A stretch of DNA of 64,000 nt from an uncultured Sphingomonadaceae bacterium. GTDB taxonomy: Bacteria; Pseudomonadota; Alphaproteobacteria; Sphingomonadales; Sphingomonadaceae. The DNA lies in the NCBI GenBank assembly GCA_947488625.1, contig CANKZR010000001.1:186001-250000 (forward strand), read 5' to 3'. Made by a program: the position numbers and the translations under genes. Positions 1-64,000 of this stretch are shown here, piece by piece (the stretch's first letter is position 1; every line of letters begins with the position of its first letter). A model generated the notes under the pieces. It searched no databases. It saw only the letters and a program-made list of their open reading frames with translations, and was not told where the DNA came from.

Positions 1-108
1 TGCGCCCCTTCGGATATCGCGGAACTGTTTGTCTTCCTCGCATCCGACCGCGCTCACAAGGTTACCGGTTCGCTCTACACGATGGATGGTGGGCAATTGG
101 CCGGTTGA
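1..108 (+). CDS. SDR family oxidoreductase, C-terminal fragment
   Basis: The gene enters from the left edge and only its last 35 codons are visible. They read as the end of a short-chain dehydrogenase/reductase: an ELFVFLASD segment, then VTGS and MDGGQLAG, the usual SDR finish where the last strand and loop close over the cofactor. Catalytic Tyr-Lys and the Rossmann glycines lie outside the window, so substrate cannot be inferred. It is co-directional with the SnoaL-like gene 75 bp downstream and beside the steroid cluster, so a steroid or acyl-CoA alcohol substrate is plausible but only by context. Confidence 0.85.
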   Translation, partial: CAPSDIAELFVFLASDRAHKVTGSLYTMDGGQLAG

Positions 109-182
109 GAATAGCGGGCTCCTGATACCGGGAGCCCGCCTTGCCTCGTGGGCCGATTTTACCGAAGTAACCAAGGAGACTG

Positions 183-632
183 ATGGTCATGATGACCCTT
201 CAGGAAATATCTGATCGGCTGGAGATCGAACAATTGCTTTCGAACTACAGCTTCGCGATCGACGACCGCGACTGGGATGGGCTTGATGGCATTTTCACGC
301 CTGATGCATTCATCGACTACACTGCCGCCGGCGGCATTTCCGGGTCGCTGAGCGAGATCAAGGCATGGCTGCCCGGCGCGATGGAGCGCTTTCCCATGTT
401 TCAGCACATGGTCGCGACGACACAGCTTGTTCTGGAAGGCGACACCGCAACAAGCCGGACAATCCTGTTCAACCCGATGGTCTACAAGGACGATAACGGA
501 GTGGAGGATACCTTCTTCATCGGTCTCTGGTATCGCGACAACTTCGTACGGACCGACGCCGGTTGGCGAATTACACGACGTGTCGAGGAAAAGGGCTGGA
601 CCAAGCACGCTCCCCGGCTGAGCGCCTCCTAG
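183..632 (+). CDS. SnoaL-like / NTF2-fold protein
   Basis: A 149-residue protein of the SnoaL-like (NTF2) superfamily. The N-terminus has the family pattern of a helix with LEIEQLLSNYSFAIDDRDWDGL followed by a segment ending FTPDAFIDYT, and the second half has the alternating strands that form the cone-shaped pocket, including GLWYRDNFVRTDAGWRI. Such proteins act as isomerases, dehydratases or ligand binders; catalytic identity cannot be read here. AAGGAG lies 4 nt before the first ATG; in-frame ATGs at 189 and 192 give 10 and 13 nt, so the start is uncertain by three codons. It follows the SDR fragment and converges on the leftward steroid operon, which contains a second SnoaL-like protein. 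Confidence 0.8.
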   Translation: MVMMTLQEISDRLEIEQLLSNYSFAIDDRDWDGLDGIFTPDAFIDYTAAGGISGSLSEIKAWLPGAMERFPMFQHMVATTQLVLEGDTATSRTILFNPMVYKDDNGVEDTFFIGLWYRDNFVRTDAGWRITRRVEEKGWTKHAPRLSAS

Positions 633-665
633 ACCCAACCGATTTCCCCGTGAGAAAGCCGGTCG

Positions 666-1196
666 TCACTCGTCCCAGCTGAGCAGGTAGGAAATATCGG
701 TGCGTTCTTCGGGCTTGAGCCCGGTTTTCGCCAGCCAGTGGGCCGTGATCACACCGGCCTTGTCGCGCGGATAGATGATCTCGATCACGCGCTCGTATGC
801 GGTGCTGGCGATTTTCCAGCGCCCGTCCTCGCGGCGATACTTGTCCTTGTAAATTGCCGTTCCGAAGGTGTGGTCATCGCGTTCCAGGCTGATGAAGACA
901 TCTTCCAGATACCAGATAGCCTCTGCGGTATCCTCTCCGGTCAAGGTGATATCCGGCATGTGGCCATGGTGCATCGCCAGCGCATCCGATGGAAAGGCGT
1001 TGGCAAGGAACAGCAGCATCTCCTGCTTCCCCGAAAACTGGCAGCGATAGGTGCCACCCTTGTAATCGACCGACACATCATCGGTGAACAACGTTGCGAG
1101 AAGTTCCTGGTCACCGGTGTCGATCGCCCTGAAATATCGATGCTTGACGGTGCGAATATCCTCGAGATCGGACAGTTCCTGCAAAGAATATGCCAT
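666..1196 (-). CDS. SnoaL-like / NTF2-fold protein
   Basis: Last gene of the leftward steroid run, 176 residues from the ATG at 1196. The start is placed at MAYSLQELSDLEDI because the upstream extension lies over the neighbouring gene and is Arg-rich and unlike the family. The pattern is SnoaL_4-like: HRYFRAIDTGDQELLATLFTDDVSVDY near residues 20-45, then a region with histidines in AMHHGHMPDI and a final strand region RREDGRWKI. The family contains hydratases, isomerases and ring hydroxylation helpers; no specific role can be assigned. It starts 5 bp after the SRPBCC gene ends, so the two are almost surely co-transcribed. Together with the gene at 183-632 and the isomerase-like protein at 22814 it makes three NTF2-fold proteins in one cluster. 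Confidence 0.82.
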   Translation of the reverse strand: MAYSLQELSDLEDIRTVKHRYFRAIDTGDQELLATLFTDDVSVDYKGGTYRCQFSGKQEMLLFLANAFPSDALAMHHGHMPDITLTGEDTAEAIWYLEDVFISLERDDHTFGTAIYKDKYRREDGRWKIASTAYERVIEIIYPRDKAGVITAHWLAKTGLKPEERTDISYLLSWDE

Positions 1197-1201
1197 GGTT
1201 A

Positions 1202-1732
1202 TCAACCCTTCCGTGATGCTGTGTATATTGCCTCTGCGCGGACTTTCAGCGCCATGGCGGAGTCGTCGAAGGCGCGTTTGACCCACGGACCGGCAAATCG
1301 GAAGACGTGGATCCCGTTCGTGCCGAGAAATGCATCGGTCGAGAAATAGCGGCAGCTCTCCGGCCCGGTCTTCTCGATGACCTGATCCCGGCGCGCAGGA
1401 TAAGGCCAGAAGTCATAGTAGGGCAGTTGCCAGCTCAGCATGGCTTCGGGCTCGAAGGCGCAGACGAACTCGCAATTTTCCACCAGCGTGCCGGGCACCG
1501 CGTAGTTGACCAGCGTCATCTCGACGGGGGCCTCCATTTCGAGGGTGGATTTGGCGCGTACGCAAAACGGGTTCCACTCGTTGTAGCGTGGCAGATCCGT
1601 CAACACCTCCCACACGACCTTGGCAGGGGCATCGATATTCACGGTTTCGCTGACGGTTACGGCGTCGGGATCGAACCCGGACCGTTCATCGTCCGCCAGC
1701 GTCGGATGTGACTTCATCCAGTCCAGCAGCAT
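1202..1732 (-). CDS. SRPBCC family protein
   Basis: A 176-residue START/Bet v1-type (SRPBCC) protein. The family signature is visible: an N-terminal strand ending in VNIDAPAKVVWEVLTDLPRYNEWNPFC (about residues 32-58), then antiparallel strands with AMLSWQL and a C-terminal long helix starting near AFDDSAMALK. SRPBCC proteins bind hydrophobic ligands in a deep cavity, and some are polyketide cyclases; a steroid or seco-steroid ligand fits the location. The start at 1732 is chosen because GAGGAG stands 6 nt before it; a longer frame would run into the flavoprotein gene. It lies 56 bp downstream of that gene and 5 bp upstream of the SnoaL-like gene. Function beyond ligand binding is unknown. Confidence 0.8.
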   Translation of the reverse strand: MLLDWMKSHPTLADDERSGFDPDAVTVSETVNIDAPAKVVWEVLTDLPRYNEWNPFCVRAKSTLEMEAPVEMTLVNYAVPGTLVENCEFVCAFEPEAMLSWQLPYYDFWPYPARRDQVIEKTGPESCRYFSTDAFLGTNGIHVFRFAGPWVKRAFDDSAMALKVRAEAIYTASRKG

Positions 1733-1788
1733 GGTAGTCTCCTCATAGGCGGGCATGTCACGCACAGGTGCTGCCAGCGTTGTCGCAA

Positions 1789-3249
1789 TCAGGCTTGCGC
1801 GGCGTGGAGCCCCGCTCGCCTGCCGAAGAAAGTGCAATCCGCAAGGCTCATTCCGGAACTGTAGCCATGGCCCCAGGCGGGTAATCCGCTTGTGCAGCGG
1901 CCTGCAGCGAACAGCCCGTTAATCGGCTTCCCGGTACGGTCCAGCACTTCCCCGTCAACAGAAGTATGCAAGCCGCCGAGGGTGAAAAAACTGAAGTAAC
2001 TCGTTTCGAAATTCAGTTCCAGCGCGACGAATGGCCCATGGTCCAGCGGGGTCAGGATCGGTGGTTTCTTGTCGAACAACGGGTCGCGGCCATCGTGTGC
2101 GTGGTGATTGTAGAACGCCATAGTGGAGGCGAGGGTGCCTTCCGCCATTTCGAGTTCCGCTTCCACTTCTGCCCAGCTGTCTCCGGTCGCTGCAATCGTA
2201 ATCCCGGCAAGATCCAGCGGTTGGCTGAAATGCGCATTGTCCAGCAATTGATAGACCTTGCCCCCCGGCTGATCGACCGCGTAGCGGCTGACCCTTCCGT
2301 GATAGCAATCCTCGTTGATGAACCGCTGTCCAGCGGTGTTGACGAAAACCGCATGTGCGTGCGGTTCGGGCATGGTCCACGGACAGGTCGTGAAGAACTG
2401 GTCCATGTGGATGGCATTACCGCCCGCGCCCACCCCTAGGTTGATCCCGGTTCCATCATCCTGGTCGCCGATGGGCGAGCTGATGGCGAACGTTTCCGGA
2501 CAGTGCTGCCGCCGCATCGTCTCGTTCATAACGAAACCGCCGGTCGCCAGAACCACTCCCCGGCGAGCGCGGACGAAGGTAAGCTGGTTGTCGATACGAA
2601 AAATCGCGCCGACTATCCGCTCGCCATCCTGGACTAGACCAAGAGCGCGGGAATCCGCCGAAACCTGCACGCCCTTGTCGCGCGCCGACTTCTCCAGAAT
2701 ATCGACCAGCGGCCTGCCGCCGCCCCAGCCTGTGTGCTGGATCACATGGCCGCGCGGTGCGGGCTTGGCCAGATCGCAGAATGGGGCAGCAGCTTCACTG
2801 CCCGACCATATGAGGGTTGAATCGTCGGACGGCTCGATATGTTTGCCAGGCAGATAATTGCCCCGGTAGGGAACGCCCACGTTCTTGAGCCATGCGAAAT
2901 GGTCGAGCGCTTCGCGAGCGTAGAGTTCGCATTTGGCGTCATCGGCACACGGGCCGCCCGCCGCTTTCAGATAGGCCGCGAAATCCTGCGTCGAATCCTC
3001 GAAGCCCGCGGCGCGCTGAACATCCGTACCGCCCCGGCCACCGATATAGATTTCTCCGCCCGAGAGACCCGATGCGCCGCCGCTTCCGGAACCTCGCTCG
3101 AATATCCTTACTTCGGCACCGGCATCCGCGGCCTCGATGGCAGCGCAGGCGCCGGCGGCGCCGAAGCCTATGACCACGACGTCGGCTTCCATATCCCATC
3201 TCTCGACGTCGTGGGCCGCTAAAGGTCGATGCATTGAAACCTGTTCCAT
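1789..3249 (-). CDS. FAD-dependent dehydrogenase, KstD / fumarate-reductase flavoprotein family
   Basis: A 486-residue flavoprotein. The N-terminal dinucleotide-binding fold is clear (ADVVVIGFGAAGACAAIEAA, residues 22-41, then an acidic residue in IFERG), followed by GGASGLSGGEIYIGG, an FAD-contacting segment, and a C-terminal FAD loop GLFAAGRCTSG...GHGYSSGMSLADC. This is the 3-ketosteroid dehydrogenase/fumarate reductase superfamily, whose members remove or add hydrogens next to a carbonyl. The C-terminus differs from the classical KstD motif I remember, so it may be a delta-4(5-alpha) or ring-D/side-chain dehydrogenase rather than a true delta-1 enzyme. It begins 5 bp after the aldolase gene ends. 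An internal Met (sixth codon) is an alternative start; neither has a strong ribosome-binding site. Confidence 0.82.
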   Translation of the reverse strand: MEQVSMHRPLAAHDVERWDMEADVVVIGFGAAGACAAIEAADAGAEVRIFERGSGSGGASGLSGGEIYIGGRGGTDVQRAAGFEDSTQDFAAYLKAAGGPCADDAKCELYAREALDHFAWLKNVGVPYRGNYLPGKHIEPSDDSTLIWSGSEAAAPFCDLAKPAPRGHVIQHTGWGGGRPLVDILEKSARDKGVQVSADSRALGLVQDGERIVGAIFRIDNQLTFVRARRGVVLATGGFVMNETMRRQHCPETFAISSPIGDQDDGTGINLGVGAGGNAIHMDQFFTTCPWTMPEPHAHAVFVNTAGQRFINEDCYHGRVSRYAVDQPGGKVYQLLDNAHFSQPLDLAGITIAATGDSWAEVEAELEMAEGTLASTMAFYNHHAHDGRDPLFDKKPPILTPLDHGPFVALELNFETSYFSFFTLGGLHTSVDGEVLDRTGKPINGLFAAGRCTSGLPAWGHGYSSGMSLADCTFFGRRAGLHAAQA

Positions 3250-3254
3250 GCGCT

Positions 3255-4292
3255 TCAGTCGCCCTTCGCCTTGACCATATCCAGAGCCACGTCGACGATC
3301 ATGTCTTCCTGCCCGCCCACCATCTTGCGCGCGCCGAGTTCGACCAGGATTTCCCGCGTATCCAGTCCGTAGTCCTGCGCCGCCTTTTCCGCATGGCGCA
3401 GGAAGGATGAATAGACGCCGGCATAGCCCAGGCTGAGTGTTTCGCGATCAACCCGGACCGGACGATCCTGCAAGGGGCGGACGAGATCATCGGCCGCGTC
3501 CATCAGCGCCATCACATCGCATCCGTGGGTCCAGCCCTTGCGATTGGCAGCAGCAATGAAAACCTCGAGCGGGGCGTTCCCCGCACCTGCACCCATCCCC
3601 GCAAGGCTGGCATCGATACGCACGGCACCTTCCTGCGCGGCTACGATGGAATTGGCGACACCCAGCGAAAGGTTGTGATGAGCGTGAATACCGCGCTGCG
3701 TTTCAGGTTTCAGCGCGCGGTCATAGGCGCGCAACCGGTCGCGCACGCCGTCCATGTCCAGCGCGCCGCCGCTATCCGTCACGTAGACGCAGTGCGCGCC
3801 GTAACTTTCCATCAGAACAGCCTGCTGTGCCAGTTCCTCGGCGCCGATCATGTGGCTCATCATGAGGAAGCCCGACACGTCCATGCCCAGGTCACGGGCA
3901 ATCCCGATATGCTGTCTGGAGACATCCGCCTCGGTGCAGTGAGTGGCCACGCGAACGGAACGCACGCCCAGATCGTATGCCCGGCGCAACTCCTCCTCCG
4001 TGCCGACGCCCGGCAAGATAAGCGTGGTGAGCACGGCATTGTCCAGCACCTCGGCAACGGCTTCCAGCCATTCCCAGTCGGTGTGCGCACCAAACCCGTA
4101 ATTGAAGCTCTGTCCGGACAGGCCGTCGCCATGCGCGACTTCGATGGCATCCACGCCGGCCTTGTCCAGAGCGGCTGCGATCTCGCGCACACTATCGACG
4201 CCATACATATGCCTGATGGCATGCATGCCATCCCGCAGTGTCACGTCCTGAATGTATAGCCTGTTGCCGGCTTCCACGTCGAACTTGCTCAT
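3255..4292 (-). CDS. dmpG: 4-hydroxy-2-oxovalerate aldolase (HsaF/TesG type)
   Basis: A 345-residue class II pyruvate aldolase that splits 4-hydroxy-2-oxoacids (4-hydroxy-2-oxovalerate or the C6 homologue from steroids) to pyruvate and an aldehyde that is channelled to the partner dehydrogenase. Family hallmarks: [11 protein letters not shown] at residues 18-28, giving the catalytic Arg20, metal-binding Asp21 and His24, the metal-binding HAHHN motif around residue 202, and [12 protein letters not shown]. Length matches the family (about 340). Its ATG overlaps the dmpF stop by 4 bp, the arrangement expected for a complex-forming pair that needs equal amounts. In Mycobacterium the homologue is HsaF, in Comamonas TesG. 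Confidence 0.95.
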
Positions 4293-5215
4293 GAGGCGAT
4301 CCTTTCCGCGATCAATTCTCCGGTCGCCTTGGCTGCCGCTGTCATGATGTCGAGGTTGCCCGAATAGGAGGGCAGGTAATCGCCCGCGCCTTCGACCTCG
4401 AGGAATACGGAAGTCTTGATACCCGTGAAATCGCCCTGACCGGGGATGCGCAACCGGTTGTTGTCGCCAAAGCGTTCAAATTGAACCTGCTGTTTCAGGC
4501 GATAGCCCGGCACGTACTTCTGCACCCGTGCCACCATCGCTTCGACTGATGCACGGATCGCATCCTCGTCCGCACCTTCAGACAGGGTGAAAACGGTATC
4601 GCGCATGATCATCGGTGGCTCTGCCGGGTTCAGGATGATTATCGCCTTGCCGCGATCGGCGCCTCCGACCGCTTCGATTGCCCTTGCCGTGGTGCGCGTG
4701 AATTCGTCGATATTCGCCCGTGTGCCCGGACCTGCGGATCGTGAAGATACCGAGGCGACGATCTCGGCATAATGGACATGCGCAACTTCGCTGACGGCGG
4801 CAACCATGGGAATGGTAGCCTGCCCGCCGCACGTCACCATGTTGACGTTCGGCTGGTCGAGATTGACCTGCATATTGACGGGAGGGATGGTGAACGGGCC
4901 CAGTGCAGCGGGGGTGAGATCGATCACCCGAATTCCATCCTTGCGCAGTGTCTCGTCGTGGATCTTGTGGGCCGACGCGCTTGTCGCATCAAACGCAATC
5001 GCGATCTGACCGTAGCAATCGAGCTTCTTCAGACCGTCTATGCCTTCATGCGTGGTGGCGACGCCATGCTTGCGGGCTAAAGCAAGCCCTTCGCTCTCGG
5101 GGTCGATGCCCACAACAGCGACCAGTTCCATGTTCTGCGGGTACTTTATCATTTTCATCATCAGATCGGTTCCGATGTTTCCCGAACCGATGATTGCCGC
5201 TTTTACTTTTGTCAT
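4289..5215 (-). CDS. dmpF: Acetaldehyde/propionaldehyde dehydrogenase, CoA-acylating (HsaG/TesF type)
   Basis: A 308-residue acylating aldehyde dehydrogenase that turns the aldehyde from the aldolase into acetyl- or propionyl-CoA with NAD. Visible: Rossmann loop [10 protein letters not shown] (residues 8-17), catalytic Cys129 in [10 protein letters not shown], and the conserved [10 protein letters not shown] segment. The start at 5215 (MTKVKAA) is the family start; the open frame continues upstream but that part is Arg-rich and overlaps the hydratase gene. It sits 8 bp after the hydratase and overlaps dmpG by 4 bp. The operon order hydratase-dehydrogenase-aldolase is the standard meta-cleavage lower pathway order. 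Confidence 0.95.
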
Positions 5216-5223
5216 GACGATCC

Positions 5224-6000
5224 TCAGACGAAGCGTGCGGTGCAGCCACCCACGCCGTGAATATTCATTTCGAACAAGTCGCCGGCCACCGCATCCTCCA
5301 GGGGTACGAGCGATCCGGAAAGGATAATGTCGCCCGCATCCAGTGTGACGCCGTATTCGCCCAGTGTGTTGGCCAGCCAGGCTACCGCCTGTGCGGGATC
5401 GCCCTGAACAGCCGATCCCAGTCCTTCGGAAAGGGGTTGCCCGTTCTTGCTGACCGTGACTTTCAATGCCGGAAGATCGTGATCGCGCGGATCGGCTCGC
5501 GCATCCCCGATAACGAAGACGCCGCAACTGGCGTTGTCTGCCACCGTATCGACAATACCGATTTTCCAGTCGGCGATCCGGCTGTCGACAATCTCGAAAC
5601 ACGGTGCGATCAATTCCGTGGCGGCGACGACCTGTGCAGCCGTAACGCCAGGCCCGACAAGCCGGTCACGCAGGATGAAGGCAATTTCCGCTTCGGCTCG
5701 CGGCGCAATGAGCTTTCTTGCGGCTATATCGATGTCGCCGTCAGAACCCATCGCATCCGTGAGAAAGCCGAAATCTGGCTGGCGGACACCAAGCATGTCC
5801 TGCACAGGCTTGCTGGTCACCCCGATCTTCTTGCCGACCACCTTCTCGCCATCGCCGAGCCTGCGCTGAAGGAAGTCCAGACTTATGGCGTAGGCGTCAT
5901 CGATGCCAAGATCCGGGTCGCGTGCACTTAATGGGGGAACGGGTGTCCCTGTACGCAAGCATCGGTATAGTTCGCGCCCGTACTTCTCAGCGGGTTTCAT
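5224..6000 (-). CDS. hsaE: 2-hydroxyhexa/penta-2,4-dienoate hydratase (HsaE-like)
   Basis: A 258-residue member of the MhpD/DmpE hydratase family, which adds water to the 2-hydroxy-2,4-dienoate released by meta-cleavage hydrolysis and gives the aldolase substrate. Family features seen: [16 protein letters not shown] (residues 57-72), the metal-ligand region [10 protein letters not shown] (about residue 100) with two Glu, and the C-terminal [10 protein letters not shown]. Length is normal. It overlaps the hydrolase gene by 14 bp and precedes dmpF by 8 bp. In a steroid cluster the natural substrate is expected to be 2-hydroxyhexa-2,4-dienoate; this is by context, not by sequence. Confidence 0.92.
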
Positions 6001-6805
6001 CGAGAAATTCCGTTGCGTAGCGATTGAATTCCGCCTCGCGCTCCACCTGAACCCAATGGCCTACCTTGCTGAACGTGATGCAGCGTATATCGGGGCAATG
6101 GTCAAAGAAGTAATCGATGCCCGAAAGCGGCATGAATTCTTCTTCACGGCCCCAGAACAACAGAATGGGCATAGTCAGTTTCTGTAGGCAGTCGCGCACG
6201 TTGTGGGTTTTCATGCGCGCAAGAACCGCCTTGGGCTGACGCTTTGCTACATCGTAACGCTCGGCAACCAGTTCGTCGGTGACATGAACCGGATCGTGGA
6301 CCAGGCTCTCGATCAGGCGGCGCTGGTCTTCGGGAGAGAAGTCATCGCTACCGAATGACGATTTCATGTTGGCGATACCCGGCATGGCGAAATAGACGCC
6401 GAGCTCTTCGATGCATCCCGGTGCCATGAGCACAAGATTGTGCACCAGGTCCGGTTCGTCCGCAGCCATCTGTATCGCGATGCCCCCTCCCAGCGAATTG
6501 CCGATCAGCGTGGCATGCCGGACGCCATGCTGGCGAAGCGCGTCACGCACGGTTTCGACAAACAGGGTCAGCGTGTAGTCGATATCGTCTGGCATGGACG
6601 ATTGACCATAACCGATCAAATCGGGGAGGATTACGGTGAAACCGGCATCGACGAATGCATCGACGTTTTGCCGGAAGTTCGAAAGACCGGACGCGCCGGG
6701 GCCGCTGCCGTGAAGGAACACGACATGCGGGCCGGAGCCTGTTTCGCGAAGGTGGATCGAATACCCACCCGTGACCGAATAAGTAGCCTCTTTGAAACGT
6801 GTCAT
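5987..6805 (-). CDS. hsaD: Meta-cleavage product hydrolase, alpha/beta fold (HsaD-like)
   Basis: A 272-residue alpha/beta hydrolase of the carbon-carbon bond hydrolase group (HsaD, BphD, MhpC). The oxyanion segment HGSGPGASG (residues 32-40), nucleophile Ser104 in GNSLGG and His250 in KVGHWVQVER are present. The acid residue is unusual: the family motif WGRxD reads WGREE here, so Glu222 stands where Asp is normal. The expected reaction is hydrolysis of the HsaC product to a hydroxydienoate and HIP (3aS-methyl-hexahydro-indanedione propionate). It lies 13 bp downstream of the monooxygenase gene and overlaps the hydratase, so co-expression with both is likely. Confidence 0.88.
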   Translation of the reverse strand: MTRFKEATYSVTGGYSIHLRETGSGPHVVFLHGSGPGASGLSNFRQNVDAFVDAGFTVILPDLIGYGQSSMPDDIDYTLTLFVETVRDALRQHGVRHATLIGNSLGGGIAIQMAADEPDLVHNLVLMAPGCIEELGVYFAMPGIANMKSSFGSDDFSPEDQRRLIESLVHDPVHVTDELVAERYDVAKRQPKAVLARMKTHNVRDCLQKLTMPILLFWGREEEFMPLSGIDYFFDHCPDIRCITFSKVGHWVQVEREAEFNRYATEFLDETR

Positions 6806-6818
6806 TAGTGGTGCGCTA

Positions 6819-8033
6819 TCAAACGAAGGTGAAGGTCGGTGCCTGACCGAGCTGCGTCCCGATCACATCGGCAGTGCGATTGTTCGGATCATTCGCGACA
6901 TGCGCGCGCGCCGCTGACACATCCAACCAGGGCTGGATGATCTCGCTGCTGGTGTAGATAGCGCGTCCACCCAGAAGCTGGACCATATCGTCGATCAAGG
7001 CCGCGCAGCGTCTCGCCACGTTCGAGGAATTGTATGCAAACAGTGCCCGCTGCTCCATTGTCAGGGCTTCGCCGCTCTCCGCGATCTCCATCATCTGGTC
7101 GAACGTGGCCCGCAAGGTCATCTCCATCTCCAGGCCCTGCGCATGCGCTTTGGCAATCGCGGCGTGCAGGATCGGATCGGCCTTGGATGCCTTGCCCGTA
7201 TTGGTCGATATCCGGCTTTCCATGATTGTCATCGCCGCGTTCACGGCAGCGCGCAATCCACCGAGGCAAGCCGTGGACACCGACCGCGTGAACAGCTGTG
7301 CCCAAGGCAGGGAATACAGTGGAGCAGTGTTCACTTCCTGCCCCGGGTTGGTGCAGGCAAAGCCATCCGAAGCCTTGTGCGTGCGATATTCCGGAACAAA
7401 TACGTCATCGACGATGATATCGTGGCTGCCCGTGCCCTGAAGGCCGAATACGTGCCAGTTGTCGCGATCGATCGTGTAATCCGAACGAGGAAGCAGGAAG
7501 GTGCGCATATCGGGCGGGCCTCCTTCCTCCTGAGGCGGTATCATCGCGCCGAGCAGCACCCAGTCGCTGTGAACTGAGCCGGTTGAAAATCCCCAATGGC
7601 CCGACAGCCGAAAACCACCTTCGACGGGGGTCACCTTGCCCACAGGCTGGTAGGTTGACGACACCAGGGTCGAATTGTCCTCTCCCCAGACTTCCTGCTG
7701 CGCCTTCTCTTCGAACAGCGCCAGTTCATAGGGATGGCAACCCAGCACGCCGTACATCCACCCGGTGGACATGCAGCCTTGCGCCAGTTGCTTTTGTACG
7801 TCGAAGAACACGTTCGGGTGCATTTCGTAGCCGCCGAACCGGCGGGGCTGAAGGATGCGGAAGAAACCTGCCTCCTGCATCTCGGCTATGGTTTCCTTGG
7901 GAATGTCACGCTCGGCGATGCAGCGTTTCGCGCGTTCCTTGAGTGTCGGGATCATCGCTCGCGCGCGATCAACCAGCTCTTCCGCGGTCGGAATATCGTC
8001 CGACGTCGACTTGATATCTGCAACAGTCGCCAT
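6819..8033 (-). CDS. hsaA: Flavin-dependent 3-HSA monooxygenase, oxygenase component (HsaA-like)
   Basis: A 404-residue protein with the acyl-CoA dehydrogenase/group D flavin monooxygenase fold. Length and the segments MQEAGFFRILQPRRFGGYE (about residues 51-69), STGWMYGVLGCHPYE and HVFGLQGTGSHDI match the HsaA/HpaH-type two-component oxygenases rather than true dehydrogenases, and no acyl-CoA dehydrogenase QIxR ending is present. HsaA hydroxylates 3-HSA to the catechol 3,4-DHSA using reduced flavin supplied by HsaB. The hydrolase, hydratase, aldolase and dehydrogenase genes follow directly, and HsaC is encoded on the other side of the shared control region. No flavin reductase gene exists in the window. 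First gene of the leftward operon; candidate promoter at 8098-8126. Confidence 0.88.
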   Translation of the reverse strand: MATVADIKSTSDDIPTAEELVDRARAMIPTLKERAKRCIAERDIPKETIAEMQEAGFFRILQPRRFGGYEMHPNVFFDVQKQLAQGCMSTGWMYGVLGCHPYELALFEEKAQQEVWGEDNSTLVSSTYQPVGKVTPVEGGFRLSGHWGFSTGSVHSDWVLLGAMIPPQEEGGPPDMRTFLLPRSDYTIDRDNWHVFGLQGTGSHDIIVDDVFVPEYRTHKASDGFACTNPGQEVNTAPLYSLPWAQLFTRSVSTACLGGLRAAVNAAMTIMESRISTNTGKASKADPILHAAIAKAHAQGLEMEMTLRATFDQMMEIAESGEALTMEQRALFAYNSSNVARRCAALIDDMVQLLGGRAIYTSSEIIQPWLDVSAARAHVANDPNNRTADVIGTQLGQAPTFTFV

Positions 8034-8097
8034 GTTTCAGTTCTCGCTCATCTGCCGCCAGTCTCGAAAACATGAGAACCGGCCTCTTTCGTAAAAA

Positions 8098-8126
8098 TTA
8101 ATGGCATCGAATACGCAAATCGTCAA
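8098..8126 (-). promoter_or_regulatory. Candidate sigma-70-type promoter for the leftward steroid operon
   Basis: On the minus strand TTGACG (8126-8121) and CATTAA (8103-8098) are separated by exactly 17 bp. The -35 matches the consensus at 5 of 6, the -10 at 3 of 6. It points at hsaA, about 65 bp ahead of its ATG. The weak -10 and the inverted repeat 5 bp upstream suggest a promoter that needs an activator, but this is inferred from position only. Confidence 0.4.
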
Positions 8127-8131
8127 TTGAA

Positions 8132-8157
8132 AACCGATATGACTTTCGATATTGGTT
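8132..8157. promoter_or_regulatory. 26-bp inverted repeat, candidate operator between divergent steroid operons
   Basis: AACCGATAT and ATATTGGTT flank an 8-bp spacer; 8 of 9 arm positions pair. It is the only clear dyad in the 181-bp divergent region and lies midway between the two operons, 5 bp upstream of the candidate hsaA -35 and 57 bp before the rightward start codon. A dimeric regulator (TetR, IclR or similar) could control both operons from it; no regulator gene is present in the window. Confidence 0.5.
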
Positions 8158-8214
8158 GTTTTCAGCGGCAAGAGAAACGCGCATCATAATGGATAAGGGC
8201 ATACAGTCGGCGTC

Positions 8215-8976
8215 ATGGACGAAGTAAGCGATTTCGAGGGCAAGGTGGCTATCGTCACCGGCGGGACGCGCGGCCTGGGCCGCGTGATCGCCTGCCGCCT
8301 CGCTGATGCCGGATACAAGGTGGTGGCCTGCGCTCGCTCGCAGCCCGACGATCTCGATCGGCGAATCGCTTTCGTTTCTGCGGATATCCGTGACCCCGAT
8401 CAGGCGGCGGGTGTCGTCCAGCAAGCGATCGACAATTTCGGGTCGCTTCATCTGCTGGTCAACAATGCCGGCGGGTCGCCCGCAGCAGAAGCGGCCACAG
8501 CCAGCCCGCGCTTTTTCGACTCGGTCGTGGCGCTTAATCTGAATTCGGCGATGTACATGATGCAGGCCGCGCACGCGCCCATGAAGGCCGCAGGTGGCGG
8601 TGCAATAGTCAATATCACGAGCGTTTCGGGAACGCGTCCGTCGCCCGGAACTGCCGCATACGGTGCGGCAAAGGCTGGCCTTCTCAATCTGACGCAAAGT
8701 CTGGCTCAGGAATGGGGTCCCGATGCGGTTCGCGTCAATGCGATCATTGCGGGCCTCATGGTCACGGAAACCGCCGAGCAGACCTACGGCGACAGAGATG
8801 CGCAGGCGAAGGTCGGTGCATCAATCCCTCTGGGGCGCATGGGCGCCGGAGATGATCTGGCAGAGGCAATCATATGGCTGGCTTCGGATCGGGCCAGCTG
8901 GGTCAGCGGAGCGCGCATCAACGTCGATGGCGGCGGTGAACGTCCGTATTTTCTGGATTTGGTCAAAGGGAGTTGA
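8215..8976 (+). CDS. SDR family oxidoreductase
   Basis: A 253-residue classical short-chain dehydrogenase/reductase. Cofactor loop TGGTRGLGR (about residues 16-24), NNAGG, catalytic Ser in SVSGTRPS and the YGAAK Tyr/Lys pair (about residues 150-154) are all present, as is the C-terminal VDGGGERPY. It should interconvert a hydroxyl and a keto group with NAD(P). As first gene of the 19-gene rightward operon, 4 bp before the extradiol dioxygenase gene, it likely acts on a steroid or seco-steroid; which hydroxyl (for example 3-, 7-, 12- or 17-OH) cannot be told. No strong ribosome-binding site precedes the ATG. Confidence 0.9.
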   Translation: MDEVSDFEGKVAIVTGGTRGLGRVIACRLADAGYKVVACARSQPDDLDRRIAFVSADIRDPDQAAGVVQQAIDNFGSLHLLVNNAGGSPAAEAATASPRFFDSVVALNLNSAMYMMQAAHAPMKAAGGGAIVNITSVSGTRPSPGTAAYGAAKAGLLNLTQSLAQEWGPDAVRVNAIIAGLMVTETAEQTYGDRDAQAKVGASIPLGRMGAGDDLAEAIIWLASDRASWVSGARINVDGGGERPYFLDLVKGS

Positions 8977-8980
8977 GCTG

Positions 8981-9904
8981 GTGGGCGTGAAGGCTTTTGA
9001 ATACGTTGTTATCGATACGCCGATACCTGCTGTCTGGGACAAGTTTCTGGTGGAAGTGGTGGGTGTCATGCCGGGGCAGGGTGCTCCGCACGGGAAGTAC
9101 TACAGGATCGACGACAGACCGTTCCGCTTCTGGGTCAGGCAGGCTGAAGAGGAATTGCTGGCTGCGGCGGGCTATCGTGTGGAAAGCGAACAGGAGCTGT
9201 CACGTTTTCGCAAAATCGCGGAAGATGCAGGTTGCGCCGTCGAGGATGGTAATGCGCAAGATGCTGCAGCGCGCAAAGTGGATGGGTTCCTCAAGATCAA
9301 GGATCCGGCCGGTAACTGCCTTGAATTTTTCTACGGCGACACGCGCGATGACGTTGAATTCAAGTCGCCCGCGAATGTCAGCGGGTTCGTCACCGGGGAC
9401 ATGGGCCTCGGTCATGCCGTATTCGCAGCACCTGTCGCGACATTCGAGCAGACCCACGCGTTCTACAATGCGCTCGGCTTCAGGGACACTGACCTGCCCA
9501 AGTTCAAGATGACCGAACACCCGGACGATCCGGGTATGCGGTTCGCATTCATGCACGCGGAAAACGGCCGCCACCATTCGATAGCGATAGGCGAAATGGA
9601 CCAGGTGCCGCCGCGCTGCGTGCACCTGATGCTGGAGATGAAAACCATGTCCGACGTGGGCCAGTGCCATGACCGTATGCGGGCTGCGAAGATAACGGAA
9701 AGCGCCACGATCGGCAGGCACGTGAACGACCAGACCTTCGGCTTCTACATGCAGACGCCTGGTGGTTACGACCTGGAGGTCGGCTGCGATCCTCTGGTGA
9801 TCGATCCGGGAAGCTGGGAGCCAACCGCGCACGAGAGGCCCAGCGAGTGGGGTCATGTCTGGGCTTGGCAGAAGGCCATGGAAAATGAAGGCGAAAGCAA
9901 ATGA
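8981..9904 (+). CDS. hsaC: Extradiol dioxygenase, 3,4-DHSA dioxygenase (HsaC-like)
   Basis: A 307-residue two-domain vicinal-oxygen-chelate dioxygenase. The non-heme iron ligands are visible: His145 in GLGHAVFA, His215 in CVHLML and Glu266 in YDLEVGCD, numbering that coincides with what I recall for mycobacterial HsaC. Length is right for two-domain type I extradiol enzymes. It would cleave the catechol ring of 3,4-DHSA, feeding the HsaD-like hydrolase coded across the control region. Start: GTG at 8981 with AAGGGAG about 8 nt upstream; no ATG is available near, and the next GTG is two codons in. It begins 4 bp after the SDR stop and overlaps ipdA by 4 bp (ATGA). Confidence 0.93.
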   Translation: MGVKAFEYVVIDTPIPAVWDKFLVEVVGVMPGQGAPHGKYYRIDDRPFRFWVRQAEEELLAAAGYRVESEQELSRFRKIAEDAGCAVEDGNAQDAAARKVDGFLKIKDPAGNCLEFFYGDTRDDVEFKSPANVSGFVTGDMGLGHAVFAAPVATFEQTHAFYNALGFRDTDLPKFKMTEHPDDPGMRFAFMHAENGRHHSIAIGEMDQVPPRCVHLMLEMKTMSDVGQCHDRMRAAKITESATIGRHVNDQTFGFYMQTPGGYDLEVGCDPLVIDPGSWEPTAHERPSEWGHVWAWQKAMENEGESK

Positions 9905-10794
9905 TCGATACGCTCGACAAACGGATGAGCGCGCAAGACGTTGTGGCCGAACTGCGCGATGGCATGACCATCGGGATCGGGGGCTGGGCGACACGCCGCA
10001 AGCCCATGGCTCTCGTTCGTGAAATCATCCGCTCCGATCTGAAGGATCTGACCATCGCTGCCTTCGGCGGGCCGGATGTCGGCATGCTGTGCGCAGCCGG
10101 GAAGGTGCGCAAACTGATTTTCCCCTTCGTCTCGATGGATCAAATTCCGCTCGAGCCATATTTCCGCAAGGCACGGCAATCGGGCGCGATAGAGGTACTG
10201 GAACTGGACGAAGGTCAGTTCCAGCTCGGATTGCGTGCTGCGGCGATGCAGATCCCGTTCCTGCCGACCCGCATCGGCATCGGAACTGACCTGCTCAACC
10301 AATCGGGGTTCGACTTCAAGACCGTCAAGAGCCCCTACTCTGACGCCGAGGAGCTTGTGGCGGTGCCGGCACTGGAACTGGATGCTGCGCTGATCCATGC
10401 GCAGAAGTCTGACCAGAAGGGCAATCTGCTCGTAACCTCTCCCGATCCGATGTTCGACGAGATATTCGCAAGGGCGGCACGCAAGACCTATGCGCTGGTC
10501 GAACAGGTCGTTTCTACCGAAGAGCTGAACATGCGGGAAAACTCTCGCTACGCGATCGTCGAACGCGCGCGCATCACCGGCGTAGTAGAGGCCCCTTACG
10601 GCGCGCATCCGACCAGCGCCGATCCGGCCTATCAGCTCGATCTGCCGCACCTGAAAGAATACGCGGCCAGCGCCAAGAGTGAGGACGGCTGGGGTGCATA
10701 TCATGCGAAATACATCGCTGATGGCGAAAAATCGTACGTCGATAGTGTTGGCGGTGCAGCCGCCATCGAAGCGCTCAACAAGCCGACTTATTAA
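9901..10794 (+). CDS. ipdA: CoA-transferase family ring hydrolase, alpha subunit (IpdA-like)
   Basis: A 297-residue class I CoA-transferase-type protein. IpdA-type features include GMTIGIGGWATRRKPMALV (residues 21-39), FGGPDVGMLCAAGKV and ELDEGQFQLGLRAA near residue 100, where a Glu is the expected catalytic residue. IpdA and IpdB are not transferases but a ring hydrolase that opens COCHEA-CoA, the last steroid ring, without a CoA shift. The paired beta gene follows 14 bp downstream and ipdC is three genes on, the order known from actinobacteria. Assignment is by remembered motif similarity and context; a generic glutaconate-CoA-transferase-like enzyme is the alternative. Confidence 0.88.
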   Translation: MIDTLDKRMSAQDVVAELRDGMTIGIGGWATRRKPMALVREIIRSDLKDLTIAAFGGPDVGMLCAAGKVRKLIFPFVSMDQIPLEPYFRKARQSGAIEVLELDEGQFQLGLRAAAMQIPFLPTRIGIGTDLLNQSGFDFKTVKSPYSDAEELVAVPALELDAALIHAQKSDQKGNLLVTSPDPMFDEIFARAARKTYALVEQVVSTEELNMRENSRYAIVERARITGVVEAPYGAHPTSADPAYQLDLPHLKEYAASAKSEDGWGAYHAKYIADGEKSYVDSVGGAAAIEALNKPTY

Positions 10795-10808
10795 GGAGCA
10801 GGGCGAAC

Positions 10809-11597
10809 ATGTCCGATAATCAAGCAACCCTCTCCGACCTGGTGATTCTGGCCTGTGCCCAGGCTTTTCGCGACGATGGCGAAGTCATGGCCACGGGTAT
10901 TGGTCCGATACCAAGACTGGGCACGGCAGTTGCCAAGAAACTCTGGAACCCCGCGCTGCAAACCACGGATGGGGAGTGTTATTATGGCGACGAACCCGTC
11001 GCACCGGGCGACCGGGTCGATGTGATCGAGGGTTATGCCAATTACCGTCGCATCTTCGATGCATTATGGGGCGGGCGTCGCCACGCAATGGTGGGGCCGG
11101 TCCAGATCGATCGCTACGGACAGGCCAACATCTCCGTCATCGGCGATCATGACAGGCCGAAGGTTGCCATGCTGGGTGCGCGCGGCTTTCCCGGCAATTC
11201 GGTCTATCATCCCAACAGCTTCTTCGTCCCCGATCACAACGCAAGAGTGTTCGTGGAAGGCGAAGTCGATTTCGTCTGCATGGCTGGCTACAATCCGGAC
11301 AGGTATCTGAATGGAAAGCCGCCCAAAGACCTGGACTTGCGGCTTATCGTCACGAACCTTTGCGTGATGGATTTCGGCTGTCCGGATCATCAGATCCGCG
11401 TGATCTCGTTGCATCCCGGCGTCACCTTCGACGAAGTGCAGGAAAATACCGGTTTTGAGCTGGGCCGGATAGGCAAGGATATTCCTCAGACACCCGTTCC
11501 AACCGAAGACGAGCTCGACCTTATTGCACGGCTCGATCCGCATAACGTGCGGCATGGGATCTTGAAGGACAACCCTCCAGTAAGGACGCCGGGATGA
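10809..11597 (+). CDS. ipdB: CoA-transferase family ring hydrolase, beta subunit (IpdB-like)
   Basis: A 262-residue partner of the preceding subunit. It shows the beta-subunit pattern MATGIGPIPRLGTAVAKK (about residues 25-42), a GARGFPGNSVYHPNSFF loop near residues 126-142 that contacts the substrate, and LRLIVTNLCVMDF. Together with IpdA it should form a heterotetramer that hydrolyses the C ring of COCHEA-CoA in the cytoplasm. GGAGCAGGG precedes the ATG. Its stop overlaps the next start by 4 bp, so the crotonase gene is translationally coupled to it. Confidence 0.88.
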   Translation: MSDNQATLSDLVILACAQAFRDDGEVMATGIGPIPRLGTAVAKKLWNPALQTTDGECYYGDEPVAPGDRVDVIEGYANYRRIFDALWGGRRHAMVGPVQIDRYGQANISVIGDHDRPKVAMLGARGFPGNSVYHPNSFFVPDHNARVFVEGEVDFVCMAGYNPDRYLNGKPPKDLDLRLIVTNLCVMDFGCPDHQIRVISLHPGVTFDEVQENTGFELGRIGKDIPQTPVPTEDELDLIARLDPHNVRHGILKDNPPVRTPG

Positions 11598-12529
11598 GCG
11601 AACTTAACAAGCTTGCCGAACCCAAGAAAGTCGAGATCGAGTACGAAACCGACGCCCCTGTCACCTATGAGGTGAAAGGCAATGTCGCCTGGATCATGCT
11701 TGATCGCACTGCGTTCAACAACGCCCAGAACGGGCAGATGACCTACGCACTCGATGACGCATTCGTTCGTGCGACGAATGATGACGAGGTGCGCTGCATC
11801 GTCTTGGGCGGCAACGGCAAGCATTTTTCCGCAGGGCACGACATCGGAACACCGGGCCGTGATCTGCACAAGGATTTCGATAACCGCCTGTTGGTCCCCT
11901 CCCACACCAACAAGCCCGCGGCCGAATTACTCTACACGCGCGAAAAGGAACAATATGTCGGCATGTGCCGACGCTGGCGCGATTGCCCCAAGCCGACAAT
12001 CGCGATGGTGCAGGGCGCATGCGTGGCAGGCGGGCTGATGCTGGCATGGGTTTGCGATCTCGTCATCGCATCCGATGATGCCTTCTTCCAGGATCCGGTG
12101 AACCGGATGATGGGCATTCCGGGCGTCGAATATTTCGCTCATGCCTACGAACTGCCGCCTCGCGTGGCAAAGGAGTTCCTCCTGCTCGGCGAGCGGATGA
12201 GCGCGCAACGGGCGGAGCAGTTCGGCATGGTCAATCGCGTCGTTCCGCGCGACGAATTACGCGATACCGTAAGCGAATGGGCAGAAAAGCTGGCCGAACA
12301 ATCCCGCCTGGGCAATTGGTTGACCAAGCAGGCGGTCAACCAGGTCGAGGAACTGATGGGCAAGCGTTCGGCAATGGACGCGCAATTCCACATGCACCAT
12401 TTCGCGCACGCGCAAGCCGACCTGATGACGGGAGATTCGATTTCCGGGCTCGACGGCAAGGCGATGGCGGCTGCGAACAGGAAGGATGCCGACCGATCGA
12501 ACGCGGGCAAAGGCAATTCGGACGATTGA
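11594..12529 (+). CDS. Enoyl-CoA hydratase/isomerase (crotonase) family protein with altered active site
   Basis: A 311-residue crotonase-fold protein, longer than the usual 260 because of about 25 extra N-terminal residues and a C-terminal tail. The CoA-binding and oxyanion segments are present: HFSAGHDIGTPG (about residues 76-87) and VQGACVAGGLMLAWVCDLVIA (about 139-159). Neither of the two hydratase glutamates is conserved: the ELAMMCD position reads LMLAWVCD and the QPEIxLG position reads QDPVNRMMG. It may be a CoA hydrolase, a ring-cleaving enzyme or a double-bond isomerase rather than a hydratase. It sits between ipdB and ipdC with 4-bp and 1-bp overlaps, so a ring C/D intermediate is the likely substrate. 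Confidence 0.85.
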   Translation: MSELNKLAEPKKVEIEYETDAPVTYEVKGNVAWIMLDRTAFNNAQNGQMTYALDDAFVRATNDDEVRCIVLGGNGKHFSAGHDIGTPGRDLHKDFDNRLLVPSHTNKPAAELLYTREKEQYVGMCRRWRDCPKPTIAMVQGACVAGGLMLAWVCDLVIASDDAFFQDPVNRMMGIPGVEYFAHAYELPPRVAKEFLLLGERMSAQRAEQFGMVNRVVPRDELRDTVSEWAEKLAEQSRLGNWLTKQAVNQVEELMGKRSAMDAQFHMHHFAHAQADLMTGDSISGLDGKAMAAANRKDADRSNAGKGNSDD

Positions 12530-13641
12530 TGGCTAACGCGCTTCACACACAGTTGGTCGAACGGCTCGGCTGCAAATACCCGATCATCCAGACCGCGATG
12601 GGATGGGTGTCGGAACCGTCACTGGTGATCGCAAGCAGCAATGCAGGTGCATTCGGCTTTCTGGGCGCGGCGGTGATGACGCCCGCTGAACTTCGCAGGA
12701 AGCTGGCGGAAGTACGCAGCGGAACAGACAGGCCGTTCGGCGTGAACTTTCACAGCTTTCAGCCGGGCGCCGATCAGATCGTCGATTTGATACTGGAAAA
12801 CAGCGATCAGGTGCGAGCCGTGAGTTTCGGACGCGGCCCCAACGCCGGGATGATCAACAAATTCAAGGATGCCGGCATCCTGTGCATTCCTACCGTCGGT
12901 GCTGTTCGCCATGCGCAGAAAATGGCCGATCTGGGCGTCGACATGGTCACCGTGCAAGGGGGTGAGGGCGGCGGACATACCGGTTCGGTTCCCACCACTG
13001 TCCTGCTCCCCCAAGTGCTCGACGCGGTCGATGTTCCGGTGATCGCTGCCGGAGGGTTCGGCGACGGTCGGGGCCTTGCGGCTGCCCTTGCCTACGGCGC
13101 TGTGGGAATCGCGATGGGTACCAGGTTCCTGTTGACGCAGGAAAGCCCCGTGCCGGTGAACATCAAGGACGGCTACCTGCAGGCCGACACCGGCGACATT
13201 CTGGTGACCACCAAGCTCGACGGTATACCGCAACGCATGGTGCGCACGCAGATGATGGACCGGATCGAGAATTCCGGCTCTTTATCGATGTGGCTGAGAG
13301 CGCTGGAAGCGGGCCGCATAATGAAGAAACGTTCGGGCGCCTCATGGCGGGAACTGATTTCCAGCGCGCGAAAAATGAAGGCTACCGGCCAGTACGCCAG
13401 CATGAAGGAAGCGATGATGGCGGCAACGATGCCAATGATGATCCAGCGCGCTGTCGTCGATGGCGATATTGAAAACGGCGTGATGGCGACCGGCGTGGTG
13501 GGTGGCCGGATCGACGAAGTGCCCACTTGCAGGGAACTGGTCGAACGTATCGTTACCGAAGCCGAAGCGCGCATCGCTGCCCTGACCGGCGATCCTGCAA
13601 CCGCGACCGCGCCGATAACCGAAGGAAGCCAATGCCGATAA
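12529..13641 (+). CDS. ipdC: Nitronate monooxygenase-family flavoprotein (IpdC-like)
   Basis: A 370-residue TIM-barrel FMN protein of the 2-nitropropane dioxygenase/nitronate monooxygenase family. The FMN phosphate-binding signatures are VTVQGGEGGGHTGSVPT (about residues 141-157) and AAGGFGDGRGLAAALAYGA (about 175-193), followed by MGTRFLLT. In the steroid pathway the family member IpdC acts on a ring-opened CoA intermediate, probably as a reductase. ATG at 12529 overlaps the previous stop (TGATG); an upstream in-frame extension falls inside the crotonase gene and is ignored. The EchA20-like gene begins 10 bp before this gene ends. Confidence 0.87.
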   Translation: MANALHTQLVERLGCKYPIIQTAMGWVSEPSLVIASSNAGAFGFLGAAVMTPAELRRKLAEVRSGTDRPFGVNFHSFQPGADQIVDLILENSDQVRAVSFGRGPNAGMINKFKDAGILCIPTVGAVRHAQKMADLGVDMVTVQGGEGGGHTGSVPTTVLLPQVLDAVDVPVIAAGGFGDGRGLAAALAYGAVGIAMGTRFLLTQESPVPVNIKDGYLQADTGDILVTTKLDGIPQRMVRTQMMDRIENSGSLSMWLRALEAGRIMKKRSGASWRELISSARKMKATGQYASMKEAMMAATMPMMIQRAVVDGDIENGVMATGVVGGRIDEVPTCRELVERIVTEAEARIAALTGDPATATAPITEGSQCR

Positions 13642-14381
13642 ATCTCAACAAGCATGGCGCGATTGCAGAAATCGTGTTCGACCATCCGCCGGTCAACGCC
13701 TTCGATACCGTGGGGTGGGCGTCAATACCGCCCCTGATCGAGCAGGCAGGCCAAGACAGCGAAATTCGCTGCGTGCTCATCCGCGCGGAAGGCAAGGGCT
13801 TTTGTGGCGGCGTGGACATCAAGGAAATGCAGGCTCACCCGGAGCGGATACCGCAGCTCAACCGGGGCAACTTCCTGACCTTCGAAGCCATTCGCAACTG
13901 CCCGGTGCCGGTCGTGGCGGCGGTGCACAATTTCGTGATCGGGGGCGGGGTGAACATCGCCGGAGCATGCGATACCGTGATCGCGGCCGAAGGCGCCTAT
14001 TTCTCGCTGACAGAGATCGATCGTGGGGCGATGGGCGGCGCGGCTTACATGATGCGGATGCTTCCGGTACAAAAGGTGCGGGCCAACTTTTTCACAGGCG
14101 GCAAGGTTCCTGTAGAAGAACTGCACCGGGCAGGGTCGGTCGAGGCAGTAGTCCCGCCAGACCGGCTGCGGGACGAAGCTTTCGCATTCTGCGAGACGAT
14201 CGCGTCGAAAAGCCGTGCTGCCCTGGTGATAGCAAAGCAGGCTCTGAACCTGATCGAGCCCTGGAACCCCAGCGACAAGTATCGGATCGAACAGGGTTTC
14301 ACGCTGGAAATGTACATGCATGAAGACAGCCAGACGGCGCGCGATGCCTTTGTCGAGAAGAAGGGCACGGCGAAGTTCTGA
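13632..14381 (+). CDS. echA20: EchA20-like steroid ring D hydrolase (crotonase fold)
   Basis: A 249-residue crotonase-fold protein close in length and motifs to EchA20, which hydrolyses the five-membered ring of HIEC-CoA to COCHEA-CoA for IpdAB. Points of resemblance are HPPVNAFDTVGW (residues 17-28), GKGFCGGVDIKEMQA, a LTEIDRGAMGGAAYMMR segment and a C-terminus with YRIEQGFTLEM...ARDAF. The first hydratase Glu is replaced (GGGVNIAGACD), the second lies in LTEIDRG, so it is not a standard hydratase. GAAGGAAG precedes the ATG. It overlaps ipdC by 10 bp and the next gene by 1 bp. Confidence 0.83.
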   Translation: MPINLNKHGAIAEIVFDHPPVNAFDTVGWASIPPLIEQAGQDSEIRCVLIRAEGKGFCGGVDIKEMQAHPERIPQLNRGNFLTFEAIRNCPVPVVAAVHNFVIGGGVNIAGACDTVIAAEGAYFSLTEIDRGAMGGAAYMMRMLPVQKVRANFFTGGKVPVEELHRAGSVEAVVPPDRLRDEAFAFCETIASKSRAALVIAKQALNLIEPWNPSDKYRIEQGFTLEMYMHEDSQTARDAFVEKKGTAKF

Positions 14382-15535
14382 TGCAGCTCGAATATACGCC
14401 CGAACAAGAAGCATTCCGTCTCGAGATACGCTCCTGGCTGGAGGACCATGTCCCCGCCGAGCCACTGGAGCACTTCGATAACAGCCGCGAAGGCTTCGAG
14501 GCGCACCGCGATTGGGAGCGCGTTCTGGAAACCGGTAACTGGGGCATGGTGACCTGGCCGCCCGAATATGGCGGCCGCGGCCTGGACCTCATCCAGTGGC
14601 TGATATTCGAAGAAGAATATGCGCGTGCCCGTGCTCCCGGCCGGGTCAGTCAGAACGGCATTTTCCTGCTCGGGCCGACGCTGATCGAATTCGGGACGGA
14701 CGAACAGAAGAAGCGGTTCCTGCCGCCGATGGCGAGCGGCCAGGAAATCTGGGCGCAGGCGTGGTCGGAACCGATGGCGGGGAGTGATCTGGCAGGAGTA
14801 AGAGCTACGGCCGCGCGCGATGGTGACGAGTACGTGCTGAACGGCCACAAGATATGGTCCAGTCGCGCGGTCTTCGCCGACTGGGCGTTCGGACTGTTCC
14901 GTGAGCCCGGAACTGAGCGCCATGCGGGAATGAGCCTGATCTTCTTCCCGCTCGATGCGCCGGGCGTCACCGTGAATCCCATCAAGAAGATTAACGGCCA
15001 TGTCGGATTTGCCGAAATTCTTCTCGAAAATGTTCGGGTTCCCGAATTCAACCGCCTGGGGGGCGAAGGCGAGGGGTGGAAGATCTGCATGGCCACTGCC
15101 GGTTTCGAGAGAGGCCTGATGCTGCGCAGTCCGGCGCGATACCAGCTGGCGGCAGCGGAACTGGCGAAGTTGTGGGAACGCCGAAAGGGCGATCCTTCTG
15201 TCGATCCCGCATTGGAGGACGACGTTGTTCGTGCCTTCATGAACGCCGAGGCCTACGCGCTATCGATCTATCGAACCGCCAGCATGCTTATCGGCGGAGC
15301 GACCATCGGACCAGAGGCTTCCACGAACAAGATATTCTGGTCCGAACTGGACATTCATTTGCATCGTACCGCCCTTGCCCTGCTGGGTCCGGAGGCGGAG
15401 TTCCTGAGCGAACCGGGTGCGCACGACTGGATCGACGATTACATCTTCGCACTTGCCGGCCCAATCTATGCCGGATCGAACGAAATCCAGCGCAACATCA
15501 TCGCCGAGCGAATGCTCGGTCTGCCAAGAAAATAG
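14381..15535 (+). CDS. Acyl-CoA dehydrogenase, large (catalytic) subunit of a pair
   Basis: A 384-residue acyl-CoA dehydrogenase. N-terminal helical domain begins YTPEQEAFRLEIRSWL, the flavin region has QAWSEPMAGSDLAGVRA (about residues 123-139), and the end is SNEIQRNIIAERMLGLPRK. The usual MCAD-position Glu is Ala (IYAGSNE), while a Glu is present in GFERG (about residue 244), the isovaleryl/long-chain position. Followed 11 bp later by a shorter dehydrogenase gene, the layout of the alpha2-beta2 steroid dehydrogenases (for example FadE31-FadE32). It would desaturate a ring C/D CoA intermediate; the exact step is not readable. Confidence 0.9.
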   Translation: MQLEYTPEQEAFRLEIRSWLEDHVPAEPLEHFDNSREGFEAHRDWERVLETGNWGMVTWPPEYGGRGLDLIQWLIFEEEYARARAPGRVSQNGIFLLGPTLIEFGTDEQKKRFLPPMASGQEIWAQAWSEPMAGSDLAGVRATAARDGDEYVLNGHKIWSSRAVFADWAFGLFREPGTERHAGMSLIFFPLDAPGVTVNPIKKINGHVGFAEILLENVRVPEFNRLGGEGEGWKICMATAGFERGLMLRSPARYQLAAAELAKLWERRKGDPSVDPALEDDVVRAFMNAEAYALSIYRTASMLIGGATIGPEASTNKIFWSELDIHLHRTALALLGPEAEFLSEPGAHDWIDDYIFALAGPIYAGSNEIQRNIIAERMLGLPRK

Positions 15536-15546
15536 GGGGGCGACGA

Positions 15547-16578
15547 ATGGATTTTTCCCTCAGCGAAGAACAGCAGATGTTCGCCGAAACGGCCCGGCAA
15601 CTGTTCGCGGACAAGAGCGGCGCCGACCAATGGCGTGAACAGATGAGAAGCGGTGAAGCCCGCATCGAGGCACGCTGGAGCGCGATAGCGGAAAACGGGT
15701 TCACCACGCTGCTTCTGCCCGAAAACGAGGGCGGTCTAGGCCTGAGTGAACTGGACTTTGCACTGGTGGCGGAGCAGGCCGGCTACGCTGCACTTCCCGA
15801 TCCGCTGGTGGAGAGCGCCGGTGTTGCAGCACCCATGCTGGCCCAACTTGCCCCGGGACACGATCTGCTTGCCCGTCCCGATGCCAGCATCGCTATCCAG
15901 CATCCTGCCAACGCCGCGGTCGCCGATGCCGACATCAGTGCAGCAATCATTCTGCATGACGCGGGAACTGCATATCTGGCGCGTCCTGATCAGGTTGGGC
16001 TTTCCCGCCGTGAAAGCATCGACCCTTTCCGCCGCCTGTTCAATGTCGAATGGGACAAGCAGCAGGCGACAGAACTGGGCCGGGCGGACTGGGATCTGGC
16101 GCTGGATCGCGGTGCGTTGTTCGCAGCTGCGCAGGGGCTTGGCATCGCCCAGCGCTGCGTGGATCTTGCCGTGGCCTACGCCAAGGAACGGCAACAGTTC
16201 GGTAAGCCCATAGGCACCTACCAGGCCGTAAAGCATCATCTGGCCTCGGCGCAGACGGCCATCGAATTCGTACGACCGGTGGTTCTGGCTGCCGCAGCGC
16301 GAATAGGAGACCGTGACCTGGTCGCGCAATCGTTGATCAGCCACGCCAAGATCGTTGCCCTCGAGGCGGCAGACAACGCGGCGCGCGCCGCTATCCAGGT
16401 CCACGGTGCAATGGGTTACAGTTGGGAGGTGGACGTGCACCTTTTTCTGAAGCGTTCGCTCGCCCTCACCAACAGCTGGGGAACGCCGTACTTTCATCGC
16501 CAGCGTATCGCAAAGCGCATGGCGACATGTCCGATCGGACCATCACATACATTCGACAGGGAACCTCAAAATGCCTGA
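15547..16578 (+). CDS. Acyl-CoA dehydrogenase, small subunit of a pair
   Basis: A 343-residue acyl-CoA dehydrogenase-like protein, shorter than its neighbour. It begins MDFSLSEEQQMFAETARQLFADK, and the C-terminal flavin domain has KERQQFGKPIGTYQAVKHHLA (about residues 216-236) and HGAMGYSWEVDVHLFLKR. The QIxR-type ending and both usual catalytic Glu positions are missing (LALDRGALF where the partner has FERG), so it is likely the FAD-binding but non-catalytic subunit. GGGGCGACGA precedes the ATG at 15547; the upstream continuation of the frame is inside the preceding gene. Its end overlaps the thiolase by 8 bp. Confidence 0.9.
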   Translation: MDFSLSEEQQMFAETARQLFADKSGADQWREQMRSGEARIEARWSAIAENGFTTLLLPENEGGLGLSELDFALVAEQAGYAALPDPLVESAGVAAPMLAQLAPGHDLLARPDASIAIQHPANAAVADADISAAIILHDAGTAYLARPDQVGLSRRESIDPFRRLFNVEWDKQQATELGRADWDLALDRGALFAAAQGLGIAQRCVDLAVAYAKERQQFGKPIGTYQAVKHHLASAQTAIEFVRPVVLAAAARIGDRDLVAQSLISHAKIVALEAADNAARAAIQVHGAMGYSWEVDVHLFLKRSLALTNSWGTPYFHRQRIAKRMATCPIGPSHTFDREPQNA

Positions 16579-17725
16579 AGCCTATTTGATCGATGCGGTC
16601 CGCACGCCGGTGGGGCGCAAGAAGGGCAGCCTGGCGCACCTTCATCCGGCGGACCTTGCGGCGCATCCGATACGCCAGCTCGTCGATCGCACGGGTATCG
16701 ATCCGCTGGGCGTGGACGATGTCGTTTGGGGCTGCACAGAAACCATCGGCGGACAGGCCGGCGATATCGGGCGCACGGCCTGGCTGGTGGCGGGCCTCCC
16801 GGAGGAAGTGCCCGGAGTGACTATCGACCGGCAATGCGGATCCAGTCAGCAATCGCTTCACTTTGCTGCCCAGGGCGTGATGAGCGGGACGCAGGACATG
16901 GTGGTTGCCGGCGGAAGCCAGGCAATGAACCGTATTCCCATCATGTCCGCAATGACAGTGGGCGCCCAGTTCGGATTTGAAAACGGACCCTTCATCGGCG
17001 CGAAGGGATGGGACTCGCGATACGGCGACGAAGAGGTAAATCAGATCCGTTCGGCCGAGATGATCGCGGAAAAATGGCAGATCAGCCGTGAAGAAATGGA
17101 AGAGTTTGCCCTTGCCAGCCACGAACGCGCGCAGGCGGCGTGGGATGCGGGCTGGTTCGACGACGAGGTCGTCCCGATCGAAGGGCTGCACCGCGACGAG
17201 ACAATCCGTCCCAATACGACGCTGGAAGGCCTCGCCGGCCTTAGGCCGGTGCGCGACGATGGTATCGTCACGGCCGGAATCTCGAGCCAGAACTGCGATG
17301 CATCGGCGGCAATGCTGGTCGCCAGCGAGCAGGCGGTAAAGGATCACAACCTGAAGCCTCGGGCGCGTATCCATCACCTTTCGGTGCGGGCGGCGAACCC
17401 CGTCTGGATGCTTACCGGCCCCATAGTGGCGACGCGCTACGCCATGCAGAAGTCGGGCATGTCCCTCGATGAGATAGACCTGTTCGAATGTAACGAGGCG
17501 TTCGCCAGCATCCCCATGGCATGGATGAAGGAACTGGGCATTCCGCACGACAAGGTAAACGTGCAGGGCGGCGCCATCGCACTGGGGCATCCCATTGGGG
17601 CCACCGGGGCACGGCTGATGACCACGTTGCTGAACGCGCTGGAACGCACGGGAGGCCGCTATGGCCTGCAGACCATGTGCGAAGGCGGCGGACAGGCGAA
17701 CGTCACGATTATCGAACGCCTGTAG
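16571..17725 (+). CDS. Thiolase (acetyl-CoA acyltransferase), FadA6-like
   Basis: A 384-residue thiolase. Acyl-accepting Cys89 lies in IDRQCGSSQQS, the general-base His in GGAIALGHPIGATGAR (about residue 343), and the second Cys in MCEGGGQAN near residue 373; NEAFAS is also present. All catalytic residues are intact, so a degradative or biosynthetic thiolysis is expected. In steroid clusters FadA6 cleaves 5-oxo-HIP-CoA and later intermediates to release acetyl-CoA or propionyl-CoA. It overlaps the preceding dehydrogenase by 8 bp. A second thiolase at 23222 shares the operon, and which one acts at which step cannot be told. Confidence 0.92.
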   Translation: MPEAYLIDAVRTPVGRKKGSLAHLHPADLAAHPIRQLVDRTGIDPLGVDDVVWGCTETIGGQAGDIGRTAWLVAGLPEEVPGVTIDRQCGSSQQSLHFAAQGVMSGTQDMVVAGGSQAMNRIPIMSAMTVGAQFGFENGPFIGAKGWDSRYGDEEVNQIRSAEMIAEKWQISREEMEEFALASHERAQAAWDAGWFDDEVVPIEGLHRDETIRPNTTLEGLAGLRPVRDDGIVTAGISSQNCDASAAMLVASEQAVKDHNLKPRARIHHLSVRAANPVWMLTGPIVATRYAMQKSGMSLDEIDLFECNEAFASIPMAWMKELGIPHDKVNVQGGAIALGHPIGATGARLMTTLLNALERTGGRYGLQTMCEGGGQANVTIIERL

Positions 17726-17729
17726 GGGA

Positions 17730-18350
17730 ATGGGTGTGGCTTGCTATTCCTTCCAGAACCTGATTCCGGTCGTTGATCGATCGTCCTACGTGCATCCGAC
17801 CGCTTCGTTGATCGGCGACGTGATCGTGGGGCCGGGTTGCTATATCGGCCCCGGCGCATCGCTGCGCGGGGATTTCGGACGGATCGTGATCGAGGGTGAC
17901 ACCAGCGTCCAGGACAACTGCTGTATTCACGGCAGCGCGGAACGCGACGTGATTGTCGGACGCGGCGCGACTATCGGGCACGGCTGTGTAATCCACGGAT
18001 GCAGGATAGGCGAGAACGCCCTGGTGGGAATGAACGCGGTCGTGCTCGATGCGGCAGAGATCGGTGACGAGTGTCTGGTTGCCGCACTGGCTCTGGTCAG
18101 GGGCCGGATGAAAGTCCCGGCTCGCAGTCTGGTAGCTGGAAACCCGGCGGAGATCGTGAAGTCCCTGCCTTCGGATTCGATCATGTGGCGCAATGACGGC
18201 GACGGCGAATACCAGCGCCTTGCGCGCCGCGCGCTGACCGACCTCGAAGAAGTGCAACCGTTGCAGAGCGCAGAACCGGATCGTCCTCGCCCGCAAAGCG
18301 ACGCGAAGCACGTGCGTCTGGCGCGCGATACCGAAGAAGCGACACTGTGA
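17730..18350 (+). CDS. Gamma-carbonic anhydrase-like hexapeptide protein (PaaY family)
   Basis: A 206-residue left-handed beta-helix protein. Hexapeptide repeats run from about residue 20 to 140 (VHPTASLIGDVIVGPGCYIG and onward), and zinc-binding histidines lie in QDNCCIHGS and GHGCVIHGCRIG. PaaY-type members are acyl-CoA thioesterases that rescue CoA from dead-end intermediates, others are carnitine/CoA transferase helpers (CaiE) or carbonic anhydrases. In a CoA-dependent degradation operon the PaaY role is the most natural. A C-terminal extension of about 35 polar residues (AEPDRPRPQSDAKHVR) is extra relative to the core. ATG at 17730 is preceded by TAGGGGA and lies 4 bp after the thiolase stop. 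Confidence 0.85.
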   Translation: MGVACYSFQNLIPVVDRSSYVHPTASLIGDVIVGPGCYIGPGASLRGDFGRIVIEGDTSVQDNCCIHGSAERDVIVGRGATIGHGCVIHGCRIGENALVGMNAVVLDAAEIGDECLVAALALVRGRMKVPARSLVAGNPAEIVKSLPSDSIMWRNDGDGEYQRLARRALTDLEEVQPLQSAEPDRPRPQSDAKHVRLARDTEEATL

Positions 18351-18410
18351 TGGAAACCATAAAAGGCTGCGATCCTTCCGGGTCGCGCGTCAACTTAACA
18401 GGATTTGGCT

Positions 18411-19316
18411 ATGAAAATTTGTGAAGGACGCGTTGCGATCGTCACCGGCGCCGGTAACGGATTGGGCAAAGCCTATGCCCTCGAACTGGCGGAACAGGGG
18501 TGCAAGGTCGTGGTGAACGATCTGGGCGTTGGAACCCACGGCGAAGAAGGTGAAACCAAAGGCGCTGCAGAGCGCGTCGTCGAGGAAATTCGAGCGAACG
18601 GCGGAGAGGCCATTGCGAATACCGACGATGTCGCCGAGTGGGACGCGGGCAAGCGGCTGGTCGAGGCGGCCCTCGATACGTTTGGCGAACTTCACGCCGT
18701 AGTGAACAACGCCGGCTTCGTGCGCGATCGCATGTTCTTCACCTGCTCGCCGGAGGAGTGGGACGCCGTCATCCGCGTGCACCTGCGCGGGCACTTCTGC
18801 ACCAGTCGCCATGCGGCTGAATACTGGCGTGCGCAAAGCAAGGCAGGCAAGGCGGTCGATAGCCGCATCATCAACACGTCGAGCGGTGCCGGTCTGCAGG
18901 GATCGGTAGGTCAATCGGCCTACTCCACGGCAAAGGGGGGCATCGCGACGCTCACGCTCGTCCAAGCGGCGGAACTGGGGCGGTACGGTGTGACGGCAAA
19001 TGGCCTGGTGCCGATCGCCCGCACCCGGATGACCGATACCGGCGCGTTCGACATGGATATAAATGAGGGCGAGTTCGATGAATTCGCGCCTGAAAACATG
19101 GCTTCAGTCGTCGCATATCTGGTCAGCGAGCAGTCACGCGGCGTGACGGGCCAGATGCTGGAACTGAAGGGCGGCAGGCTGTTCCTTTCGCAGGGCTGGA
19201 CCGACAGCACCGCGTTCGACAAGGGCGAGCGCCTGGATGCCGGAGAAGTGGATGCGATCGTGCGCGACCTGCTCGAAAAACGGGAACCTGCAAAGCCAGT
19301 ATACGGAGCGAACTGA
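18411..19316 (+). CDS. SDR family oxidoreductase, hydroxyacyl-CoA dehydrogenase-like
   Basis: A 301-residue SDR, longer than classical members and similar in layout to the dehydrogenase part of peroxisomal multifunctional enzyme 2 (17-beta-HSD4). Seen: TGAGNGLGKAYALELA (residues 13-28), VVNDLGVGTHGE, NNAGFVRDRMF, catalytic Ser in NTSSGAGL and YSTAK Tyr/Lys near residue 169. This group oxidises 3-hydroxyacyl-CoA esters. ATG at 18411 has AGGA 7 nt before it; a TTG two codons upstream is a poorer choice. It follows the only sizeable gap (60 bp) in the rightward operon, which holds a 7-bp GC hairpin without a T tract, and starts a second block with the next dehydrogenases. Confidence 0.88.
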   Translation: MKICEGRVAIVTGAGNGLGKAYALELAEQGCKVVVNDLGVGTHGEEGETKGAAERVVEEIRANGGEAIANTDDVAEWDAGKRLVEAALDTFGELHAVVNNAGFVRDRMFFTCSPEEWDAVIRVHLRGHFCTSRHAAEYWRAQSKAGKAVDSRIINTSSGAGLQGSVGQSAYSTAKGGIATLTLVQAAELGRYGVTANGLVPIARTRMTDTGAFDMDINEGEFDEFAPENMASVVAYLVSEQSRGVTGQMLELKGGRLFLSQGWTDSTAFDKGERLDAGEVDAIVRDLLEKREPAKPVYGAN

Positions 19317-19318
19317 CC

Positions 19319-20374
19319 ATGGATTTTGCGTTTACCGACGAACAGAAGATGATCGCGGACACCGCGCGCGAATTCTTTCGCAAGCACGCGACAAGTGCCA
19401 GCACTCGCAAGGCGATGGTCGACGATGGCGTGGACCGACCCTTGTGGACATCGTTCTGCACGGAACTGGGCCTTGCCGGCGCGGTGATCCCCGAAGAATT
19501 TGGCGGCGCCGGGCTGGGCATGGTGGAACTTGCGATCATTGCGGAGACGGCGGGAAGCCGAGTTTCCGCGATCCCGCTTCTGGGTCAGGCAATGGCTACC
19601 GGCGCCTTGATGGGTGGCGCCAATGACGATCAGAAACAAAAGTGGCTCGGCGGCATCGCGTCGGGCGACACGATCTGCGCGGTTGCGTCCAGCGAGGATG
19701 CCTCGGAAACAGATGGCAAGCTGACCGGGACGGTGACCCACGTCCCCCATGGCGCTGTGGCTGACCTGCTTGTCGTGCTAGGGGAAAGCCGCTGCTGGCT
19801 CGTTCCGCTGGATGGCAGCGGGGTGACGATCGAACGCCCTGTAACAATGGATCAGACCCGGCCGCTTAGCACAATCGTGCTGGATAGAGCGCACTGCAAA
19901 CCGCTCGGGGAGACCCATTCGGCGAAAGATGCGGCGATGAGAGCGGGCTTGATCGTACTGTCCGCCGAAGCACTGGGCGGCGCGCAGGAAACGCTCGATC
20001 GCACGGTGGCCTATTCGCAGGAGCGCGTGCAGTTCGGACGCCCGATCGGGTCTTTCCAAGCCTACAAACACCGCCTTGCGGATATGCTGGTCGAAATCGA
20101 ACAGGCGCGCTCTGCGGTTTACTGGGCGGCATGTGCACTGGATGAAAGCGATCCGACCGCCGACTTCGCTCTTTACGCGGCAAAATCGCTTTGTGCGGAT
20201 ACCTATTTCCGCTGCGCTGGCGACATGATCCAGCTTCATGGCGGCATCGGTTTCACGTGGGAGCACGATGCCCACCTGTTCTTCAAGCGCGCACGCGCCG
20301 TGCAGTCCCTGCTGGGAACGGGCGAGGAATACCGCGAGCGCATTGCACAAATCGTTTTAGGAGACGCGGCATGA
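19319..20374 (+). CDS. Acyl-CoA dehydrogenase, small subunit of a pair
   Basis: A 351-residue acyl-CoA dehydrogenase-like protein starting MDFAFTDEQKMIADTAREFFRK, with QERVQFGRPIGSFQAYKHRLAD (about residues 234-255) and the FAD-contacting HGGIGFTWEHDAHLFFKRAR near residue 310. No Glu occurs at either usual catalytic position, as in non-catalytic subunits of mycobacterial steroid alpha2-beta2 dehydrogenases. It is the mirror pair of 14381/15547: here the small gene comes first and the large one overlaps it by 4 bp. It lies 2 bp after the SDR gene. It probably supplies the flavin site for the next gene product. Confidence 0.9.
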   Translation: MDFAFTDEQKMIADTAREFFRKHATSASTRKAMVDDGVDRPLWTSFCTELGLAGAVIPEEFGGAGLGMVELAIIAETAGSRVSAIPLLGQAMATGALMGGANDDQKQKWLGGIASGDTICAVASSEDASETDGKLTGTVTHVPHGAVADLLVVLGESRCWLVPLDGSGVTIERPVTMDQTRPLSTIVLDRAHCKPLGETHSAKDAAMRAGLIVLSAEALGGAQETLDRTVAYSQERVQFGRPIGSFQAYKHRLADMLVEIEQARSAVYWAACALDESDPTADFALYAAKSLCADTYFRCAGDMIQLHGGIGFTWEHDAHLFFKRARAVQSLLGTGEEYRERIAQIVLGDAA

Positions 20375-21549
20375 AACTGGGCTTTTCTCCCGAAGAGGAA
20401 GCGTTTCGCGACGAATGCGCCAGCTGGCTGAACGATCAGATGTACGGCGAATTTGCGGACATTCGCGGGATCTACGAGCTTACCAGCAAGCCGGGCCGAC
20501 GCAAGGAGTGGGAGCAACAGCTTGCAGCACACCGCTGGTCCTGCATCGGCTGGCCAGAGCAGTGGGGAGGACGCGACGCCACCTTGGCTCAGCAGGTCAT
20601 CTTTGCGGAGGAGTATGCGCGGTCCGGTGCGCCGGGTCGGATCAATCACATCGGTATCGAACTTGCCGGTCCGACAATCCTGGCCTTCGGGACCGAGGAG
20701 CAAAAGGCCCGCTTCCTGCCGGATATCGCCGCGGGCAAGACGATATGGTGCCAGGGATATTCGGAACCGGGTGCAGGGTCCGACCTTGCCAATGTGCGCA
20801 CGAAGGCGCGTCAGAAAGACGGTGCCTGGGTTGTGGAGGGTCAGAAAATCTGGACCAGCCTGGCGCATATTTCCGACTGGATTTTCGTGCTCGCCCGTAC
20901 CGAGGAAGGGACAAAGGGTCCGCGTGGCCTGACGTTCCTGATGATGCCGATGGATCAGGAGGGGATCGAAATCCGCCCGATCGTGCAAATGAATGGCGAT
21001 GCGGAATTCAACGAAACCTTCTTCACCGATGCAACCTGTCCGTCCGACAGTATCATCGGCGCTCCGGGCGAGGGGTGGAAAATCGCCATGGGGCTGCTCG
21101 CCTTCGAACGTGGCGTTTCGACGCTTGGTCAGCAGATGGGGTTCCGCAACGAGCTGGATTGCGTGATCGAGGCGGCCAAGGCCACGGGCCGCGCCGCCGA
21201 CCCGCTGATCCGGCAACGTATCGCCAAGGCCGAGATCGGTTTGCGGCTGATGCGTTACAGCGCCTTGCGCATGCTTTCCAATACGGATCATTCGGCGATC
21301 GAAGGGGCCGCGCTGACCTATAAAATCCAGTGGGCTACGTGGCGGCGCGACCTGGGCGAACTCGCAATGGACGTGCAGGGACTGGACGGCCAGGTGACCG
21401 AGGGCGAGGAATACAACTGGGACGTGCTGACCAACCTGTTCCTCTTCAGCCGCGCCGATACGATCTACGGCGGAACGAACCAGATCCAGCGCAACATCAT
21501 CGCGGAGCGGGGTCTTGGCCTGCCCCGTGAACCCAGAGGTGATAAATGA
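20371..21549 (+). CDS. Acyl-CoA dehydrogenase, large subunit (FadE30-like candidate)
   Basis: A 392-residue acyl-CoA dehydrogenase. Present are QGYSEPGAGSDLANVR (about residues 128-143), a Glu in LAFERGVS (about residue 248) at the isovaleryl/long-chain catalytic position, and the ending TNQIQRNIIAERGLGLPRE; the MCAD-position Glu is Gly. It overlaps both neighbours by 4 bp. The IpdF-like gene directly downstream recalls the mycobacterial fadE30-ipdF order, making this the best candidate for 5-OH-HIP-CoA desaturation, though its partner-like gene upstream argues for a heteromeric enzyme. Confidence 0.88.
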   Translation: MKLGFSPEEEAFRDECASWLNDQMYGEFADIRGIYELTSKPGRRKEWEQQLAAHRWSCIGWPEQWGGRDATLAQQVIFAEEYARSGAPGRINHIGIELAGPTILAFGTEEQKARFLPDIAAGKTIWCQGYSEPGAGSDLANVRTKARQKDGAWVVEGQKIWTSLAHISDWIFVLARTEEGTKGPRGLTFLMMPMDQEGIEIRPIVQMNGDAEFNETFFTDATCPSDSIIGAPGEGWKIAMGLLAFERGVSTLGQQMGFRNELDCVIEAAKATGRAADPLIRQRIAKAEIGLRLMRYSALRMLSNTDHSAIEGAALTYKIQWATWRRDLGELAMDVQGLDGQVTEGEEYNWDVLTNLFLFSRADTIYGGTNQIQRNIIAERGLGLPREPRGDK

Positions 21550-22331
21550 CCGTTCCCGTTCCTCCCTATCCCGAACCACGCAACCTTCTGAAAGAAAAGA
21601 GCGTGGTGGTAACTGCCGCAGCAGGAACCGGGATTGGTTACGCAGTCGCGAAACGCGCGGCAGAAGAGGGCGCGCGCGTTCTGATCAGCGATTTCCACGA
21701 ACGGCGCCTGGGCGAGGCGGCCAACCGGATCGCCGATGAAGTGGGTTGCGAAAGACCCGCGACCTTCGTCTGCGATGTGACCCAGCAGGGCCATATCGAC
21801 CAGTTGCGCGATACTGCCGTGGAGCAGTTCGGTCAGGTCGACGTGCTGATCAACAACGCCGGGCTGGGCGGAGAAGCGAATATCGTAGACATGACCGACG
21901 AGCAGTGGGACCGTGTGCTGGAAGTCACCCTTACCAGCCTGTTTCGCATGACGCGCGCGTTTCTGCCGGTGATGTTCGGCGCGAAGTCTGGCGTGATGGT
22001 CAACAACGCCTCCGTTCTCGGCTGGCGTGCGCAGAAAGGACAGGCTCATTACGCCGCTGCCAAGGCTGGGGTGATGGCCTTTACGCGCTGCTCCGCCGCG
22101 GAAGCTGCCGAGCATGGCGTACGCATCAATGCGGTTGCACCAAGCCTTGCGATGCACCCGTTCCTTGCCAAGGTTACGACAGAGGAGATGCTGGCGGACC
22201 TGGTAAAGAAGGAAGCCTATGGTCGCCCCGCCGAAGTGTGGGAAGTTGCCAACGTGATGATCTTCCTGGCTTCGGACTTGTCCAGCTACATGACTGGCGA
22301 AGTCGTGCCAGTCTCCAGTCAGCGAGCGTGA
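21546..22331 (+). CDS. ipdF: 5-OH-HIP-CoA dehydrogenase, SDR family (IpdF-like)
   Basis: A 261-residue SDR. Cofactor loop AAAGTGIGYAVAKRA (about residues 24-38), SDFHERRLGEAA, NNAGLGGEA, catalytic VNNASVLGWRAQ and YAAAK (about residues 168-172) are visible. The AAAGTGIG loop, the HERRLGE segment and the NNASVLGWRAQ active site are the traits I associate with IpdF (Rv3559c type), which oxidises the 5-hydroxyl of 5-OH-HIP-CoA with NAD before thiolysis. It overlaps the large dehydrogenase by 4 bp and is 2 bp from the MaoC gene. The assignment rests on remembered motif similarity plus neighbours. Confidence 0.88.
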   Translation: MTVPVPPYPEPRNLLKEKSVVVTAAAGTGIGYAVAKRAAEEGARVLISDFHERRLGEAANRIADEVGCERPATFVCDVTQQGHIDQLRDTAVEQFGQVDVLINNAGLGGEANIVDMTDEQWDRVLEVTLTSLFRMTRAFLPVMFGAKSGVMVNNASVLGWRAQKGQAHYAAAKAGVMAFTRCSAAEAAEHGVRINAVAPSLAMHPFLAKVTTEEMLADLVKKEAYGRPAEVWEVANVMIFLASDLSSYMTGEVVPVSSQRA

Positions 22332-22333
22332 CC

Positions 22334-22807
22334 ATGCCGAAGATATTTAACCACCCGGCGGATCTTCTTGGGCAAGAGGAGACTAAACTCGGTCCCACCC
22401 AATGGCTGACTATCGATCAGCAAAGGGTCGACGGGTTTGCCGATGTGACCGGAGATCGGCAATGGATTCATGTCGATGTCGAGCGAGCGCGTGAAGGGCC
22501 TTTCGGCGGAACCATCGCGCACGGATACCTCGTGCTCAGCCTGGTGAACCACTTTCTGCCCCAGCTCATCGACGTGAGGGGATTTGCCCACGGCGTGAAC
22601 GTGGGGGCAGATCGGCTGCGCTTTCTTTCACCTGTAAAGGTGGGCAGCCGAATCCGTGCAGTGGGTGAAATCATCGCGGCAGAAGAGATCAAGGGTGCAG
22701 TCCAGAGCACCGTGCGCGTTTCAATCGAAATCGACGAGGGCGATGGCGAACCGGCAGGCAAGCCGGCGTGCGTCCTTGATACCATCAGCCGCTATTATCC
22801 GGAGTAG
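22334..22807 (+). CDS. MaoC-family (R)-specific enoyl-CoA hydratase
   Basis: A 157-residue single hot-dog-fold MaoC dehydratase. The hydratase signature is clear: FADVTGDRQWIHVDVERA with the catalytic Asp and His (about residues 38-44), then GPFGGTIAHGYLVLSLVNHF. It should hydrate a trans-2-enoyl-CoA made by the acyl-CoA dehydrogenases of the operon, giving the hydroxyacyl-CoA for the SDRs. The ATG at 22334 follows the ipdF stop by 2 bp; an in-frame extension lies inside ipdF and is discarded. A paralogue with the same motif is at 37860-38309. Confidence 0.92.
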   Translation: MPKIFNHPADLLGQEETKLGPTQWLTIDQQRVDGFADVTGDRQWIHVDVERAREGPFGGTIAHGYLVLSLVNHFLPQLIDVRGFAHGVNVGADRLRFLSPVKVGSRIRAVGEIIAAEEIKGAVQSTVRVSIEIDEGDGEPAGKPACVLDTISRYYPE

Positions 22808-22813
22808 ATCGTA

Positions 22814-23215
22814 ATGTCCGACCCCAAGACCATGCCAGATCCAGAGCGTATGGAAGCCGCCGTACATGAATATGTCTCCGCTTTCGACGCAGGCGATGCC
22901 GGCCGGATCGCCAACCTGTTTGCGCAGGATGCCACGGTCGAGGATCCGATCGGCACTCCCAAGCACGTCGGCAAGGCCGCGATCGAGGGGTTCTATCGAG
23001 AATCGATGAAGACCGGCCCCAAGCTGAGCCTGGAAGGGCCAGTCCGCCTGGCGCAGGACTACGCGGTTTTCGCGTTTTCCGTGAACCTCACCCTGGAAGG
23101 CTCAGATATGCGCATCGACGTAATCGATACCTTCCGTTTCAACGAAGAAGCCGAAGTCGTAGAAATGCGGGCCTATTGGGGGCCGGCAAACATGCACGGT
23201 TTTGAACAGGAATGA
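22814..23215 (+). CDS. Steroid delta-isomerase-like protein (NTF2 fold)
   Basis: A 133-residue NTF2-fold protein resembling delta-5-3-ketosteroid isomerase. Candidate catalytic residues are Tyr20 in VHEYVSAFDAGD, Asp44 in ATVEDPIGTPKH (the isomerase base sits in the same VEDP context) and Asp102/Asp105 in RIDVIDTFRF. KSI shifts the double bond from delta-5 to delta-4 through a dienolate. In an operon for ring C/D breakdown it could instead isomerise a CoA-bound enone, so the label is by fold and residues, not substrate. It starts 6 bp after the MaoC gene and ends 6 bp before the thiolase. Confidence 0.82.
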   Translation: MSDPKTMPDPERMEAAVHEYVSAFDAGDAGRIANLFAQDATVEDPIGTPKHVGKAAIEGFYRESMKTGPKLSLEGPVRLAQDYAVFAFSVNLTLEGSDMRIDVIDTFRFNEEAEVVEMRAYWGPANMHGFEQE

Positions 23216-23221
23216 ACCAAC

Positions 23222-24424
23222 ATGCGTGAAGCAGCCATCGTATCTACCGCCCGCACCGGCGTCGGGAAGGCCTACAAGGGTGCTTTCAACGACACCGAGG
23301 CGCCCGTCATGGCGGCCCATGTCATCAACGCGGCTATCGAACGCGCGGGCATCGATCCCGCGCGGATCGACGATGTTTACCTGGGCTGCGCGAACCAGTG
23401 GAACACGCAAAGCTACAATCTAGGGCGGCTGGCGGTTCATGGTTCCGTGCTGCCGAACACGACCAGCGGATTTGCGATGGATCGCAAGTGCTCCTCCGGT
23501 CTGAATGCCATCGCCTTTGCCGCGCGTGGGATCATGACCGGCGAGGTCGAAGCGTCTATGGCTGGCGGAACGGAGAACGTCTCGCTCACCCTGAACAAGC
23601 ACTATCCAAGTTTTCGCAACCGCTCCGAATTCGTGAAAGAGCAGGACCCAAACGCCTACATTGCCATGATCGAAACGGCGGAAATCGTGGCCGAGCGTTA
23701 CGAAATCAGCCGCGAGGATCAGGATCGCTTCGCCGCTCAAAGCCAGCAGCGCGCAGCAACCGCGCAGGATGAGGGACGTTTCGCGCAGGAGATTGCGCCC
23801 ATCACCGTCAGCAAGACGGTCTTCGATCAGGAGGGTAAGCCTGCCGGGTCGCAAGAGGTAAACCTTGATCGGGACGAGGGCATCCGGGCTGGAACGACTT
23901 TCGAAAAGCTGCAGACGCTCAAGCCGGTTCACAAGGACGGGATGATCGTCGAAAACGGCCAGTATGTGACGGCCGGGAATGCCAGCCAGCTGTCCGACGG
24001 GGCGGCAGCGCAAGTAATGATGGACCTTGAAACCGCACAGAAAGAAGGTCTGCCCGTACTGGGTGTCTATCGCGGCTTCCAGGTCGCCGGTTGCGAGCCC
24101 GAAGAGATGGGCATTGGCCCGGTCTTCGCCATTCCGAAACTGCTCGACAAGGCGGGAGTGCGGATCGAGGACGTCGACCTTTTCGAGATCAACGAAGCCT
24201 TCGCCAGCCAGGCACTATACTGCCAGCGAAAGCTCGGCATCGATCCTGAAAAACTCAACGTGAATGGCGGCGCCATCGCTATCGGCCACCCCTTTGCAAT
24301 GACGGGTTCCCGGCTGGTTGGTCACGCACTTATCGAGGGCAAGCGTCGCGGGGCTCGATACGTGGTGGTTTCCATGTGTGTCGCGGGCGGCATGGGCGCT
24401 GCGGGTCTGTTCGAAATTGCTTGA
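23222..24424 (+). CDS. Thiolase family protein
   Basis: A 400-residue thiolase with Cys90 in [24 protein letters not shown], His in [17 protein letters not shown] (about residue 354) and the second Cys in [13 protein letters not shown] (about residue 385). The histidine loop reads GHPFAMTG rather than GHPIGATG, a variation also found in other thiolases. It is expected to split a 3-ketoacyl-CoA. It is the second thiolase of the operon, next to the acyl-CoA ligase gene, and may act on a different chain or ring fragment from the thiolase at 16571. Confidence 0.9.
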
Positions 24425-24436
24425 GGCACCTTTATC

Positions 24437-25990
24437 ATGACTGGCGAGACAGGGAACTGGCCGCAAACGATCCCGGCAGCGGCCCGCCGGGCAGCGGAAC
24501 GCTGGCCCGATGCTCCCGCCCTGATCGAGGGGAAACGAAGCTGGACCTTTGCACAGGTGTGGGCCGAGGCGCAATCTGCCGCGGCGGCGATGGTGGCCAG
24601 CGGCCTGCAATCCGGCGACCGGGTTGGCATCTGGGCCCCGAATACGCGCGAATGGATACTTGCGGCACTCGGCGCACAATGCGTCGGTGCGGCAATCATT
24701 CCCCTGAACACCCGCTTCACCGCTTCCGAGGCGAAAGACATCCTGCGGCGCTCGAGCGCACGGCTTCTGTTCGCTGCAGGAGATTTCCTGGGTCGTGACT
24801 ATTCGCAGGAAATCGATGGCAATGAGCTTCCCTCGCTGATCGAGACGATCCGGATCGACAGCGAATGGAGCGCATTCGTCGCTCGTGGCAGCGAAGATGA
24901 TACCTCGACCGTGTCGGCCGCAATCGACACGCTTTCTGGTAGCGACATCAGCGATATCATGTTCACCTCCGGCACCACTGGGAAACCCAAGGGGGTGCTG
25001 ACCTCTCATCGACAGGCGGTGGCAACGTTCGGCAACTGGGCGGAACGGGTCGATCTGCGCGAAGGCGATGTCTATCTGATCGTCAATCCGTTCTTTCACA
25101 CTTTCGGATACAAGGCAGGTTGGGTGGCCGCGCTCGTGCGGGGTGCGACGATCATTCCTCAGCAGACATTCGACGTGCCTCAAACCGTTCGCCTGATCGA
25201 GCAGCACGGCGTCAGCTTCATTCCCGGCCCGCCGACGATCTATCAATCACTGCTGCAGGAACTGGCCGGCGGAAAGCCCCGTGACTTTTCCAGTTTGCGC
25301 GTTGCTGTGACAGGGGCCGCTCCTGTTGCACCCGAACTCGTGCGTCGAATGCGCAGCGAACTTGGCATGCGCGGCGTCGTCAACGGGTATGGAATGACGG
25401 AATGCGGTGCCATCTCGATGACCTGCAAGGACGACGACGCCGAAACGATAGCCAACACCTGCGGCTGTCCGCTGCCCGGTCTGGAAGTGCGTTGTATCGA
25501 CGAGGCGGGACGGGAACTGCCACCCGGCGAGGCGGGGGAAATCGTGGTTCGTGGCCACTCCGTGATGCAGGGCTATCTCGACGATCCGGAAGCGACTGCC
25601 GAGACGATTGATGCCGAGGGCTGGCTCCATACCGGGGACATCGGTATCCTCGACGAGCGAGGCTACCTGAAAATAACCGACCGCAAGAAGGACATGTTCA
25701 TCTGCGGCGGCTTCAACGTCTATCCTGCCGAGGTCGAGCGCAGTCTGGCAGAACATCCCGCTATTTCCGCCTGTGCGGTCATCGGCATCGCTGACGAGCG
25801 CCTCGGTGAAGTCAGCAAGGCTTTCGTCGTCCTGCGCAAGGATGCTGGCGGGGATGTCGACGAAGCGAGCATCATCGCCTGGGCGCGCAAGGCAATGGCG
25901 AATTACAAGGTGCCGAGGGAAGTGGAGCTGGTGGAGGACTTGCCGCGCAACGCAGCGGGCAAAGTGGTGAAGGCAGAACTGCGGCCCTGA
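24437..25990 (+). CDS. fadD3: Acyl-CoA synthetase, HIP-CoA ligase (FadD3-like)
   Basis: A 517-residue adenylate-forming ligase. The AMP-binding P-loop MFTSGTTGKPKGV lies at about residues 175-187, followed by FHTFGYKAG, GYGMTECGAISMT, the hinge region DIGILDERGYLKITDRKKDMFICGG and a C-terminal catalytic Lys in AAGKVVKAEL. FadD3 activates HIP (3aS-methyl-hexahydro-4-indanone propionate) with ATP and CoA, the gate into the ring C/D branch. It is last in the rightward run, 12 bp after the thiolase; about 100 bp follow before the next gene. Motifs define the ligase; the HIP substrate is inferred from the cluster. Confidence 0.87.
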   Translation: MTGETGNWPQTIPAAARRAAERWPDAPALIEGKRSWTFAQVWAEAQSAAAAMVASGLQSGDRVGIWAPNTREWILAALGAQCVGAAIIPLNTRFTASEAKDILRRSSARLLFAAGDFLGRDYSQEIDGNELPSLIETIRIDSEWSAFVARGSEDDTSTVSAAIDTLSGSDISDIMFTSGTTGKPKGVLTSHRQAVATFGNWAERVDLREGDVYLIVNPFFHTFGYKAGWVAALVRGATIIPQQTFDVPQTVRLIEQHGVSFIPGPPTIYQSLLQELAGGKPRDFSSLRVAVTGAAPVAPELVRRMRSELGMRGVVNGYGMTECGAISMTCKDDDAETIANTCGCPLPGLEVRCIDEAGRELPPGEAGEIVVRGHSVMQGYLDDPEATAETIDAEGWLHTGDIGILDERGYLKITDRKKDMFICGGFNVYPAEVERSLAEHPAISACAVIGIADERLGEVSKAFVVLRKDAGGDVDEASIIAWARKAMANYKVPREVELVEDLPRNAAGKVVKAELRP

Positions 25991-26089
25991 TGATGGCGTG
26001 CAGTGATTGCGGCGGGCTGTGAGTGAGGCCGGGGCGACAAATCCGGCTCTGACTGATGCAAGACGAAGTGCAACGCAGTCGTTCGCTGG

Positions 26090-26896
26090 CTATCGCGTAG
26101 GCGCAGTCACCAGCGCCTTGCCTTCGGGCGCGAAAGTGACGCTGGCAAGATCGGGTGCAAATGCGCATTCGCCGGGTTTCACCACCTCATCGCCGCCGAC
26201 CACGATCTCTCCCGCCAACGGCAGCACCAGCAGGGGCTGGGAATAGCTGTAAAGGAGGCCATCGTCCGGCACGCCCTCCACCCAGTCCAGCCGAAAGGAA
26301 GGGCCGTCCACCAGCGATGCACTGCCGCTGTTAGGCAAACGCTGGTGCAGGGTGCGATCGTAGGGAGAGCCATCGGCTATTTCCGCGCCTACATCCAGAT
26401 GTAATTCGCGCGGCCGGCCATAGTCGTACAGGCGATAGGTAATGTCGCAGTTCTGCTGCACTTCGACGATGGAGCATCCCGGCCCGATGGCGTGGACGGT
26501 GTTGGCGGGAATGTAGAAAAAGTCGCCCGCCTGCACTTCGAACCAGGTCATCAGGTCTTCGATCGAACCATCGGCAGCGGCAGTGCGCATCGCATCTGTA
26601 TCCAGATACCGGTCAAACCCGATACCCAGCGTGGCGCCGGGTTCGGCGGCGATTACCAACCAGCATTCATCCTTGCCTCTGTCTCCCAGACCGGCAGCCT
26701 TGGCCTGTTCGGTATCGGGATGACACTGCACCGAGAGTTTTTCGCTGGTGAACAGGTATTTCACCAGCAGGTCTGACATCGCGGGAGGTGGTTCGAACCA
26801 TATCTCGCCAATGCGCGTGTCTTCGGGTGCAGCGAAGGGCGCGGGCAGTTCATCCCGGCCCCAGACTTTCTCGACAAGGCGGGTAGGCAGCAGCAT
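26090..26896 (-). CDS. manA: Mannose-6-phosphate isomerase, class I
   Basis: A 268-residue type I phosphomannose isomerase converting fructose-6-phosphate and mannose-6-phosphate, a zinc enzyme of nucleotide-sugar supply. Zinc-ligand regions are visible: LSVQCHPDTEQAKAAG (about residues 70-85), GKDECWLV and NTVHAIGPG (about residue 145). It is short compared with eukaryotic enzymes but normal for the class in sphingomonads. Start is put at 26896 (MLLPTRLVEKVWG), the family beginning; the frame is open to 26971 but those 25 residues look non-coding. It is divergent from the TauE/SafE gene and unrelated to the steroid cluster. Confidence 0.85.
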   Translation of the reverse strand: MLLPTRLVEKVWGRDELPAPFAAPEDTRIGEIWFEPPPAMSDLLVKYLFTSEKLSVQCHPDTEQAKAAGLGDRGKDECWLVIAAEPGATLGIGFDRYLDTDAMRTAAADGSIEDLMTWFEVQAGDFFYIPANTVHAIGPGCSIVEVQQNCDITYRLYDYGRPRELHLDVGAEIADGSPYDRTLHQRLPNSGSASLVDGPSFRLDWVEGVPDDGLLYSYSQPLLVLPLAGEIVVGGDEVVKPGECAFAPDLASVTFAPEGKALVTAPTR

Positions 26897-26986
26897 TCGC
26901 GCAGGCTTAGCGTCAAAAGCTGTAAAAACCAGTGCCAACCGAAATTCCGCTCGCCCAGTGTTGCGCTGCAACCTAGGATACTAGGC

Positions 26987-27805
26987 GTGAACGTGGAGAC
27001 AGCCTTGCTCTTGCCATTCCTTGCCCTGCTTTTGGCGGGCGCAGGGGCAGGATTCGCAGGAGGTCTGTTCGGCATCGGTGGCGGCTTCGTGGTGGTGCCT
27101 GCCCTGATGCTGATTCTGCCGCTGCTGGGCGCAATGCCCGACCAGCTGACCCATGTCGCCGTGGGGACGAGCCTCGCCACCATTATCTTCACTTCGCTGC
27201 GTTCGGTGTTCAGTCATGCAAGGCGCGATGCAGTGGATACCGGCGTGTTGAAAAGCTGGGCACCGTGGGTGGTGCTGGGCACGGTGCTGGGCGCCTGGGT
27301 GGCCGATCTGGTCAGCTCGTTCACGCTGGCGCTGATGTTCGGCGTGGGCGTGCTTGGCTTTGCGGTCCACTTTCTCAGCCCCAGCATGCAGGACAGGCAA
27401 CTGGCGCAAACCATGCCCGGTGGCGCAGTGCGCGCGGGCCTTGCCGGAGGGTTGGGCCTGCTTTCATCGCTGCTTGGGATCGGGGGTGGCACCATCACCA
27501 CCATGACCATGACCCTGTGCGGCACCAGCATCCACCGCGCCATCGGCACAGCCAGCGGCATGGGCGCTATCATCGCGGTTCCTGCCAGCATCGGCTTTGT
27601 GGTGATCGGCGTGGACAAGACCGGCCTGCCGTGGGGATCGCTGGGCTACGTCAATCTGCCCGCCGCGCTGGCCGTAATCGTCACCAGCGTTCTGTTTACG
27701 CCGTTGGGGGTGGCTCTGGCACACAGACTCTCGCCTGCATTGCTGCGGCGCGTCTTCGGGATATACCTGGTATTCGTAGGTGTTACGATGATCGCCAATT
27801 CGTGA
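26987..27805 (+). CDS. Sulfite exporter TauE/SafE family membrane protein
   Basis: A 272-residue inner-membrane protein with about eight hydrophobic segments, starting with LLPFLALLLAGAGAGFAGGLFGIGGG and repeated near residue 150 as GLGLLSSLLGIGGGTITT, the two-fold internal repeat with GIGGG motifs of TauE/SafE transporters. The family exports small organic anions such as sulfite, sulfoacetate or organic acids; the substrate here is unknown. The start is GTG at 26987, the first in-frame start. It is convergent with nothing and 22 bp before the beta-propeller gene. The short palindrome CCTAG...CTAGG lies at 26972-26985, just ahead of the start. Confidence 0.88.
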   Translation: MNVETALLLPFLALLLAGAGAGFAGGLFGIGGGFVVVPALMLILPLLGAMPDQLTHVAVGTSLATIIFTSLRSVFSHARRDAVDTGVLKSWAPWVVLGTVLGAWVADLVSSFTLALMFGVGVLGFAVHFLSPSMQDRQLAQTMPGGAVRAGLAGGLGLLSSLLGIGGGTITTMTMTLCGTSIHRAIGTASGMGAIIAVPASIGFVVIGVDKTGLPWGSLGYVNLPAALAVIVTSVLFTPLGVALAHRLSPALLRRVFGIYLVFVGVTMIANS

Positions 27806-27827
27806 CTGTTTCATGGGAGAAATTCAC

Positions 27828-29045
27828 ATGCGTTCAATGCTGACAGGATCGGCCCTTGCGGCCATCGCCCTTATCGCCCCTCCCGCAATGGCAGATACGC
27901 TGTTGGAGATTGACCAGGAGCAGGTGAGCGAAGCTGCGCCGATGCCCATCTTTGCCGTGGACGCCAGCTGGCCGCGCCTCCCGGAGAACATGATCCTGGG
28001 CCAGGCACCGGGACTGTCCGTGGACAAGGACGATAACATCTGGGTGCTCAACCGGCCCAATTCGCTCGGCTTCAGTGATACCGGTGCCGACAACGGACAG
28101 AGTATCGCCTGTTGCAGCGCGCCGCCGCATGTCCTGCAATTCGATCGGGAAGGCAATTTGCTGCGTAGCTGGGGCGGAACAGAGCTGGCGCCCGGCAGCA
28201 GCACCATGGAAGGCGAAGGCGACGATCAGCAAGAGGTGGGCGACGAGCAATGGCCGGCCAACGTCCATGGACTTTACGTGGATGATGACATGAACGTGTG
28301 GATCGGTGGCAACGGCGGCGGCGATCATGTCGTGCTGAACTTTTTCGCCGATGGCGAATACATCCGCCAGATCGGTACGCGCCAGCAAACAGGCGGCAAC
28401 CTGAGCGAGCAATACCTCGGCAATCCGGCCGATATCCATTTCGACGGCGAAAGCGTGCTGGTGGCCGATGGCTACATCAACAAGCGCATCGTGGAATTCG
28501 GCGGCGAAAACCTCGATTTCGAACATCTGTGGGGAGCCTATGGGACTGAGCCGGGGGGCGGCACGCGCGAAGGCGAGTTCGACCAATCGCAAGCCAACAG
28601 CACCGGCGATGGCGGCGCGAACCCGGAAAGCGAGAGCTTTGGCGATATCGTACATTGCGTGGTGCGCGGACCGGACGATACGATCTACGTCTGCGACCGG
28701 CGTAACAACCGCCTGCAACTGTTCCGCGAAACCGTTGACGGAGTGGAATTTGTGCAGGACATCGTGATCGCGGAGGAAACGGGCGGTACGCGCAGCGCGT
28801 CGGACGTCGCCTTCAGCCCCGATGGCACCTATGTCTACGTGGCCGACATGATGAACGGCCGGGTCTGGATATTGCTGCGCGAAACGCACGAAATCATTGG
28901 CCACTTCGGGCGTAACGGGCGCTATCCCGGCCAGTTCATCTGGCTGCACAGCGTGGATGTGGACAGCGATGGCAATGTCTATACCACCGAGGTCAGTACC
29001 GGGCGGCGGGTGCAGCGGTTCGTGATGACGGGGATGAGCGAGTAA
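27828..29045 (+). CDS. Secreted six-bladed beta-propeller (NHL-type) protein
   Basis: A 405-residue exported protein. A signal peptide is clear (MRSMLTGSALAAIALIAPPAMA, cleaved after AMA), and the mature part has repeated blades such as GLSVDKDDNIWVLNRP, GLYVDDDMNVWIGGNGG, DVAFSPDGTYVYVADMMNGRVWIL and HSVDVDSDGNVYTTEV. This is the NHL/peptidyl-glycine-lyase type propeller, often a scaffold or a lactonase-type hydrolase; no catalytic residues can be singled out. Start at 27828 is chosen over 27813 because GGGAGAA stands just upstream and it begins the signal peptide. Periplasmic or extracellular location is inferred. It may share a transcript with the TauE gene before it. Confidence 0.8.
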   Translation: MRSMLTGSALAAIALIAPPAMADTLLEIDQEQVSEAAPMPIFAVDASWPRLPENMILGQAPGLSVDKDDNIWVLNRPNSLGFSDTGADNGQSIACCSAPPHVLQFDREGNLLRSWGGTELAPGSSTMEGEGDDQQEVGDEQWPANVHGLYVDDDMNVWIGGNGGGDHVVLNFFADGEYIRQIGTRQQTGGNLSEQYLGNPADIHFDGESVLVADGYINKRIVEFGGENLDFEHLWGAYGTEPGGGTREGEFDQSQANSTGDGGANPESESFGDIVHCVVRGPDDTIYVCDRRNNRLQLFRETVDGVEFVQDIVIAEETGGTRSASDVAFSPDGTYVYVADMMNGRVWILLRETHEIIGHFGRNGRYPGQFIWLHSVDVDSDGNVYTTEVSTGRRVQRFVMTGMSE

Positions 29046-29055
29046 TCAAAGTCCG

Positions 29056-30057
29056 ATGCCCGATATTGCCGAAATAGAGCGAGATCCCCGCTGGCTGCCT
29101 CACACGGTGGATATGCCGGGCAGACGAATGCAGTTCGTGCGCATTACGCGCGAGGTGTTTTCGCAGCCGCCATTCCTTGCCGATTTTAAACCGGCTGGCG
29201 CAGAGGGCGCGGCGTGGCTCTCCTTCGATCAGGTAAAGGCGATGCAACCCCATACCGGCCCGCTGCATTTCATCTTTCACTCGGCCTTTTGCCGCTCCAC
29301 CCTGCTGGTGCGGGCGCTGGAGACAGAAGGTGTTTCGGCAGGACTGGCAGAGCCGGGCATCATCGCTCGCCTGGCAGAAGCAGGGGAGGGGGCGGCCTCC
29401 CTGGTGAAGCCCGTGTGCGACTTGCTGTCGCGGCCATGGGGGCAGGGGGAGGCGGTTTTCGTCAAACCCACCAACCACGCCAACATGCTGATCCCGGCCC
29501 TGCTGGAAGCCAGGCCCGATGCCAGGGCTGTACTCATGACCAATGGACTTGCCCCTTTCCTGCGCAGCGTATCGAAGCGTGGGTTGATGGGGCGGCGCTG
29601 GGGGCGGCAGCTCTACCTCGAGATGATGGGTTATGCCGGTATCGACCTCGGGATGGACGCGCGCGAGCAATTCAGCATGACCGACCTGCAGGCAGCGACG
29701 GTTGGCTGGTTCCTGTCACAGCGCCTGTTCGCCAGTTTGCTGCAAGGCTCGCATGGCGAAAGACTGCGCGTGCTGGATGGCGACCGGTTCGACCTGGACA
29801 GGGCGGACACGCTGGAGGCTGTGTACGATCTGGCGGGCCTGGATGTCGAACCCGTAACCATTGAGGCCGTGGTGGACGGCCCGCGCTTTCGCAGCCACGC
29901 CAAGCTGGGCGGGGATTTTACGAAAGGCGAAGGCGATGGCGGGGAGAACGCAGCATCGCCCATCGTCGAGGAGGAGATAGTGCAGATGCATCAATGGATC
30001 GGGGCGGTGGCGCAGCAGGCGGGGCTGAAAGTGCCGCTGGCACAAACCCTGTTCTAG
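29056..30057 (+). CDS. Sulfotransferase-like P-loop protein
   Basis: A 333-residue soluble protein with a sulfotransferase-type nucleotide binding segment, FIFHSAFCRSTLLVRAL (about residues 72-88), recalling the 5'-phosphosulfate loop of PAPS sulfotransferases, then VFVKPTNHANMLIPALL near residue 138 and MDAREQFSMTD. C-terminal part includes FRSHAKLGGDF. I place it with the sulfotransferase superfamily by this loop only; it may equally be a kinase or an unknown P-loop enzyme. The gene starts 10 bp after the beta-propeller gene, suggesting a two-gene transcript. There is no signal peptide. Function is unknown. Confidence 0.6.
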   Translation: MPDIAEIERDPRWLPHTVDMPGRRMQFVRITREVFSQPPFLADFKPAGAEGAAWLSFDQVKAMQPHTGPLHFIFHSAFCRSTLLVRALETEGVSAGLAEPGIIARLAEAGEGAASLVKPVCDLLSRPWGQGEAVFVKPTNHANMLIPALLEARPDARAVLMTNGLAPFLRSVSKRGLMGRRWGRQLYLEMMGYAGIDLGMDAREQFSMTDLQAATVGWFLSQRLFASLLQGSHGERLRVLDGDRFDLDRADTLEAVYDLAGLDVEPVTIEAVVDGPRFRSHAKLGGDFTKGEGDGGENAASPIVEEEIVQMHQWIGAVAQQAGLKVPLAQTLF

Positions 30058-30063
30058 CCACTG

Positions 30064-30276
30064 CTACTCCGCCGCCTTCACCTCTTCCTCGCGCAGGAAT
30101 ATTTCCTCGATCGTCATCTGGAAAATGTCGGCGATACGGAACGCCAGCGGCAGGCTGGGATCGTATTTGCCGGTCTCGATGGCGTTTACGCTCTGGCGGC
30201 TTACATCCAGCCGGTCGGCCAGATCCTGCTGGCTCCATCGTCGTTCGGCGCGCAGCACGCGCAGGCGGTTATTCAC
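30064..30276 (-). CDS. XRE-family HTH regulator, small
   Basis: A 70-residue Cro/C1-type protein, essentially one helix-turn-helix: RLRVLRAERRWSQQDLADRLDVSRQSVNAIETGKYDPSLPLAFRIAD, with an acidic tail (EEIFLREEEVKAAE). It is the stand-alone type (YozG-like) often paired with membrane proteins. The start is GTG at 30276; its first bases overlap the stop of the upstream membrane gene (GTGA), so translation is coupled. It is the last gene of the leftward four-gene operon and is a candidate for binding the inverted repeat at 31536-31555 in that operon's promoter. Confidence 0.9.
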   Translation of the reverse strand: MNNRLRVLRAERRWSQQDLADRLDVSRQSVNAIETGKYDPSLPLAFRIADIFQMTIEEIFLREEEVKAAE

Positions 30277-30872
30277 GCTGCGCCTCCGCTACGCAGTTCG
30301 CTCCACGCCATGCTCACCCCCAAACCGACTGCCCATGCCGGAAAGACCCACCACGCCCATACGTGCGGGACGAGGCCGAACGTCTCAAGAAAACCCCACC
30401 CCGTGCCCAGTGCCAGCACGAGCGCCAGACCTACCATGGCGGCGTTTATAGCGCGGTGCCGTTGGTATTCGTCCGTTTCCTCGGCAAGATAACGCATCAT
30501 CGCCCAGATCATGCCGAACGCGGGAAGTATCGGCAGTATGGCCAGCGCCCACATCAATGGCGAATGGGGGGCGATATAATTCGTAGCTGCGCCTGCCCCC
30601 AGCATCGCGGCGGAATAGAGCAGGCTGGCGGTCAGGAAACGCCGATTGTAACGGCGCACCGCTGTCGTGACAGCGCCAGCCTCCACTTGCCGTCGTAGCA
30701 AGGCCTTGCCCAGCGGCAGCAAGAGAGCGAAATTTAGGGCAAAAAGCAGATAGGGTGCCGGCGGTTCGATCGCGCCTGTAATGAACAGCGCCGCGATGAT
30801 GGCCATGTTGGCAAGAAACAGTCCCGCCCAAAGGCCCGGTTTAGGCTTGGCGATGGCAGCCTGTGTCATCAT
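30273..30872 (-). CDS. Integral membrane protein, unknown function
   Basis: A 199-residue protein with about five to six transmembrane segments, among them LWAGLFLANMAIIAALFITG, YLLFALNFALLLPLG, FLTASLLYSAAMLGAGAAT and MWALAILPILPAFGMIWAMM. A polar stretch RYLAEETDEYQRHRAINAAM carries an acidic/EYQ motif shared in form with the neighbouring 141-residue protein (RDEFFRLLYIRQ). No family name is certain. The start at 30872 overlaps the stop of the preceding gene by 4 bp (ATGA), and its stop overlaps the regulator gene, so the three are coupled. Confidence 0.8.
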   Translation of the reverse strand: MMTQAAIAKPKPGLWAGLFLANMAIIAALFITGAIEPPAPYLLFALNFALLLPLGKALLRRQVEAGAVTTAVRRYNRRFLTASLLYSAAMLGAGAATNYIAPHSPLMWALAILPILPAFGMIWAMMRYLAEETDEYQRHRAINAAMVGLALVLALGTGWGFLETFGLVPHVWAWWVFPAWAVGLGVSMAWSELRSGGAA

Positions 30873-31294
30873 GCACACTCCCCGTAGGTGCCCAAGGTCA
30901 GCTTGTTGTAAATTGCCCCTATACCCAGGCCCAAACACCAGATCGTAGGCCACCAGAATGCCCTGATGTGATCCACCGGCAGGTAGGTTTCGAGAAAGCC
31001 CCAGACGGCCGCGGCGGTCAGCGTAAGGCCGGTCGCTACCATCATCTGGCGGATATAGAGAAGGCGGAAGAACTCGTCGCGCTCCTCGACAACGAGGCGG
31101 GCAAAAATCCAGAAGATGGACGCAAAGGCGAGTCCGGGCAGGGCAGCAAGCAGATAGGCCGGCCACCCCGTCATTCCCTGATCTTCTATCAGGACTTCCG
31201 CTGCAAACAGCGATCCAAGATACAGCGCCATCGCCAGTATGATGCGGACAAGATACCGGCGCTTTTCGGGCTTGATTCCGGCCTTGCCGGTCAT
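30869..31294 (-). CDS. Integral membrane protein, unknown function
   Basis: A 141-residue protein with four transmembrane segments: YLVRIILAMALYLGSLFAAE, AYLLAALPGLAFASIFWIFA, MVATGLTLTAAAVWGFLE and WWPTIWCLGLGIGAIY. Between segments two and three runs RLVVEERDEFFRLLYIRQMM, a polar loop that mirrors that of the next gene's product, suggesting a common origin. The ATG overlaps the stop of the small gene before it by 4 bp. I do not recognise a named family; small XRE-associated membrane proteins of this type are seen in several proteobacteria. Confidence 0.8.
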   Translation of the reverse strand: MTGKAGIKPEKRRYLVRIILAMALYLGSLFAAEVLIEDQGMTGWPAYLLAALPGLAFASIFWIFARLVVEERDEFFRLLYIRQMMVATGLTLTAAAVWGFLETYLPVDHIRAFWWPTIWCLGLGIGAIYNKLTLGTYGECA

Positions 31295-31485
31295 GCGCGG
31301 TTTTCCTTCCGCTCATTCAGCGACAGGCGGCAGGACCGCTGGCCGGAGATCGTAGCCCAGGCCAGGACGGGCAAGATTATCAGCATGGTTCTCGCAGTGT
31401 CATTCTCCACCAGTCCCATCGCGGAAACGATGGCAAAGGTGATGATGACCGCGCCCCAGACGATGGCCTTTGTAATTCTTGACAT
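31291..31485 (-). CDS. Small membrane protein, first gene of the XRE operon
   Basis: A 64-residue protein with two hydrophobic segments (KAIVWGAVIITFAIVSAMGLV and TMLIILPVLAWATI) and a short basic C-terminus (SCRLSLNERKENRA). The start is ATG 31485 with GGGAGC 8 nt upstream; the frame is open further but the extension has no ribosome-binding site and crosses the promoter. The end overlaps the next gene by 4 bp. It lies about 22 nt downstream of the predicted transcription start. No family recognised. Confidence 0.75.
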   Translation of the reverse strand: MSRITKAIVWGAVIITFAIVSAMGLVENDTARTMLIILPVLAWATISGQRSCRLSLNERKENRA

Positions 31486-31513
31486 ATCAAGCTCCCTTGA
31501 AACTATGTAAAGG

Positions 31514-31542
31514 AAGCTAGACAAAACCTCGCAGCTTGTCAA
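31514..31542 (-). promoter_or_regulatory. Candidate sigma-70-type promoter of the XRE operon
   Basis: On the minus strand TTGACA (31542-31537) matches the -35 consensus exactly and TAGCTT (31519-31514) lies 17 bp on as the -10. Transcription would begin near 31507, about 22 nt before the first ATG. The -35 is inside the left arm of the inverted repeat at 31536-31555. Confidence 0.55.
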
Positions 31543-31555
31543 GCGACATTGACAA
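31536..31555. promoter_or_regulatory. Perfect inverted repeat over the -35, candidate XRE operator
   Basis: TTGTCAA and TTGACAA are perfect reverse complements with a 6-bp spacer (GCGACA). The left arm coincides with the -35 box of the operon promoter, so a bound dimer would block polymerase. A small XRE protein encoded at the end of the same operon is the obvious candidate ligand, giving negative autoregulation. Confidence 0.55.
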
Positions 31556-31660
31556 AACGAACAGCGAGCTTGACGCGGTGCATGTTCGAGCGAAAGGGAT
31601 CAGGACGATGCCCGGGGTACTCTCGCCACGCCCCATCTATTGCGCTAACCGGCCACATAT

Positions 31661-32077
31661 ATGGACAACGCACCCCTCTTCGACACCGAGATTGCGCGCC
31701 TGCGCGCGGAGAAGGTGGTTGGCAGTGGAACCCCCACGGGCGAACTGTTCGACTTTCTGGCAAGTCGAGGGCCAGACGCGCAAAGCGCCTCGACCGGCGA
31801 GATTGTGCGTGAGGTTTTCAAGCACGACATCGACGAAGCGACGGTCGGGGTCCTCATCATTCGGCTGCGCGAGAACCTGTCGGAATTCTACGATAGCCAG
31901 CCAATCTATGAGAGCAGCGCTCGTATAGTAATTCCACCTGAAACCCGTGCCTTGCGGCTGCAATCGATCGCAGAAGCGCGCATCAGGCCCGGCAGCTATC
32001 GCGCCAACCGGCCCAGCACGCTGATCGCAGCCGGTGTGGCACTGGCGGTGCTGGCGCTGGTCGCGCTTTTGGCATGA
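31661..32077 (+). CDS. Winged-helix-like protein with C-terminal membrane anchor
   Basis: A 138-residue protein. Residues 1-90 are soluble and look like a winged-helix domain ([45 protein letters not shown]) and a conserved-looking acidic/aromatic stretch SEFYDSQP. Residues 118-137 ([20 protein letters not shown]) are one transmembrane helix, so it is a tail-anchored cytoplasmic protein. It starts 119 bp from and divergent to the XRE operon. The layout resembles membrane-tethered regulators, but DNA binding is not certain. No family is recognised, and the ATG has no strong ribosome-binding site. Confidence 0.6.
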
Positions 32078-32177
32078 GTCCGGTGGCCTATTGCTGCCCC
32101 AAAGACCATGGTCGCCATTATCTTGTCATTCACACGGCTGCGCCTACATTGAACCTTGCGAAAGGACACGTTCTCAC

Positions 32178-34130
<1,953 letters not shown>

Positions 34131-34187
34131 CCTGAGGGAGCTACTCGTCGCTTGAGGCGTTGTGACGGTTCAATGGAGGACAATACC

Positions 34188-34466
34188 ATGAATCGACAGT
34201 CTCTTGCCGCGACCTTCGCCATCCCCGCCATGCTTCTGGTCGCAGGGTGTTCCGAGCAGACCGAAAGCAATGCCCAGCTCATGGCCGAACGAGCGGCTGC
34301 CGATACCGAAGCCAACGCCGAGGTTGTCGGCAACGAACTTCGCGAAGGTGCTATCGTGGCTGCCGACGAAATCAGCGAAGGCGCAGCGAAACTCAGCGAT
34401 GAACTGGCGGCTGACGACGCAGCCGATCCTGACGAAGGCGACGGCGAACTGGACGGAACGGACTAG
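34188..34466 (+). CDS. Small lipoprotein with acidic C-terminus
   Basis: A 92-residue predicted lipoprotein. The signal peptide ends in a lipobox, MLLVAGCSE, with the lipidated Cys at residue 21; a helical region rich in Ala/Glu follows (QLMAERAAADTEANAEVV) and the tail is acidic (DDAADPDEGDGELDGTD). There is no known domain; it is probably a periplasmic outer-membrane lipoprotein. The start at 34188 has GGAGGA 7 nt upstream; an in-frame ATG at 34152 lacks one. It follows ftsH by 57 bp. Confidence 0.75.
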   Translation: MNRQSLAATFAIPAMLLVAGCSEQTESNAQLMAERAAADTEANAEVVGNELREGAIVAADEISEGAAKLSDELAADDAADPDEGDGELDGTD

Positions 34467-34575
34467 AGCCGTTCCGCACAGCCGCGGTGCGTTCGAGCTG
34501 ATGACTATCAGAAATGACGCAGAAATTCCGCGGTGCAGCGACGCTCGCGGTCGTGAGCCTTGCGGACCGCGGTTG

Positions 34576-35754
34576 TCAGAAAGTACCGAGCAGCAACAGA
34601 AGCTGCACGAAAAGCGCGACGACGATCCAGATGAAAATGCTCAGGACAAGCAGTCGCCATAGGGCCGAGAAACGACTGATTTCGTAGGTATGGCGCAACT
34701 GCTTGTAAATGTGGACAGGCGGTATGGTCAGGACCGCCAGGGTGCTGAGAGCGCTGGGCACGCCGATCAGGCCAGCGACCGACGCGAGAATAAACAGCAA
34801 GGTCATGAAACTGAGCGAATATGTCACGAAGATCGCGTGATCGTAGGCACGGAAGCGCCTTTTCCAGAAGAACAGTAACCAGACAAACGGGATCGATATC
34901 GGGATCAGTAACCAGGAAAACTTGTAGGCATTCGCCTGCAGCTTGTAGAGCATGAGACTGGGGTTCTCGGTCCACTTGGCGACTTGTTTGTCGATGAACC
35001 CGATACCGGTTCCCTCTCGGGTTTCTTCGGACAGATCGACGCGGACTTCCGGCTCGTCATCACCTTCATCGACCGGGCTTTCGACATCTTCGCCAGTCGA
35101 ACCTGTGACGTCGTCGTCGCCTTGCGCCCCATCGACGAACCCCGCCGCGAAATCTTCCATGATGGTTCGTTCAGCGTCGGGCTCGTTTTCCAGTAACCGC
35201 TCCATTGCGGAGATACGATCTTCCAGTGCGGCGCGCTCGTCCTGCGTCAGATCGCCAGTGGCGAGCATTTCCCTGCTGCGTGCAAGTTCACCCGCCGCGG
35301 TGTCTCGCGCCTCCTCCACGCCGCGTTCGACGACCTCGTCTCCCGATAAGTTGGTCGGTGCAGTGAAGCCCATGATTTGGAACACTGCGAACATCAGAAA
35401 AACGGTGAAAAGGAACAGTGCCATCGGGGAAACGAAGCGCGCCCGTTCGCCCTCGATATACCGCCGCGTCAGCCCGCCCGGTCTGAATGCGAGCAGAGGC
35501 AGGGTACGCCAGAGCTTGCCTTCGAAGTGCAGCGCGCCATGCAGCAGATCGTGCATGAAGGCGGCGATCGTGCGGTGGATATGGCCCTGCTGTCCGCAGG
35601 CATGGCAGTATGCGCCGACAAGGGGCGTGTCGCAGTTGAGACATTTTTCTGGCTGATCGGGATGCGGTTTCTTCGCCCCGGTTTCGGGTTCGAGCGCGCG
35701 GGCAAAAAGACCGCCCTCGCTGGCCGTGCCCAATCCTTCGAAAATATCGCTCAT
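34576..35754 (-). CDS. DUF3667 domain-containing membrane protein
   Basis: A 392-residue protein of the DUF3667 type. It has a zinc-ribbon-like segment CLNCDTPLVGAYCHACGQ (about residues 38-55) followed by HIHRTIAAFMHDLLHG, LWRTLPLLAFRPGGLTRRYIEG, then one transmembrane helix (ALFLFTVFLMFAVFQIMGF), a long acidic middle (about residues 140-240, with DDDVTGSTGEDVESPVDEGDDEP) and three to four more transmembrane helices near the C-terminus. Function unknown. It is divergent from the DUF3072 gene across a 108-bp gap. Confidence 0.85.
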   Translation of the reverse strand: MSDIFEGLGTASEGGLFARALEPETGAKKPHPDQPEKCLNCDTPLVGAYCHACGQQGHIHRTIAAFMHDLLHGALHFEGKLWRTLPLLAFRPGGLTRRYIEGERARFVSPMALFLFTVFLMFAVFQIMGFTAPTNLSGDEVVERGVEEARDTAAGELARSREMLATGDLTQDERAALEDRISAMERLLENEPDAERTIMEDFAAGFVDGAQGDDDVTGSTGEDVESPVDEGDDEPEVRVDLSEETREGTGIGFIDKQVAKWTENPSLMLYKLQANAYKFSWLLIPISIPFVWLLFFWKRRFRAYDHAIFVTYSLSFMTLLFILASVAGLIGVPSALSTLAVLTIPPVHIYKQLRHTYEISRFSALWRLLVLSIFIWIVVALFVQLLLLLGTF

Positions 35755-35862
35755 GTTTTTCCCGCCCGACTGCCCGCCGTGCAGCGTAACCCGCTCGCGC
35801 GCTCAGGTCGAGACGGAACAAAAGGTGATCGCCGAGAGTTAGTCGGAAAAGGAGAATATCGA

Positions 35863-36099
35863 ATGACTGCCGAGACACCCAATGCCCATCCCAAAGCCGA
35901 TCCTGTTTCCAACGCCGAGAAAAAGCCCGAGAACTGGACTACCGGTGATGAACGGATGACGGGCGCACAAGCCAGCTATCTGAAGACCCTTTGCGAAGAG
36001 GCGGGTCAGCCGGAGTCTTACGATCCGCAGATGTCCAAGGCAGACGCGTCGATCCGTATCGACGAGTTGCAGGCGGCTACAGGTCGCGGACAAGACTGA
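35863..36099 (+). CDS. DUF3072 domain-containing protein
   Basis: A 78-residue small hydrophilic protein. A DUF3072-type core MTGAQASYLKTLCEEAGQPESY...SKADASIRIDELQ lies in residues 32-70, with a tail TGRGQD. The N-terminus is rich in Pro, Ala and Lys. The role is unknown. GGAGAATATCG precedes the ATG at 35863; the open frame continues upstream but only as a shadow of the divergent DUF3667 gene. A bidirectional terminator follows. Confidence 0.82.
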   Translation: MTAETPNAHPKADPVSNAEKKPENWTTGDERMTGAQASYLKTLCEEAGQPESYDPQMSKADASIRIDELQAATGRGQD

Positions 36100-36116
36100 A
36101 GCGGGCATTCCAAAGC

Positions 36117-36150
36117 AAAAGGGGCCGCGCCTCGCAGCGCAGCCCCTTTT
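36117..36150. terminator. Bidirectional intrinsic terminator
   Basis: AAAAGGGGC and GCCCCTTTT pair as a 9-bp stem around a 16-nt loop, giving T runs on both strands. It ends the DUF3072 transcript and the convergent rpoZ transcript. Confidence 0.8.
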
Positions 36151-36172
36151 ATCTTGGCTGTGATAAAAGCCG

Positions 36173-36517
36173 TCAGCCGTCGTAATCTGCACCGATTGAC
36201 GTGGAGCGAGTGGGCGCCGCGGCAGACAGGCGCATGGCCTCTGCCGACTGGCTCAGCGAGCCGACCTCATCCGCTTCGTCCTCCTCATCGGGAAGAACGC
36301 GCTGCAGCGACTGAACCAGTGATTCGGACAGATGCTTGGGCTTCACTGTCTGCTCTGCGATCTCGCGCAGGGCGACAACGGGGTTCTTGTCACGGTCACG
36401 ATCGATGGTCATTTCCGCACCGCCCGAAATCTCCCGCGCCCGCTGGGCTGCCAGAAGGACGAGATCGAAACGGTTGGGAACTTTGTCGACGCAATCTTCG
36501 ACTGTAACGCGCGCCAT
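36173..36517 (-). CDS. rpoZ: RNA polymerase subunit omega
   Basis: A 114-residue omega subunit, which assists assembly of beta' into RNA polymerase. The N-terminus [33 protein letters not shown] is the family signature, followed by [13 protein letters not shown]. Residues 65-114 form an acidic and Ser-rich tail typical in alphaproteobacteria. The ATG at 36517 is the conserved start; the frame continues upstream without family similarity. Convergent with the DUF3072 gene and sharing its terminator; the phospholipase-D-type gene lies divergent from it. Confidence 0.96.
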
Positions 36518-36618
36518 GGGCACTCCGGATAAGCTGGTGTTTCGGAAAGCCTGCCGTCTAGGGGCAGTGCTCCGCCAAGTCAAGGTTTCCCACAGAGGCA
36601 TATGTGCTAACAGGCCGC

Positions 36619-37782
36619 ATGGCCAGCACTACCGATTACCGCGATCCAGCCCCGTTTTCGGCCCAGGCCCAGGACCTGTCGTTTACCTTCTTCCCAGCCG
36701 GCGCGGATCGCAAGGATGCGGTACTGAGAATCATCAACGGCGCGCAAAGCAGCCTGAAAATCGCTTTCTACATTTTCGCCTGCGACGCGGTCGGCGGCGA
36801 GGTGCGTGATGCGCTGGTGGCTGCAGCGCGGCGCGGCGTGGTGGTAACCTTGATTGTCGATGGCTTCGGCTCCGAGGCTGACGACGAATTTTTTGCCGAT
36901 ATGACGGCGGCCGGCGGCACTTTTCTTGTGTTCATGGCTAAATGGTCACGCCGCGCGCTGATCCGCAACCACCAGAAAATCCTTATCGCCGATGATGCGG
37001 TGGCGATGATGGGCGGGTTCAACATCGAAGACGATTATTTCGCTCCACCGCAACAAAACGGCTGGAACGATCTGGGTTTCCGGCTGGAAGGCGAAGTCGT
37101 TGCACGCGTGGCGCAGTGGTTTGCCGAACTGGTGGAATGGGCAGGGGACAGGAAGGCCCAGTTTCACGACATTCGCCGCCGCGTGCGTAATTGGGATGGT
37201 GGGGATGGGCCCGTGCAGGTGCTGATCGGCGGACCGACCAAGGGTCTGTCGAGCTGGGCCAGAAGCGTCACGCTGGATATGGAGGAGGGGGATCGTCTGG
37301 ACATGATGATGGCCTACTTCGCCCCGAACAAGCGCCTGCGCGAATACATTCATCGGATCGCTCGCAAGGGCCAGACAAATCTTTTGCTGGCGGGCAAGAG
37401 TGACAACGCCGCCACTATCGGCGCATCGCGTGCCCTGCACGGCAAGCTTCTGGAAGCGGGTGCGAAGGTTTACGAATTTCAGCCGTGCAAGCTGCACACC
37501 AAGCTGATCGTCCTGGACAATGCCGTGTACCTGGGCAGCGCCAATTTCGACATGCGCAGCCTATATGTGAACCTGGAGATCGTCCTGCGGATCGAGGATG
37601 CCGAACTCGCAGCACGCATGCGCAGCTTCATCCACGATCACTTGCCAGCCAGCCAGCAAGTCACGCGCGAGGTTCATGCACAGCGTGCCACGCTGTGGAC
37701 GAAGGCGAAATGGTGGGCGAGCTGGTTCCTCGTATCGGTGGTGGATTACACCGTTAGCCGAAAGCTCAACCTGGGTCCGTAG
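36619..37782 (+). CDS. Phospholipase D-family protein, cardiolipin synthase type
   Basis: A 387-residue protein with two HKD-type motifs: [25 protein letters not shown] (about residues 116-140) and [22 protein letters not shown] (about residues 293-314). Both carry the H-x-K-x4-D pattern needed for a phosphatidyl-enzyme intermediate. The enzyme makes cardiolipin from phosphatidylglycerol or acts as a phospholipase; the lack of N-terminal transmembrane helices sets it apart from ClsA. The start is ATG at 36619, with a GTG at 36604 as alternative. A basic, hydrophobic C-terminus ([18 protein letters not shown]) may bind the membrane. Confidence 0.87.
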
Positions 37783-37859
37783 GATAGCGGTCCTCTCGAG
37801 GCACGCGGCGGCATCCGGGCAGTCCGTTGCGCAAAGCAGGGTGCCAGCGCCGCTACTGC

Positions 37860-38309
37860 TCAGACGAAGTGAAGAAAAACCCACTCGGCAATGAGAGCAG
37901 GTTTGTCCTCACCCTCGATCTCCACAGTCGCCTCGACCACCTGCTGCCATTGAGCAGGCTGCCTTTCCGTTAGCGCCAGAAGCTTGAAATGCGCGCGCAC
38001 CCTTTTGCCGGAACGGACCGGAGCGAGGAAGCGCAGATTGTCCAGCCCGTAGTTGACCGACATTTGCACATCGGTACCCACACCAATACCGGCGGACTCA
38101 CTCATGGCCGAAAGCAGCGACAAGGTCAGGAACCCGTGTGCGATCGTACCGCCGAAAGGTGTGTTCTTCGCGCGTTCCGGGTCAGTATGAATGAACTGAT
38201 GGTCTTCGGTTGTGGCAGCAAACTGATCGATCCGGGACTGGTCCACAACGAACCAGTCCGACGTCCCGATCACCTCGCCGATACGGTCAGCCAGCGTCTC
38301 GAATGTCAT
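37860..38309 (-). CDS. MaoC-family enoyl-CoA hydratase
   Basis: A 149-residue single hot-dog MaoC protein with catalytic Asp and His in DQFAATTEDHQFIHTDPERA (about residues 28-47) and GGTIAHGFLTLSLL. It is a paralogue of the hydratase at 22334-22807. AAGGTAACAG precedes the ATG at 38309. It lies downstream of the class II aldolase gene (95-bp gap with a weak hairpin at 38340-38361), so the two could share a transcript. The substrate is unknown; a function in a fatty acid or steroid-type beta-oxidation is possible. Confidence 0.9.
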   Translation of the reverse strand: MTFETLADRIGEVIGTSDWFVVDQSRIDQFAATTEDHQFIHTDPERAKNTPFGGTIAHGFLTLSLLSAMSESAGIGVGTDVQMSVNYGLDNLRFLAPVRSGKRVRAHFKLLALTERQPAQWQQVVEATVEIEGEDKPALIAEWVFLHFV

Positions 38310-38404
38310 CTGTTACCTTCAGTGATGTTCCATAAAAGTAAGCAAGCCGAGATCCTTGCTTGCAACGCCTACCCCCCTGGCCGCCGCGGTCATGTTCACA
38401 AAGC

Positions 38405-39211
38405 TCATGCTCCGCGCCTCTCGATTGAATTTGCCGCCTGCTCGCCAAGAACCCGCGGATCGAGGCGGATTTCGCGGCGCGCCATCGCTTCCCAAAGGAA
38501 CGGGAAACCCAGATCATCCGACATCTGGACGACGCGCAGCGTCTCTGGATCGGTGATGGGCTGACCGCCGCCCAGCGTTTCGACATGCCACGCAAGTCGG
38601 CAACGATGTTCCAGCGTGATGGCGCGAAGATGGGCCTGACGAATATCCTTTCCGACCACGAACACACCGTGGTTTTTCAGGATCGCCCACTTTTCATCGC
38701 CGAGCGCCGCAGCGGCGGCCTCGGCCTCCGATGCACCATCGACCGTGCCGGCGTATTCATCATAGTAGATCGGATCGCCTTCGACCTGGCCAGACGTCTG
38801 GTCATACACGGGCGGAACGCGGCCCGAAGCCGACCAGATCAGTCCCCAACGGGAATGGTTGTGAAGGACCACTTTCAGGTCATGACGGCGTTGATGCACC
38901 TTCAGGTGGAGGCCAATCGCGGGGGTGACGTTCCATTCACCCTCGACCACGGCGCCTGTATTGTCGACCCGGATGACATCATCGGCGGTGATCTCGTCCC
39001 AGGTCAGTTCCCACGGGTTGACCAGGAACGTCCCATCAGGCTGCGCCAGGGTGATGTGCCCGGCGATATGGTCATCATATCCTTCACGGTGCAGCGCACG
39101 GGCAAGCAGGGCAAGCTCCTGCCGCGCAGACAATTCGGGAAGCAACGCATGGCGGCCCGGCAAAGGCGCGAGCTTTTCCATCATCGGATTACTTCGTTTG
39201 GGCATTTCCAT
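38405..39211 (-). CDS. Class II aldolase/adducin family protein
   Basis: A 268-residue zinc-dependent aldolase/epimerase-like protein (FucA/AraD/adducin group). Metal ligands expected in HNHSRWG (about residues 117-123) and a later His in KNHGVFVVG (about residue 182) are present, as is GHITLAQPDGTFLVNP. The family includes fuculose-phosphate aldolases, ribulose-5-phosphate epimerases and steroid or hydroxy-acid associated aldolases; the substrate is not readable. AAGGGA lies 7 nt before the ATG at 39211; a nearby Met at residue 3 is an alternative. It precedes a MaoC hydratase gene, so a CoA substrate pathway is possible. Confidence 0.85.
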   Translation of the reverse strand: MEMPKRSNPMMEKLAPLPGRHALLPELSARQELALLARALHREGYDDHIAGHITLAQPDGTFLVNPWELTWDEITADDVIRVDNTGAVVEGEWNVTPAIGLHLKVHQRRHDLKVVLHNHSRWGLIWSASGRVPPVYDQTSGQVEGDPIYYDEYAGTVDGASEAEAAAAALGDEKWAILKNHGVFVVGKDIRQAHLRAITLEHRCRLAWHVETLGGGQPITDPETLRVVQMSDDLGFPFLWEAMARREIRLDPRVLGEQAANSIERRGA

Positions 39212-39338
39212 CGCGCATTCCCTTCAAACCGATCGCTTCGCATCAGTCTTGCGCGCGAACAGACATCCGACCCGCGATCACTGTTTCCTCACGATAGTCG
39301 CAATACGCCATCCCGCATGTCGGACCTGCTTCGCACCC

Positions 39339-40859
39339 TTATTCGAACCCGTAGTCGGAATAGTCCTTCATGTTGGGTGAGGTGAACTTGGTGAACTCGC
39401 TCTGGAACAGCAGCGGCACGTTACCGGTAGAACCGTGGCGCTGCTTGGCGACGATCAGCGTGGCCTTGTTGCGCAGCTCCAGATAGCGGTCTTCCCAGGT
39501 CCGGTACTTTTCCTTGTCAGCCTCGGAACTGGTTTCGCTCGGCATGTCGGGGCGCAGCGACTCATGGTAATAATCCGCACGAAAGATGAACCACACCATG
39601 TCGGCGTCCTGCTCGATCGAACCCGATTCGCGCAGGTCCGAAAGCATCGGACGCTTGTCTTCGCGTTGCTCCACTGCACGGCTGAGCTGGGAAAGCGCGA
39701 TCACCGGCACCTGCAATTCCTTGGCCAGCGTCTTCAGGCCACGGCTGATCTCCGAAATTTCGTTCACGCGGTTATCGCTGGCGCGGCCCGAACCTTGCAG
39801 CAGTTGCAGGTAGTCGACCACGATCAGCCCGATGTCGTGTCGCCGCTTCAGCCGCCTCGCACGGGTGCGCAGGGCGGATATGGAAAGTGCAGGCGTGTCA
39901 TCGATATACAGCGGAAGTTCCGCCAGCTTCTGTGCCGCATAGGACAGTTTCTGAAATTCGTCGCGCTTCAAGCTGCCCGAGCGCAGGGCTTCGGAAGAAA
40001 TCTCCGCCTGCTCTGCCAGGATACGCGTGGCCAGCTGGTCCGCGCTCATTTCCAGACTGAAGAAGGCGGCGGGCGCGCCATAGTTGTGGGGGCCGCCGTC
40101 ACGCTGGAACTTCAGGTGCTCCTCCGCGCAGTTGAAGGCGATGTTCATCGCGAGGGACGACTTGCCCATGCCGGGGCGACCGGCAAGAATCACGAGGTCT
40201 GAATTGTGCAGGCCCGCGGTCTTGTTATCGATTGTCTCGAGGCCGGTGGTCTTGCCCGACAGCTTGCCGCCGGAATTCATCGCGGCTTCGACGAGCCTGA
40301 TCGCTTCCATCGAGGCGCTGCGGAAGGCAACGCCCGCTTTCTCGCTGGTGGCGCCTTCGGCCACTTCGAACAGGCGGGCTTCGGCCTGTTCGATCTGCCG
40401 CTGCGGCTCCACCTCCTCCGACGTGTCGAGCGCGCCTTCCACGAGGCTGCGGCCAACGCCCACGAGTTCGCGAAGCAGGGCCAGGTCGTAGATCTGCTTT
40501 GCCAGTTCGCGCGGGGCCAGCAGTCCCTGCCCGTCGGCTGTAAGCTGCGCCAGATAGCCTGTGCCACCCAATTCTGCCAACGCCTCGTCGCCTTCGAAAT
40601 AGGGTTTGAGGGTGACTGGTGTGACCACCATCTGACGGTCCACCAGGGTCAGCACGCGTTCGAAGATGCGCCCGTGGATCGGCGCAAAGAAATGGCCTGC
40701 GCGCAGTTCTATCGGCAACTCCTCCAGAACCCTGTTATCGATCAGAACCGCGCCCAGGAACGCCGCCTCGGCCTCCAGGTTGGCGGGCAGCGTGCGGCCT
40801 TGTTCGGCAGGTTTGTTTTCAGCGGCGGCAGAGCGGGTCAGCAGGTCTTGATCGGGCAT
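39339..40859 (-). CDS. dnaB: Replicative DNA helicase
   Basis: A 506-residue DnaB helicase, the hexameric motor of the replisome. The N-terminal domain begins TLPANLEAEAAFLGAVLIDNR (about residues 23-43), and the RecA-type C-domain has Walker A AGRPGMGKSSLAMNIA (about residue 225), IGLIVVDYLQLLQGSGR (Walker B), ALSQLSRAVEQREDKRPMLSDLRESGSIEQDAD and the C-terminal KQRHGSTGNVPLLFQSEFTKF. All motifs are present. The ATG at 40859 (MPDQDLLTRS) is preferred; the longer open frame extends upstream without family similarity. It diverges from the UPF0262 gene across about 150 bp. Confidence 0.97.
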   Translation of the reverse strand: MPDQDLLTRSAAAENKPAEQGRTLPANLEAEAAFLGAVLIDNRVLEELPIELRAGHFFAPIHGRIFERVLTLVDRQMVVTPVTLKPYFEGDEALAELGGTGYLAQLTADGQGLLAPRELAKQIYDLALLRELVGVGRSLVEGALDTSEEVEPQRQIEQAEARLFEVAEGATSEKAGVAFRSASMEAIRLVEAAMNSGGKLSGKTTGLETIDNKTAGLHNSDLVILAGRPGMGKSSLAMNIAFNCAEEHLKFQRDGGPHNYGAPAAFFSLEMSADQLATRILAEQAEISSEALRSGSLKRDEFQKLSYAAQKLAELPLYIDDTPALSISALRTRARRLKRRHDIGLIVVDYLQLLQGSGRASDNRVNEISEISRGLKTLAKELQVPVIALSQLSRAVEQREDKRPMLSDLRESGSIEQDADMVWFIFRADYYHESLRPDMPSETSSEADKEKYRTWEDRYLELRNKATLIVAKQRHGSTGNVPLLFQSEFTKFTSPNMKDYSDYGFE

Positions 40860-41007
40860 GCCAGCGTGATGGGCGTGTGCGGAGATTATCGCAAGATTGA
40901 CAAGGCCAAACTTGCGCTCGCCGGCCTGTGGATAGTGGGGAGAATGTTCGCCGAGACTGCTATTGCCATTGAATGCAGCGGCTCGCTGGGGCAGGAGGGC
41001 AGCGACC

Positions 41008-41499
41008 ATGGAGCAGGACACCGCCAACCGTATCGAGGCCATCACGCTTGACGAGGCGACCGTCATCGCGCGCAGCGACGATATCGAGAAAGAGCGTGAA
41101 GTGGCGTTGCGAGACCTGGTGGAAGACAATTTCTTTCGCCCCATCCGTGCGACCGGTGAGGGCCACGCAGGGCCGTGGCACGTGCACCTGGAAGTGGTGG
41201 AAGGAATGCTGGCCTGGCATCTGCGCGATGCAGGTGGGACAGAAGCGGGCACCATCGGTCTTGGCATGGCGCGCATGCGGCGCGCCGTCCGCGATTATTT
41301 CGCCATTTGCGATAGCTATTACAAAGCCTTGCGCCGCGCCTCCGCGCAGGAGATCGAAACCATCGATATGGCGAGGCGGGGCATCCACGATCGTGGCACG
41401 CGCCATCTGCTGGATGCGCTGGAAGGCAAGGTGGAAACCGATTTCGAAACTGCACGGCGGCTTTTCACCTTGATCTGCGTGCTGCATATCAAGGGCTGA
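41008..41499 (+). CDS. UPF0262 family protein
   Basis: A 163-residue protein of the alphaproteobacterial UPF0262 family. Signature segments: RIEAITLDEATVIARSDDIEKEREVALRDLVEDNFF (about residues 8-43), FAICDSYYKAL near residue 107, IETIDMARRGIHDRGTRHLLDALEGK and a conserved end DFETARRLFTLICVLHIKG. The function is unknown; it occurs in many alphaproteobacteria as a single copy. The ATG at 41008 is preceded by AGGAGGG at 8 nt; a start at 40963 has none. It is followed 18 bp later by the GH25-like gene. Confidence 0.9.
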   Translation: MEQDTANRIEAITLDEATVIARSDDIEKEREVALRDLVEDNFFRPIRATGEGHAGPWHVHLEVVEGMLAWHLRDAGGTEAGTIGLGMARMRRAVRDYFAICDSYYKALRRASAQEIETIDMARRGIHDRGTRHLLDALEGKVETDFETARRLFTLICVLHIKG

Positions 41500-41517
41500 T
41501 TCGAATTTCGGGATTTC

Positions 41518-42216
41518 ATGGGTCGAACGCGTAAAACCGTATGGCGCTGGCGTATCGTCGCGCTGTTGCTGCTCGCCGCGCTGGTGGCGGGCGGCTATGG
41601 CTGGTGGCGTGCCATCGGCTGGGTGCCGCTACGCGCCGAGTATCCGATGCAGGGTGCCCTTGTGGGCGCGGGCGATGGCGCGGTAGATTTCAACGCTTTG
41701 CGCGCAACCGGTGCGGATTTCGTATATCTTGAAGCGAGCGATGGCGCGCGCGGACGCGATGCGCAATTTGCCCGCAACCTGGCGTTGGTGACCGACGCGA
41801 AGTTGCCGCATGGTGCGGTGCATGCTTACGACCCCTGCGTTCCGGCACAGCGACAGGCGGCCAATTTCGTTACCATCGTGCCGCGCGATCCCACGCTTTT
41901 ACCGCCCGCTATCGCGCTGGACAGGTTGGCGAGCACCTGCGGTGACCCTATCATTGAGGCGGCGCTGGAAAGCGAACTGACCACGTTCATCAACCAGGTC
42001 GAAGGGCACGCAGGCCAACCGGTCGTGCTGAAGATCAGTCCCGCGTTCGAGGCTGAGCATGATATCGCAATCCGGATAGAGCGCAATTTGTGGCTCGACC
42101 GCGATTTCTTGCAGCCCGATTACGCAGGCAGGCCGTGGACCTTGTGGACCGCCACCACGCACCTGCATGGCGAGGGTAGCGACGGTCCGCTACGCTGGGT
42201 GGTGGTGCAGCCCTAG
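41518..42216 (+). CDS. GH25-fold (lysozyme-like) membrane-anchored protein, catalytic residues degenerate
   Basis: A 232-residue protein: a signal-anchor helix (VWRWRIVALLLLAALVAGGYGWW, residues 8-30) followed by a domain arranged like glycoside hydrolase family 25 (Cpl-1/lysozyme M1). Matching parts include GAVDFNALRATGADFVYLEASDG (family: DF/W..., FVYIKATEG), a PHGAVHAYDPCVPAQRQAANF strand and the final AGRPWTLWTATTHLHG. The usual acidic residues are not conserved: the first Asp (GxDVSxxQG) reads LVGAGDG and the DxE motif reads LDR, so hydrolase activity is doubtful. No ribosome-binding site is obvious. It lies 18 bp after UPF0262. Confidence 0.7.
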   Translation: MGRTRKTVWRWRIVALLLLAALVAGGYGWWRAIGWVPLRAEYPMQGALVGAGDGAVDFNALRATGADFVYLEASDGARGRDAQFARNLALVTDAKLPHGAVHAYDPCVPAQRQAANFVTIVPRDPTLLPPAIALDRLASTCGDPIIEAALESELTTFINQVEGHAGQPVVLKISPAFEAEHDIAIRIERNLWLDRDFLQPDYAGRPWTLWTATTHLHGEGSDGPLRWVVVQP

Positions 42217-42236
42217 ACGTCTGCCTCCAGGCAATA

Positions 42237-43217
42237 TCAACCTTCGTCCGGACCCTGGCAGAGAGTGGCGCGAACGGCGCGGTGATCCGATCCGTTGTCC
42301 GGCATGATCGTGAAGTCACGCAGGTCGAGGCTGCCGCGCAGCATGATCTGGTCCAGCGGCCAACCGAGCGCGGTCAGATTACCGGGAAAGGTGGGGTAGG
42401 TGCCGCGTCCGATCCGAGGATCGCGCCAGTTACCTTCTTCGCGGAACCGGGTGGTCGTGCGCGACCATGGCACGTCGTTGAAGTCACCCATGACCAGGCT
42501 ATCGGGATTGTTGCCCGGTGTTCGCGTGCCGGCCCTCACGATATTACGGTCGCGTTCCCCGGTGTTCCAGTCGGGCAAGGGTGGCTTTGGGTGAAGTCCG
42601 ATGAATTCGAAGTTCTCGCCGTTGGGGAGATTGATCGTGGCATAGAGCGTCGGCGTATCGCGGTGTGTATTTTCCACCAGCCGGGCGTCGGCAACCGGCA
42701 GGCGGCTGGCAAATACCATCCCGAAGGCGTGTGGCTGGGGTTCTGTAAGCGTGTAGGGGTAATCGTCCAGCGTGCCCTGCAATTGATCGATCCAGTTCTG
42801 ATCGGTTTCCATCAGCAGCAGAAGGTCTGGCGACACTTCCTCGATCTGTGCTGCCACCTCGGCGAACCCGGTGTTCTTGACTTTCACGTTCACTGAAAGC
42901 GCAGTGAAACATTGCGCGATTTGCGCCTCGTTCGCGGCAATGGTCTCTATCTCTTCACCGGCCAGTACGGAATAGGGCCAGATGCGCCATGTGTTTACCA
43001 GAGCGGTCAGACCAAACAGGGCCACAGCCAGCCAGCGGCCCTTGCCGTTAAGCACCAGCGCAAACAGGCCGAGCAGTACCGCGAGATAGGCAAGGGGTTC
43101 TCTAACAAGGTCGACAGTTCGCACCAGCCAGAAATCCGTCGGCCACAGCGAGACGAGTGTGACCACAAAGGCCAGGACGGCTATGACTGTAAGCGTGATG
43201 GCAAAGAAACGGCGCAC
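42237..43217 (-). CDS. Endonuclease/exonuclease/phosphatase family protein, membrane-anchored
   Basis: A 326-residue protein. The N-terminus has about three transmembrane helices (residues 5-25, 35-60, 62-80), the remainder is an EEP-family hydrolase: LLLMETDQNWID (about residues 135-146), the catalytic histidine region FIGLHPKPPLP (about 205-215), VMGDFNDVPWS (about residues 244-254) and the end motif GSDHRAVRATL. All key residues (Glu, Asp/Asn pair, Asp-His) are intact. Members cleave phosphodiesters in DNA or lipids, or act on cyclic dinucleotides or inositol phosphates; a periplasmic catalytic side is likely. The substrate is not evident. It is convergent with the gene at 41518. Confidence 0.85.
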   Translation of the reverse strand: MRRFFAITLTVIAVLAFVVTLVSLWPTDFWLVRTVDLVREPLAYLAVLLGLFALVLNGKGRWLAVALFGLTALVNTWRIWPYSVLAGEEIETIAANEAQIAQCFTALSVNVKVKNTGFAEVAAQIEEVSPDLLLLMETDQNWIDQLQGTLDDYPYTLTEPQPHAFGMVFASRLPVADARLVENTHRDTPTLYATINLPNGENFEFIGLHPKPPLPDWNTGERDRNIVRAGTRTPGNNPDSLVMGDFNDVPWSRTTTRFREEGNWRDPRIGRGTYPTFPGNLTALGWPLDQIMLRGSLDLRDFTIMPDNGSDHRAVRATLCQGPDEG

Positions 43218-43294
43218 TGTATCCCCCCGGAGTTTGTTATCCTTTCAACTACGCGGAAAACCCCGCAGGTGTTCCTGAACGGCGCCGATGCGCG

Positions 43295-44440
43295 TCAGTC
43301 CTTTTGATTTTCCAGCCATTCGACCAGCGCGGCAAGACATTCGCGGGCAAGGAGCTTGCAGCGCTCCGGGCTCCAGCCCTGCTCGGCATCAGGCCAATCG
43401 TCATTATCCTTGAACGGCATCTCCAGCGTCATTGCGGTCGCGCCGTAACGCTCCGCCACCTGGTTGGTGCTGATCGCCAGGTTGGCCTTGCCCGGAGGTG
43501 ACTTGGGATACCCCTTGGCGGTTTGAAAATCGGGGGTGCGACGTTCGAGGATGCGCTGGTAGCGGTACATGCTTTCGCCCTGCTCGTCAGTCCACGATGG
43601 GATACCTTCGAACCCTGCGAGGAAGACAGCGGCAATGGCTTCGTCTCCGTGCACGTCCATCGCGAAATCGACGCCGCTCTCGTCCATCGCATTGCGGATC
43701 GCGAGCACCTCAGGCGACCTTTCCGCGCTCGGCTCTGCCCACTCGCGGTTGAGGTTCACGCCATCCGCGTTGGTGCGCAGGTGTCCTCGGAAAGAGCCGT
43801 CGGGATTACAATTGGGGACTACGTGCAGGCGGCATTTCCGGCGCAATACGCGGCCCACCACGTCCGTAGGATCGGTCAGCACTTCCAGCGCGCCTTCCAT
43901 CCACCATTCGGCCATGCTTTCGCCCGGGTGCTGGCGGGCGTAGAACCACACCTGCGTTTCGCCTTCGCCCATTTCCAGGCAATCGAGCGTTCGCCCGTCC
44001 AGCGTTTCGCCAAGACGGCGATAGTCCACGCCCTCGCTGGCAGCGGCAGCGGCCACAAGGTCGTTGTGCCGTTCCATTGAATAGGGCGCGAAATAGGCGA
44101 ACCAGACGATGTCGGATTCTGGGGTATGGCGGATCGTCAGCGTGCCGTTTCCGGCGCTCTTGTCATAGCTGCTTTGTGCGCGACCCCAATACTGGCGGTC
44201 TTCGGATACGCAGGCGTTGTAGCCGGGCCAGCCCTCGGGATAGGCACTGCCTGCCAGTTGGTCGATCTTGAGCACCAGCTCCCGGCCCGCCGCGCCCGAC
44301 ACCCGGAAATGAAACCACTGGGCAAATTCGCTGTTGCGGTCGTTGGGAATGCGAAGATGCGCCGTCGCTCCGTCGATCGAAACGACTTCGATGTTGCCGC
44401 TATCGAAGGCGGCGTCGATCTTGATATCTGATGTAATCAT
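43295..44440 (-). CDS. M14 family zinc carboxypeptidase
   Basis: A 381-residue carboxypeptidase of the cytosolic M14-type (AGBL/DUF2817 related). Zinc ligands: His and Glu in [13 protein letters not shown] (about residues 168-180), a third His in AMDVHGDEA (about residue 260), with the substrate-binding [25 protein letters not shown] (about 210-235) and a catalytic Glu in [11 protein letters not shown]. The N-terminal 110 residues form a beta-sandwich domain, as in bacterial M14-D members. No signal peptide. Expected role is removal of C-terminal residues from peptides or peptidoglycan fragments. It overlaps the DUF4136 lipoprotein gene by 4 bp. Confidence 0.88.
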
Positions 44441-45030
44441 TCTACCGAGATAGTCTCACCAGACGTTCCCGGAAAGTCCGAAAACAGCGCATCTGCCAGA
44501 CGCGGCGCTGCAGCAGCGTCTGCGGCGTAATCGCTGTTGGCGGTGGCCGTCATGCTGGCGCGGCCTTCCCACAGGTTTTCATCGCCGTCCGCTGCACGAA
44601 TGCTTACGGCAATTTCGCGCGCGATCCGCTCCGACGGCTGTCCGCCAAGGTTGAGACCGATGCCAAGGCCCACGCCCGAACCATAGGTGCCGGTGGAACC
44701 GCCCACGCCCACGTTCACCGGGCCGCGGCGGTTACGTTCGTCCAGCACGTATTGATCGATCGCCAGTTGCGCGGTTTGCGATCCGTTCACGGCCACCACG
44801 CGGTAGCCCAGCTCCTCCAGTTCCAGCCGCACCGCTTCGCGGTACAGGTCGAATGCGATGCTGTCGGCATCCAGCCCGGCGGCAGGTACGATCTGGATCG
44901 TGCCCTGGCCAAGGAAAGCGGGCGCATCGCCGACAAAGCGCGTGACATCGACAGGTGAAACATAGGCGGGTGTGGCGCAGGCTGGAAGCAGCAGGCTGGC
45001 CGCCAGAAGCGAAAGAGCGTGTTTTTTCAT
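44437..45030 (-). CDS. DUF4136-type lipoprotein
   Basis: A 197-residue predicted lipoprotein. The signal sequence ends with the lipobox LLPACAT (Cys at about residue 18). The mature part resembles DUF4136, with [32 protein letters not shown] and a repetitive Gly-rich patch [24 protein letters not shown]. Likely outer-membrane or periplasmic; function unknown. It overlaps the carboxypeptidase gene by 4 bp (GTGA/ATGA type) and is divergent from galE. Confidence 0.82.
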
Positions 45031-45119
45031 GACTTACCAACGCAAGAAGGGTGGGAAAGGTGCCCAGCAGGCAGTTTGGCGTAATGGCCGCTTTACCAAT
45101 CAATGCTAACCGCAGGCGA

Positions 45120-46127
45120 ATGGAAGACAAGTGTCCCGTACTCGTGACAGGCGGTGCCGGCTATATCGGCAGCCACGCCGTGCTGGCTCTGCGCGATGCA
45201 GGCTGGCCGGTTGCGGTGATCGACAATCTCGTTACGGGCTTTCGCTTTGCCGTGCCTGAAGACATTGCATTCTACGAAGGCGATATCGCCGATCAGGCGT
45301 TGCTGACGCGCATTATCGCGGAACAGAAGATCGGCGCGGTCATGCATTTTGCAGGTTCGGTCGTGGTGCCGGAAAGCGTCGAGAACCCGCTCGAATATTA
45401 CCACAACAACACCGCGAAGAGCCGCGACCTGATTGAAGCGGTAGTGAAGGCTGGCGTGCGCCACATGATCTTTTCCTCCACGGCGGCGACCTACGGAACT
45501 CCAGACGTATCTCCGGTAAGCGAGGACACCCCGCGACACCCGATCAATCCTTATGGCTGGTCGAAGCTGATGACCGAGCAGATGCTGGCAGACACGGCGG
45601 CGGCGCATGATCTGAACTATTGCACCCTGCGTTATTTCAACGTCGCGGGCAGCGATCCGCAGGGCCGTAGCGGCCAGTCGACGGCCGGGGCAACCCATCT
45701 GATCAAGGTCGCGGTGGAGGCAGCACTGGGCAAGCGCGATAGCGTGGGCATCTTCGGCACCGATTACGATACGCCCGATGGCACCGGCGTACGCGATTAC
45801 ATTCATGTGAGCGATCTGGCGGCGGCGCATGTGCTGGCACTGGAGGCGCTGATCGCACAGCCTGATCGATCATTGACTATGAACTGCGGCTATGGCCGGG
45901 GCTTCTCGGTGATGGAGGTGCTGGACGCGGTTGACCGGGTAACGAACCGCAAGATCACCCGCGTCAAGGCACCGCGCCGCGCGGGCGATCCCGATTCGCT
46001 GATTTCCGATCCATCGCGTATCAAGACGACCTTGCCCTGGCAGCCGCAACACGCCGATCTGGACGCAATTGTTGCCCATGCTCTTGCATGGGAGCGGAAA
46101 CTGGGCGAGATGAGCGGCAATACTTGA
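45120..46127 (+). CDS. galE: UDP-glucose 4-epimerase
   Basis: A 335-residue extended SDR that interconverts UDP-glucose and UDP-galactose with tightly bound NAD. TGGAGYIGSHAVLAL (about residues 9-23), VMHFAGSVVVPESVENPLEYY, the Ser/Tyr catalytic region FSSTAATYG and YGWSKLM (Tyr-Lys), and RYFNVAGSDPQGRSG are all present. It begins at ATG 45120 (MEDKCPVLVTGG); upstream starts give a longer N-terminus unlike the family. A terminator hairpin at 46168-46205 follows. UDP-galactose would supply exopolysaccharide or lipopolysaccharide. Confidence 0.95.
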   Translation: MEDKCPVLVTGGAGYIGSHAVLALRDAGWPVAVIDNLVTGFRFAVPEDIAFYEGDIADQALLTRIIAEQKIGAVMHFAGSVVVPESVENPLEYYHNNTAKSRDLIEAVVKAGVRHMIFSSTAATYGTPDVSPVSEDTPRHPINPYGWSKLMTEQMLADTAAAHDLNYCTLRYFNVAGSDPQGRSGQSTAGATHLIKVAVEAALGKRDSVGIFGTDYDTPDGTGVRDYIHVSDLAAAHVLALEALIAQPDRSLTMNCGYGRGFSVMEVLDAVDRVTNRKITRVKAPRRAGDPDSLISDPSRIKTTLPWQPQHADLDAIVAHALAWERKLGEMSGNT

Positions 46128-46167
46128 CTTTGGCACAGGCCGCACGTAATCGCGCGCCTTGAAATTC

Positions 46168-46205
46168 CGGCATCGGAGACCATCTCCGGTGCCGATTATT
46201 TTTCG
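46168..46205 (+). terminator. Intrinsic terminator after galE
   Basis: An 11-bp hairpin (CGGCATCGGAG / CTCCGGTGCCG, one G-T pair, 5-nt loop) is followed by ATTATTTTT. It separates galE from rpmJ, whose ATG is 12 bp beyond; it could also shape the leader of the rpmJ message. Confidence 0.65.
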
Positions 46206-46216
46206 GGAAAAGAACC

Positions 46217-46342
46217 ATGAAGATCCGCAACAGCCTCAAGTCGCTGAAGAACCGCCATCGCGATTGCCGCGTGATTCGCCGTCGCGGTCGCACCTATGTG
46301 ATTAACAAGACCAACCGTCGCTTTAAGGCCCGCCAGGGTTGA
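46217..46342 (+). CDS. rpmJ: 50S ribosomal protein L36, type B
   Basis: A 41-residue ribosomal protein: [20 protein letters not shown] at the N-terminus and [13 protein letters not shown] at the end. It lacks the CxxC zinc ribbon of the classical L36, retaining a single Cys at residue 17, so it is the zinc-independent alphaproteobacterial type. Situated between two terminators, thus probably monocistronic, in front of a HAD phosphatase gene. GGGAAAAGAACC leads the ATG. Confidence 0.95.
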
Positions 46343-46380
46343 TATAGCGCCGTGTCGCAAACCTGCGACACCGGTCTTTT

Positions 46381-46412
46381 GCAAAGCCCCCGCCACCACG
46401 GGGGCTTTTTGC
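46381..46412 (+). terminator. Intrinsic terminator after rpmJ
   Basis: AAAGCCCCC and GGGGGCTTT form a 9-bp stem with an 8-nt loop followed by TTTTTGC. It ends the rpmJ message just before the HAD gene start, whose ATG is inside the distal end of this element. Confidence 0.8.
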
Positions 46413-47036
46413 ATGCCTGACGTGCGCGACAATCCGACTGCTGTAGTGTTCGATATCGGGCGGGTCATTATCCAGTGGCAGCTGCGCTACCTTTTCGAGA
46501 AGCTGATAGAGGACCGGGCCGAGCTCGACTGGTTTCTGGCCAATGTGGTGACCGAACAATGGCATCACCAGCACGATGAAGGCAGGCCGCTGTCCGAGAT
46601 GGTGCCCGAGCGGATTGCCGAATATCCCGATCACGCGGACCTGATTCGCGCCTATGCCACCCGCTTCGCGGAAACCTATCCGGAGCATGTACCCGGCACG
46701 CTGGACATCATCGCCCGGCTCAAGACGCACGGCGTGCCGTTGTTCGGCCTGTCCAACTTCGGTGCCGATTTCTGGGACGAGTTTTATACAGGTCAGCCCG
46801 TATTCGACGGGTTCGGGGACATTGTCGTGTCCGGCCACGAGAAAATCGCTAAGCCTGATCCTGCGATCTATGCCATTGCGGAGGCCCGTTTCGGCCTGCC
46901 GCCGGAGCAACTGCTGTTTATTGATGACAAGGCAGAGAACATAGAGGCCGCCATCGCGCGCGGATGGCACGGCCACGTATTTACTGATGCGGCGAATCTG
47001 GAAGCGGACCTGCGTACCCGCGGTTTGCTGACCTGA
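46413..47036 (+). CDS. HAD-IA family phosphatase (YihX-like)
   Basis: A 207-residue haloacid dehalogenase-type hydrolase. Motif I is VVFDIGRVIIQW (Asp nucleophile at about residue 12, with Gly in place of the second Asp, as in YihX-type), motif II FGLSNFG, motif III KIAKPDPAIY and motif IV FIDDKAENIEAA. Cap residues 20-95 are helical. YihX-type members release phosphate from alpha-glucose-1-phosphate; substrate is a guess. The nearest ribosome-binding site is weak, and the ATG is directly after the rpmJ terminator. Convergent with the CC_3452 gene. Confidence 0.88.
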   Translation: MPDVRDNPTAVVFDIGRVIIQWQLRYLFEKLIEDRAELDWFLANVVTEQWHHQHDEGRPLSEMVPERIAEYPDHADLIRAYATRFAETYPEHVPGTLDIIARLKTHGVPLFGLSNFGADFWDEFYTGQPVFDGFGDIVVSGHEKIAKPDPAIYAIAEARFGLPPEQLLFIDDKAENIEAAIARGWHGHVFTDAANLEADLRTRGLLT

Positions 47037-47049
47037 TATCCTGAACGAT

Positions 47050-47083
47050 AAAAAAGGCTCCGGCATGGGTATGCCGGAGCCTT
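47050..47083 (-). terminator. Intrinsic terminator of the convergent pair
   Basis: AAGGCTCCGGCAT and ATGCCGGAGCCTT form a 13-bp stem with a 4-nt loop. On the minus strand the stem is followed by a run of six T, so it mainly ends the CC_3452-family message and possibly the HAD transcript. A second GC hairpin (CCCACCC/GGGTGGG) lies at 47087-47110. Confidence 0.75.
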
Positions 47084-47130
47084 GCGCCCACCCGGATGGA
47101 GGAGGGTGGGTGGGGGGATAAACACCGCGA

Positions 47131-47442
47131 TCAGCCGTTGCAACGCGCCAGTTGTGTTTCGGACATTGGCGATCCACCGGCAGAGAATGCGGCGATCGGG
47201 CCAACCTCGCGCCGCAGTTCGCGGCATACGCGTAAGGCACGGTCTCGACTGCGCGGCGCCTTGCACAAGGTGCCTTCGCACTGGAACAGGACGCCGCCTG
47301 CAATTGCTTCGGCATCGCCTGTCGCCTCCACCAGTTCAGCGGTGAAGTACGGCGCAGTGTCGGTCGCCTGAAGCGTAGCAGGAACAAGCGCTGCCGACAT
47401 CGAGAGGACGGCGGATGCGACTAGAACGGAGGAGCGGGGCAC
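47131..47442 (-). CDS. CC_3452 family small exported protein
   Basis: A 103-residue protein with a predicted signal peptide (SSVLVASAVLSMSAALVPATLQA) and a mature part with several Cys (VLFQCEGTLCKAP, RVCRELRREVG, LARCNG). The layout YFTAELVE...GVLFQCEG.LC...CREL is the CC_3452 family, known in alphaproteobacteria, function unknown. The start is GTG at 47442 with GAAGAGG about 6 nt upstream; no ATG is closer, and the extension to 47499 lacks a signal and a ribosome-binding site. It is convergent with the HAD gene and divergent from HxlR. Confidence 0.83.
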   Translation of the reverse strand: MPRSSVLVASAVLSMSAALVPATLQATDTAPYFTAELVEATGDAEAIAGGVLFQCEGTLCKAPRSRDRALRVCRELRREVGPIAAFSAGGSPMSETQLARCNG

Positions 47443-47598
47443 AGATAACCTCTTCAATGAACAGTTATGAGTAGCAGTATGAAACCGGTTGTGAACCAAG
47501 ACCTAAATTCATAGGTTTCGTAACGCAACCTTCTTATGCAAATTTTTTTGGCTTTCCAGCGTTTGCCTGTAGAACATGGGCGGGAGACAGGAATTCGG

Positions 47599-48120
47599 AT
47601 GGGTATCAGAGAACCACTTCGTGAAATTGGCTGCGGCCTGCCGCATGCGCTTGAAGTGATGGGAGAACGCTGGTCGTTCCTGATCCTGCGTGCCGCTTTC
47701 AACGGCCTGTGTCATTTCGAAGAATTCTCAAGCGAACTGGGCATTGCCCGCAACATTCTCTCCAACCGTCTTGCCAATCTGGTGCAACACGGCGTGATGC
47801 AGCGCACACCTTGCGAGGCGGATCGTCGCAAGGTCGAGTACCGCCTGACGGAAAAAGGGCTGGGTCTGCTGCCTGCGATGCTGGCATTGCGCCAGTGGGG
47901 TGAACGCTATGCGGAGAACTTCACTTCGAACCTGGTCCTGGTGGATTGCCGTGATGGTCAGCCGGTCGCCCCGATCACGATTCGCGCACACGACGGCAGA
48001 GATCTCAGCTGGCACGAACTGGGCTGGCAAACGCCTGACAAGGTAGGCCAGCCCGTCGAACGGCACGATATCGCCTATGCCGAAGGTTCTGCGTTCGGCA
48101 ATCCGGCAGATCGCGCCTGA
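47599..48120 (+). CDS. HxlR-family transcriptional regulator
   Basis: A 173-residue winged-helix regulator of the HxlR type. The DNA-binding domain is CGLPHALEVMGERWSFLILRAAFNG (about residues 12-36) with the recognition-helix region LGIARNILSNRLANLVQHGVMQR (about residues 47-69), EADRRKVEYRLTEKG wing and a C-terminal extension of about 70 residues, longer than in small HxlR. The Cys near residue 12 could sense redox or electrophiles. The ATG at 47599 has AGGA at 7 nt; the longer frame from 47536 has no such site. Targets are unknown. Confidence 0.87.
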   Translation: MGIREPLREIGCGLPHALEVMGERWSFLILRAAFNGLCHFEEFSSELGIARNILSNRLANLVQHGVMQRTPCEADRRKVEYRLTEKGLGLLPAMLALRQWGERYAENFTSNLVLVDCRDGQPVAPITIRAHDGRDLSWHELGWQTPDKVGQPVERHDIAYAEGSAFGNPADRA

Positions 48121-48155
48121 GCAGTCCGCCGAAAACGCCGGATGGTCGCTATATT

Positions 48156-48443
48156 GTGGTTCGCGGCCGCCTCTGGCGGGCTAGCAATCCGGCCCTTCCC
48201 GAGAATAAGCGTCAGCAGCTGGTCGATGACTTGATGGATGCGCGTCGCGCAGTGCGCGATGCGAAGGGCGATCCGTCGAAGCTCAAGCAGGCGCGTGCGC
48301 GCGTGAATGAAGCCAAGGTGGCGCTGGGGGAGCGGGGGGCCGTATGGTGGGATGATGGCGCACCCGATTACAATCGTCACATGGCGAAAAACACGCCCTA
48401 TGCCCAGTGGTGGAATGGCCAGCAGCACGAAGACGATATCTAG
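48156..48443 (+). CDS. Conserved small hypothetical protein
   Basis: A 95-residue hydrophilic protein. Conserved-looking parts are VVRGRLWRASNPALPE (residues 1-16), a charged helix VDDLMDARRAVRDAKGD and a tryptophan-rich end GAVWWDDGAPDYNRHMAKNTPYAQWW. Small proteins of this type occur widely in alphaproteobacteria without a known role. The start is GTG at 48156 with GGATGG upstream; the in-frame codons preceding it (reading PDGRYI) look coding by resemblance to homologues I recall, so the true start may lie further upstream inside the HxlR gene end. Confidence 0.72.
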   Translation: MVRGRLWRASNPALPENKRQQLVDDLMDARRAVRDAKGDPSKLKQARARVNEAKVALGERGAVWWDDGAPDYNRHMAKNTPYAQWWNGQQHEDDI

Positions 48444-48498
48444 ACCCCGCGCCCGCTGATTTCCGATCAGCTTTGAGCGGTAGGCGCGTTATCGCAGG

Positions 48499-49008
48499 TC
48501 AATCGCTCTTGGTTTGCGTGCCGTCCCCGCCTTCTTCATCGCCGTTCAGACTGGTGGAATCCCACTTCGCCGTGAAGGGTCCACTGGCGATCAGCAACAA
48601 CAGCACGATACCAGCCATGATCGCCGCCAGCCAGACTTCGCCCATACCGCAGGAAAGACCGATCGCACCCGCTGTCCAGATGGCTGCGGCAGAACCGGCA
48701 CCTTGGACGAAATTGCCTTGCCGGAACATGGCGCCTGCGCCCAAAAAGCCAATGCCGGTTATCACGCCCTCGATCACCCGGGTGGGGTCTATCCGCGATT
48801 GCGGATCGGCGGTCGAATGCAGCAGTTCCATCGAAGCCATGATGAGACCGCATGCCCCCACGGCGATGATGACGAAGGGTCGAAAGTCGATCGGCTTCTT
48901 GCGAAGGAATCGCTCAAGCCCGATCAGGAATGGAAGGAAGGCGGCTGCACCCAGTCGCACCACGACCTGCATCCAGGTAACGGTATCGGGGCCGGAAAAC
49001 TCTGTCAT
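48499..49008 (-). CDS. MgtC/SapB family membrane protein
   Basis: A 169-residue membrane protein of the MgtC/SapB (YhiD-like) family with about four transmembrane helices. Visible are RLGAAAFLPFLIGLERFLRKK (about residues 16-36), ACGLIMAS, a conserved RVIEGVITGIGFLGAGAMFRQG (about residues 77-98) and IWTAGAIGLSCGMGEVW. Such proteins modulate the F-type ATPase or magnesium homeostasis in some bacteria; here only the family is certain. It lies 46 bp downstream of mntP and may share its transcript. Confidence 0.9.
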   Translation of the reverse strand: MTEFSGPDTVTWMQVVVRLGAAAFLPFLIGLERFLRKKPIDFRPFVIIAVGACGLIMASMELLHSTADPQSRIDPTRVIEGVITGIGFLGAGAMFRQGNFVQGAGSAAAIWTAGAIGLSCGMGEVWLAAIMAGIVLLLLIASGPFTAKWDSTSLNGDEEGGDGTQTKSD

Positions 49009-49054
49009 TACCTTTCAATGAGCACGATCAACGAAGGTTTCACTCTAGGTTGCC

Positions 49055-49618
49055 TCACAGCCAGCCGGTATGTTGAGCAAGTATTCTCACGCCCAACCCG
49101 ATCAGTACGATTCCGCCGAACACTTCGGCCTTTTTGCCCAGTGCAGGGCCGATTCGGGCTGCGAACCAATAGGCCGGAGCGCACAACAGCAGCGTCGCAC
49201 CCCCGATCACTACGCAGGAATGCAAGACTGGCAAGTCGAACAAGTCGAGCGTCAGCCCCGCTGCGGCTGCATCTATCGAAGTGGCAACGGCGGCAATGAA
49301 AAGGGCAAGGAGGCGTGTCCGCGCCGCTCTCTCCGGCTCCCCACCTATCGATCCTTCTTCCAGTCCTTCGCGCAGCATGCGATAGCCGAGAAAGGCGAGA
49401 AGTAGAAACGCGATCCAGTGGTCTACTGCTTCCAGCCATCCGATTAAGACCGTGCCCAAAGCCCAGCCGACGATCGGCATCACGCCTTGTGCCACGCCGA
49501 ATGCCGCGCCCGTTTCCAGCGCGCGCCAGGCAGAATGCGGGCCTGCGGCCCCGCGCACCAGCGCCACGGCGAAGGCGTCCATTGCAAGTGCAAGGGCAAG
49601 AATGAGAACCGCGATCAT
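49055..49618 (-). CDS. mntP: Manganese efflux pump MntP
   Basis: A 187-residue six-helix membrane protein. The MntP pattern LALALAMDAFAVALVRGA (about residues 7-24), IAFLLLAFLGYRMLREG and VATSIDAAAAGL (repeat, about residue 113) shows the internal two-fold repeat with conserved Asp residues in MDAF and SIDA. It exports manganese to prevent toxicity. No yybP-ykoY-like riboswitch space exists: only 46 bp separate it from the ComM gene upstream, so it is probably driven by the comM transcript. Confidence 0.9.
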   Translation of the reverse strand: MIAVLILALALAMDAFAVALVRGAAGPHSAWRALETGAAFGVAQGVMPIVGWALGTVLIGWLEAVDHWIAFLLLAFLGYRMLREGLEEGSIGGEPERAARTRLLALFIAAVATSIDAAAAGLTLDLFDLPVLHSCVVIGGATLLLCAPAYWFAARIGPALGKKAEVFGGIVLIGLGVRILAQHTGWL

Positions 49619-49664
49619 GCGCCCGCGACTGGCAGGTTTGACGCCGGAGGCAAGAGCGAATTGC

Positions 49665-51161
49665 TCAGGCCCGCGGGGCCTGCCGCCGGTAACTTAGCGC
49701 CTCTGCCACATGGATACGCCCCACCTCTGGTGCACCTGCCAGATCGGCAATGGTGCGCGCCACGCGCAGCATGCGGGTATAGGCCCGCGCGGACAGGTGC
49801 ATCTTTTCGGCTGCTTGCATTAGCAGCGTCCGGCCTGCTTCGTCGGGCGTTGCGTGTCCCTCCAGCGCATCGCCATCGAGTTCCGCGTTCGACCGAATGC
49901 CTCGCGCGACCTGCAACTTTCTCGCCGCTGCCACTCGCATGGCCACTTCCGCGCTGCCTTCGGCAGGTGGGGGGAGCGCAAGGTCCGCTGCGCTGACGGG
50001 GTCTACTTCGACATGCAGATCGATTCGGTCGAGCATGGGGCCGGAAACCTTGGACTGATAATCGATTGCGCACTTTGGCGCACGGCTGCAAGCCAGCGCC
50101 GGATCGCCCAGGTGCCCGCAGCGGCACGGGTTCATCGCGGCGATCAACTGCACGCGCGCGGGGAAGGCGACGTGGGCGTTGGCCCTGGCCACATCGACCT
50201 TGCCCGTTTCCAGCGGCTGGCGCAGCGAATCGAGTACGGCGCGCTGGAATTCGGGCAGTTCGTCTAGGAACAACACGCCCAGGTGCGCCAGGCTTACCTC
50301 GCCCGGTCGCACGCGCAGGCCGCCGCCAGTCAGCGCCGCCATGCTGGCCGAATGGTGCGGCGCTCGGAACGGGCGGGTGCGGCTGATCCGCCCGCCTTCC
50401 AGCAGGCCCGCCACCGATTGCACCATGCTGACTTCCAGCGCCTCTGCCGGGGAGAGCGGCGGAAGGATGCCCGGCAGGCAACTGGCGAGCAGGCTTTTGC
50501 CGGCACCCGGCGGGCCATTCATCAGCAGGTTATGGCCACCGGCCGCGGCGATTTCCAGCGCGCGTTTGGCGGTTTCCTGCCCCTTTACCCGCTTGAGATC
50601 AGGGCCGTGATTGTCTTCCGCCACTTCGCCCGGCTGTGGTTCGGACAGCTCCGTCTTGCCAGAAAGATGCGCCAGCAGGTCCACCAGATTGGGAGCGGCG
50701 CACACGCGCACGCCGCTGGCCCAGCGCGCCTCCGGCCCCTGCGTGGCAGGGCAGACCAGGCCAAGATCGTTCTCGCTGGCGTGCAGGGCTGCCAGCAGCA
50801 CGCCGGGCGAAGCGACGATGCGCCCGTCCAGCGCCAGCTCGCCCACGGCCAGCCACTCGCTGAGTTCTTCTGCATCCACCACGCCCATAGCGCCCAGCAG
50901 TGCAAGCGCGATCGGCAGGTCGTAATGGCTGCCTTCCTTGGGCAGATCGGCTGGTGAAAGATTGATGGTGATGCGCTTGGGCGGAAGCGATAGGCCCATG
51001 GCGGCCAGCGCGGATTGCACCCGTTCCCGGCTTTCGGCCACGGCCTTGTCTGCAAGACCGACAACGGTGAAGCGTGGCATTCCGGCAGCAAGCTGGCACT
51101 GCACCTCTACCTTGCGCGCCTCAAGCCCGAGATAGGCAACCGTCTGAACCAATGCGACCAA
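49665..51161 (-). CDS. comM: YifB family Mg-chelatase-like AAA ATPase (ComM)
   Basis: A 498-residue protein with an N-terminal fold (VALVQTVAYLGLEARKVEVQC), the family motif INLSPADLPKEGSHYDLPIALALLGA (about residues 65-90), Walker A MNGPPGAGKSLLA (about residues 212-224), Walker B GVLFLDELPEF and a C-terminal C-rich segment NPCRCGHLGD. ComM/YifB is a branch-migration helicase supporting natural transformation. The start is TTG at 51161 with GGGGGT at 7 nt; no ATG fits, and the longer frame from 51329 lacks family similarity. Confidence 0.92.
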   Translation of the reverse strand: MVALVQTVAYLGLEARKVEVQCQLAAGMPRFTVVGLADKAVAESRERVQSALAAMGLSLPPKRITINLSPADLPKEGSHYDLPIALALLGAMGVVDAEELSEWLAVGELALDGRIVASPGVLLAALHASENDLGLVCPATQGPEARWASGVRVCAAPNLVDLLAHLSGKTELSEPQPGEVAEDNHGPDLKRVKGQETAKRALEIAAAGGHNLLMNGPPGAGKSLLASCLPGILPPLSPAEALEVSMVQSVAGLLEGGRISRTRPFRAPHHSASMAALTGGGLRVRPGEVSLAHLGVLFLDELPEFQRAVLDSLRQPLETGKVDVARANAHVAFPARVQLIAAMNPCRCGHLGDPALACSRAPKCAIDYQSKVSGPMLDRIDLHVEVDPVSAADLALPPPAEGSAEVAMRVAAARKLQVARGIRSNAELDGDALEGHATPDEAGRTLLMQAAEKMHLSARAYTRMLRVARTIADLAGAPEVGRIHVAEALSYRRQAPRA

Positions 51162-51300
51162 TTGAAAACCCCCATTTTTGCAACGTGATAACGCGTAGTG
51201 ACCCCATGTCGAGAGCATTTGTCGCGGGCGCCTACCGTTAACCCGATAGCAACCTCTTCCATTGGCAAAGCGGCAGGTTCGCGCAGGCATAACATGCCCG

Positions 51301-52062
51301 ATGAAACGCACATCCGTCGTCCTCGCCATACTTGCTGCATTCGCCGCAACGCCCGTAGCTGCGCAGGCTGTTACCGTGGTGGAGGAATGGGTGGAGGTGG
51401 AGACAACAGCCTCCCGCTATGTCTCTCCCCTGCAACAGCAGGCGGAGCAGGCGGCCATTGCTGCCTATGGCCCATTCCGTGTAATCGACAATTCTACGGC
51501 GGCGCTGGTCGGCGTTACCGATGCGGCATCGCCCGCCCAATTCGCGGCCATGCTGGCGGCGTTTCCCGCCGTTGATACGTTGGAATTCGTCGAAGCACCC
51601 GGCACCCACGACGATCGCGCCAATCTGGCACTGGGCCGGATGATCCGCGAGCGCGGTATTGCGACACACGCTGACGAAGGCGGCTCGGTCCGTTCAGGCG
51701 CGGTGGAATTGTTTATCGCAGGGACTAACCGACAGATCGCACCCGGCAGCCAGTTTGCCGTCCACGGCTGGCTGGACGACTGGGGCCGGGGCGCGGAAGA
51801 CTATCCGTCCGACGCCCCCGAACATCGTCGCTATCTCGATTATTATGTCGAGATGGGGATGAACGAATCGCAAGCCCGCGATTTTTATGCCATGACCAAT
51901 TCAGTCCCGTTTGAAGATGCCTTGTGGCTAACCGGCCGCGAAATGCGTGAATGGGTTGGTCCGGTGTCACAGGAGGTTCCACGAGGGGCGTCAGTGACGA
52001 AAGCGAAGCAAGAGCCGGTTCGGACGCTTGCATATCTTGACTTTGAGCCAGTCCTTCAGTAA
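51301..52062 (+). CDS. COG3904-like periplasmic protein (ClpP/crotonase fold)
   Basis: A 253-residue exported protein. A signal peptide is evident (SVVLAILAAFAATPVAAQA), then about 40 variable residues, and a domain matching COG3904-type periplasmic proteins: DDRANLALGRMIRERGIATHA (about residues 102-122), SGAVELFIAGTNRQIAPGSQFAVHGW (about 130-155), RRYLDYYVEMGMNESQARDFYAMT and a final WLTGREMREW. This fold resembles ClpP/crotonase serine proteases; the Ser in RSGAVEL could be a nucleophile, but catalysis is unproven. It is divergent from comM across about 140 bp. Confidence 0.72.
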   Translation: MKRTSVVLAILAAFAATPVAAQAVTVVEEWVEVETTASRYVSPLQQQAEQAAIAAYGPFRVIDNSTAALVGVTDAASPAQFAAMLAAFPAVDTLEFVEAPGTHDDRANLALGRMIRERGIATHADEGGSVRSGAVELFIAGTNRQIAPGSQFAVHGWLDDWGRGAEDYPSDAPEHRRYLDYYVEMGMNESQARDFYAMTNSVPFEDALWLTGREMREWVGPVSQEVPRGASVTKAKQEPVRTLAYLDFEPVLQ

Positions 52063-52079
52063 TCGCGCGCTCCATGTGA

Positions 52080-52106
52080 GGCCGCCTTTCGCTTGGCGGC
52101 CCTTTT
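52080..52106 (+). terminator. Intrinsic terminator before rpmH
   Basis: GGCCGCC and GGCGGCC form a 7-bp perfect stem around an 8-nt loop, followed by CTTTTT. It lies 18 bp after the periplasmic protein gene and 27 bp before the rpmH ATG. Confidence 0.75.
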
Positions 52107-52132
52107 TAATTCTGATTTTGAAGGTTTGAACC

Positions 52133-52267
52133 ATGAAGCGCACTTTCCAGCCGAGCAATCTCGTGCGTGCCCGTCGCCACGGCTTCTTCGCCCGCAAGGC
52201 GACCCCCGGTGGCCGTAACGTGTTGCGGAACCGTCGCCGCAAGGGCCGCAAGAAACTTTCGGCATAA
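52133..52267 (+). CDS. rpmH: 50S ribosomal protein L34
   Basis: A 44-residue ribosomal protein: [20 protein letters not shown] at the N-terminus and [11 protein letters not shown] at the end, the standard L34 pattern. GAAGGTTTGAACC leads the ATG. It is separated from rnpA by 270 bp, longer than the few tens of bases common in bacteria, with a terminator-like hairpin inside the gap. Confidence 0.97.
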
Positions 52268-52537
52268 TCTGCTTTGGCCTCAGGCGTTGGCGCTCGCGTC
52301 TACTCGCCAAGTCAATTCGCTGAGGTTTCCCGCCCTGACTGGGCCATGCGCGTTCTCGCTTGCGGGCTCCTTGCGGGGCCCGTTTTCTTGTATTGTCGAT
52401 AACTTGCGCTGTCTCCCATGCCTGAAGGGCGATGACAGCGCGCAACTGCGCACCGCTTGGTAGAGCGCAGGCGAGCGGACGAGAGTGCCGGCGCTTGAGG
52501 CTAAACAAATAACGAATCGGCACCTATCTCTTCTTCC
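52268..52537 (+). other. rpmH-rnpA intergenic stretch without a gene
   Basis: This 270-bp stretch is the longest gene-free interval in the window. It contains a T-tailed hairpin (52363-52391), and in its second half (GCGCAACTGCGCAC and surrounding) short GC-rich dyads, but no convincing reading frame of its own. A promoter for rnpA must lie here; the AT-rich TAAACAAATAACGAAT at 52502-52517 is the likeliest location, though no good -35/-10 pair stood out. Confidence 0.5.
52363..52391 (+). terminator. Intrinsic terminator-like hairpin between rpmH and rnpA
   Basis: CGGGCTCC and GGGGCCCG form an 8-bp stem with one G-T pair and a 4-nt loop, followed by TTTTCTTGT. It would stop the rpmH message, leaving rnpA-yidD-yidC-engB with their own promoter. 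Confidence 0.6.
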
Positions 52538-52918
52538 ATGACCCCCACTGTCCTCACCCGGCGCGCGGATTTCCTCGCTGCGAATCGGGGTTTGCGCAAT
52601 GCGCGGCCCGGTTTCGTGCTGTTGACGCGTCCGAATGACGGGCAGGGCGTGCGTTACGGGATCACCGTGACCAAGAAGATCGGCAATGCCGTTGTGCGCA
52701 ATCGTATGAAGCGGCGCTTTCGCGAGCTGTTGCGCGACGCTTTGCCCGAACACGGTCTGCCCGATCACGACCACGTACTGATAGGGCGCGAAGGCGGACG
52801 CACGCGGGACTTCGCACAGATGGCCAAGGAACTTTCCATCGTTTTGCAACAAGCTGCCGAAGGGAAAGGTGATACGGCTCGCCGCCCCCGGCGCGGTAGC
52901 AAGTCCCACCGGCGATGA
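52538..52918 (+). CDS. rnpA: Ribonuclease P protein component
   Basis: A 126-residue basic protein, the protein subunit of RNase P that helps remove the 5' leader of tRNAs. The RNR signature is [20 protein letters not shown] (about residues 50-69), preceded by [14 protein letters not shown] and followed by [17 protein letters not shown]. The C-terminus is Arg/Lys-rich ([15 protein letters not shown]). Length is normal. It overlaps yidD by 4 bp (ATGA), the normal bacterial order. Confidence 0.95.
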
Positions 52919-53142
52919 AACACCTGCTGATCCTGATTGCGCGGGGCTGGCAACTTGGCCCAAGTCGCATCCTTCCGCCCACCTGCCGCTTCCAGCCATC
53001 GTGTAGCGCCTATGCGATAGAGGCGCTGGAGAAACATGGTGCAATCAGGGGTGGATGGTTGGCCACCAAGCGTATATTGCGCTGCAATCCCTGGGGGGGA
53101 CATGGCCATGACCCTGTGCCCGAACAACCGCAAAACAATTAG
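52915..53142 (+). CDS. yidD: Membrane protein insertion efficiency factor YidD
   Basis: A 75-residue YidD protein. [40 protein letters not shown] (about residues 3-42) has the three conserved Cys (CRF...SCSAYA) and the end contains [20 protein letters not shown]. YidD assists YidC-dependent membrane insertion. It overlaps rnpA by 4 bp and ends 20 bp before yidC, the conserved order. Confidence 0.95.
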
Positions 53143-53162
53143 ACGCGACGGAAATCTGGATC

Positions 53163-54914
53163 TTGGACAACCAACGTAACCTTATCATCGCCGTCGTGCT
53201 GAGCGCGGTCCTGCTGTTCGGGTGGGACTTCGCCATGCGCACCTATTTCCCGGAACCGGAACAGGTGCCGGCCAACATGGCCAGCCGTGAAGACGCGCCG
53301 GTCGCGCGCGTCGACGGCCAGATTACGACCGATGCTGCCCCGGTTGTGCGCGATCTGAATACGGAACTCGGCGCAAGCGGCCGCGTGAATATCGATGCGC
53401 CGGAACTTTCCGGCACGATCAACCCCGTCGGCGCACGGATCGACGACATTACGCTGAAGACCCATCGCCAGACGGTGGAACAGGACAGCGGCCCCATTCG
53501 CCTGTTCGCGCCTGCCGGTACCGATGTGCAGCAGTTTGCTCAGTTCGGCTGGGTGGGCGAAGGCGTTTCGCTGCCCGACGCGCAGACCAACTGGCAGGTC
53601 ATCGAAGGTGACGAACTCACTCAGGAAACTCCTGTCACTCTGGGGTGGGACAATGGCGAGGGACAGCAATTCCGCCTCACCTTCCGGGTGGACGAGCATT
53701 ACATGTTCAGCGTTTCGCAGTCTGTCACCAACACTGGCGATGGTTCGATCGCACTGCGTCCCTACGCTTTCGTCAATCGCACCAGCGACACCGCCAGCGC
53801 CTCCACCTGGAACGTGCATTCCGGTCCCATTGCAGAGGGCAATGGCGAGGTGAACTTCGATTGGGATTATGACGAGGTGGCCGAGGAAGGCCCCGTAAGC
53901 CTGAGCGGCGATACGCAGTGGCTGGGCTTCACCGATATCTACTGGATGAGCGCGCTGATCGCGGACGATGCAAGCGCGGCAGAAGGTACTTTCCGCGACA
54001 CGGGCAGTGATATCTACCGCGCAGACCTGATCTACGATGCCGTCACGGTGCCAGCAGGCGAAACGGTCACGCGGACGACCCGCCTGTTTGCCGGTGCCAA
54101 GGAAAGCGCGGTGCTAGACCAGTACGAAGCACAGGGCGTCGAGCGCTTCGGCCTCGCCATCGACTGGGGGTGGTTCCGCTTCATCGCCTGGCCCATGTGG
54201 CAGGTGCTGATCTTCCTGTTTGGCCTGTTCGGCAACTTCGGCGTCGCGATCATCGCGCTGACGCTGGTGATCCGGCTGATCCTGTTCCCGATCGCGCAGA
54301 AGCAATTCCATTCCATGGCGCAGATGCGGGCCGTGCAACCCAAGATGAAGGCGCTGCAGGAACGCCACAAGGACGACAAGCAGAAGCTGCAGCAGGAAAT
54401 GGCCAAGCTGTACAAGGAAGAGAAGGTCAATCCGCTGGCGGGCTGCCTGCCGATCTTCATCCAGATCCCGATCTTCTTTGCGCTCTACAAGGTGTTGCTG
54501 TTGGCGATCGAGATGCGGCACGAGCCGTTCTTCGGCTGGTTGCGCGATCTTTCCGCGCCCGATCCGGCGACCATTCTCAACCTGTTCGGTCTGCTTCCCT
54601 TCGATCCGCCGGGTTTCTTGGCCATTGGCGTGCTGGCGGTGCTGCTGGGCTTCACCATGTGGCTGCAGTTCAAGCTGAACCCTGCAGCAATGGACCCGAT
54701 GCAGCAGCAGATCTTCATGATCATGCCATGGGTGCTGATGTTCGTGATGGCGCCGTTTGCCGCTGGCCTACTGCTCTACTGGATCAGCAACAACATCCTG
54801 ACCCTTGCGCAGCAGAAATATCTCTATGCCCGCAATCCGGAACTGAAGGCGATGATGGCGAAAGAGCGCGAAGAAAAGGCAGCCGCCGCCGAACGTGAAA
54901 AGGCCGAAGGGTGA
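53163..54914 (+). CDS. yidC: Membrane protein insertase YidC
   Basis: A 583-residue insertase. It has an N-terminal transmembrane helix (MDNQRNLIIAVVLSAVLLFGW), a large periplasmic domain (about residues 60-330), and the conserved membrane core: helix from WQVLIFLFGLFGNFGVAII (about residue 343), the cytoplasmic helical hairpin SMAQMRAVQPKMKALQERHKDDKQK (about residue 380), then CLPIFIQIPIFFALYKVLL, GVLAVLLGFTMWLQ and MFVMAPFAAGLLLYWISNN. The groove Arg is in LVIRLILFP. The start is TTG at 53163, since Met-Asp-Asn-Gln-Arg-Asn is the family beginning and no ATG is near. It overlaps engB by 4 bp. Confidence 0.97.
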   Translation: MDNQRNLIIAVVLSAVLLFGWDFAMRTYFPEPEQVPANMASREDAPVARVDGQITTDAAPVVRDLNTELGASGRVNIDAPELSGTINPVGARIDDITLKTHRQTVEQDSGPIRLFAPAGTDVQQFAQFGWVGEGVSLPDAQTNWQVIEGDELTQETPVTLGWDNGEGQQFRLTFRVDEHYMFSVSQSVTNTGDGSIALRPYAFVNRTSDTASASTWNVHSGPIAEGNGEVNFDWDYDEVAEEGPVSLSGDTQWLGFTDIYWMSALIADDASAAEGTFRDTGSDIYRADLIYDAVTVPAGETVTRTTRLFAGAKESAVLDQYEAQGVERFGLAIDWGWFRFIAWPMWQVLIFLFGLFGNFGVAIIALTLVIRLILFPIAQKQFHSMAQMRAVQPKMKALQERHKDDKQKLQQEMAKLYKEEKVNPLAGCLPIFIQIPIFFALYKVLLLAIEMRHEPFFGWLRDLSAPDPATILNLFGLLPFDPPGFLAIGVLAVLLGFTMWLQFKLNPAAMDPMQQQIFMIMPWVLMFVMAPFAAGLLLYWISNNILTLAQQKYLYARNPELKAMMAKEREEKAAAAEREKAEG

Positions 54915-55552
54915 CACCTGAAGATGAACAACTGGCCAGGGCGGCAAGCAAGCTGTTTTCGGGCCGCGTCGAATTCCTGCTATCGGCCCCGCAGCTTAAA
55001 CATCTGCCCGATCCCGATTATCCGGAGATCGCTTTTTGCGGACGGTCCAACGTCGGCAAGAGTTCGCTGATCAATGCGCTTGTGAATCGCAAGGCCATTG
55101 CGCGCGCGTCTGTCACACCCGGTCGAACGCAGGAGCTCAACTTCTTCGAGGTTGGCGATCCCACCGAATTTCGGCTGGTGGACATGCCGGGCTACGGCTT
55201 TGCCAAGGCACCGGTGAAGGTGGTGGAAAAATGGCGCAAGCTGGTGCGCACCTTCCTGCGAGGGCGCGTGCCGCTGAAACGCACGCTGGTGCTGGTGGAT
55301 AGTCGGCATGGCCTGAAAGACAGCGACCGCGACATGATGACCATGCTCGATGAAGCAGCGGTCGGTTATCGGCTGGTGCTGACCAAGGCCGACAAGATCA
55401 AGGCCAGCAGCCTTGAAACGGTGCGTGCGCAAGTCGCGGCAGAGGCGCGCAAGCATCCCGCAGCTTATCCGCAAATGCATGTGACCAGCGCGGAAAAGGG
55501 CATGGGGATCGAGGAACTGCGCGCGGCGATCCTGAAGGACATTCGCGACTAG
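54911..55552 (+). CDS. engB: Ribosome biogenesis GTPase YihA/EngB
   Basis: A 213-residue GTPase of the EngB/YsxC family, needed for 50S maturation. G1 GRSNVGKSSLINALVNRK (about residues 41-58), G2 SVTPGRTQELNFF, G3 DMPGYGFAKAP, G4 TKADKIKAS and G5-like TSAEKGMG are all seen. The start is GTG at 54911, overlapping the yidC stop (GTGA). A bidirectional terminator follows 30 bp after the stop. Confidence 0.95.
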   Translation: MTPEDEQLARAASKLFSGRVEFLLSAPQLKHLPDPDYPEIAFCGRSNVGKSSLINALVNRKAIARASVTPGRTQELNFFEVGDPTEFRLVDMPGYGFAKAPVKVVEKWRKLVRTFLRGRVPLKRTLVLVDSRHGLKDSDRDMMTMLDEAAVGYRLVLTKADKIKASSLETVRAQVAAEARKHPAAYPQMHVTSAEKGMGIEELRAAILKDIRD

Positions 55553-55582
55553 GCGAAGACGTAGCCCGCGACATACAGACAT

Positions 55583-55611
55583 AAAAAAGGCGCCAGATCG
55601 GCGCCTTTTTC
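55583..55611. terminator. Bidirectional intrinsic terminator
   Basis: AAAAAGGCGCC and GGCGCCTTTTT pair as an 11-bp stem around a 5-nt loop with T runs on both strands. It ends the engB message on the plus strand and the 16-codon micro-ORF transcript on the minus strand. Confidence 0.85.
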
Positions 55612-55630
55612 AATTGAAAGCTTGTTCGGC

Positions 55631-55681
55631 TCAGCGCGTACGCGAACCGCCGAAAAGCCAATCCCAAAAACCGCCACCCAT
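55631..55681 (-). CDS. Micro-ORF, 16-residue Gly/Trp-rich peptide (candidate)
   Basis: A 16-codon frame encoding MGGGFWDWLFGGSRTR. It has a strong ribosome-binding site (AAGGAG, 7-8 nt before ATG), a stop 20 bp before a terminator reading out of it, and a promoter-like element at 55708-55736. The peptide is very hydrophobic and aromatic in its first half, with two Trp and two Phe, and basic at the end. No known family fits. It could be a real small protein, a leader peptide or a toxin-like peptide, or the RBS/ORF match could be chance. Confidence 0.5.
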   Translation of the reverse strand: MGGGFWDWLFGGSRTR

Positions 55682-55707
55682 TGTTCGTCTCCTTGTTGCT
55701 GGGAGAC

Positions 55708-55736
55708 GTTATGAGTTAACCATATATGTTTGTAAA
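55708..55736 (-). promoter_or_regulatory. Candidate sigma-70-type promoter of the micro-ORF
   Basis: On the minus strand TTTACA (55736-55731) and CATAAC (55713-55708) are separated by 17 bp; they match consensus at 5 and 4 of 6. The promoter overlaps no other gene and begins 3 bp after the EAL gene ends, so a transcript of about 120 nt would carry the 16-codon frame to the terminator. Confidence 0.45.
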
Positions 55737-55738
55737 GT

Positions 55739-58057
55739 TTAAACTATGTTTCTTAGCACTCTGTTTTCGCTATCGTTATGATATTCAAGCACTTTTTCGA
55801 ATGTCAGGGGCACGGATATGGCGAAACCCTGCGCCACTACGCAGCCGGAATCGCGCAAAAGTGTTAACGTTCCAGAGTCTTCGACACCCTCTGCGACAAC
55901 TATGATTCGCAAGTCCCGTCCAAGCTGCAGAACGCTTTTGACGATCCCCAAGGCCTTGGGATCACTTGTCATCGGTGCGATGAACATGCGATCGATCTTG
56001 AGCTCGGAGAAGGGGAGTCGCAACAGAGCCTCGAGGCTGGCCGCACCTACCCCGAAATCGTCCATCGAGATCTTGGTGCCGAGCAGTTTCAGTTCGCCCA
56101 GAATTTCGGCTGCAAGGTCCAGGTTCGAAATTCGGAAGGTCTCGGTAATCTCCAGCGTCAGGCGGCGCGGGTCGAAGCCGCTATCGTCGAGAGCCCGGGA
56201 CACCATCGTGACAATCGAGCGCTCGTGCAGCAACGTGGCAGAGATATTCACCGCAATCGGCAAGTGCAGACCGGCGTCCTCGAACGCATTGCCCGCGTCA
56301 CAGGCCTGATCGAGAACGAATTTCGTAAGCTGGCTCATACGGCCAGCCGTTTCGCACTGGCGGATGAAGTGATCCGGTGGGATATGGCCTTTAACCGGGT
56401 CCTTCCATCGCACCAGCGCCTCGACTCCCACGATCTCCCCGGTCTGCACCATGATCTTGGGCTGGAAAGCCAGGTAGATCTCACCGTTGTTCAACGCCGC
56501 ATCGATGCGGGCCTGCAACGAGATGCTCCAGATCATGTCTTCCTGCGAAGCCATGTCGGCAATGGCAATAGGCTCGAATGTCTCGTTGGTCTTCTCAGCC
56601 GCCGCGACCGCCCCTGCAAGACGCCGTGCCACATGCGGGCTGGGGGTGATATCGATCCCGAATGTGATGCCCACGTCAACCTGCTCCTCGCCGACGATCA
56701 GTGGCGAGGCGAACAGGGCTCGCAGACCCTCCAGATGCTCGCGCAGCAGCACCGGATCCTTTTCCGCCATAGTCCAGGCCATCAGATGGCCCGGACCAAG
56801 ATAGATCGTGGCATCCTGCGTGGCCGCATTCAGACGCGCGGTAATAGCAAGAAGGTAATCGGCATGCAGTTCGATGGGAAGTGTTCGGCGGACCTCCTCG
56901 AAGCGATGGATACGCGCCACGACGATAGCGGGAACATCGTTAGCTACATCCTCGTCGGCTTCGAGGGCGGCAAAGGTGGGCAGATCAGTCTCGGGGTCGA
57001 CAAGCAGGAGATCGCGGGCCCATTTTGATCGAACCCTGAACGAGCCGTAGACAGCCAATGCCGCGAGGGCATAGGCGAAGCTGATGCGAAGGCCGACTTG
57101 AGGGCCAATGAGCGGCATCGATAGTACTATCAACGTGACCAGGCCGAATGCTGCCGAGCGGTAGGCTCTGCCCTTGATAGGGCAGATCAGTAGCAACAGG
57201 GCAAGGGTTGCCAGAAGCGTAAGCAACCCGTTGATGTAACGGGGATGCCCCGCCATCAATGTTTCTGCCGCGAAGATCGATACGATAGAATCCGAGACAG
57301 CTCCCCGCCCGGGAAGACTTGGAGCATCGCGGCGGAGGCTGACACTTTGCCCGATGATGATCTTCTTGCCTTGCAGATTGGTCAGCTTGGCATTTTGATC
57401 AATTAGTTCCGCAAACCGGTATGTAGGCACCGATGCGAGGTTGAAGCTGTAGACGACCGGGAAATCGTCCTGCGCGGAACCGGATATTCCGGCGATACTG
57501 GCGGGAAGGTTGGGAAGAGTCTCGGCACCATCCTCGACCGCGAGGGGCATATACCAGATATAGCCGAGATAGTTTCGCAGCGCGTCGAGGGCCACCTGGG
57601 GCACATCATCCGCGATCTGCGGCTGATTCTCCCGCAGGACTTTTTCAACGTTCAGGCTCGTGTCGAGGTACCGCACAAGAAACGCGTCACCCTCAAAGCC
57701 TTTCAATGCTGTATTTAACGCCCGGTCCGCTTCGGCCGTGGAGGGCTGATCGAATACGACGTTGACATAGACTTCATCGGCGCCGGCTTCGTCGAGCCGC
57801 GTGATCAAGGTCGCCAGTTGTTGCCTTGCTTGGGGCGTTCGCGGGTCGGCAAGATCGTCGGTCGCGCCGACGAATACGACTTCTCCGGAAGCGGGCTTCG
57901 ATACCAGGTTTGCCTCGATCAACCAGCCAATCTGGTCGACAGGATGGAGCAAGACGGGGACCGCCAATGCAAGGGCGATAAGGCCCGACCACGCCACGTG
58001 ACGGACGCGTTCGAGCCATTTGACCCTTCTCGTTGATGTCGAGGTCTGATCGACCAC
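55739..58057 (-). CDS. CHASE2-EAL domain protein, c-di-GMP phosphodiesterase candidate
   Basis: A 772-residue membrane protein. An N-terminal transmembrane helix (HVAWSGLIALALAVPVLL), a CHASE2 sensor region (about residues 50-270, with FVGATDDLAD, VVFDQPST) and three transmembrane helices (LLTLLATLALLLLICPI and next) precede a degenerate GGDEF-like domain (about 360-500; GGDEF reads GPGHL) and an EAL domain (about 515-770). The catalytic EAL set is intact: GVEALVRW, a Glu in LEITET, DDFGVG, LKIDRMFI and EGVED. It should hydrolyse c-di-GMP in response to an external cue. GTG at 58057 with AAAGG 6 nt upstream is preferred to the ATG at 58123, which lacks a ribosome-binding site. Confidence 0.85.
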   Translation of the reverse strand: MVDQTSTSTRRVKWLERVRHVAWSGLIALALAVPVLLHPVDQIGWLIEANLVSKPASGEVVFVGATDDLADPRTPQARQQLATLITRLDEAGADEVYVNVVFDQPSTAEADRALNTALKGFEGDAFLVRYLDTSLNVEKVLRENQPQIADDVPQVALDALRNYLGYIWYMPLAVEDGAETLPNLPASIAGISGSAQDDFPVVYSFNLASVPTYRFAELIDQNAKLTNLQGKKIIIGQSVSLRRDAPSLPGRGAVSDSIVSIFAAETLMAGHPRYINGLLTLLATLALLLLICPIKGRAYRSAAFGLVTLIVLSMPLIGPQVGLRISFAYALAALAVYGSFRVRSKWARDLLLVDPETDLPTFAALEADEDVANDVPAIVVARIHRFEEVRRTLPIELHADYLLAITARLNAATQDATIYLGPGHLMAWTMAEKDPVLLREHLEGLRALFASPLIVGEEQVDVGITFGIDITPSPHVARRLAGAVAAAEKTNETFEPIAIADMASQEDMIWSISLQARIDAALNNGEIYLAFQPKIMVQTGEIVGVEALVRWKDPVKGHIPPDHFIRQCETAGRMSQLTKFVLDQACDAGNAFEDAGLHLPIAVNISATLLHERSIVTMVSRALDDSGFDPRRLTLEITETFRISNLDLAAEILGELKLLGTKISMDDFGVGAASLEALLRLPFSELKIDRMFIAPMTSDPKALGIVKSVLQLGRDLRIIVVAEGVEDSGTLTLLRDSGCVVAQGFAISVPLTFEKVLEYHNDSENRVLRNIV

Positions 58058-58242
58058 TCCGCACCTTTCATCGCGACCGCATGTTCTCTTGCATGCGAAG
58101 GGATGGCACAGGATGGTTAACAAAGCGGCAACATCGATACCGCGAAGGACGAAGCGACACCGGTAGGTCCGTCGCGCCCGTTCATGCTCGACAGCTTCAG
58201 GCTTAACCGTTAGGCCGGGCGCAAACAGGGATTCAAGACACC

Positions 58243-58908
58243 ATGAAGCTGATTATCGGCAACAAGAATTACTCCAGCTGGTCGTTGCGCGGTTGGCTGG
58301 CGGCGAAGCAGAGTGGCCTCTCGTTCGACGAATTGACCGTTCATATCGATGGTGACGACTGGCAGGCCATGAAACGAACGGACGGTGAGTTCCAGCCATC
58401 TGCAGGCAAGGTTCCGGTGCTTTGGGATGGCGATGTCGTGGTATGGGACAGTCTCGCTATCCTCGAATACCTGGCCGACAAGGTAGGGCGCGACCGCTTC
58501 TGGCCCAAGGACGATGCCGCGCGCGGCATGGCGCGGGCAATGGTGGCGGAAATGCATTCCTCCTACCTTCCCTTGCGCCGGCAGTGCCCCATGAACATCC
58601 GCGCCCGCGCTTCGGTGAATCTTTCCGACGAAACGAAGGGCGATATCGTGCGCATCCTGGGGCTGTGGGCCGAGGCGCGCGCACGGTTCGGCAAGGGCGG
58701 ACCCTTCCTGTTCGGTACATTCAGCGCAGCGGATATTTTCTACGCGCCCATCTGCAGCCGCTTTCTGAGCTATGGCATCGGTGTTCCCGGTTTTGCGCAG
58801 GCCTACATGCAGGCCATGTGGGAACATGACTGGATGCAGCAGTGGGTGGAAGCCGCGATGGCGGAGGAATGGACCATCTCGCAATTCGAAACGGGCGATC
58901 AGGCGTGA
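58243..58908 (+). CDS. Glutathione S-transferase family protein
   Basis: A 221-residue GST. The thioredoxin-like half begins MKLIIGNKNYSSWSLRGWLA (catalytic Ser in NYSSWS), followed by GKVPVLWDGDVVVWDSLAIL (about residues 51-70; glutathione-binding cis-Pro and Asp-Ser pair), and the helical domain with FLFGTFSAADIFYAP (about residue 157). It conjugates or reduces with glutathione; the substrate is unknown. It overlaps the dapE start by 4 bp. Confidence 0.92.
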   Translation: MKLIIGNKNYSSWSLRGWLAAKQSGLSFDELTVHIDGDDWQAMKRTDGEFQPSAGKVPVLWDGDVVVWDSLAILEYLADKVGRDRFWPKDDAARGMARAMVAEMHSSYLPLRRQCPMNIRARASVNLSDETKGDIVRILGLWAEARARFGKGGPFLFGTFSAADIFYAPICSRFLSYGIGVPGFAQAYMQAMWEHDWMQQWVEAAMAEEWTISQFETGDQA

Positions 58909-60056
58909 GCGCCGATCCGCTTGCCAATGCGCGGCACCTGATCGCCTGCGAAAGCGTGACCCCGGCGCGGGGGCCCGTTTTCGACATGTTGGAGGAAATG
59001 CTGGTCGGTCTCGGTTTCGAGGTTGATCGCTTTATTCGCGGCGAGGGGCCGGAAGGCAGCGACGAGGAGCCGGTCGAGAACCTGTTCGCCATCCGCCACG
59101 GGCCGTCAGGATCGCCGCATTTCGCTTTCGCGGGCCACGTCGATGTGGTGCCCGCGGGCGACGGATGGCAGAGCGAGCCGTTCGCGCCGGAAGTGCGCTG
59201 TGAACCGGGCGGGGACCTGCTCTACGGGCGCGGTGCGGTGGACATGAAAGGTGCGATCGCCTGCATGGTTGCCGCCGTGGCCGATATACCGGCCGAGGCA
59301 GGCACGCTCAGCTTCATCATCACCGGCGACGAGGAGGGCCCAGCGCTGCACGGTACGCAGGCACTGATTGACCGGATGCGCGAGCGCGGCGACATTCCCG
59401 ACATGTGCCTGGTGGGAGAGCCGACCAGCGTGAACCGGCTGGGCGACATGATGAAGATCGGGCGACGCGGTTCGGTCAATATCTGGCTGGAAGTGGCGGG
59501 TACACAAGGTCACGTCGCCTATCCCCATCTGGCCGACAACCCGATGCCGAAGATGGTTGCCATCCTTGCCGAACTGGATGCACTGGTGCTGGACAAGGGA
59601 ACCGACTGGTTCCAGCCGAGCAGCCTGCAGATCACTGAATTCAATGTGCCGAACCGTGCGCACAACGTGATCCCCGGCAGGGCCACCGCGCGCATATCCA
59701 TCCGCTTCAACGATCAGCATTCGGGCGCTTCGCTTTCCGAAAAAGTGATGGCGATTGCCCAAAAACACGGCGGCACGGCAAGGCCGGTTATCAGCGGGGA
59801 GCCTTTCCTGACGCCGCCCGGAACGTTCTCGCAGATGATCGCCGATGCCGTAAAGGCGGAAACGGGCGTCGATCCCGAAGCCTCCACTACTGGTGGTACA
59901 TCCGATGCGCGGTTCCTCAAGGACCTGTGCCCGGTGATCGAATTCGGGCTGGTCAACGCCACCATGCACAAGACAGATGAAGCCGTGGCGGTTGACGACC
60001 TTGCCAAGCTCACGGCAATCTACCGCCGGATCGCAATGGCCGCCCTCTCTCGATGA
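58905..60056 (+). CDS. dapE: Succinyl-diaminopimelate desuccinylase
   Basis: A 383-residue M20 metallopeptidase that removes succinate from N-succinyl-LL-diaminopimelate in lysine/cell-wall synthesis. Dizinc ligands are in AGHVDVVPAGDGW (about residue 76), YGRGAVDMKGAIA, TGDEEGPALHGT (Glu pair), GEPTS and the C-terminal MHKTDEAV. ARISIRFNDQHS and STTGGTSDARF complete the family pattern. The start is GTG at 58905, overlapping the GST stop (GTGA). dapB, another gene of the pathway, is near the right edge at 63894. Confidence 0.95.
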   Translation: MSADPLANARHLIACESVTPARGPVFDMLEEMLVGLGFEVDRFIRGEGPEGSDEEPVENLFAIRHGPSGSPHFAFAGHVDVVPAGDGWQSEPFAPEVRCEPGGDLLYGRGAVDMKGAIACMVAAVADIPAEAGTLSFIITGDEEGPALHGTQALIDRMRERGDIPDMCLVGEPTSVNRLGDMMKIGRRGSVNIWLEVAGTQGHVAYPHLADNPMPKMVAILAELDALVLDKGTDWFQPSSLQITEFNVPNRAHNVIPGRATARISIRFNDQHSGASLSEKVMAIAQKHGGTARPVISGEPFLTPPGTFSQMIADAVKAETGVDPEASTTGGTSDARFLKDLCPVIEFGLVNATMHKTDEAVAVDDLAKLTAIYRRIAMAALSR

Positions 60057-60084
60057 GGGGCAGGCCGCCTAGAAAGGGATTTTC

Positions 60085-61320
60085 ATGAAACGCTGGTTGG
60101 CCATTCCGCTGTGGCAGCGGGTTCTCGTTGCGCTTGCCCTTGGCATTATCGCCGGGCGCATGTGGGGGCCGGGCGCGGAAAGCATCAAGATCGTAGGCGA
60201 CATCTTCGTCGCATTCATCAAGATGCTGGTGGTGCCGCTGATCTTCTTCAGCCTGGTGGCGGGCGTTGCTTCCATCGGCGATCTGCGCAAGCTGGGACGG
60301 ATCGGCTGGCGGGCGCTGCTCTTGTTTGTGGTCACCGGCCAGATCGCAGTGTGGCTGGGGCTTTTTCTTGGCACGGTCATCGCGCCCGGGGCAGGCGTGG
60401 ATACGTCCTCCATCGACATGGGAGCGGTGCCTGAACCCAATAACACCACGTGGCGCGAAATGCTGCTGGGCATGGTGCCGCAAAGCCCCGTGCAGGTCAT
60501 GGCCGACGTCAATGTATTGCCGCTGATCATCTTTTCCGTCTTGCTGGGTATCGGCATCCTGATGGCGAAGGAAGAAGGCGGGCCCGTTCTCAAGATCTTC
60601 GATAGCGGCGCCGTGGTGATGCAGAAGGTGACCATGGTGATCATGGAACTGACACCGTTCGGCGTCTTTGCGCTGATGGCATGGGTGGCGGGCACACTGG
60701 GTTTCGATGCGCTCGCAGCATTGGGCAAGCTGGTGTTCCTGAACTACCTTGGCTGTCTGCTGATCATTCTCGTCATCTATTCGTCCATGATAAAGTTCAT
60801 CGCGCGCCTGCCGGTGCGAGATTTCTTCCGCGGCATCGTTGATGCCATCGCGGTGAGTTATTCCACGGCCAGTTCAAACGCCACGCTGCCCGTTACCCTG
60901 CGCTGCGCGGAGCGGAACCTTGGTATCAGCAACTCCGTGGCCAGCTTCGTCATCGCCTTGGGCGCGACGATCAACATGAACGGTACGGCGATGTACCTGG
61001 GCCTGGCCACGCTGTTCGGTGCGCAGATCTTCGGCGTGGACTTGAGCTGGAGCGATTACTTCCTGATCTCGATCCTCGGCACGCTTGGCGCTGTGGGCGC
61101 GGCGGGTATTCCAGGCGCGGGCCTTATCATGATGGCGCTGGTGTTCGGCGCTGTCGGCGTACCGCTGGAAACGATTGCCTTTGTTGCAGGCGTGGACCGG
61201 ATCATGGACATGATGCGCACCACCACCAACGTCTCCGGAGATGCAGCTGTCGCCACCACCGTCGCCAGCCTGACAGACAATATCGACAGGGCAGAAATGA
61301 TCAGCGCGGATGACGTCTAG
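60085..61320 (+). CDS. Dicarboxylate/amino acid:cation symporter (DAACS family)
   Basis: A 411-residue transporter with about eight transmembrane helices and two re-entrant hairpins. The family signatures are SYSTASSNATLPVTLRC (about residues 258-274) and IALGATINMNGTAMYLG (about 292-308); AGIPGAGLIMMALVF lies at about residue 345. It imports dicarboxylates or acidic amino acids with Na+ or H+ (GltP/DctA-like). AGAAAGGG precedes the ATG at 60085. It follows dapE by 28 bp and may be co-transcribed with it. Confidence 0.92.
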   Translation: MKRWLAIPLWQRVLVALALGIIAGRMWGPGAESIKIVGDIFVAFIKMLVVPLIFFSLVAGVASIGDLRKLGRIGWRALLLFVVTGQIAVWLGLFLGTVIAPGAGVDTSSIDMGAVPEPNNTTWREMLLGMVPQSPVQVMADVNVLPLIIFSVLLGIGILMAKEEGGPVLKIFDSGAVVMQKVTMVIMELTPFGVFALMAWVAGTLGFDALAALGKLVFLNYLGCLLIILVIYSSMIKFIARLPVRDFFRGIVDAIAVSYSTASSNATLPVTLRCAERNLGISNSVASFVIALGATINMNGTAMYLGLATLFGAQIFGVDLSWSDYFLISILGTLGAVGAAGIPGAGLIMMALVFGAVGVPLETIAFVAGVDRIMDMMRTTTNVSGDAAVATTVASLTDNIDRAEMISADDV

Positions 61321-61375
61321 TCCGACAGACAGTTACGCAACCGCGAATTAACCATTCCGCTGCTACGCGCAGGCT

Positions 61376-62377
61376 ATGGATGCGCGCATCTTCCTTGGCC
61401 TGTTTCTGGCGCTGCACATGCTGCTTGCCGCGACCATGCCGGTTTCCGATGTCGGAGCGGCATTGCGCGCGGTCTGGCTGCAATCGTTGTTGCTTGTGTG
61501 GCTGGTACTGATCGCGCTGGTGCTGTTGTTCGTGCAGGTTGCAATGAAGCGTGTAGCCAGCCCGTCGAAAGTGATGCTGCGCGTCCTGCGATCGCGGCGC
61601 AGGCACTATGCCGAAGGCGCGATCTTTCTGGTGGCACTGGCGGCGATGATGCAGGTCTACATGATCCTGAAAGTCGCTATCCCGCAGTTCATGCCCTTTT
61701 ACGCCGATCCGGCACTGGCAGACCTTGATGCAATGCTGTTCGGCCAGGATCCCTGGCGCATCACGCACGCTGTCTTCGGTGAACGTGCCACCCGCTTTCT
61801 CGATTGGTTCTATGTTACCCCGTGCCTGATCGTGACCGCCGGCATGACGCTATGGGCCTGTTTCGCGAAAGACCGGGCCTTCAGCAGGCGATCGGTGCTG
61901 GCCATAACGATGTGCTGGTTCATCATCGGCAACTGGGCCGCGCTGGCGCTGTCCTCGGCAGGGCCGATCTACATGGACCATTTCTACGGCGATGCGCGCT
62001 TTGCCGATCTGCTGCTGATGCTGCCGCCAGACCTCACTGCTACGCAGACGCAAGCCTACTTGCTGGAGAATTTCGGCGAGCCGGGCTTTGGCAAGGGTAT
62101 CAGCGCAATGCCATCAATGCATAACGCGCTATACCTGCTGCTGATCTGGATGGTCCACGATCGCTTCGGTAATGGCTGGCAGCTCTGGCTGGCGGTTGCG
62201 TTTGAAGCAGTCGTGTTCGTCGCCTCTGTCCACCTTGGCTGGCACTATGCGCTGGACGCGATAGTATCCGCCATGCTGGTGGCGCCGATCTGGTATGTCG
62301 CGGGCCGCATGGAAAGCTGGCGATTGCCGCGGCCTGTCCTGTCGCAACGCCAGGCGCGCGGAGCAAGCCCAGTCTAG
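61376..62377 (+). CDS. PAP2-superfamily membrane phosphatase-like protein
   Basis: A 333-residue membrane protein with about six transmembrane helices. The PAP2 signature is in the C-terminal half: ISAMPSMHNALYLLL (about residues 241-255, PSxH motif) and SVHLGWHYALDAIVS (about 283-297, HxxxD). The first motif (KxxxxxxRP) is not evident, as in inositol phosphorylceramide synthase-type PAP2_3 proteins, so the substrate may be a lipid phosphate or phosphosphingolipid. Sphingomonads make glycosphingolipids, making such an enzyme plausible. It ends 1 bp before the convergent nth gene. Confidence 0.83.
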   Translation: MDARIFLGLFLALHMLLAATMPVSDVGAALRAVWLQSLLLVWLVLIALVLLFVQVAMKRVASPSKVMLRVLRSRRRHYAEGAIFLVALAAMMQVYMILKVAIPQFMPFYADPALADLDAMLFGQDPWRITHAVFGERATRFLDWFYVTPCLIVTAGMTLWACFAKDRAFSRRSVLAITMCWFIIGNWAALALSSAGPIYMDHFYGDARFADLLLMLPPDLTATQTQAYLLENFGEPGFGKGISAMPSMHNALYLLLIWMVHDRFGNGWQLWLAVAFEAVVFVASVHLGWHYALDAIVSAMLVAPIWYVAGRMESWRLPRPVLSQRQARGASPV

Positions 62378-62378
62378 A

Positions 62379-63029
62379 CTACCGCCCCCTCGGCTTCTCC
62401 ATCACTTTCTTGCGATAACTGCACAGGTCCACCACGGGGCAGCGCCAGCATTCGGGCGTGCGCGCCTTGCAAGTGTATCGGCCATGCAGGATCAGCCAGT
62501 GATGGGCGTGGAGGCGAAATGGCTGCGGCACGCGTTTTTCAAGCTTGGCTTCCACCTGCTCGGGCGTCTTGCCCTTTGCCAGCCCCGTGCGGTTGCCCAC
62601 GCGCAGGATATGGGTGTCGACCGCGAAGGTTTCCTGCCTGAACCAGCAGTTCAGCACGACATTCGCCGTCTTGCGGCCCACGCCCGGCAAGCGAACAAGG
62701 TCTTCGCGCGTATCGGGCACTTCGCCGCCGTATTCGTCAACCAGCAACTGGCTGAGCGCGATGACGTTCTTCGCCTTGGAATTGAACAGACCGATGGTTC
62801 TGATGTGTTCGACAAGATCGTCGAGGCCAAGATCGAGCATCTGCTGCGGTGTCTCGACCTTTGCAAACAGCGCGCGCGTTGCCTTGTTCACGCCCACATC
62901 GGTGGCCTGCGCCGACAGGGCCACGGCAACAACGAGCTGATAGGCATTGCCATATTCCAGTTCCGTTTCCGGCTCTGGATTATCCTCCGCCAGCCGCCGG
63001 AAGAATTCGAAGATCTGGTCCTTGGTCAT
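62379..63029 (-). CDS. nth: Endonuclease III (DNA glycosylase/AP lyase)
   Basis: A 216-residue base-excision repair enzyme. The helix-hairpin-helix and catalytic Lys lie in VRLPGVGRKTANVVL (about residues 112-126), the catalytic Asp in FAVDTHILRVGNRTGL (about residue 138), and the iron-sulfur cluster motif Cys-x6-Cys-x2-Cys-x5-Cys is complete at the C-terminus (CKARTPECWRCPVVDLC). The start at 63029 (MTKDQIFEFF) is the family start; the longer frame is shadow of the channel gene. Confidence 0.95.
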   Translation of the reverse strand: MTKDQIFEFFRRLAEDNPEPETELEYGNAYQLVVAVALSAQATDVGVNKATRALFAKVETPQQMLDLGLDDLVEHIRTIGLFNSKAKNVIALSQLLVDEYGGEVPDTREDLVRLPGVGRKTANVVLNCWFRQETFAVDTHILRVGNRTGLAKGKTPEQVEAKLEKRVPQPFRLHAHHWLILHGRYTCKARTPECWRCPVVDLCSYRKKVMEKPRGR

Positions 63030-63039
63030 TCGGTTGGGT

Positions 63040-63837
63040 TCAATCCTGATGATCGTGAGCCTGCTGGAGCGCTTCGGCCCTTCGGCGGTGGCGCTGCATG
63101 GCATCGGAGAAAGCGGCGGCGATGATTCCTGTGGGCATGGCGACAAGGCCGATGCCACCCAATGCCACCAGCGCGGCCAGAAACTTGCCGAGCGGTGTGA
63201 TGGGCGAGACATCGCCATAGCCCACTGTGGTGAGCGTGATGATCGACCACCACATCGCGCGCGGGATGGAGCCGAAGGCTTCGGGTTGAACCGGTCCTTC
63301 CGCCCAGTGCAGCGCGGCGGCGCCGAACAGCAGCAGCGCGGCCGCCAGTGCCAAGGTAACGAACAGGTCGTATCGCCGCTCCGCAATGGCACTGCCCAGT
63401 TCCCGCAGGGCGAGGCTGAAACGACCGAACTTCATCAATGCAGCCAGTCGCAAAAGCCGCAGCAAGCGAAACAGTGGCGCGCCCGTCACCAGCAGCGGAA
63501 ACAGCGAAGCCGCGACCACGGCAAGGTCCAGAAGACCGAACGGCGACACGACAAAGGCCAGCCGCTTGCGCCATGAAGGCGCGCTGCCTTCCGCCTCGGC
63601 ACTGGACCAGATACGGCCAAGATATTCGACCAGAAACACCACGCCGAACGCCATTTCGGCAATAATGAAGAAGCTGCGGTATTCGCTCGCCAGCGCAGCT
63701 TCGGTACCCAGCACCGCCATTACGACGGAGGCAAGGATCACGGCGATGATGAGGCGGTTCGTGACGGTTAACTTGCCATCATTGCGGGCGGAGGCGAACA
63801 GCTGGAGATAGGTGCGGCGGCGTAGCGTCCCGATCAT
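63040..63837 (-). CDS. Voltage-gated-type potassium channel
   Basis: A 265-residue membrane protein with the six-helix layout of voltage-gated K channels. An S4-like Arg-rich segment is present (PLFRLLRLLRLAALMKFGRFS, about residues 120-140), and the pore has the selectivity filter TTVGYGDVSP (about residues 200-209) preceded by MWWSIITL. The C-terminal helix ends in a His/Arg-rich tail. It should conduct K+ across the inner membrane. It ends 10 bp before nth and starts 56 bp after dapB; all three are on the minus strand. Confidence 0.88.
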   Translation of the reverse strand: MIGTLRRRTYLQLFASARNDGKLTVTNRLIIAVILASVVMAVLGTEAALASEYRSFFIIAEMAFGVVFLVEYLGRIWSSAEAEGSAPSWRKRLAFVVSPFGLLDLAVVAASLFPLLVTGAPLFRLLRLLRLAALMKFGRFSLALRELGSAIAERRYDLFVTLALAAALLLFGAAALHWAEGPVQPEAFGSIPRAMWWSIITLTTVGYGDVSPITPLGKFLAALVALGGIGLVAMPTGIIAAAFSDAMQRHRRRAEALQQAHDHQD

Positions 63838-63893
63838 CGCGCCTCGCCAGCAGCGTGCTTCGTTATCATGGTATTTCCCCTCCCGTCTCCGGG

Positions 63894-64000
63894 TTAGCTC
63901 AGCCCCAGCACGTCATTCATCGTGTAGCGTCCGGGAGGCTTGCCGATCAGCCAGCTGGCACCCCTGATGGCGCCGCGGGCGAAGATGTTGCGGTTCTCTG
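63894..64000 (-). CDS. dapB: 4-hydroxy-tetrahydrodipicolinate reductase, C-terminal fragment
   Basis: The gene enters from the right edge; only the last 35 codons are seen. The segment [32 protein letters not shown] is the end of DapB: FARGAIRAALWL-type helix followed by the G-Y-T-M-x-D-V-L closing motif. It makes tetrahydrodipicolinate in the lysine/diaminopimelate pathway, shared with dapE at 58905. The active-site region lies outside the window. Confidence 0.88.

Follow-up and report, generated by a model that had tools for sequence, protein, structure and literature searches.

Sequence analysis of an alphaproteobacterial steroid-catabolism gene cluster in an uncultured Sphingomonadaceae bacterium

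Gene content and layout of the locus

The window, a 64,000-nucleotide stretch of genome G000, contains between positions 183 and 25990 a block of 28 tightly packed genes (g01 to g28), all of which are open by a stop check. Gene calls based on codon usage agree with this annotation, but the underlying model was trained on the same genes and hence provides no independent check. As described previously, the genes form two divergent runs in a sphingomonad-type genome; in addition, a single leftmost gene lies on the plus strand.

g01, 183..632, +: SnoaL_4 protein, 149 aa, weak relative of BaiE-type dehydratases (Pfam SnoaL_4, 109 bits)
g02, 666..1196, -: candidate BaiE/Hsh-type hydroxysteroid dehydratase, 176 aa (BaiE structures, 91 bits, E 7e-25)
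g03, 1202..1732, -: SRPBCC/polyketide-cyclase-like protein (Pfam, 33 bits; 67% in pNL2, 76% in L164)
g04, 1789..3249, -: candidate 3-ketosteroid Delta4-(5alpha)-dehydrogenase (PDB 4at0, 336 bits)
g05, 3255..4292, -: HsaF/DmpG 4-hydroxy-2-oxovalerate aldolase (TIGR03217, 568 bits, cut-off 286)
g06, 4289..5215, -: HsaG/DmpF acylating acetaldehyde dehydrogenase (TIGR03215, 458 bits, cut-off 282)
g07, 5224..6000, -: HsaE-type (DmpE-type) 2-hydroxydienoate hydratase (TIGR03220, 360 bits, cut-off 409)
g08, 5987..6805, -: HsaD-type meta-cleavage product hydrolase (HsaD model, best in NCBIfam, 171 bits, cut-off 400)
g09, 6819..8033, -: HsaA, 3-HSA 4-hydroxylase, oxygenase component (NF045629, 365 bits, cut-off 450)
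g10, 8215..8976, +: SDR at the place of the Rv3549c-type SDR (PRK07856, 332 bits)
g11, 8987..9904, +: HsaC extradiol dioxygenase (PDB 2zi8, 180 bits)
g12, 9901..10794, +: IpdA, COCHEA-CoA hydrolase alpha (PDB 6co6/6con, 280-257 bits; tree)
g13, 10809..11597, +: IpdB, COCHEA-CoA hydrolase beta (PDB 6co6/6con, 177-169 bits)
g14, 11594..12529, +: enoyl-CoA hydratase, ScdN-type place (PRK08290, 414 bits, cut-off 280; position as Nov2c353)
g15, 12529..13641, +: IpdC, nitronate-monooxygenase-like flavoprotein (Pfam NMO, 254 bits; position as Nov2c354)
g16, 13632..14381, +: EchA20/ScdY ring D hydrolase (PRK07938, 297 bits, cut-off 260; position as Nov2c355)
g17, 14381..15535, +: acyl-CoA dehydrogenase subunit, FadE31-type place (position as Nov2c356)
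g18, 15547..16578, +: acyl-CoA dehydrogenase subunit, FadE32-type place (IpdE2 model, 138 bits, cut-off 450; position as Nov2c357)
g19, 16571..17725, +: FadA6-type thiolase (PRK07801, 644 bits, cut-off 591)
g20, 17730..18350, +: PaaY-like protein of the gamma-carbonic-anhydrase fold (PaaY, 241 bits, cut-off 320)
g21, 18405..19316, +: SDR at the Rv3548c place, ScdE-type side-chain hydroxyacyl-CoA dehydrogenase (PDB 3qlj, 347 bits; PRK07791, 421 bits, cut-off 373)
g22, 19319..20374, +: IpdE2-like acyl-CoA dehydrogenase (NF050027, 224 bits, cut-off 450)
g23, 20371..21549, +: acyl-CoA dehydrogenase, FadE30-like place (58% in Streptomyces locus L169)
g24, 21546..22331, +: SDR, best IpdF candidate (PRK07831, 437 bits, cut-off 336)
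g25, 22334..22807, +: MaoC hydratase (Pfam, 82 bits)
g26, 22814..23215, +: SnoaL_2/KSI-like protein (Pfam, 51 bits)
g27, 23222..24424, +: thiolase (PRK07108, 504 bits, cut-off 615)
g28, 24437..25990, +: FadD3-type HIP-CoA ligase (NF005801, 706 bits, cut-off 657)
26090-26896: gene right of the cluster, by eye mannose-6-phosphate-isomerase-like (no Pfam match at 1e-5)

The dehydrogenase g04 and the SDR g10 were absent from the preliminary description. To the left of the window lie genes for a TonB receptor and a SnoaL_4 protein (G000:C1:182652-185300), and the cluster may extend beyond the left edge; a homologue of the receptor is also found in three of 11 genus relatives without IpdA. The gene at 26090-26896 and some of those beyond it are kept in all seven genus relatives inspected, each of which lacks IpdA. 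In none of these relatives did a search within ~10 kb of its homologue recover the left-flank genes, so that no clean empty site was shown.

A predicted pathway for steroid rings A, C and D

The 28 genes are predicted with high confidence to encode the A-ring and HIP (C/D-ring) parts of the aerobic 9,10-seco steroid pathway. The earlier proposal was a cluster for steroid rings A and C/D, and the open genes, the matches to steroid-enzyme structures and the recurring gene order all agree with it. Homologues of HsaA, HsaC and HsaD are all present. The best PDB matches of HsaA are 2rfq (“3-HSA hydroxylase”, 260 bits) and 3afe (244 bits), compared with 144 bits for p-hydroxyphenylacetate hydroxylase, and HsaC prefers 2zi8 over BphC (167 bits). 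The matches of IpdA and IpdB to 6co6/6con far exceed those to glutaconate CoA-transferase (109 bits) and CoA-transferase (55 bits), respectively, and g04 scores only 85 bits against the 3-ketosteroid dehydrogenase 4c3x. The names displayed by the depositors are generic; we take 3afe to be HsaA, 2zi8 to be HsaC and 6co6/6con to be IpdAB. The steroid-pathway reading is thus supported by the best solved structures for HsaA, HsaC, IpdA, IpdB and the Delta4-ketosteroid dehydrogenase. The comparison with characterised enzymes suggested earlier turned out differently for HsaD, which is closer to BphD (138 bits) than to HsaD (114 bits).

Some observations count against a steroid function: HsaA, HsaC and HsaD stay below their NCBIfam equivalog cut-offs (365/450, 205/450 and 171/400), HsaC scores higher with the BphC model (230 bits) than with its own, and HsaD prefers BphD. 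In our view, these cut-offs do not define the proteobacterial form. A number of motifs are intact, namely GNSLGG in HsaD, the residues His143, His196/197 and Glu264 of HsaC within conserved aligned motifs, and Cys89, GHP339 and Cys370 in the thiolase g19. The TDGE stretch of IpdB aligns with that of 6co6 chain B, whose Gly we counted by hand as residue 57. Gly57 is reported for IpdB of RHA1, which lacks the catalytic Glu of the transferases (excerpt of PMC5380842), and by this alignment the IpdB of the window lacks it as well.

Three actinobacterial loci keep the order SDR, SDR, EchA20-like, IpdA, IpdB, IpdC-like. The SDR three genes ahead of IpdA in actinobacteria is 54-58% identical to g21, the SDR two genes ahead in the three loci is 48-54% identical to g10, and the gene preceding IpdA is 40-41% identical to g16. 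By its position, g10 is a possible reductase for the HIP ring ketone. The IpdF candidate g24 is 58% identical to the SDR at the ipdF place of L169, between a thiolase and a FadE30-like gene.

KshA, KstD and an HsaB flavin reductase were searched for in the window and not found. Elsewhere in the genome, KshA (199 and 110 bits), a KstD-type gene (PF00890, 293 bits; PRK12844, 528 bits, cut-off 789) and a flavin reductase (154 bits) lie together at G000:C3:53-66 kb. Two of the four KshA_C matches in the genome adjoin the KstD-type gene on contig C3, and one of the four flavin reductases (C3:53653) belongs to the same locus.

In the proposed pathway, the Delta4-dehydrogenase and the BaiE-like dehydratase would act ahead of ring opening, and ring B would be opened by the upper-pathway enzymes KstD and KshA encoded elsewhere. 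Ring A, now aromatic, would be hydroxylated by HsaA and cleaved by HsaC; HsaD would release the dienoate, which HsaE, HsaF and HsaG would convert to central metabolites. The leftover HIP would be activated by FadD3 and its side chain shortened by the FadE, hydratase, SDR and thiolase gene products. Finally, EchA20 would open ring D and IpdAB ring C, and the remainder would be beta-oxidised. We infer all these reactions for this strain from sequence; the same holds for the substrate and for what g01, g02, g03, g10, g20 and g26 do.

The cluster is of an alphaproteobacterial type already known in related soil and water bacteria, and its synteny with known degraders is established here, as are the gene set and family membership based on sequence. 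Nov2c344-367 of Sphingobium sp. Chol11 cover the same functions (excerpt of PMC8399759, Table 1); by locus tags in that table, Nov2c350-358 follow the core order of the window from HsaC to the thiolase, whereas Nov2c359-367 are arranged otherwise. Chol11 with a mutated HsaA homologue was still able to grow on cholate (excerpt of PMC8540908), so that genes and functions may not correspond one to one. On pNL2 of N. aromaticivorans DSM 12444, a bile-salt degrader that grows on ursodeoxycholate (excerpt of PMC12175502), 21 of the 28 genes are collinear within 20 kb of ipdA, including those for the NTF2/SnoaL, SRPBCC and KSI-like proteins and FadD3; g01, g04-g08 and g20 were not found in that range. 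The plasmid NZ_CP117882 of Novosphingobium sp. KACC 22771 carries 27 of the 28 in the same order, without PaaY and with one additional SDR. This shared core order and the KshA/KstD locus on C3 further support a steroid pathway. We inspected 11 genomes of the family, out of 15 others whose HsaC is at least 49% identical; the order recurs in 10 of the 11 as far as the contigs extend, barring missing or single displaced genes, which argues against a chance assembly.

Substrate, accessory genes and origin

The likeness of g02 to BaiE hints at a bile-type substrate. Under this reading, 7-hydroxy C24 steroids would be degraded via the Delta4,6 variant, with g02 as a 7alpha-hydroxysteroid dehydratase like Hsh2/BaiE, which we rate at slightly less than an even chance. 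BaiE structures are the sole strong PDB matches of g02. Its homologues in pNL2, G118 and L164 are 59-61% identical; the pNL2 homologue (59%) comes from a strain producing Delta4,6 intermediates (excerpt of PMC12175502), and the variant is described as prevalent in Sphingomonadaceae (excerpt of PMC8540908). However, the 12beta-dehydratase SteC is also BaiE-like (excerpt of PMC13101464), and the fold therefore leaves the position unfixed. A second BaiE-like gene, 34% identical to g02, lies at C1:2056933. Moreover, g04 resembles the 5alpha-type Delta4-dehydrogenase, while the proven 5beta-type enzyme is an Old Yellow Enzyme. With regard to the side-chain genes of this variant (SclA/Scd4AB), a CoA-ligase fragment on C3 reaches 269 bits with CasG (cut-off 750).

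Another polycyclic substrate (a diterpenoid, hopanoid or plant steroid aglycone) degraded by the same ring chemistry is improbable: to our knowledge, IpdAB, KshA and KstD have been described for the steroid nucleus only, and plant steroid aglycones would feed into the same nucleus pathway. What speaks for it are related clusters on plasmids of Sphingobium “Tom” strains; Sphingobium isolates of tomato roots and tomatine-treated soil degrade tomatidine (excerpt of PMC10653915), and the Tom strains may be these isolates. A biphenyl-type cluster for aromatic compounds, suggested by the BphC and BphD preferences of HsaC and HsaD, is scarcely credible, because none of the 28 genes matched a ring-hydroxylating dioxygenase in the profile search and IpdA, IpdB, EchA20, IpdC and FadD3 would have no place in it. 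An aromatic-acid cluster was rejected on the profile matches and the structure comparisons of HsaA, HsaC and IpdA.

The SnoaL, SRPBCC, KSI-like and PaaY-like genes had been set apart as foreign to the mycobacterial description. The HIP (KstR2) genes of Mycobacterium and Rhodococcus encode homologous enzymes in an order unlike that of the window, and the available part of the regulon table indeed holds no SnoaL, SRPBCC, KSI-like or PaaY-like gene (PMC5380842). Yet these genes are no extras but regular members of the sphingomonad form: g01 (39 bits to BaiE 4l8p) has a 66% identical counterpart in L164, the pNL2 homologue of g26 (65%) is annotated as steroid Delta-isomerase, and the PaaY-like gene is also found in G118, G084, L165 and L166.

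The preliminary description further called the gene set actinobacterial-like, on the basis of local motifs shared with Mycobacterium. In trees of IpdA (99 rows), g21 (39), g24 (21), g10 (18) and HsaC (36), each with one to three actinobacterial rows, the window falls among Sphingomonadales or other alphaproteobacteria with the actinobacterial rows outside, and IpdA is up to 75% identical to alphaproteobacterial and only 49-51% to actinobacterial sequences. A recent takeover of the cluster from an actinobacterium is thus rejected and retains a negligible probability; in its favour stand these motifs and the proposal of a single old transfer from actinobacteria to proteobacteria (Bergstrand 2016; excerpt of PMC4810484).

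Exchange of enzymes within a fixed gene order

The less expected trait of these clusters is an exchange of enzymes in place under a fixed gene order, as judged by sequence lineages. On pNL2, IpdA and IpdB (57/56%), EchA20 (63%) and g21 (56%) belong to lineages other than those of the window, and so does g21 of NZ_CP117882 (59%). Across 29 clusters, IpdA, IpdB and the non-adjacent EchA20 share one split, which two intervening genes reject. Conflicts between key-enzyme phylogenies and the species have been reported (excerpts of PMC4810484 and PMC5790920); among the matches listed, judged by titles and abstract openings, we found no publication on in-place swapping in steroid clusters.

The types of IpdA and EchA20 match in all 29 clusters in which the pairing was first noticed. 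Four mismatches occur among 38 new sphingomonad clusters: L091 is a true break, and L095, L097 and L109 make up a separate lineage. Another 10 come from 28 clusters that fall outside Sphingomonadales or are unplaced. Within type I, IpdA distances correlate no better with those of EchA20 (0.53) than with those of g14 (0.56). For EchA20, g17 (0.94) surpasses IpdA in the 14 type II clusters; across all 94 clusters, its correlation with IpdA (0.70) is exceeded by those with IpdC (0.78) and the thiolase g19 (0.83). These mismatches and correlations reject a strict rule that the types always match; a weak form of the pairing stays for Sphingomonadales as a sequence-based pattern. One explanation would be a scaffold of fixed order with exchange governed more by function than by position, in which IpdA, IpdB and EchA20, the enzymes predicted to open rings C and D in succession, travel together as a coupled unit, through a physical complex or a thermodynamic pull. 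We consider this rather unlikely, the more so since outside Sphingomonadales EchA20 tracks IpdA less closely than it does IpdC and the thiolase, and treat the functional coupling as only a lead.

Within the Erythrobacter-type genus, IpdA is carried by two of 40 genomes including the present one, and the cluster adds one more strain to the scattered distribution already known for steroid degradation. Were EchA20 and IpdAB truly coupled, this would give a reason why the IpdF-IpdC-EchA20 reaction reached only ~10% without IpdAB (excerpt of PMC5380842).

Gene content and upper-pathway candidates

The source genome comprises 3.2 Mb in 14 contigs, with the window at positions 186001-250000 of contig 1. 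The first 26 kb of the window hold 28 tightly packed genes (g01-g28), none with an internal stop, arranged as two divergent runs that are preceded on the left by a single + strand gene. Based on profiles and solved structures, they include a ring A set (HsaA, C, D, E, F and G) and a ring C/D set (FadD3, IpdA, B and C, EchA20, an IpdF candidate, MaoC and crotonase hydratases, four acyl-CoA dehydrogenases and two thiolases), which confirms the steroid gene set proposed in the preliminary description. Aligned to 2zi8, which we take to be HsaC of Mtb, the window HsaC retains three motifs whose residues are presumably metal ligands; the HsaD serine motif and the thiolase cysteines are likewise intact.

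Further steroid-related features of the source genome
666-1196 (window): g02, nearest to the bile-acid 7alpha-dehydratase BaiE (91 bits); absent from the preliminary description
1789-3249 (window): g04, nearest to 3-ketosteroid Delta4-(5alpha)-dehydrogenase (336 bits vs 85 for the next 3-ketosteroid dehydrogenase); absent from the preliminary description
G000:C3:53623-66616 (L057, L058): upper steroid locus on contig C3, with flavin reductase, two Lrp/AsnC regulators, esterase, SDRs, two KshA, KstD-type gene and CoA-ligase

Within 13 kb of contig C3, together with the two Lrp/AsnC regulators, lie the two KshA genes, the KstD-type gene and the flavin reductase, so that the genome encodes candidate enzymes for the steps that precede HsaA and for those alongside it. 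The esterase in this locus (G000:C3:55635-56576) reaches 464 bits against a cut-off of 500 with a chloramphenicol hydrolase model, and 357 against 350 with LipP1; our guess is that it is an ordinary esterase of lipids or steroid esters.

Left of the window, the cluster is flanked by a TonB receptor and a further SnoaL_4 gene; plasmid pNL2 of N. aromaticivorans likewise has a TonB receptor, with an NTF2-like gene, in a comparable position. Homologues of the receptor occur in three of 11 genus relatives, all three without IpdA, which counts against its tie to the cluster. At the other end (25990-26090), the cluster adjoins a gene (26090-26896) that is kept, with some genes beyond it, in 7/7 inspected genus relatives without IpdA.

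Gene order was used to assign the SDRs. An annotated actinobacterial locus reads SDR, SDR, enoyl-CoA hydratase, IpdA, IpdB and a nitronate-monooxygenase-like gene; PMC5380842 gives the same order for Rv3548c-Rv3553, and two further, unannotated actinobacterial loci have matches at corresponding places. The first SDR corresponds to g21 (54-58% identity) and the second to g10 (48-54%). The place of IpdF in a Streptomyces locus, between a thiolase and a FadE30-like match, is occupied by a homologue of g24 (58%) and not of g21. Judged from family and place only, g10 may be the equivalent of ScdB, as the HIP ring-ketone reductase of Comamonas was recently named (PMC13101464). The distances of IpdC (12529-13641) and the IpdF candidate (21546-22331) are correlated (0.76, 15 clusters), with the genes 8 kb apart; according to PMC5380842, IpdC or IpdF alone transforms 5-OH HIC-CoA poorly in vitro.

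Distribution and origin of the cluster

The window cluster is the known sphingomonad cluster. Plasmid NZ_CP117882 of Novosphingobium sp. KACC 22771 carries 27 of the 28 window genes and pNL2 carries 21, and the published order Nov2c350-358 of Sphingobium strain Chol11 equals that of the window from HsaC through the thiolase. PaaY is so annotated in two plasmid clusters, and the KSI-like gene of pNL2 is annotated as steroid Delta-isomerase. In Bergstrand 2016 (PMC4810484), such clusters are already reported from Novosphingobium plasmids, and their horizontal spread is inferred.

HsaC matches at E <= 1e-40 were found in 31 of 249 family genomes (counting the window's own), many at 35-42% identity only, and in none of the four other genus members of this sample. 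IpdA is present in two of 40 genomes of a wider genus set, the window's own and G270, and at E <= 1e-60 in 37/396 order and 8/385 class genomes (own included). Surroundings were fetched for 11 of the 15 other family genomes with HsaC at 49% or more. Ten share the gene order of the window up to the ends of their contigs, bar missing genes (e.g., hsaF and hsaG in G061, the thiolase g27 in G033 and G218) and a single FadE that is displaced in G084; G071 retains no more than five of the cluster genes in the fetched stretch.

Plasmid pMSHV (NZ_CP020539.1) has two equal-scoring HsaC places ∼400 kb apart and a third, so the cluster seems to be duplicated there; two IpdA places occur on 12/13 Sphingobium plasmids. 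The clusters L087, L111, L148, L165, L166 and G084 are a second subtype: their HsaC and acyl-CoA dehydrogenase g22 both belong to a distant type, and neither g10 nor g04 was found in the stretches fetched. The distances of HsaC and g22 are correlated (0.84) despite a separation of 9 kb.

Gene trees were quick trees with SH-aLRT support only. In the IpdA tree (99 rows), the window is nearest to an Erythrobacter MAG (74%), the KACC 22771 plasmid and further Sphingomonadales. The smallest group around the window with strong support (34 rows, support 99) comprises 17 Sphingomonadales, 10 other alphaproteobacteria, three gammaproteobacteria, three other or unplaced rows and the window, and all three actinobacterial rows fall outside it. 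The trees of HsaC (36 rows, two Nocardia genes), g21 and g10 (39 and 18 rows, three actinobacterial each) and g24 (21 rows, one actinobacterial; low internal support) agree with that of IpdA; g21 and g24 were each given a tree because the IpdF of the preliminary description bore no coordinate. They place the window away from actinobacterial rows, and the previous characterization of the gene set as actinobacterial-like was therefore abandoned.

IpdA of L140, a record labelled as a Klebsiella pneumoniae MAG, groups with gammaproteobacterial MAGs; this is possibly a mislabelled bin. Between 5987 and 20374, the window is on average farther than cluster L084 from third clusters for 14/14 genes compared (HsaD to g22 without the PaaY-like g20; g23 and g27 were excluded, their L084 matches being paralogues), indicating from sequence distances that steroid genes are changing faster in the window strain than in L084.

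Exchange of genes in place

Several genes of the window show two levels of identity to other clusters, and the clusters concerned differ gene by gene. We compared a discovery set of 29 sphingomonad-type clusters, each with nine required genes: 28 hand-picked for completeness (among them L155, labelled Pseudomonadota only) and the window. Seven of them (window, L084, L086, L087, L164, L165 and L166) carry one of two IpdA lineages, type II, and group in a single clade (support 100) for IpdA, IpdB and EchA20 alike. On quick trees, this IpdA-defined clade is rejected for the enoyl-CoA hydratase g14 (p 8e-9) and for IpdC, g15 (p 1.4e-4), both located between IpdB and EchA20, as well as for HsaC (p 5e-5), the acyl-CoA dehydrogenases g17 (0.010) and g18 (0.005) and the thiolase g19 (0.022).

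Distance correlations are high for g17-g18 (0.98), IpdA-IpdB (0.96), IpdA-EchA20 (0.95) and IpdB-EchA20 (0.94) and low for IpdA-g14 (0.22) and IpdA-g15 (0.08). Since the top two pairs are a presumed heteromer (g17-g18) and a known one (IpdA-IpdB), EchA20 behaves like an IpdAB partner in these clusters. On trees of a broader set that includes other phyla, the type II label has to change once on IpdB (97 rows), four times on EchA20 (80), five times on g18 (70) and 7 to 12 times on eight further genes, leaving EchA20 only a small lead over g18.

Forty further regions were then fetched; the pooled loci include 138 with IpdA and 102 with the five genes in order, 93 of these distinct. The compared clusters are related, and their counts are thus not independent events. 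Among 66 sphingomonad clusters (window included), the types of IpdA and IpdB agree in all 66 and those of IpdA and EchA20 in 62. The 38 new ones comprise 31 of type I, with EchA20 matching in all, and seven of type II, with EchA20 matching in three. On trees of the 66 clusters, the type II label requires three changes on EchA20 (one-clade p 0.02; three outgroup rows included), eight on g14 (p 1e-59) and seven on g15 (p 3e-29).

In the 38 new sphingomonad clusters, EchA20, g14 and g15 correlate with IpdA at 0.76, 0.34 and 0.44, respectively; in all 65 new clusters, the values are 0.61, 0.42 and 0.55. Some observations argue against a coupling of EchA20 to IpdAB: within type I alone, its excess correlation with IpdA is gone (EchA20 0.53, g14 0.56, g15 0.42); in clusters outside or unplaced in Sphingomonadales, the types disagree in 10/28; and EchA20 tracks g19 (0.83) and IpdC (0.78) more than IpdA (0.70) in all 94 clusters, and g17 most closely (0.94) within type II. 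The coupling, whose strict form was lost on the new clusters, is a lead suggested by sequence comparison. Well supported by the conflicting gene histories is the view that these sphingomonad clusters are mosaics of genes swapped in place.
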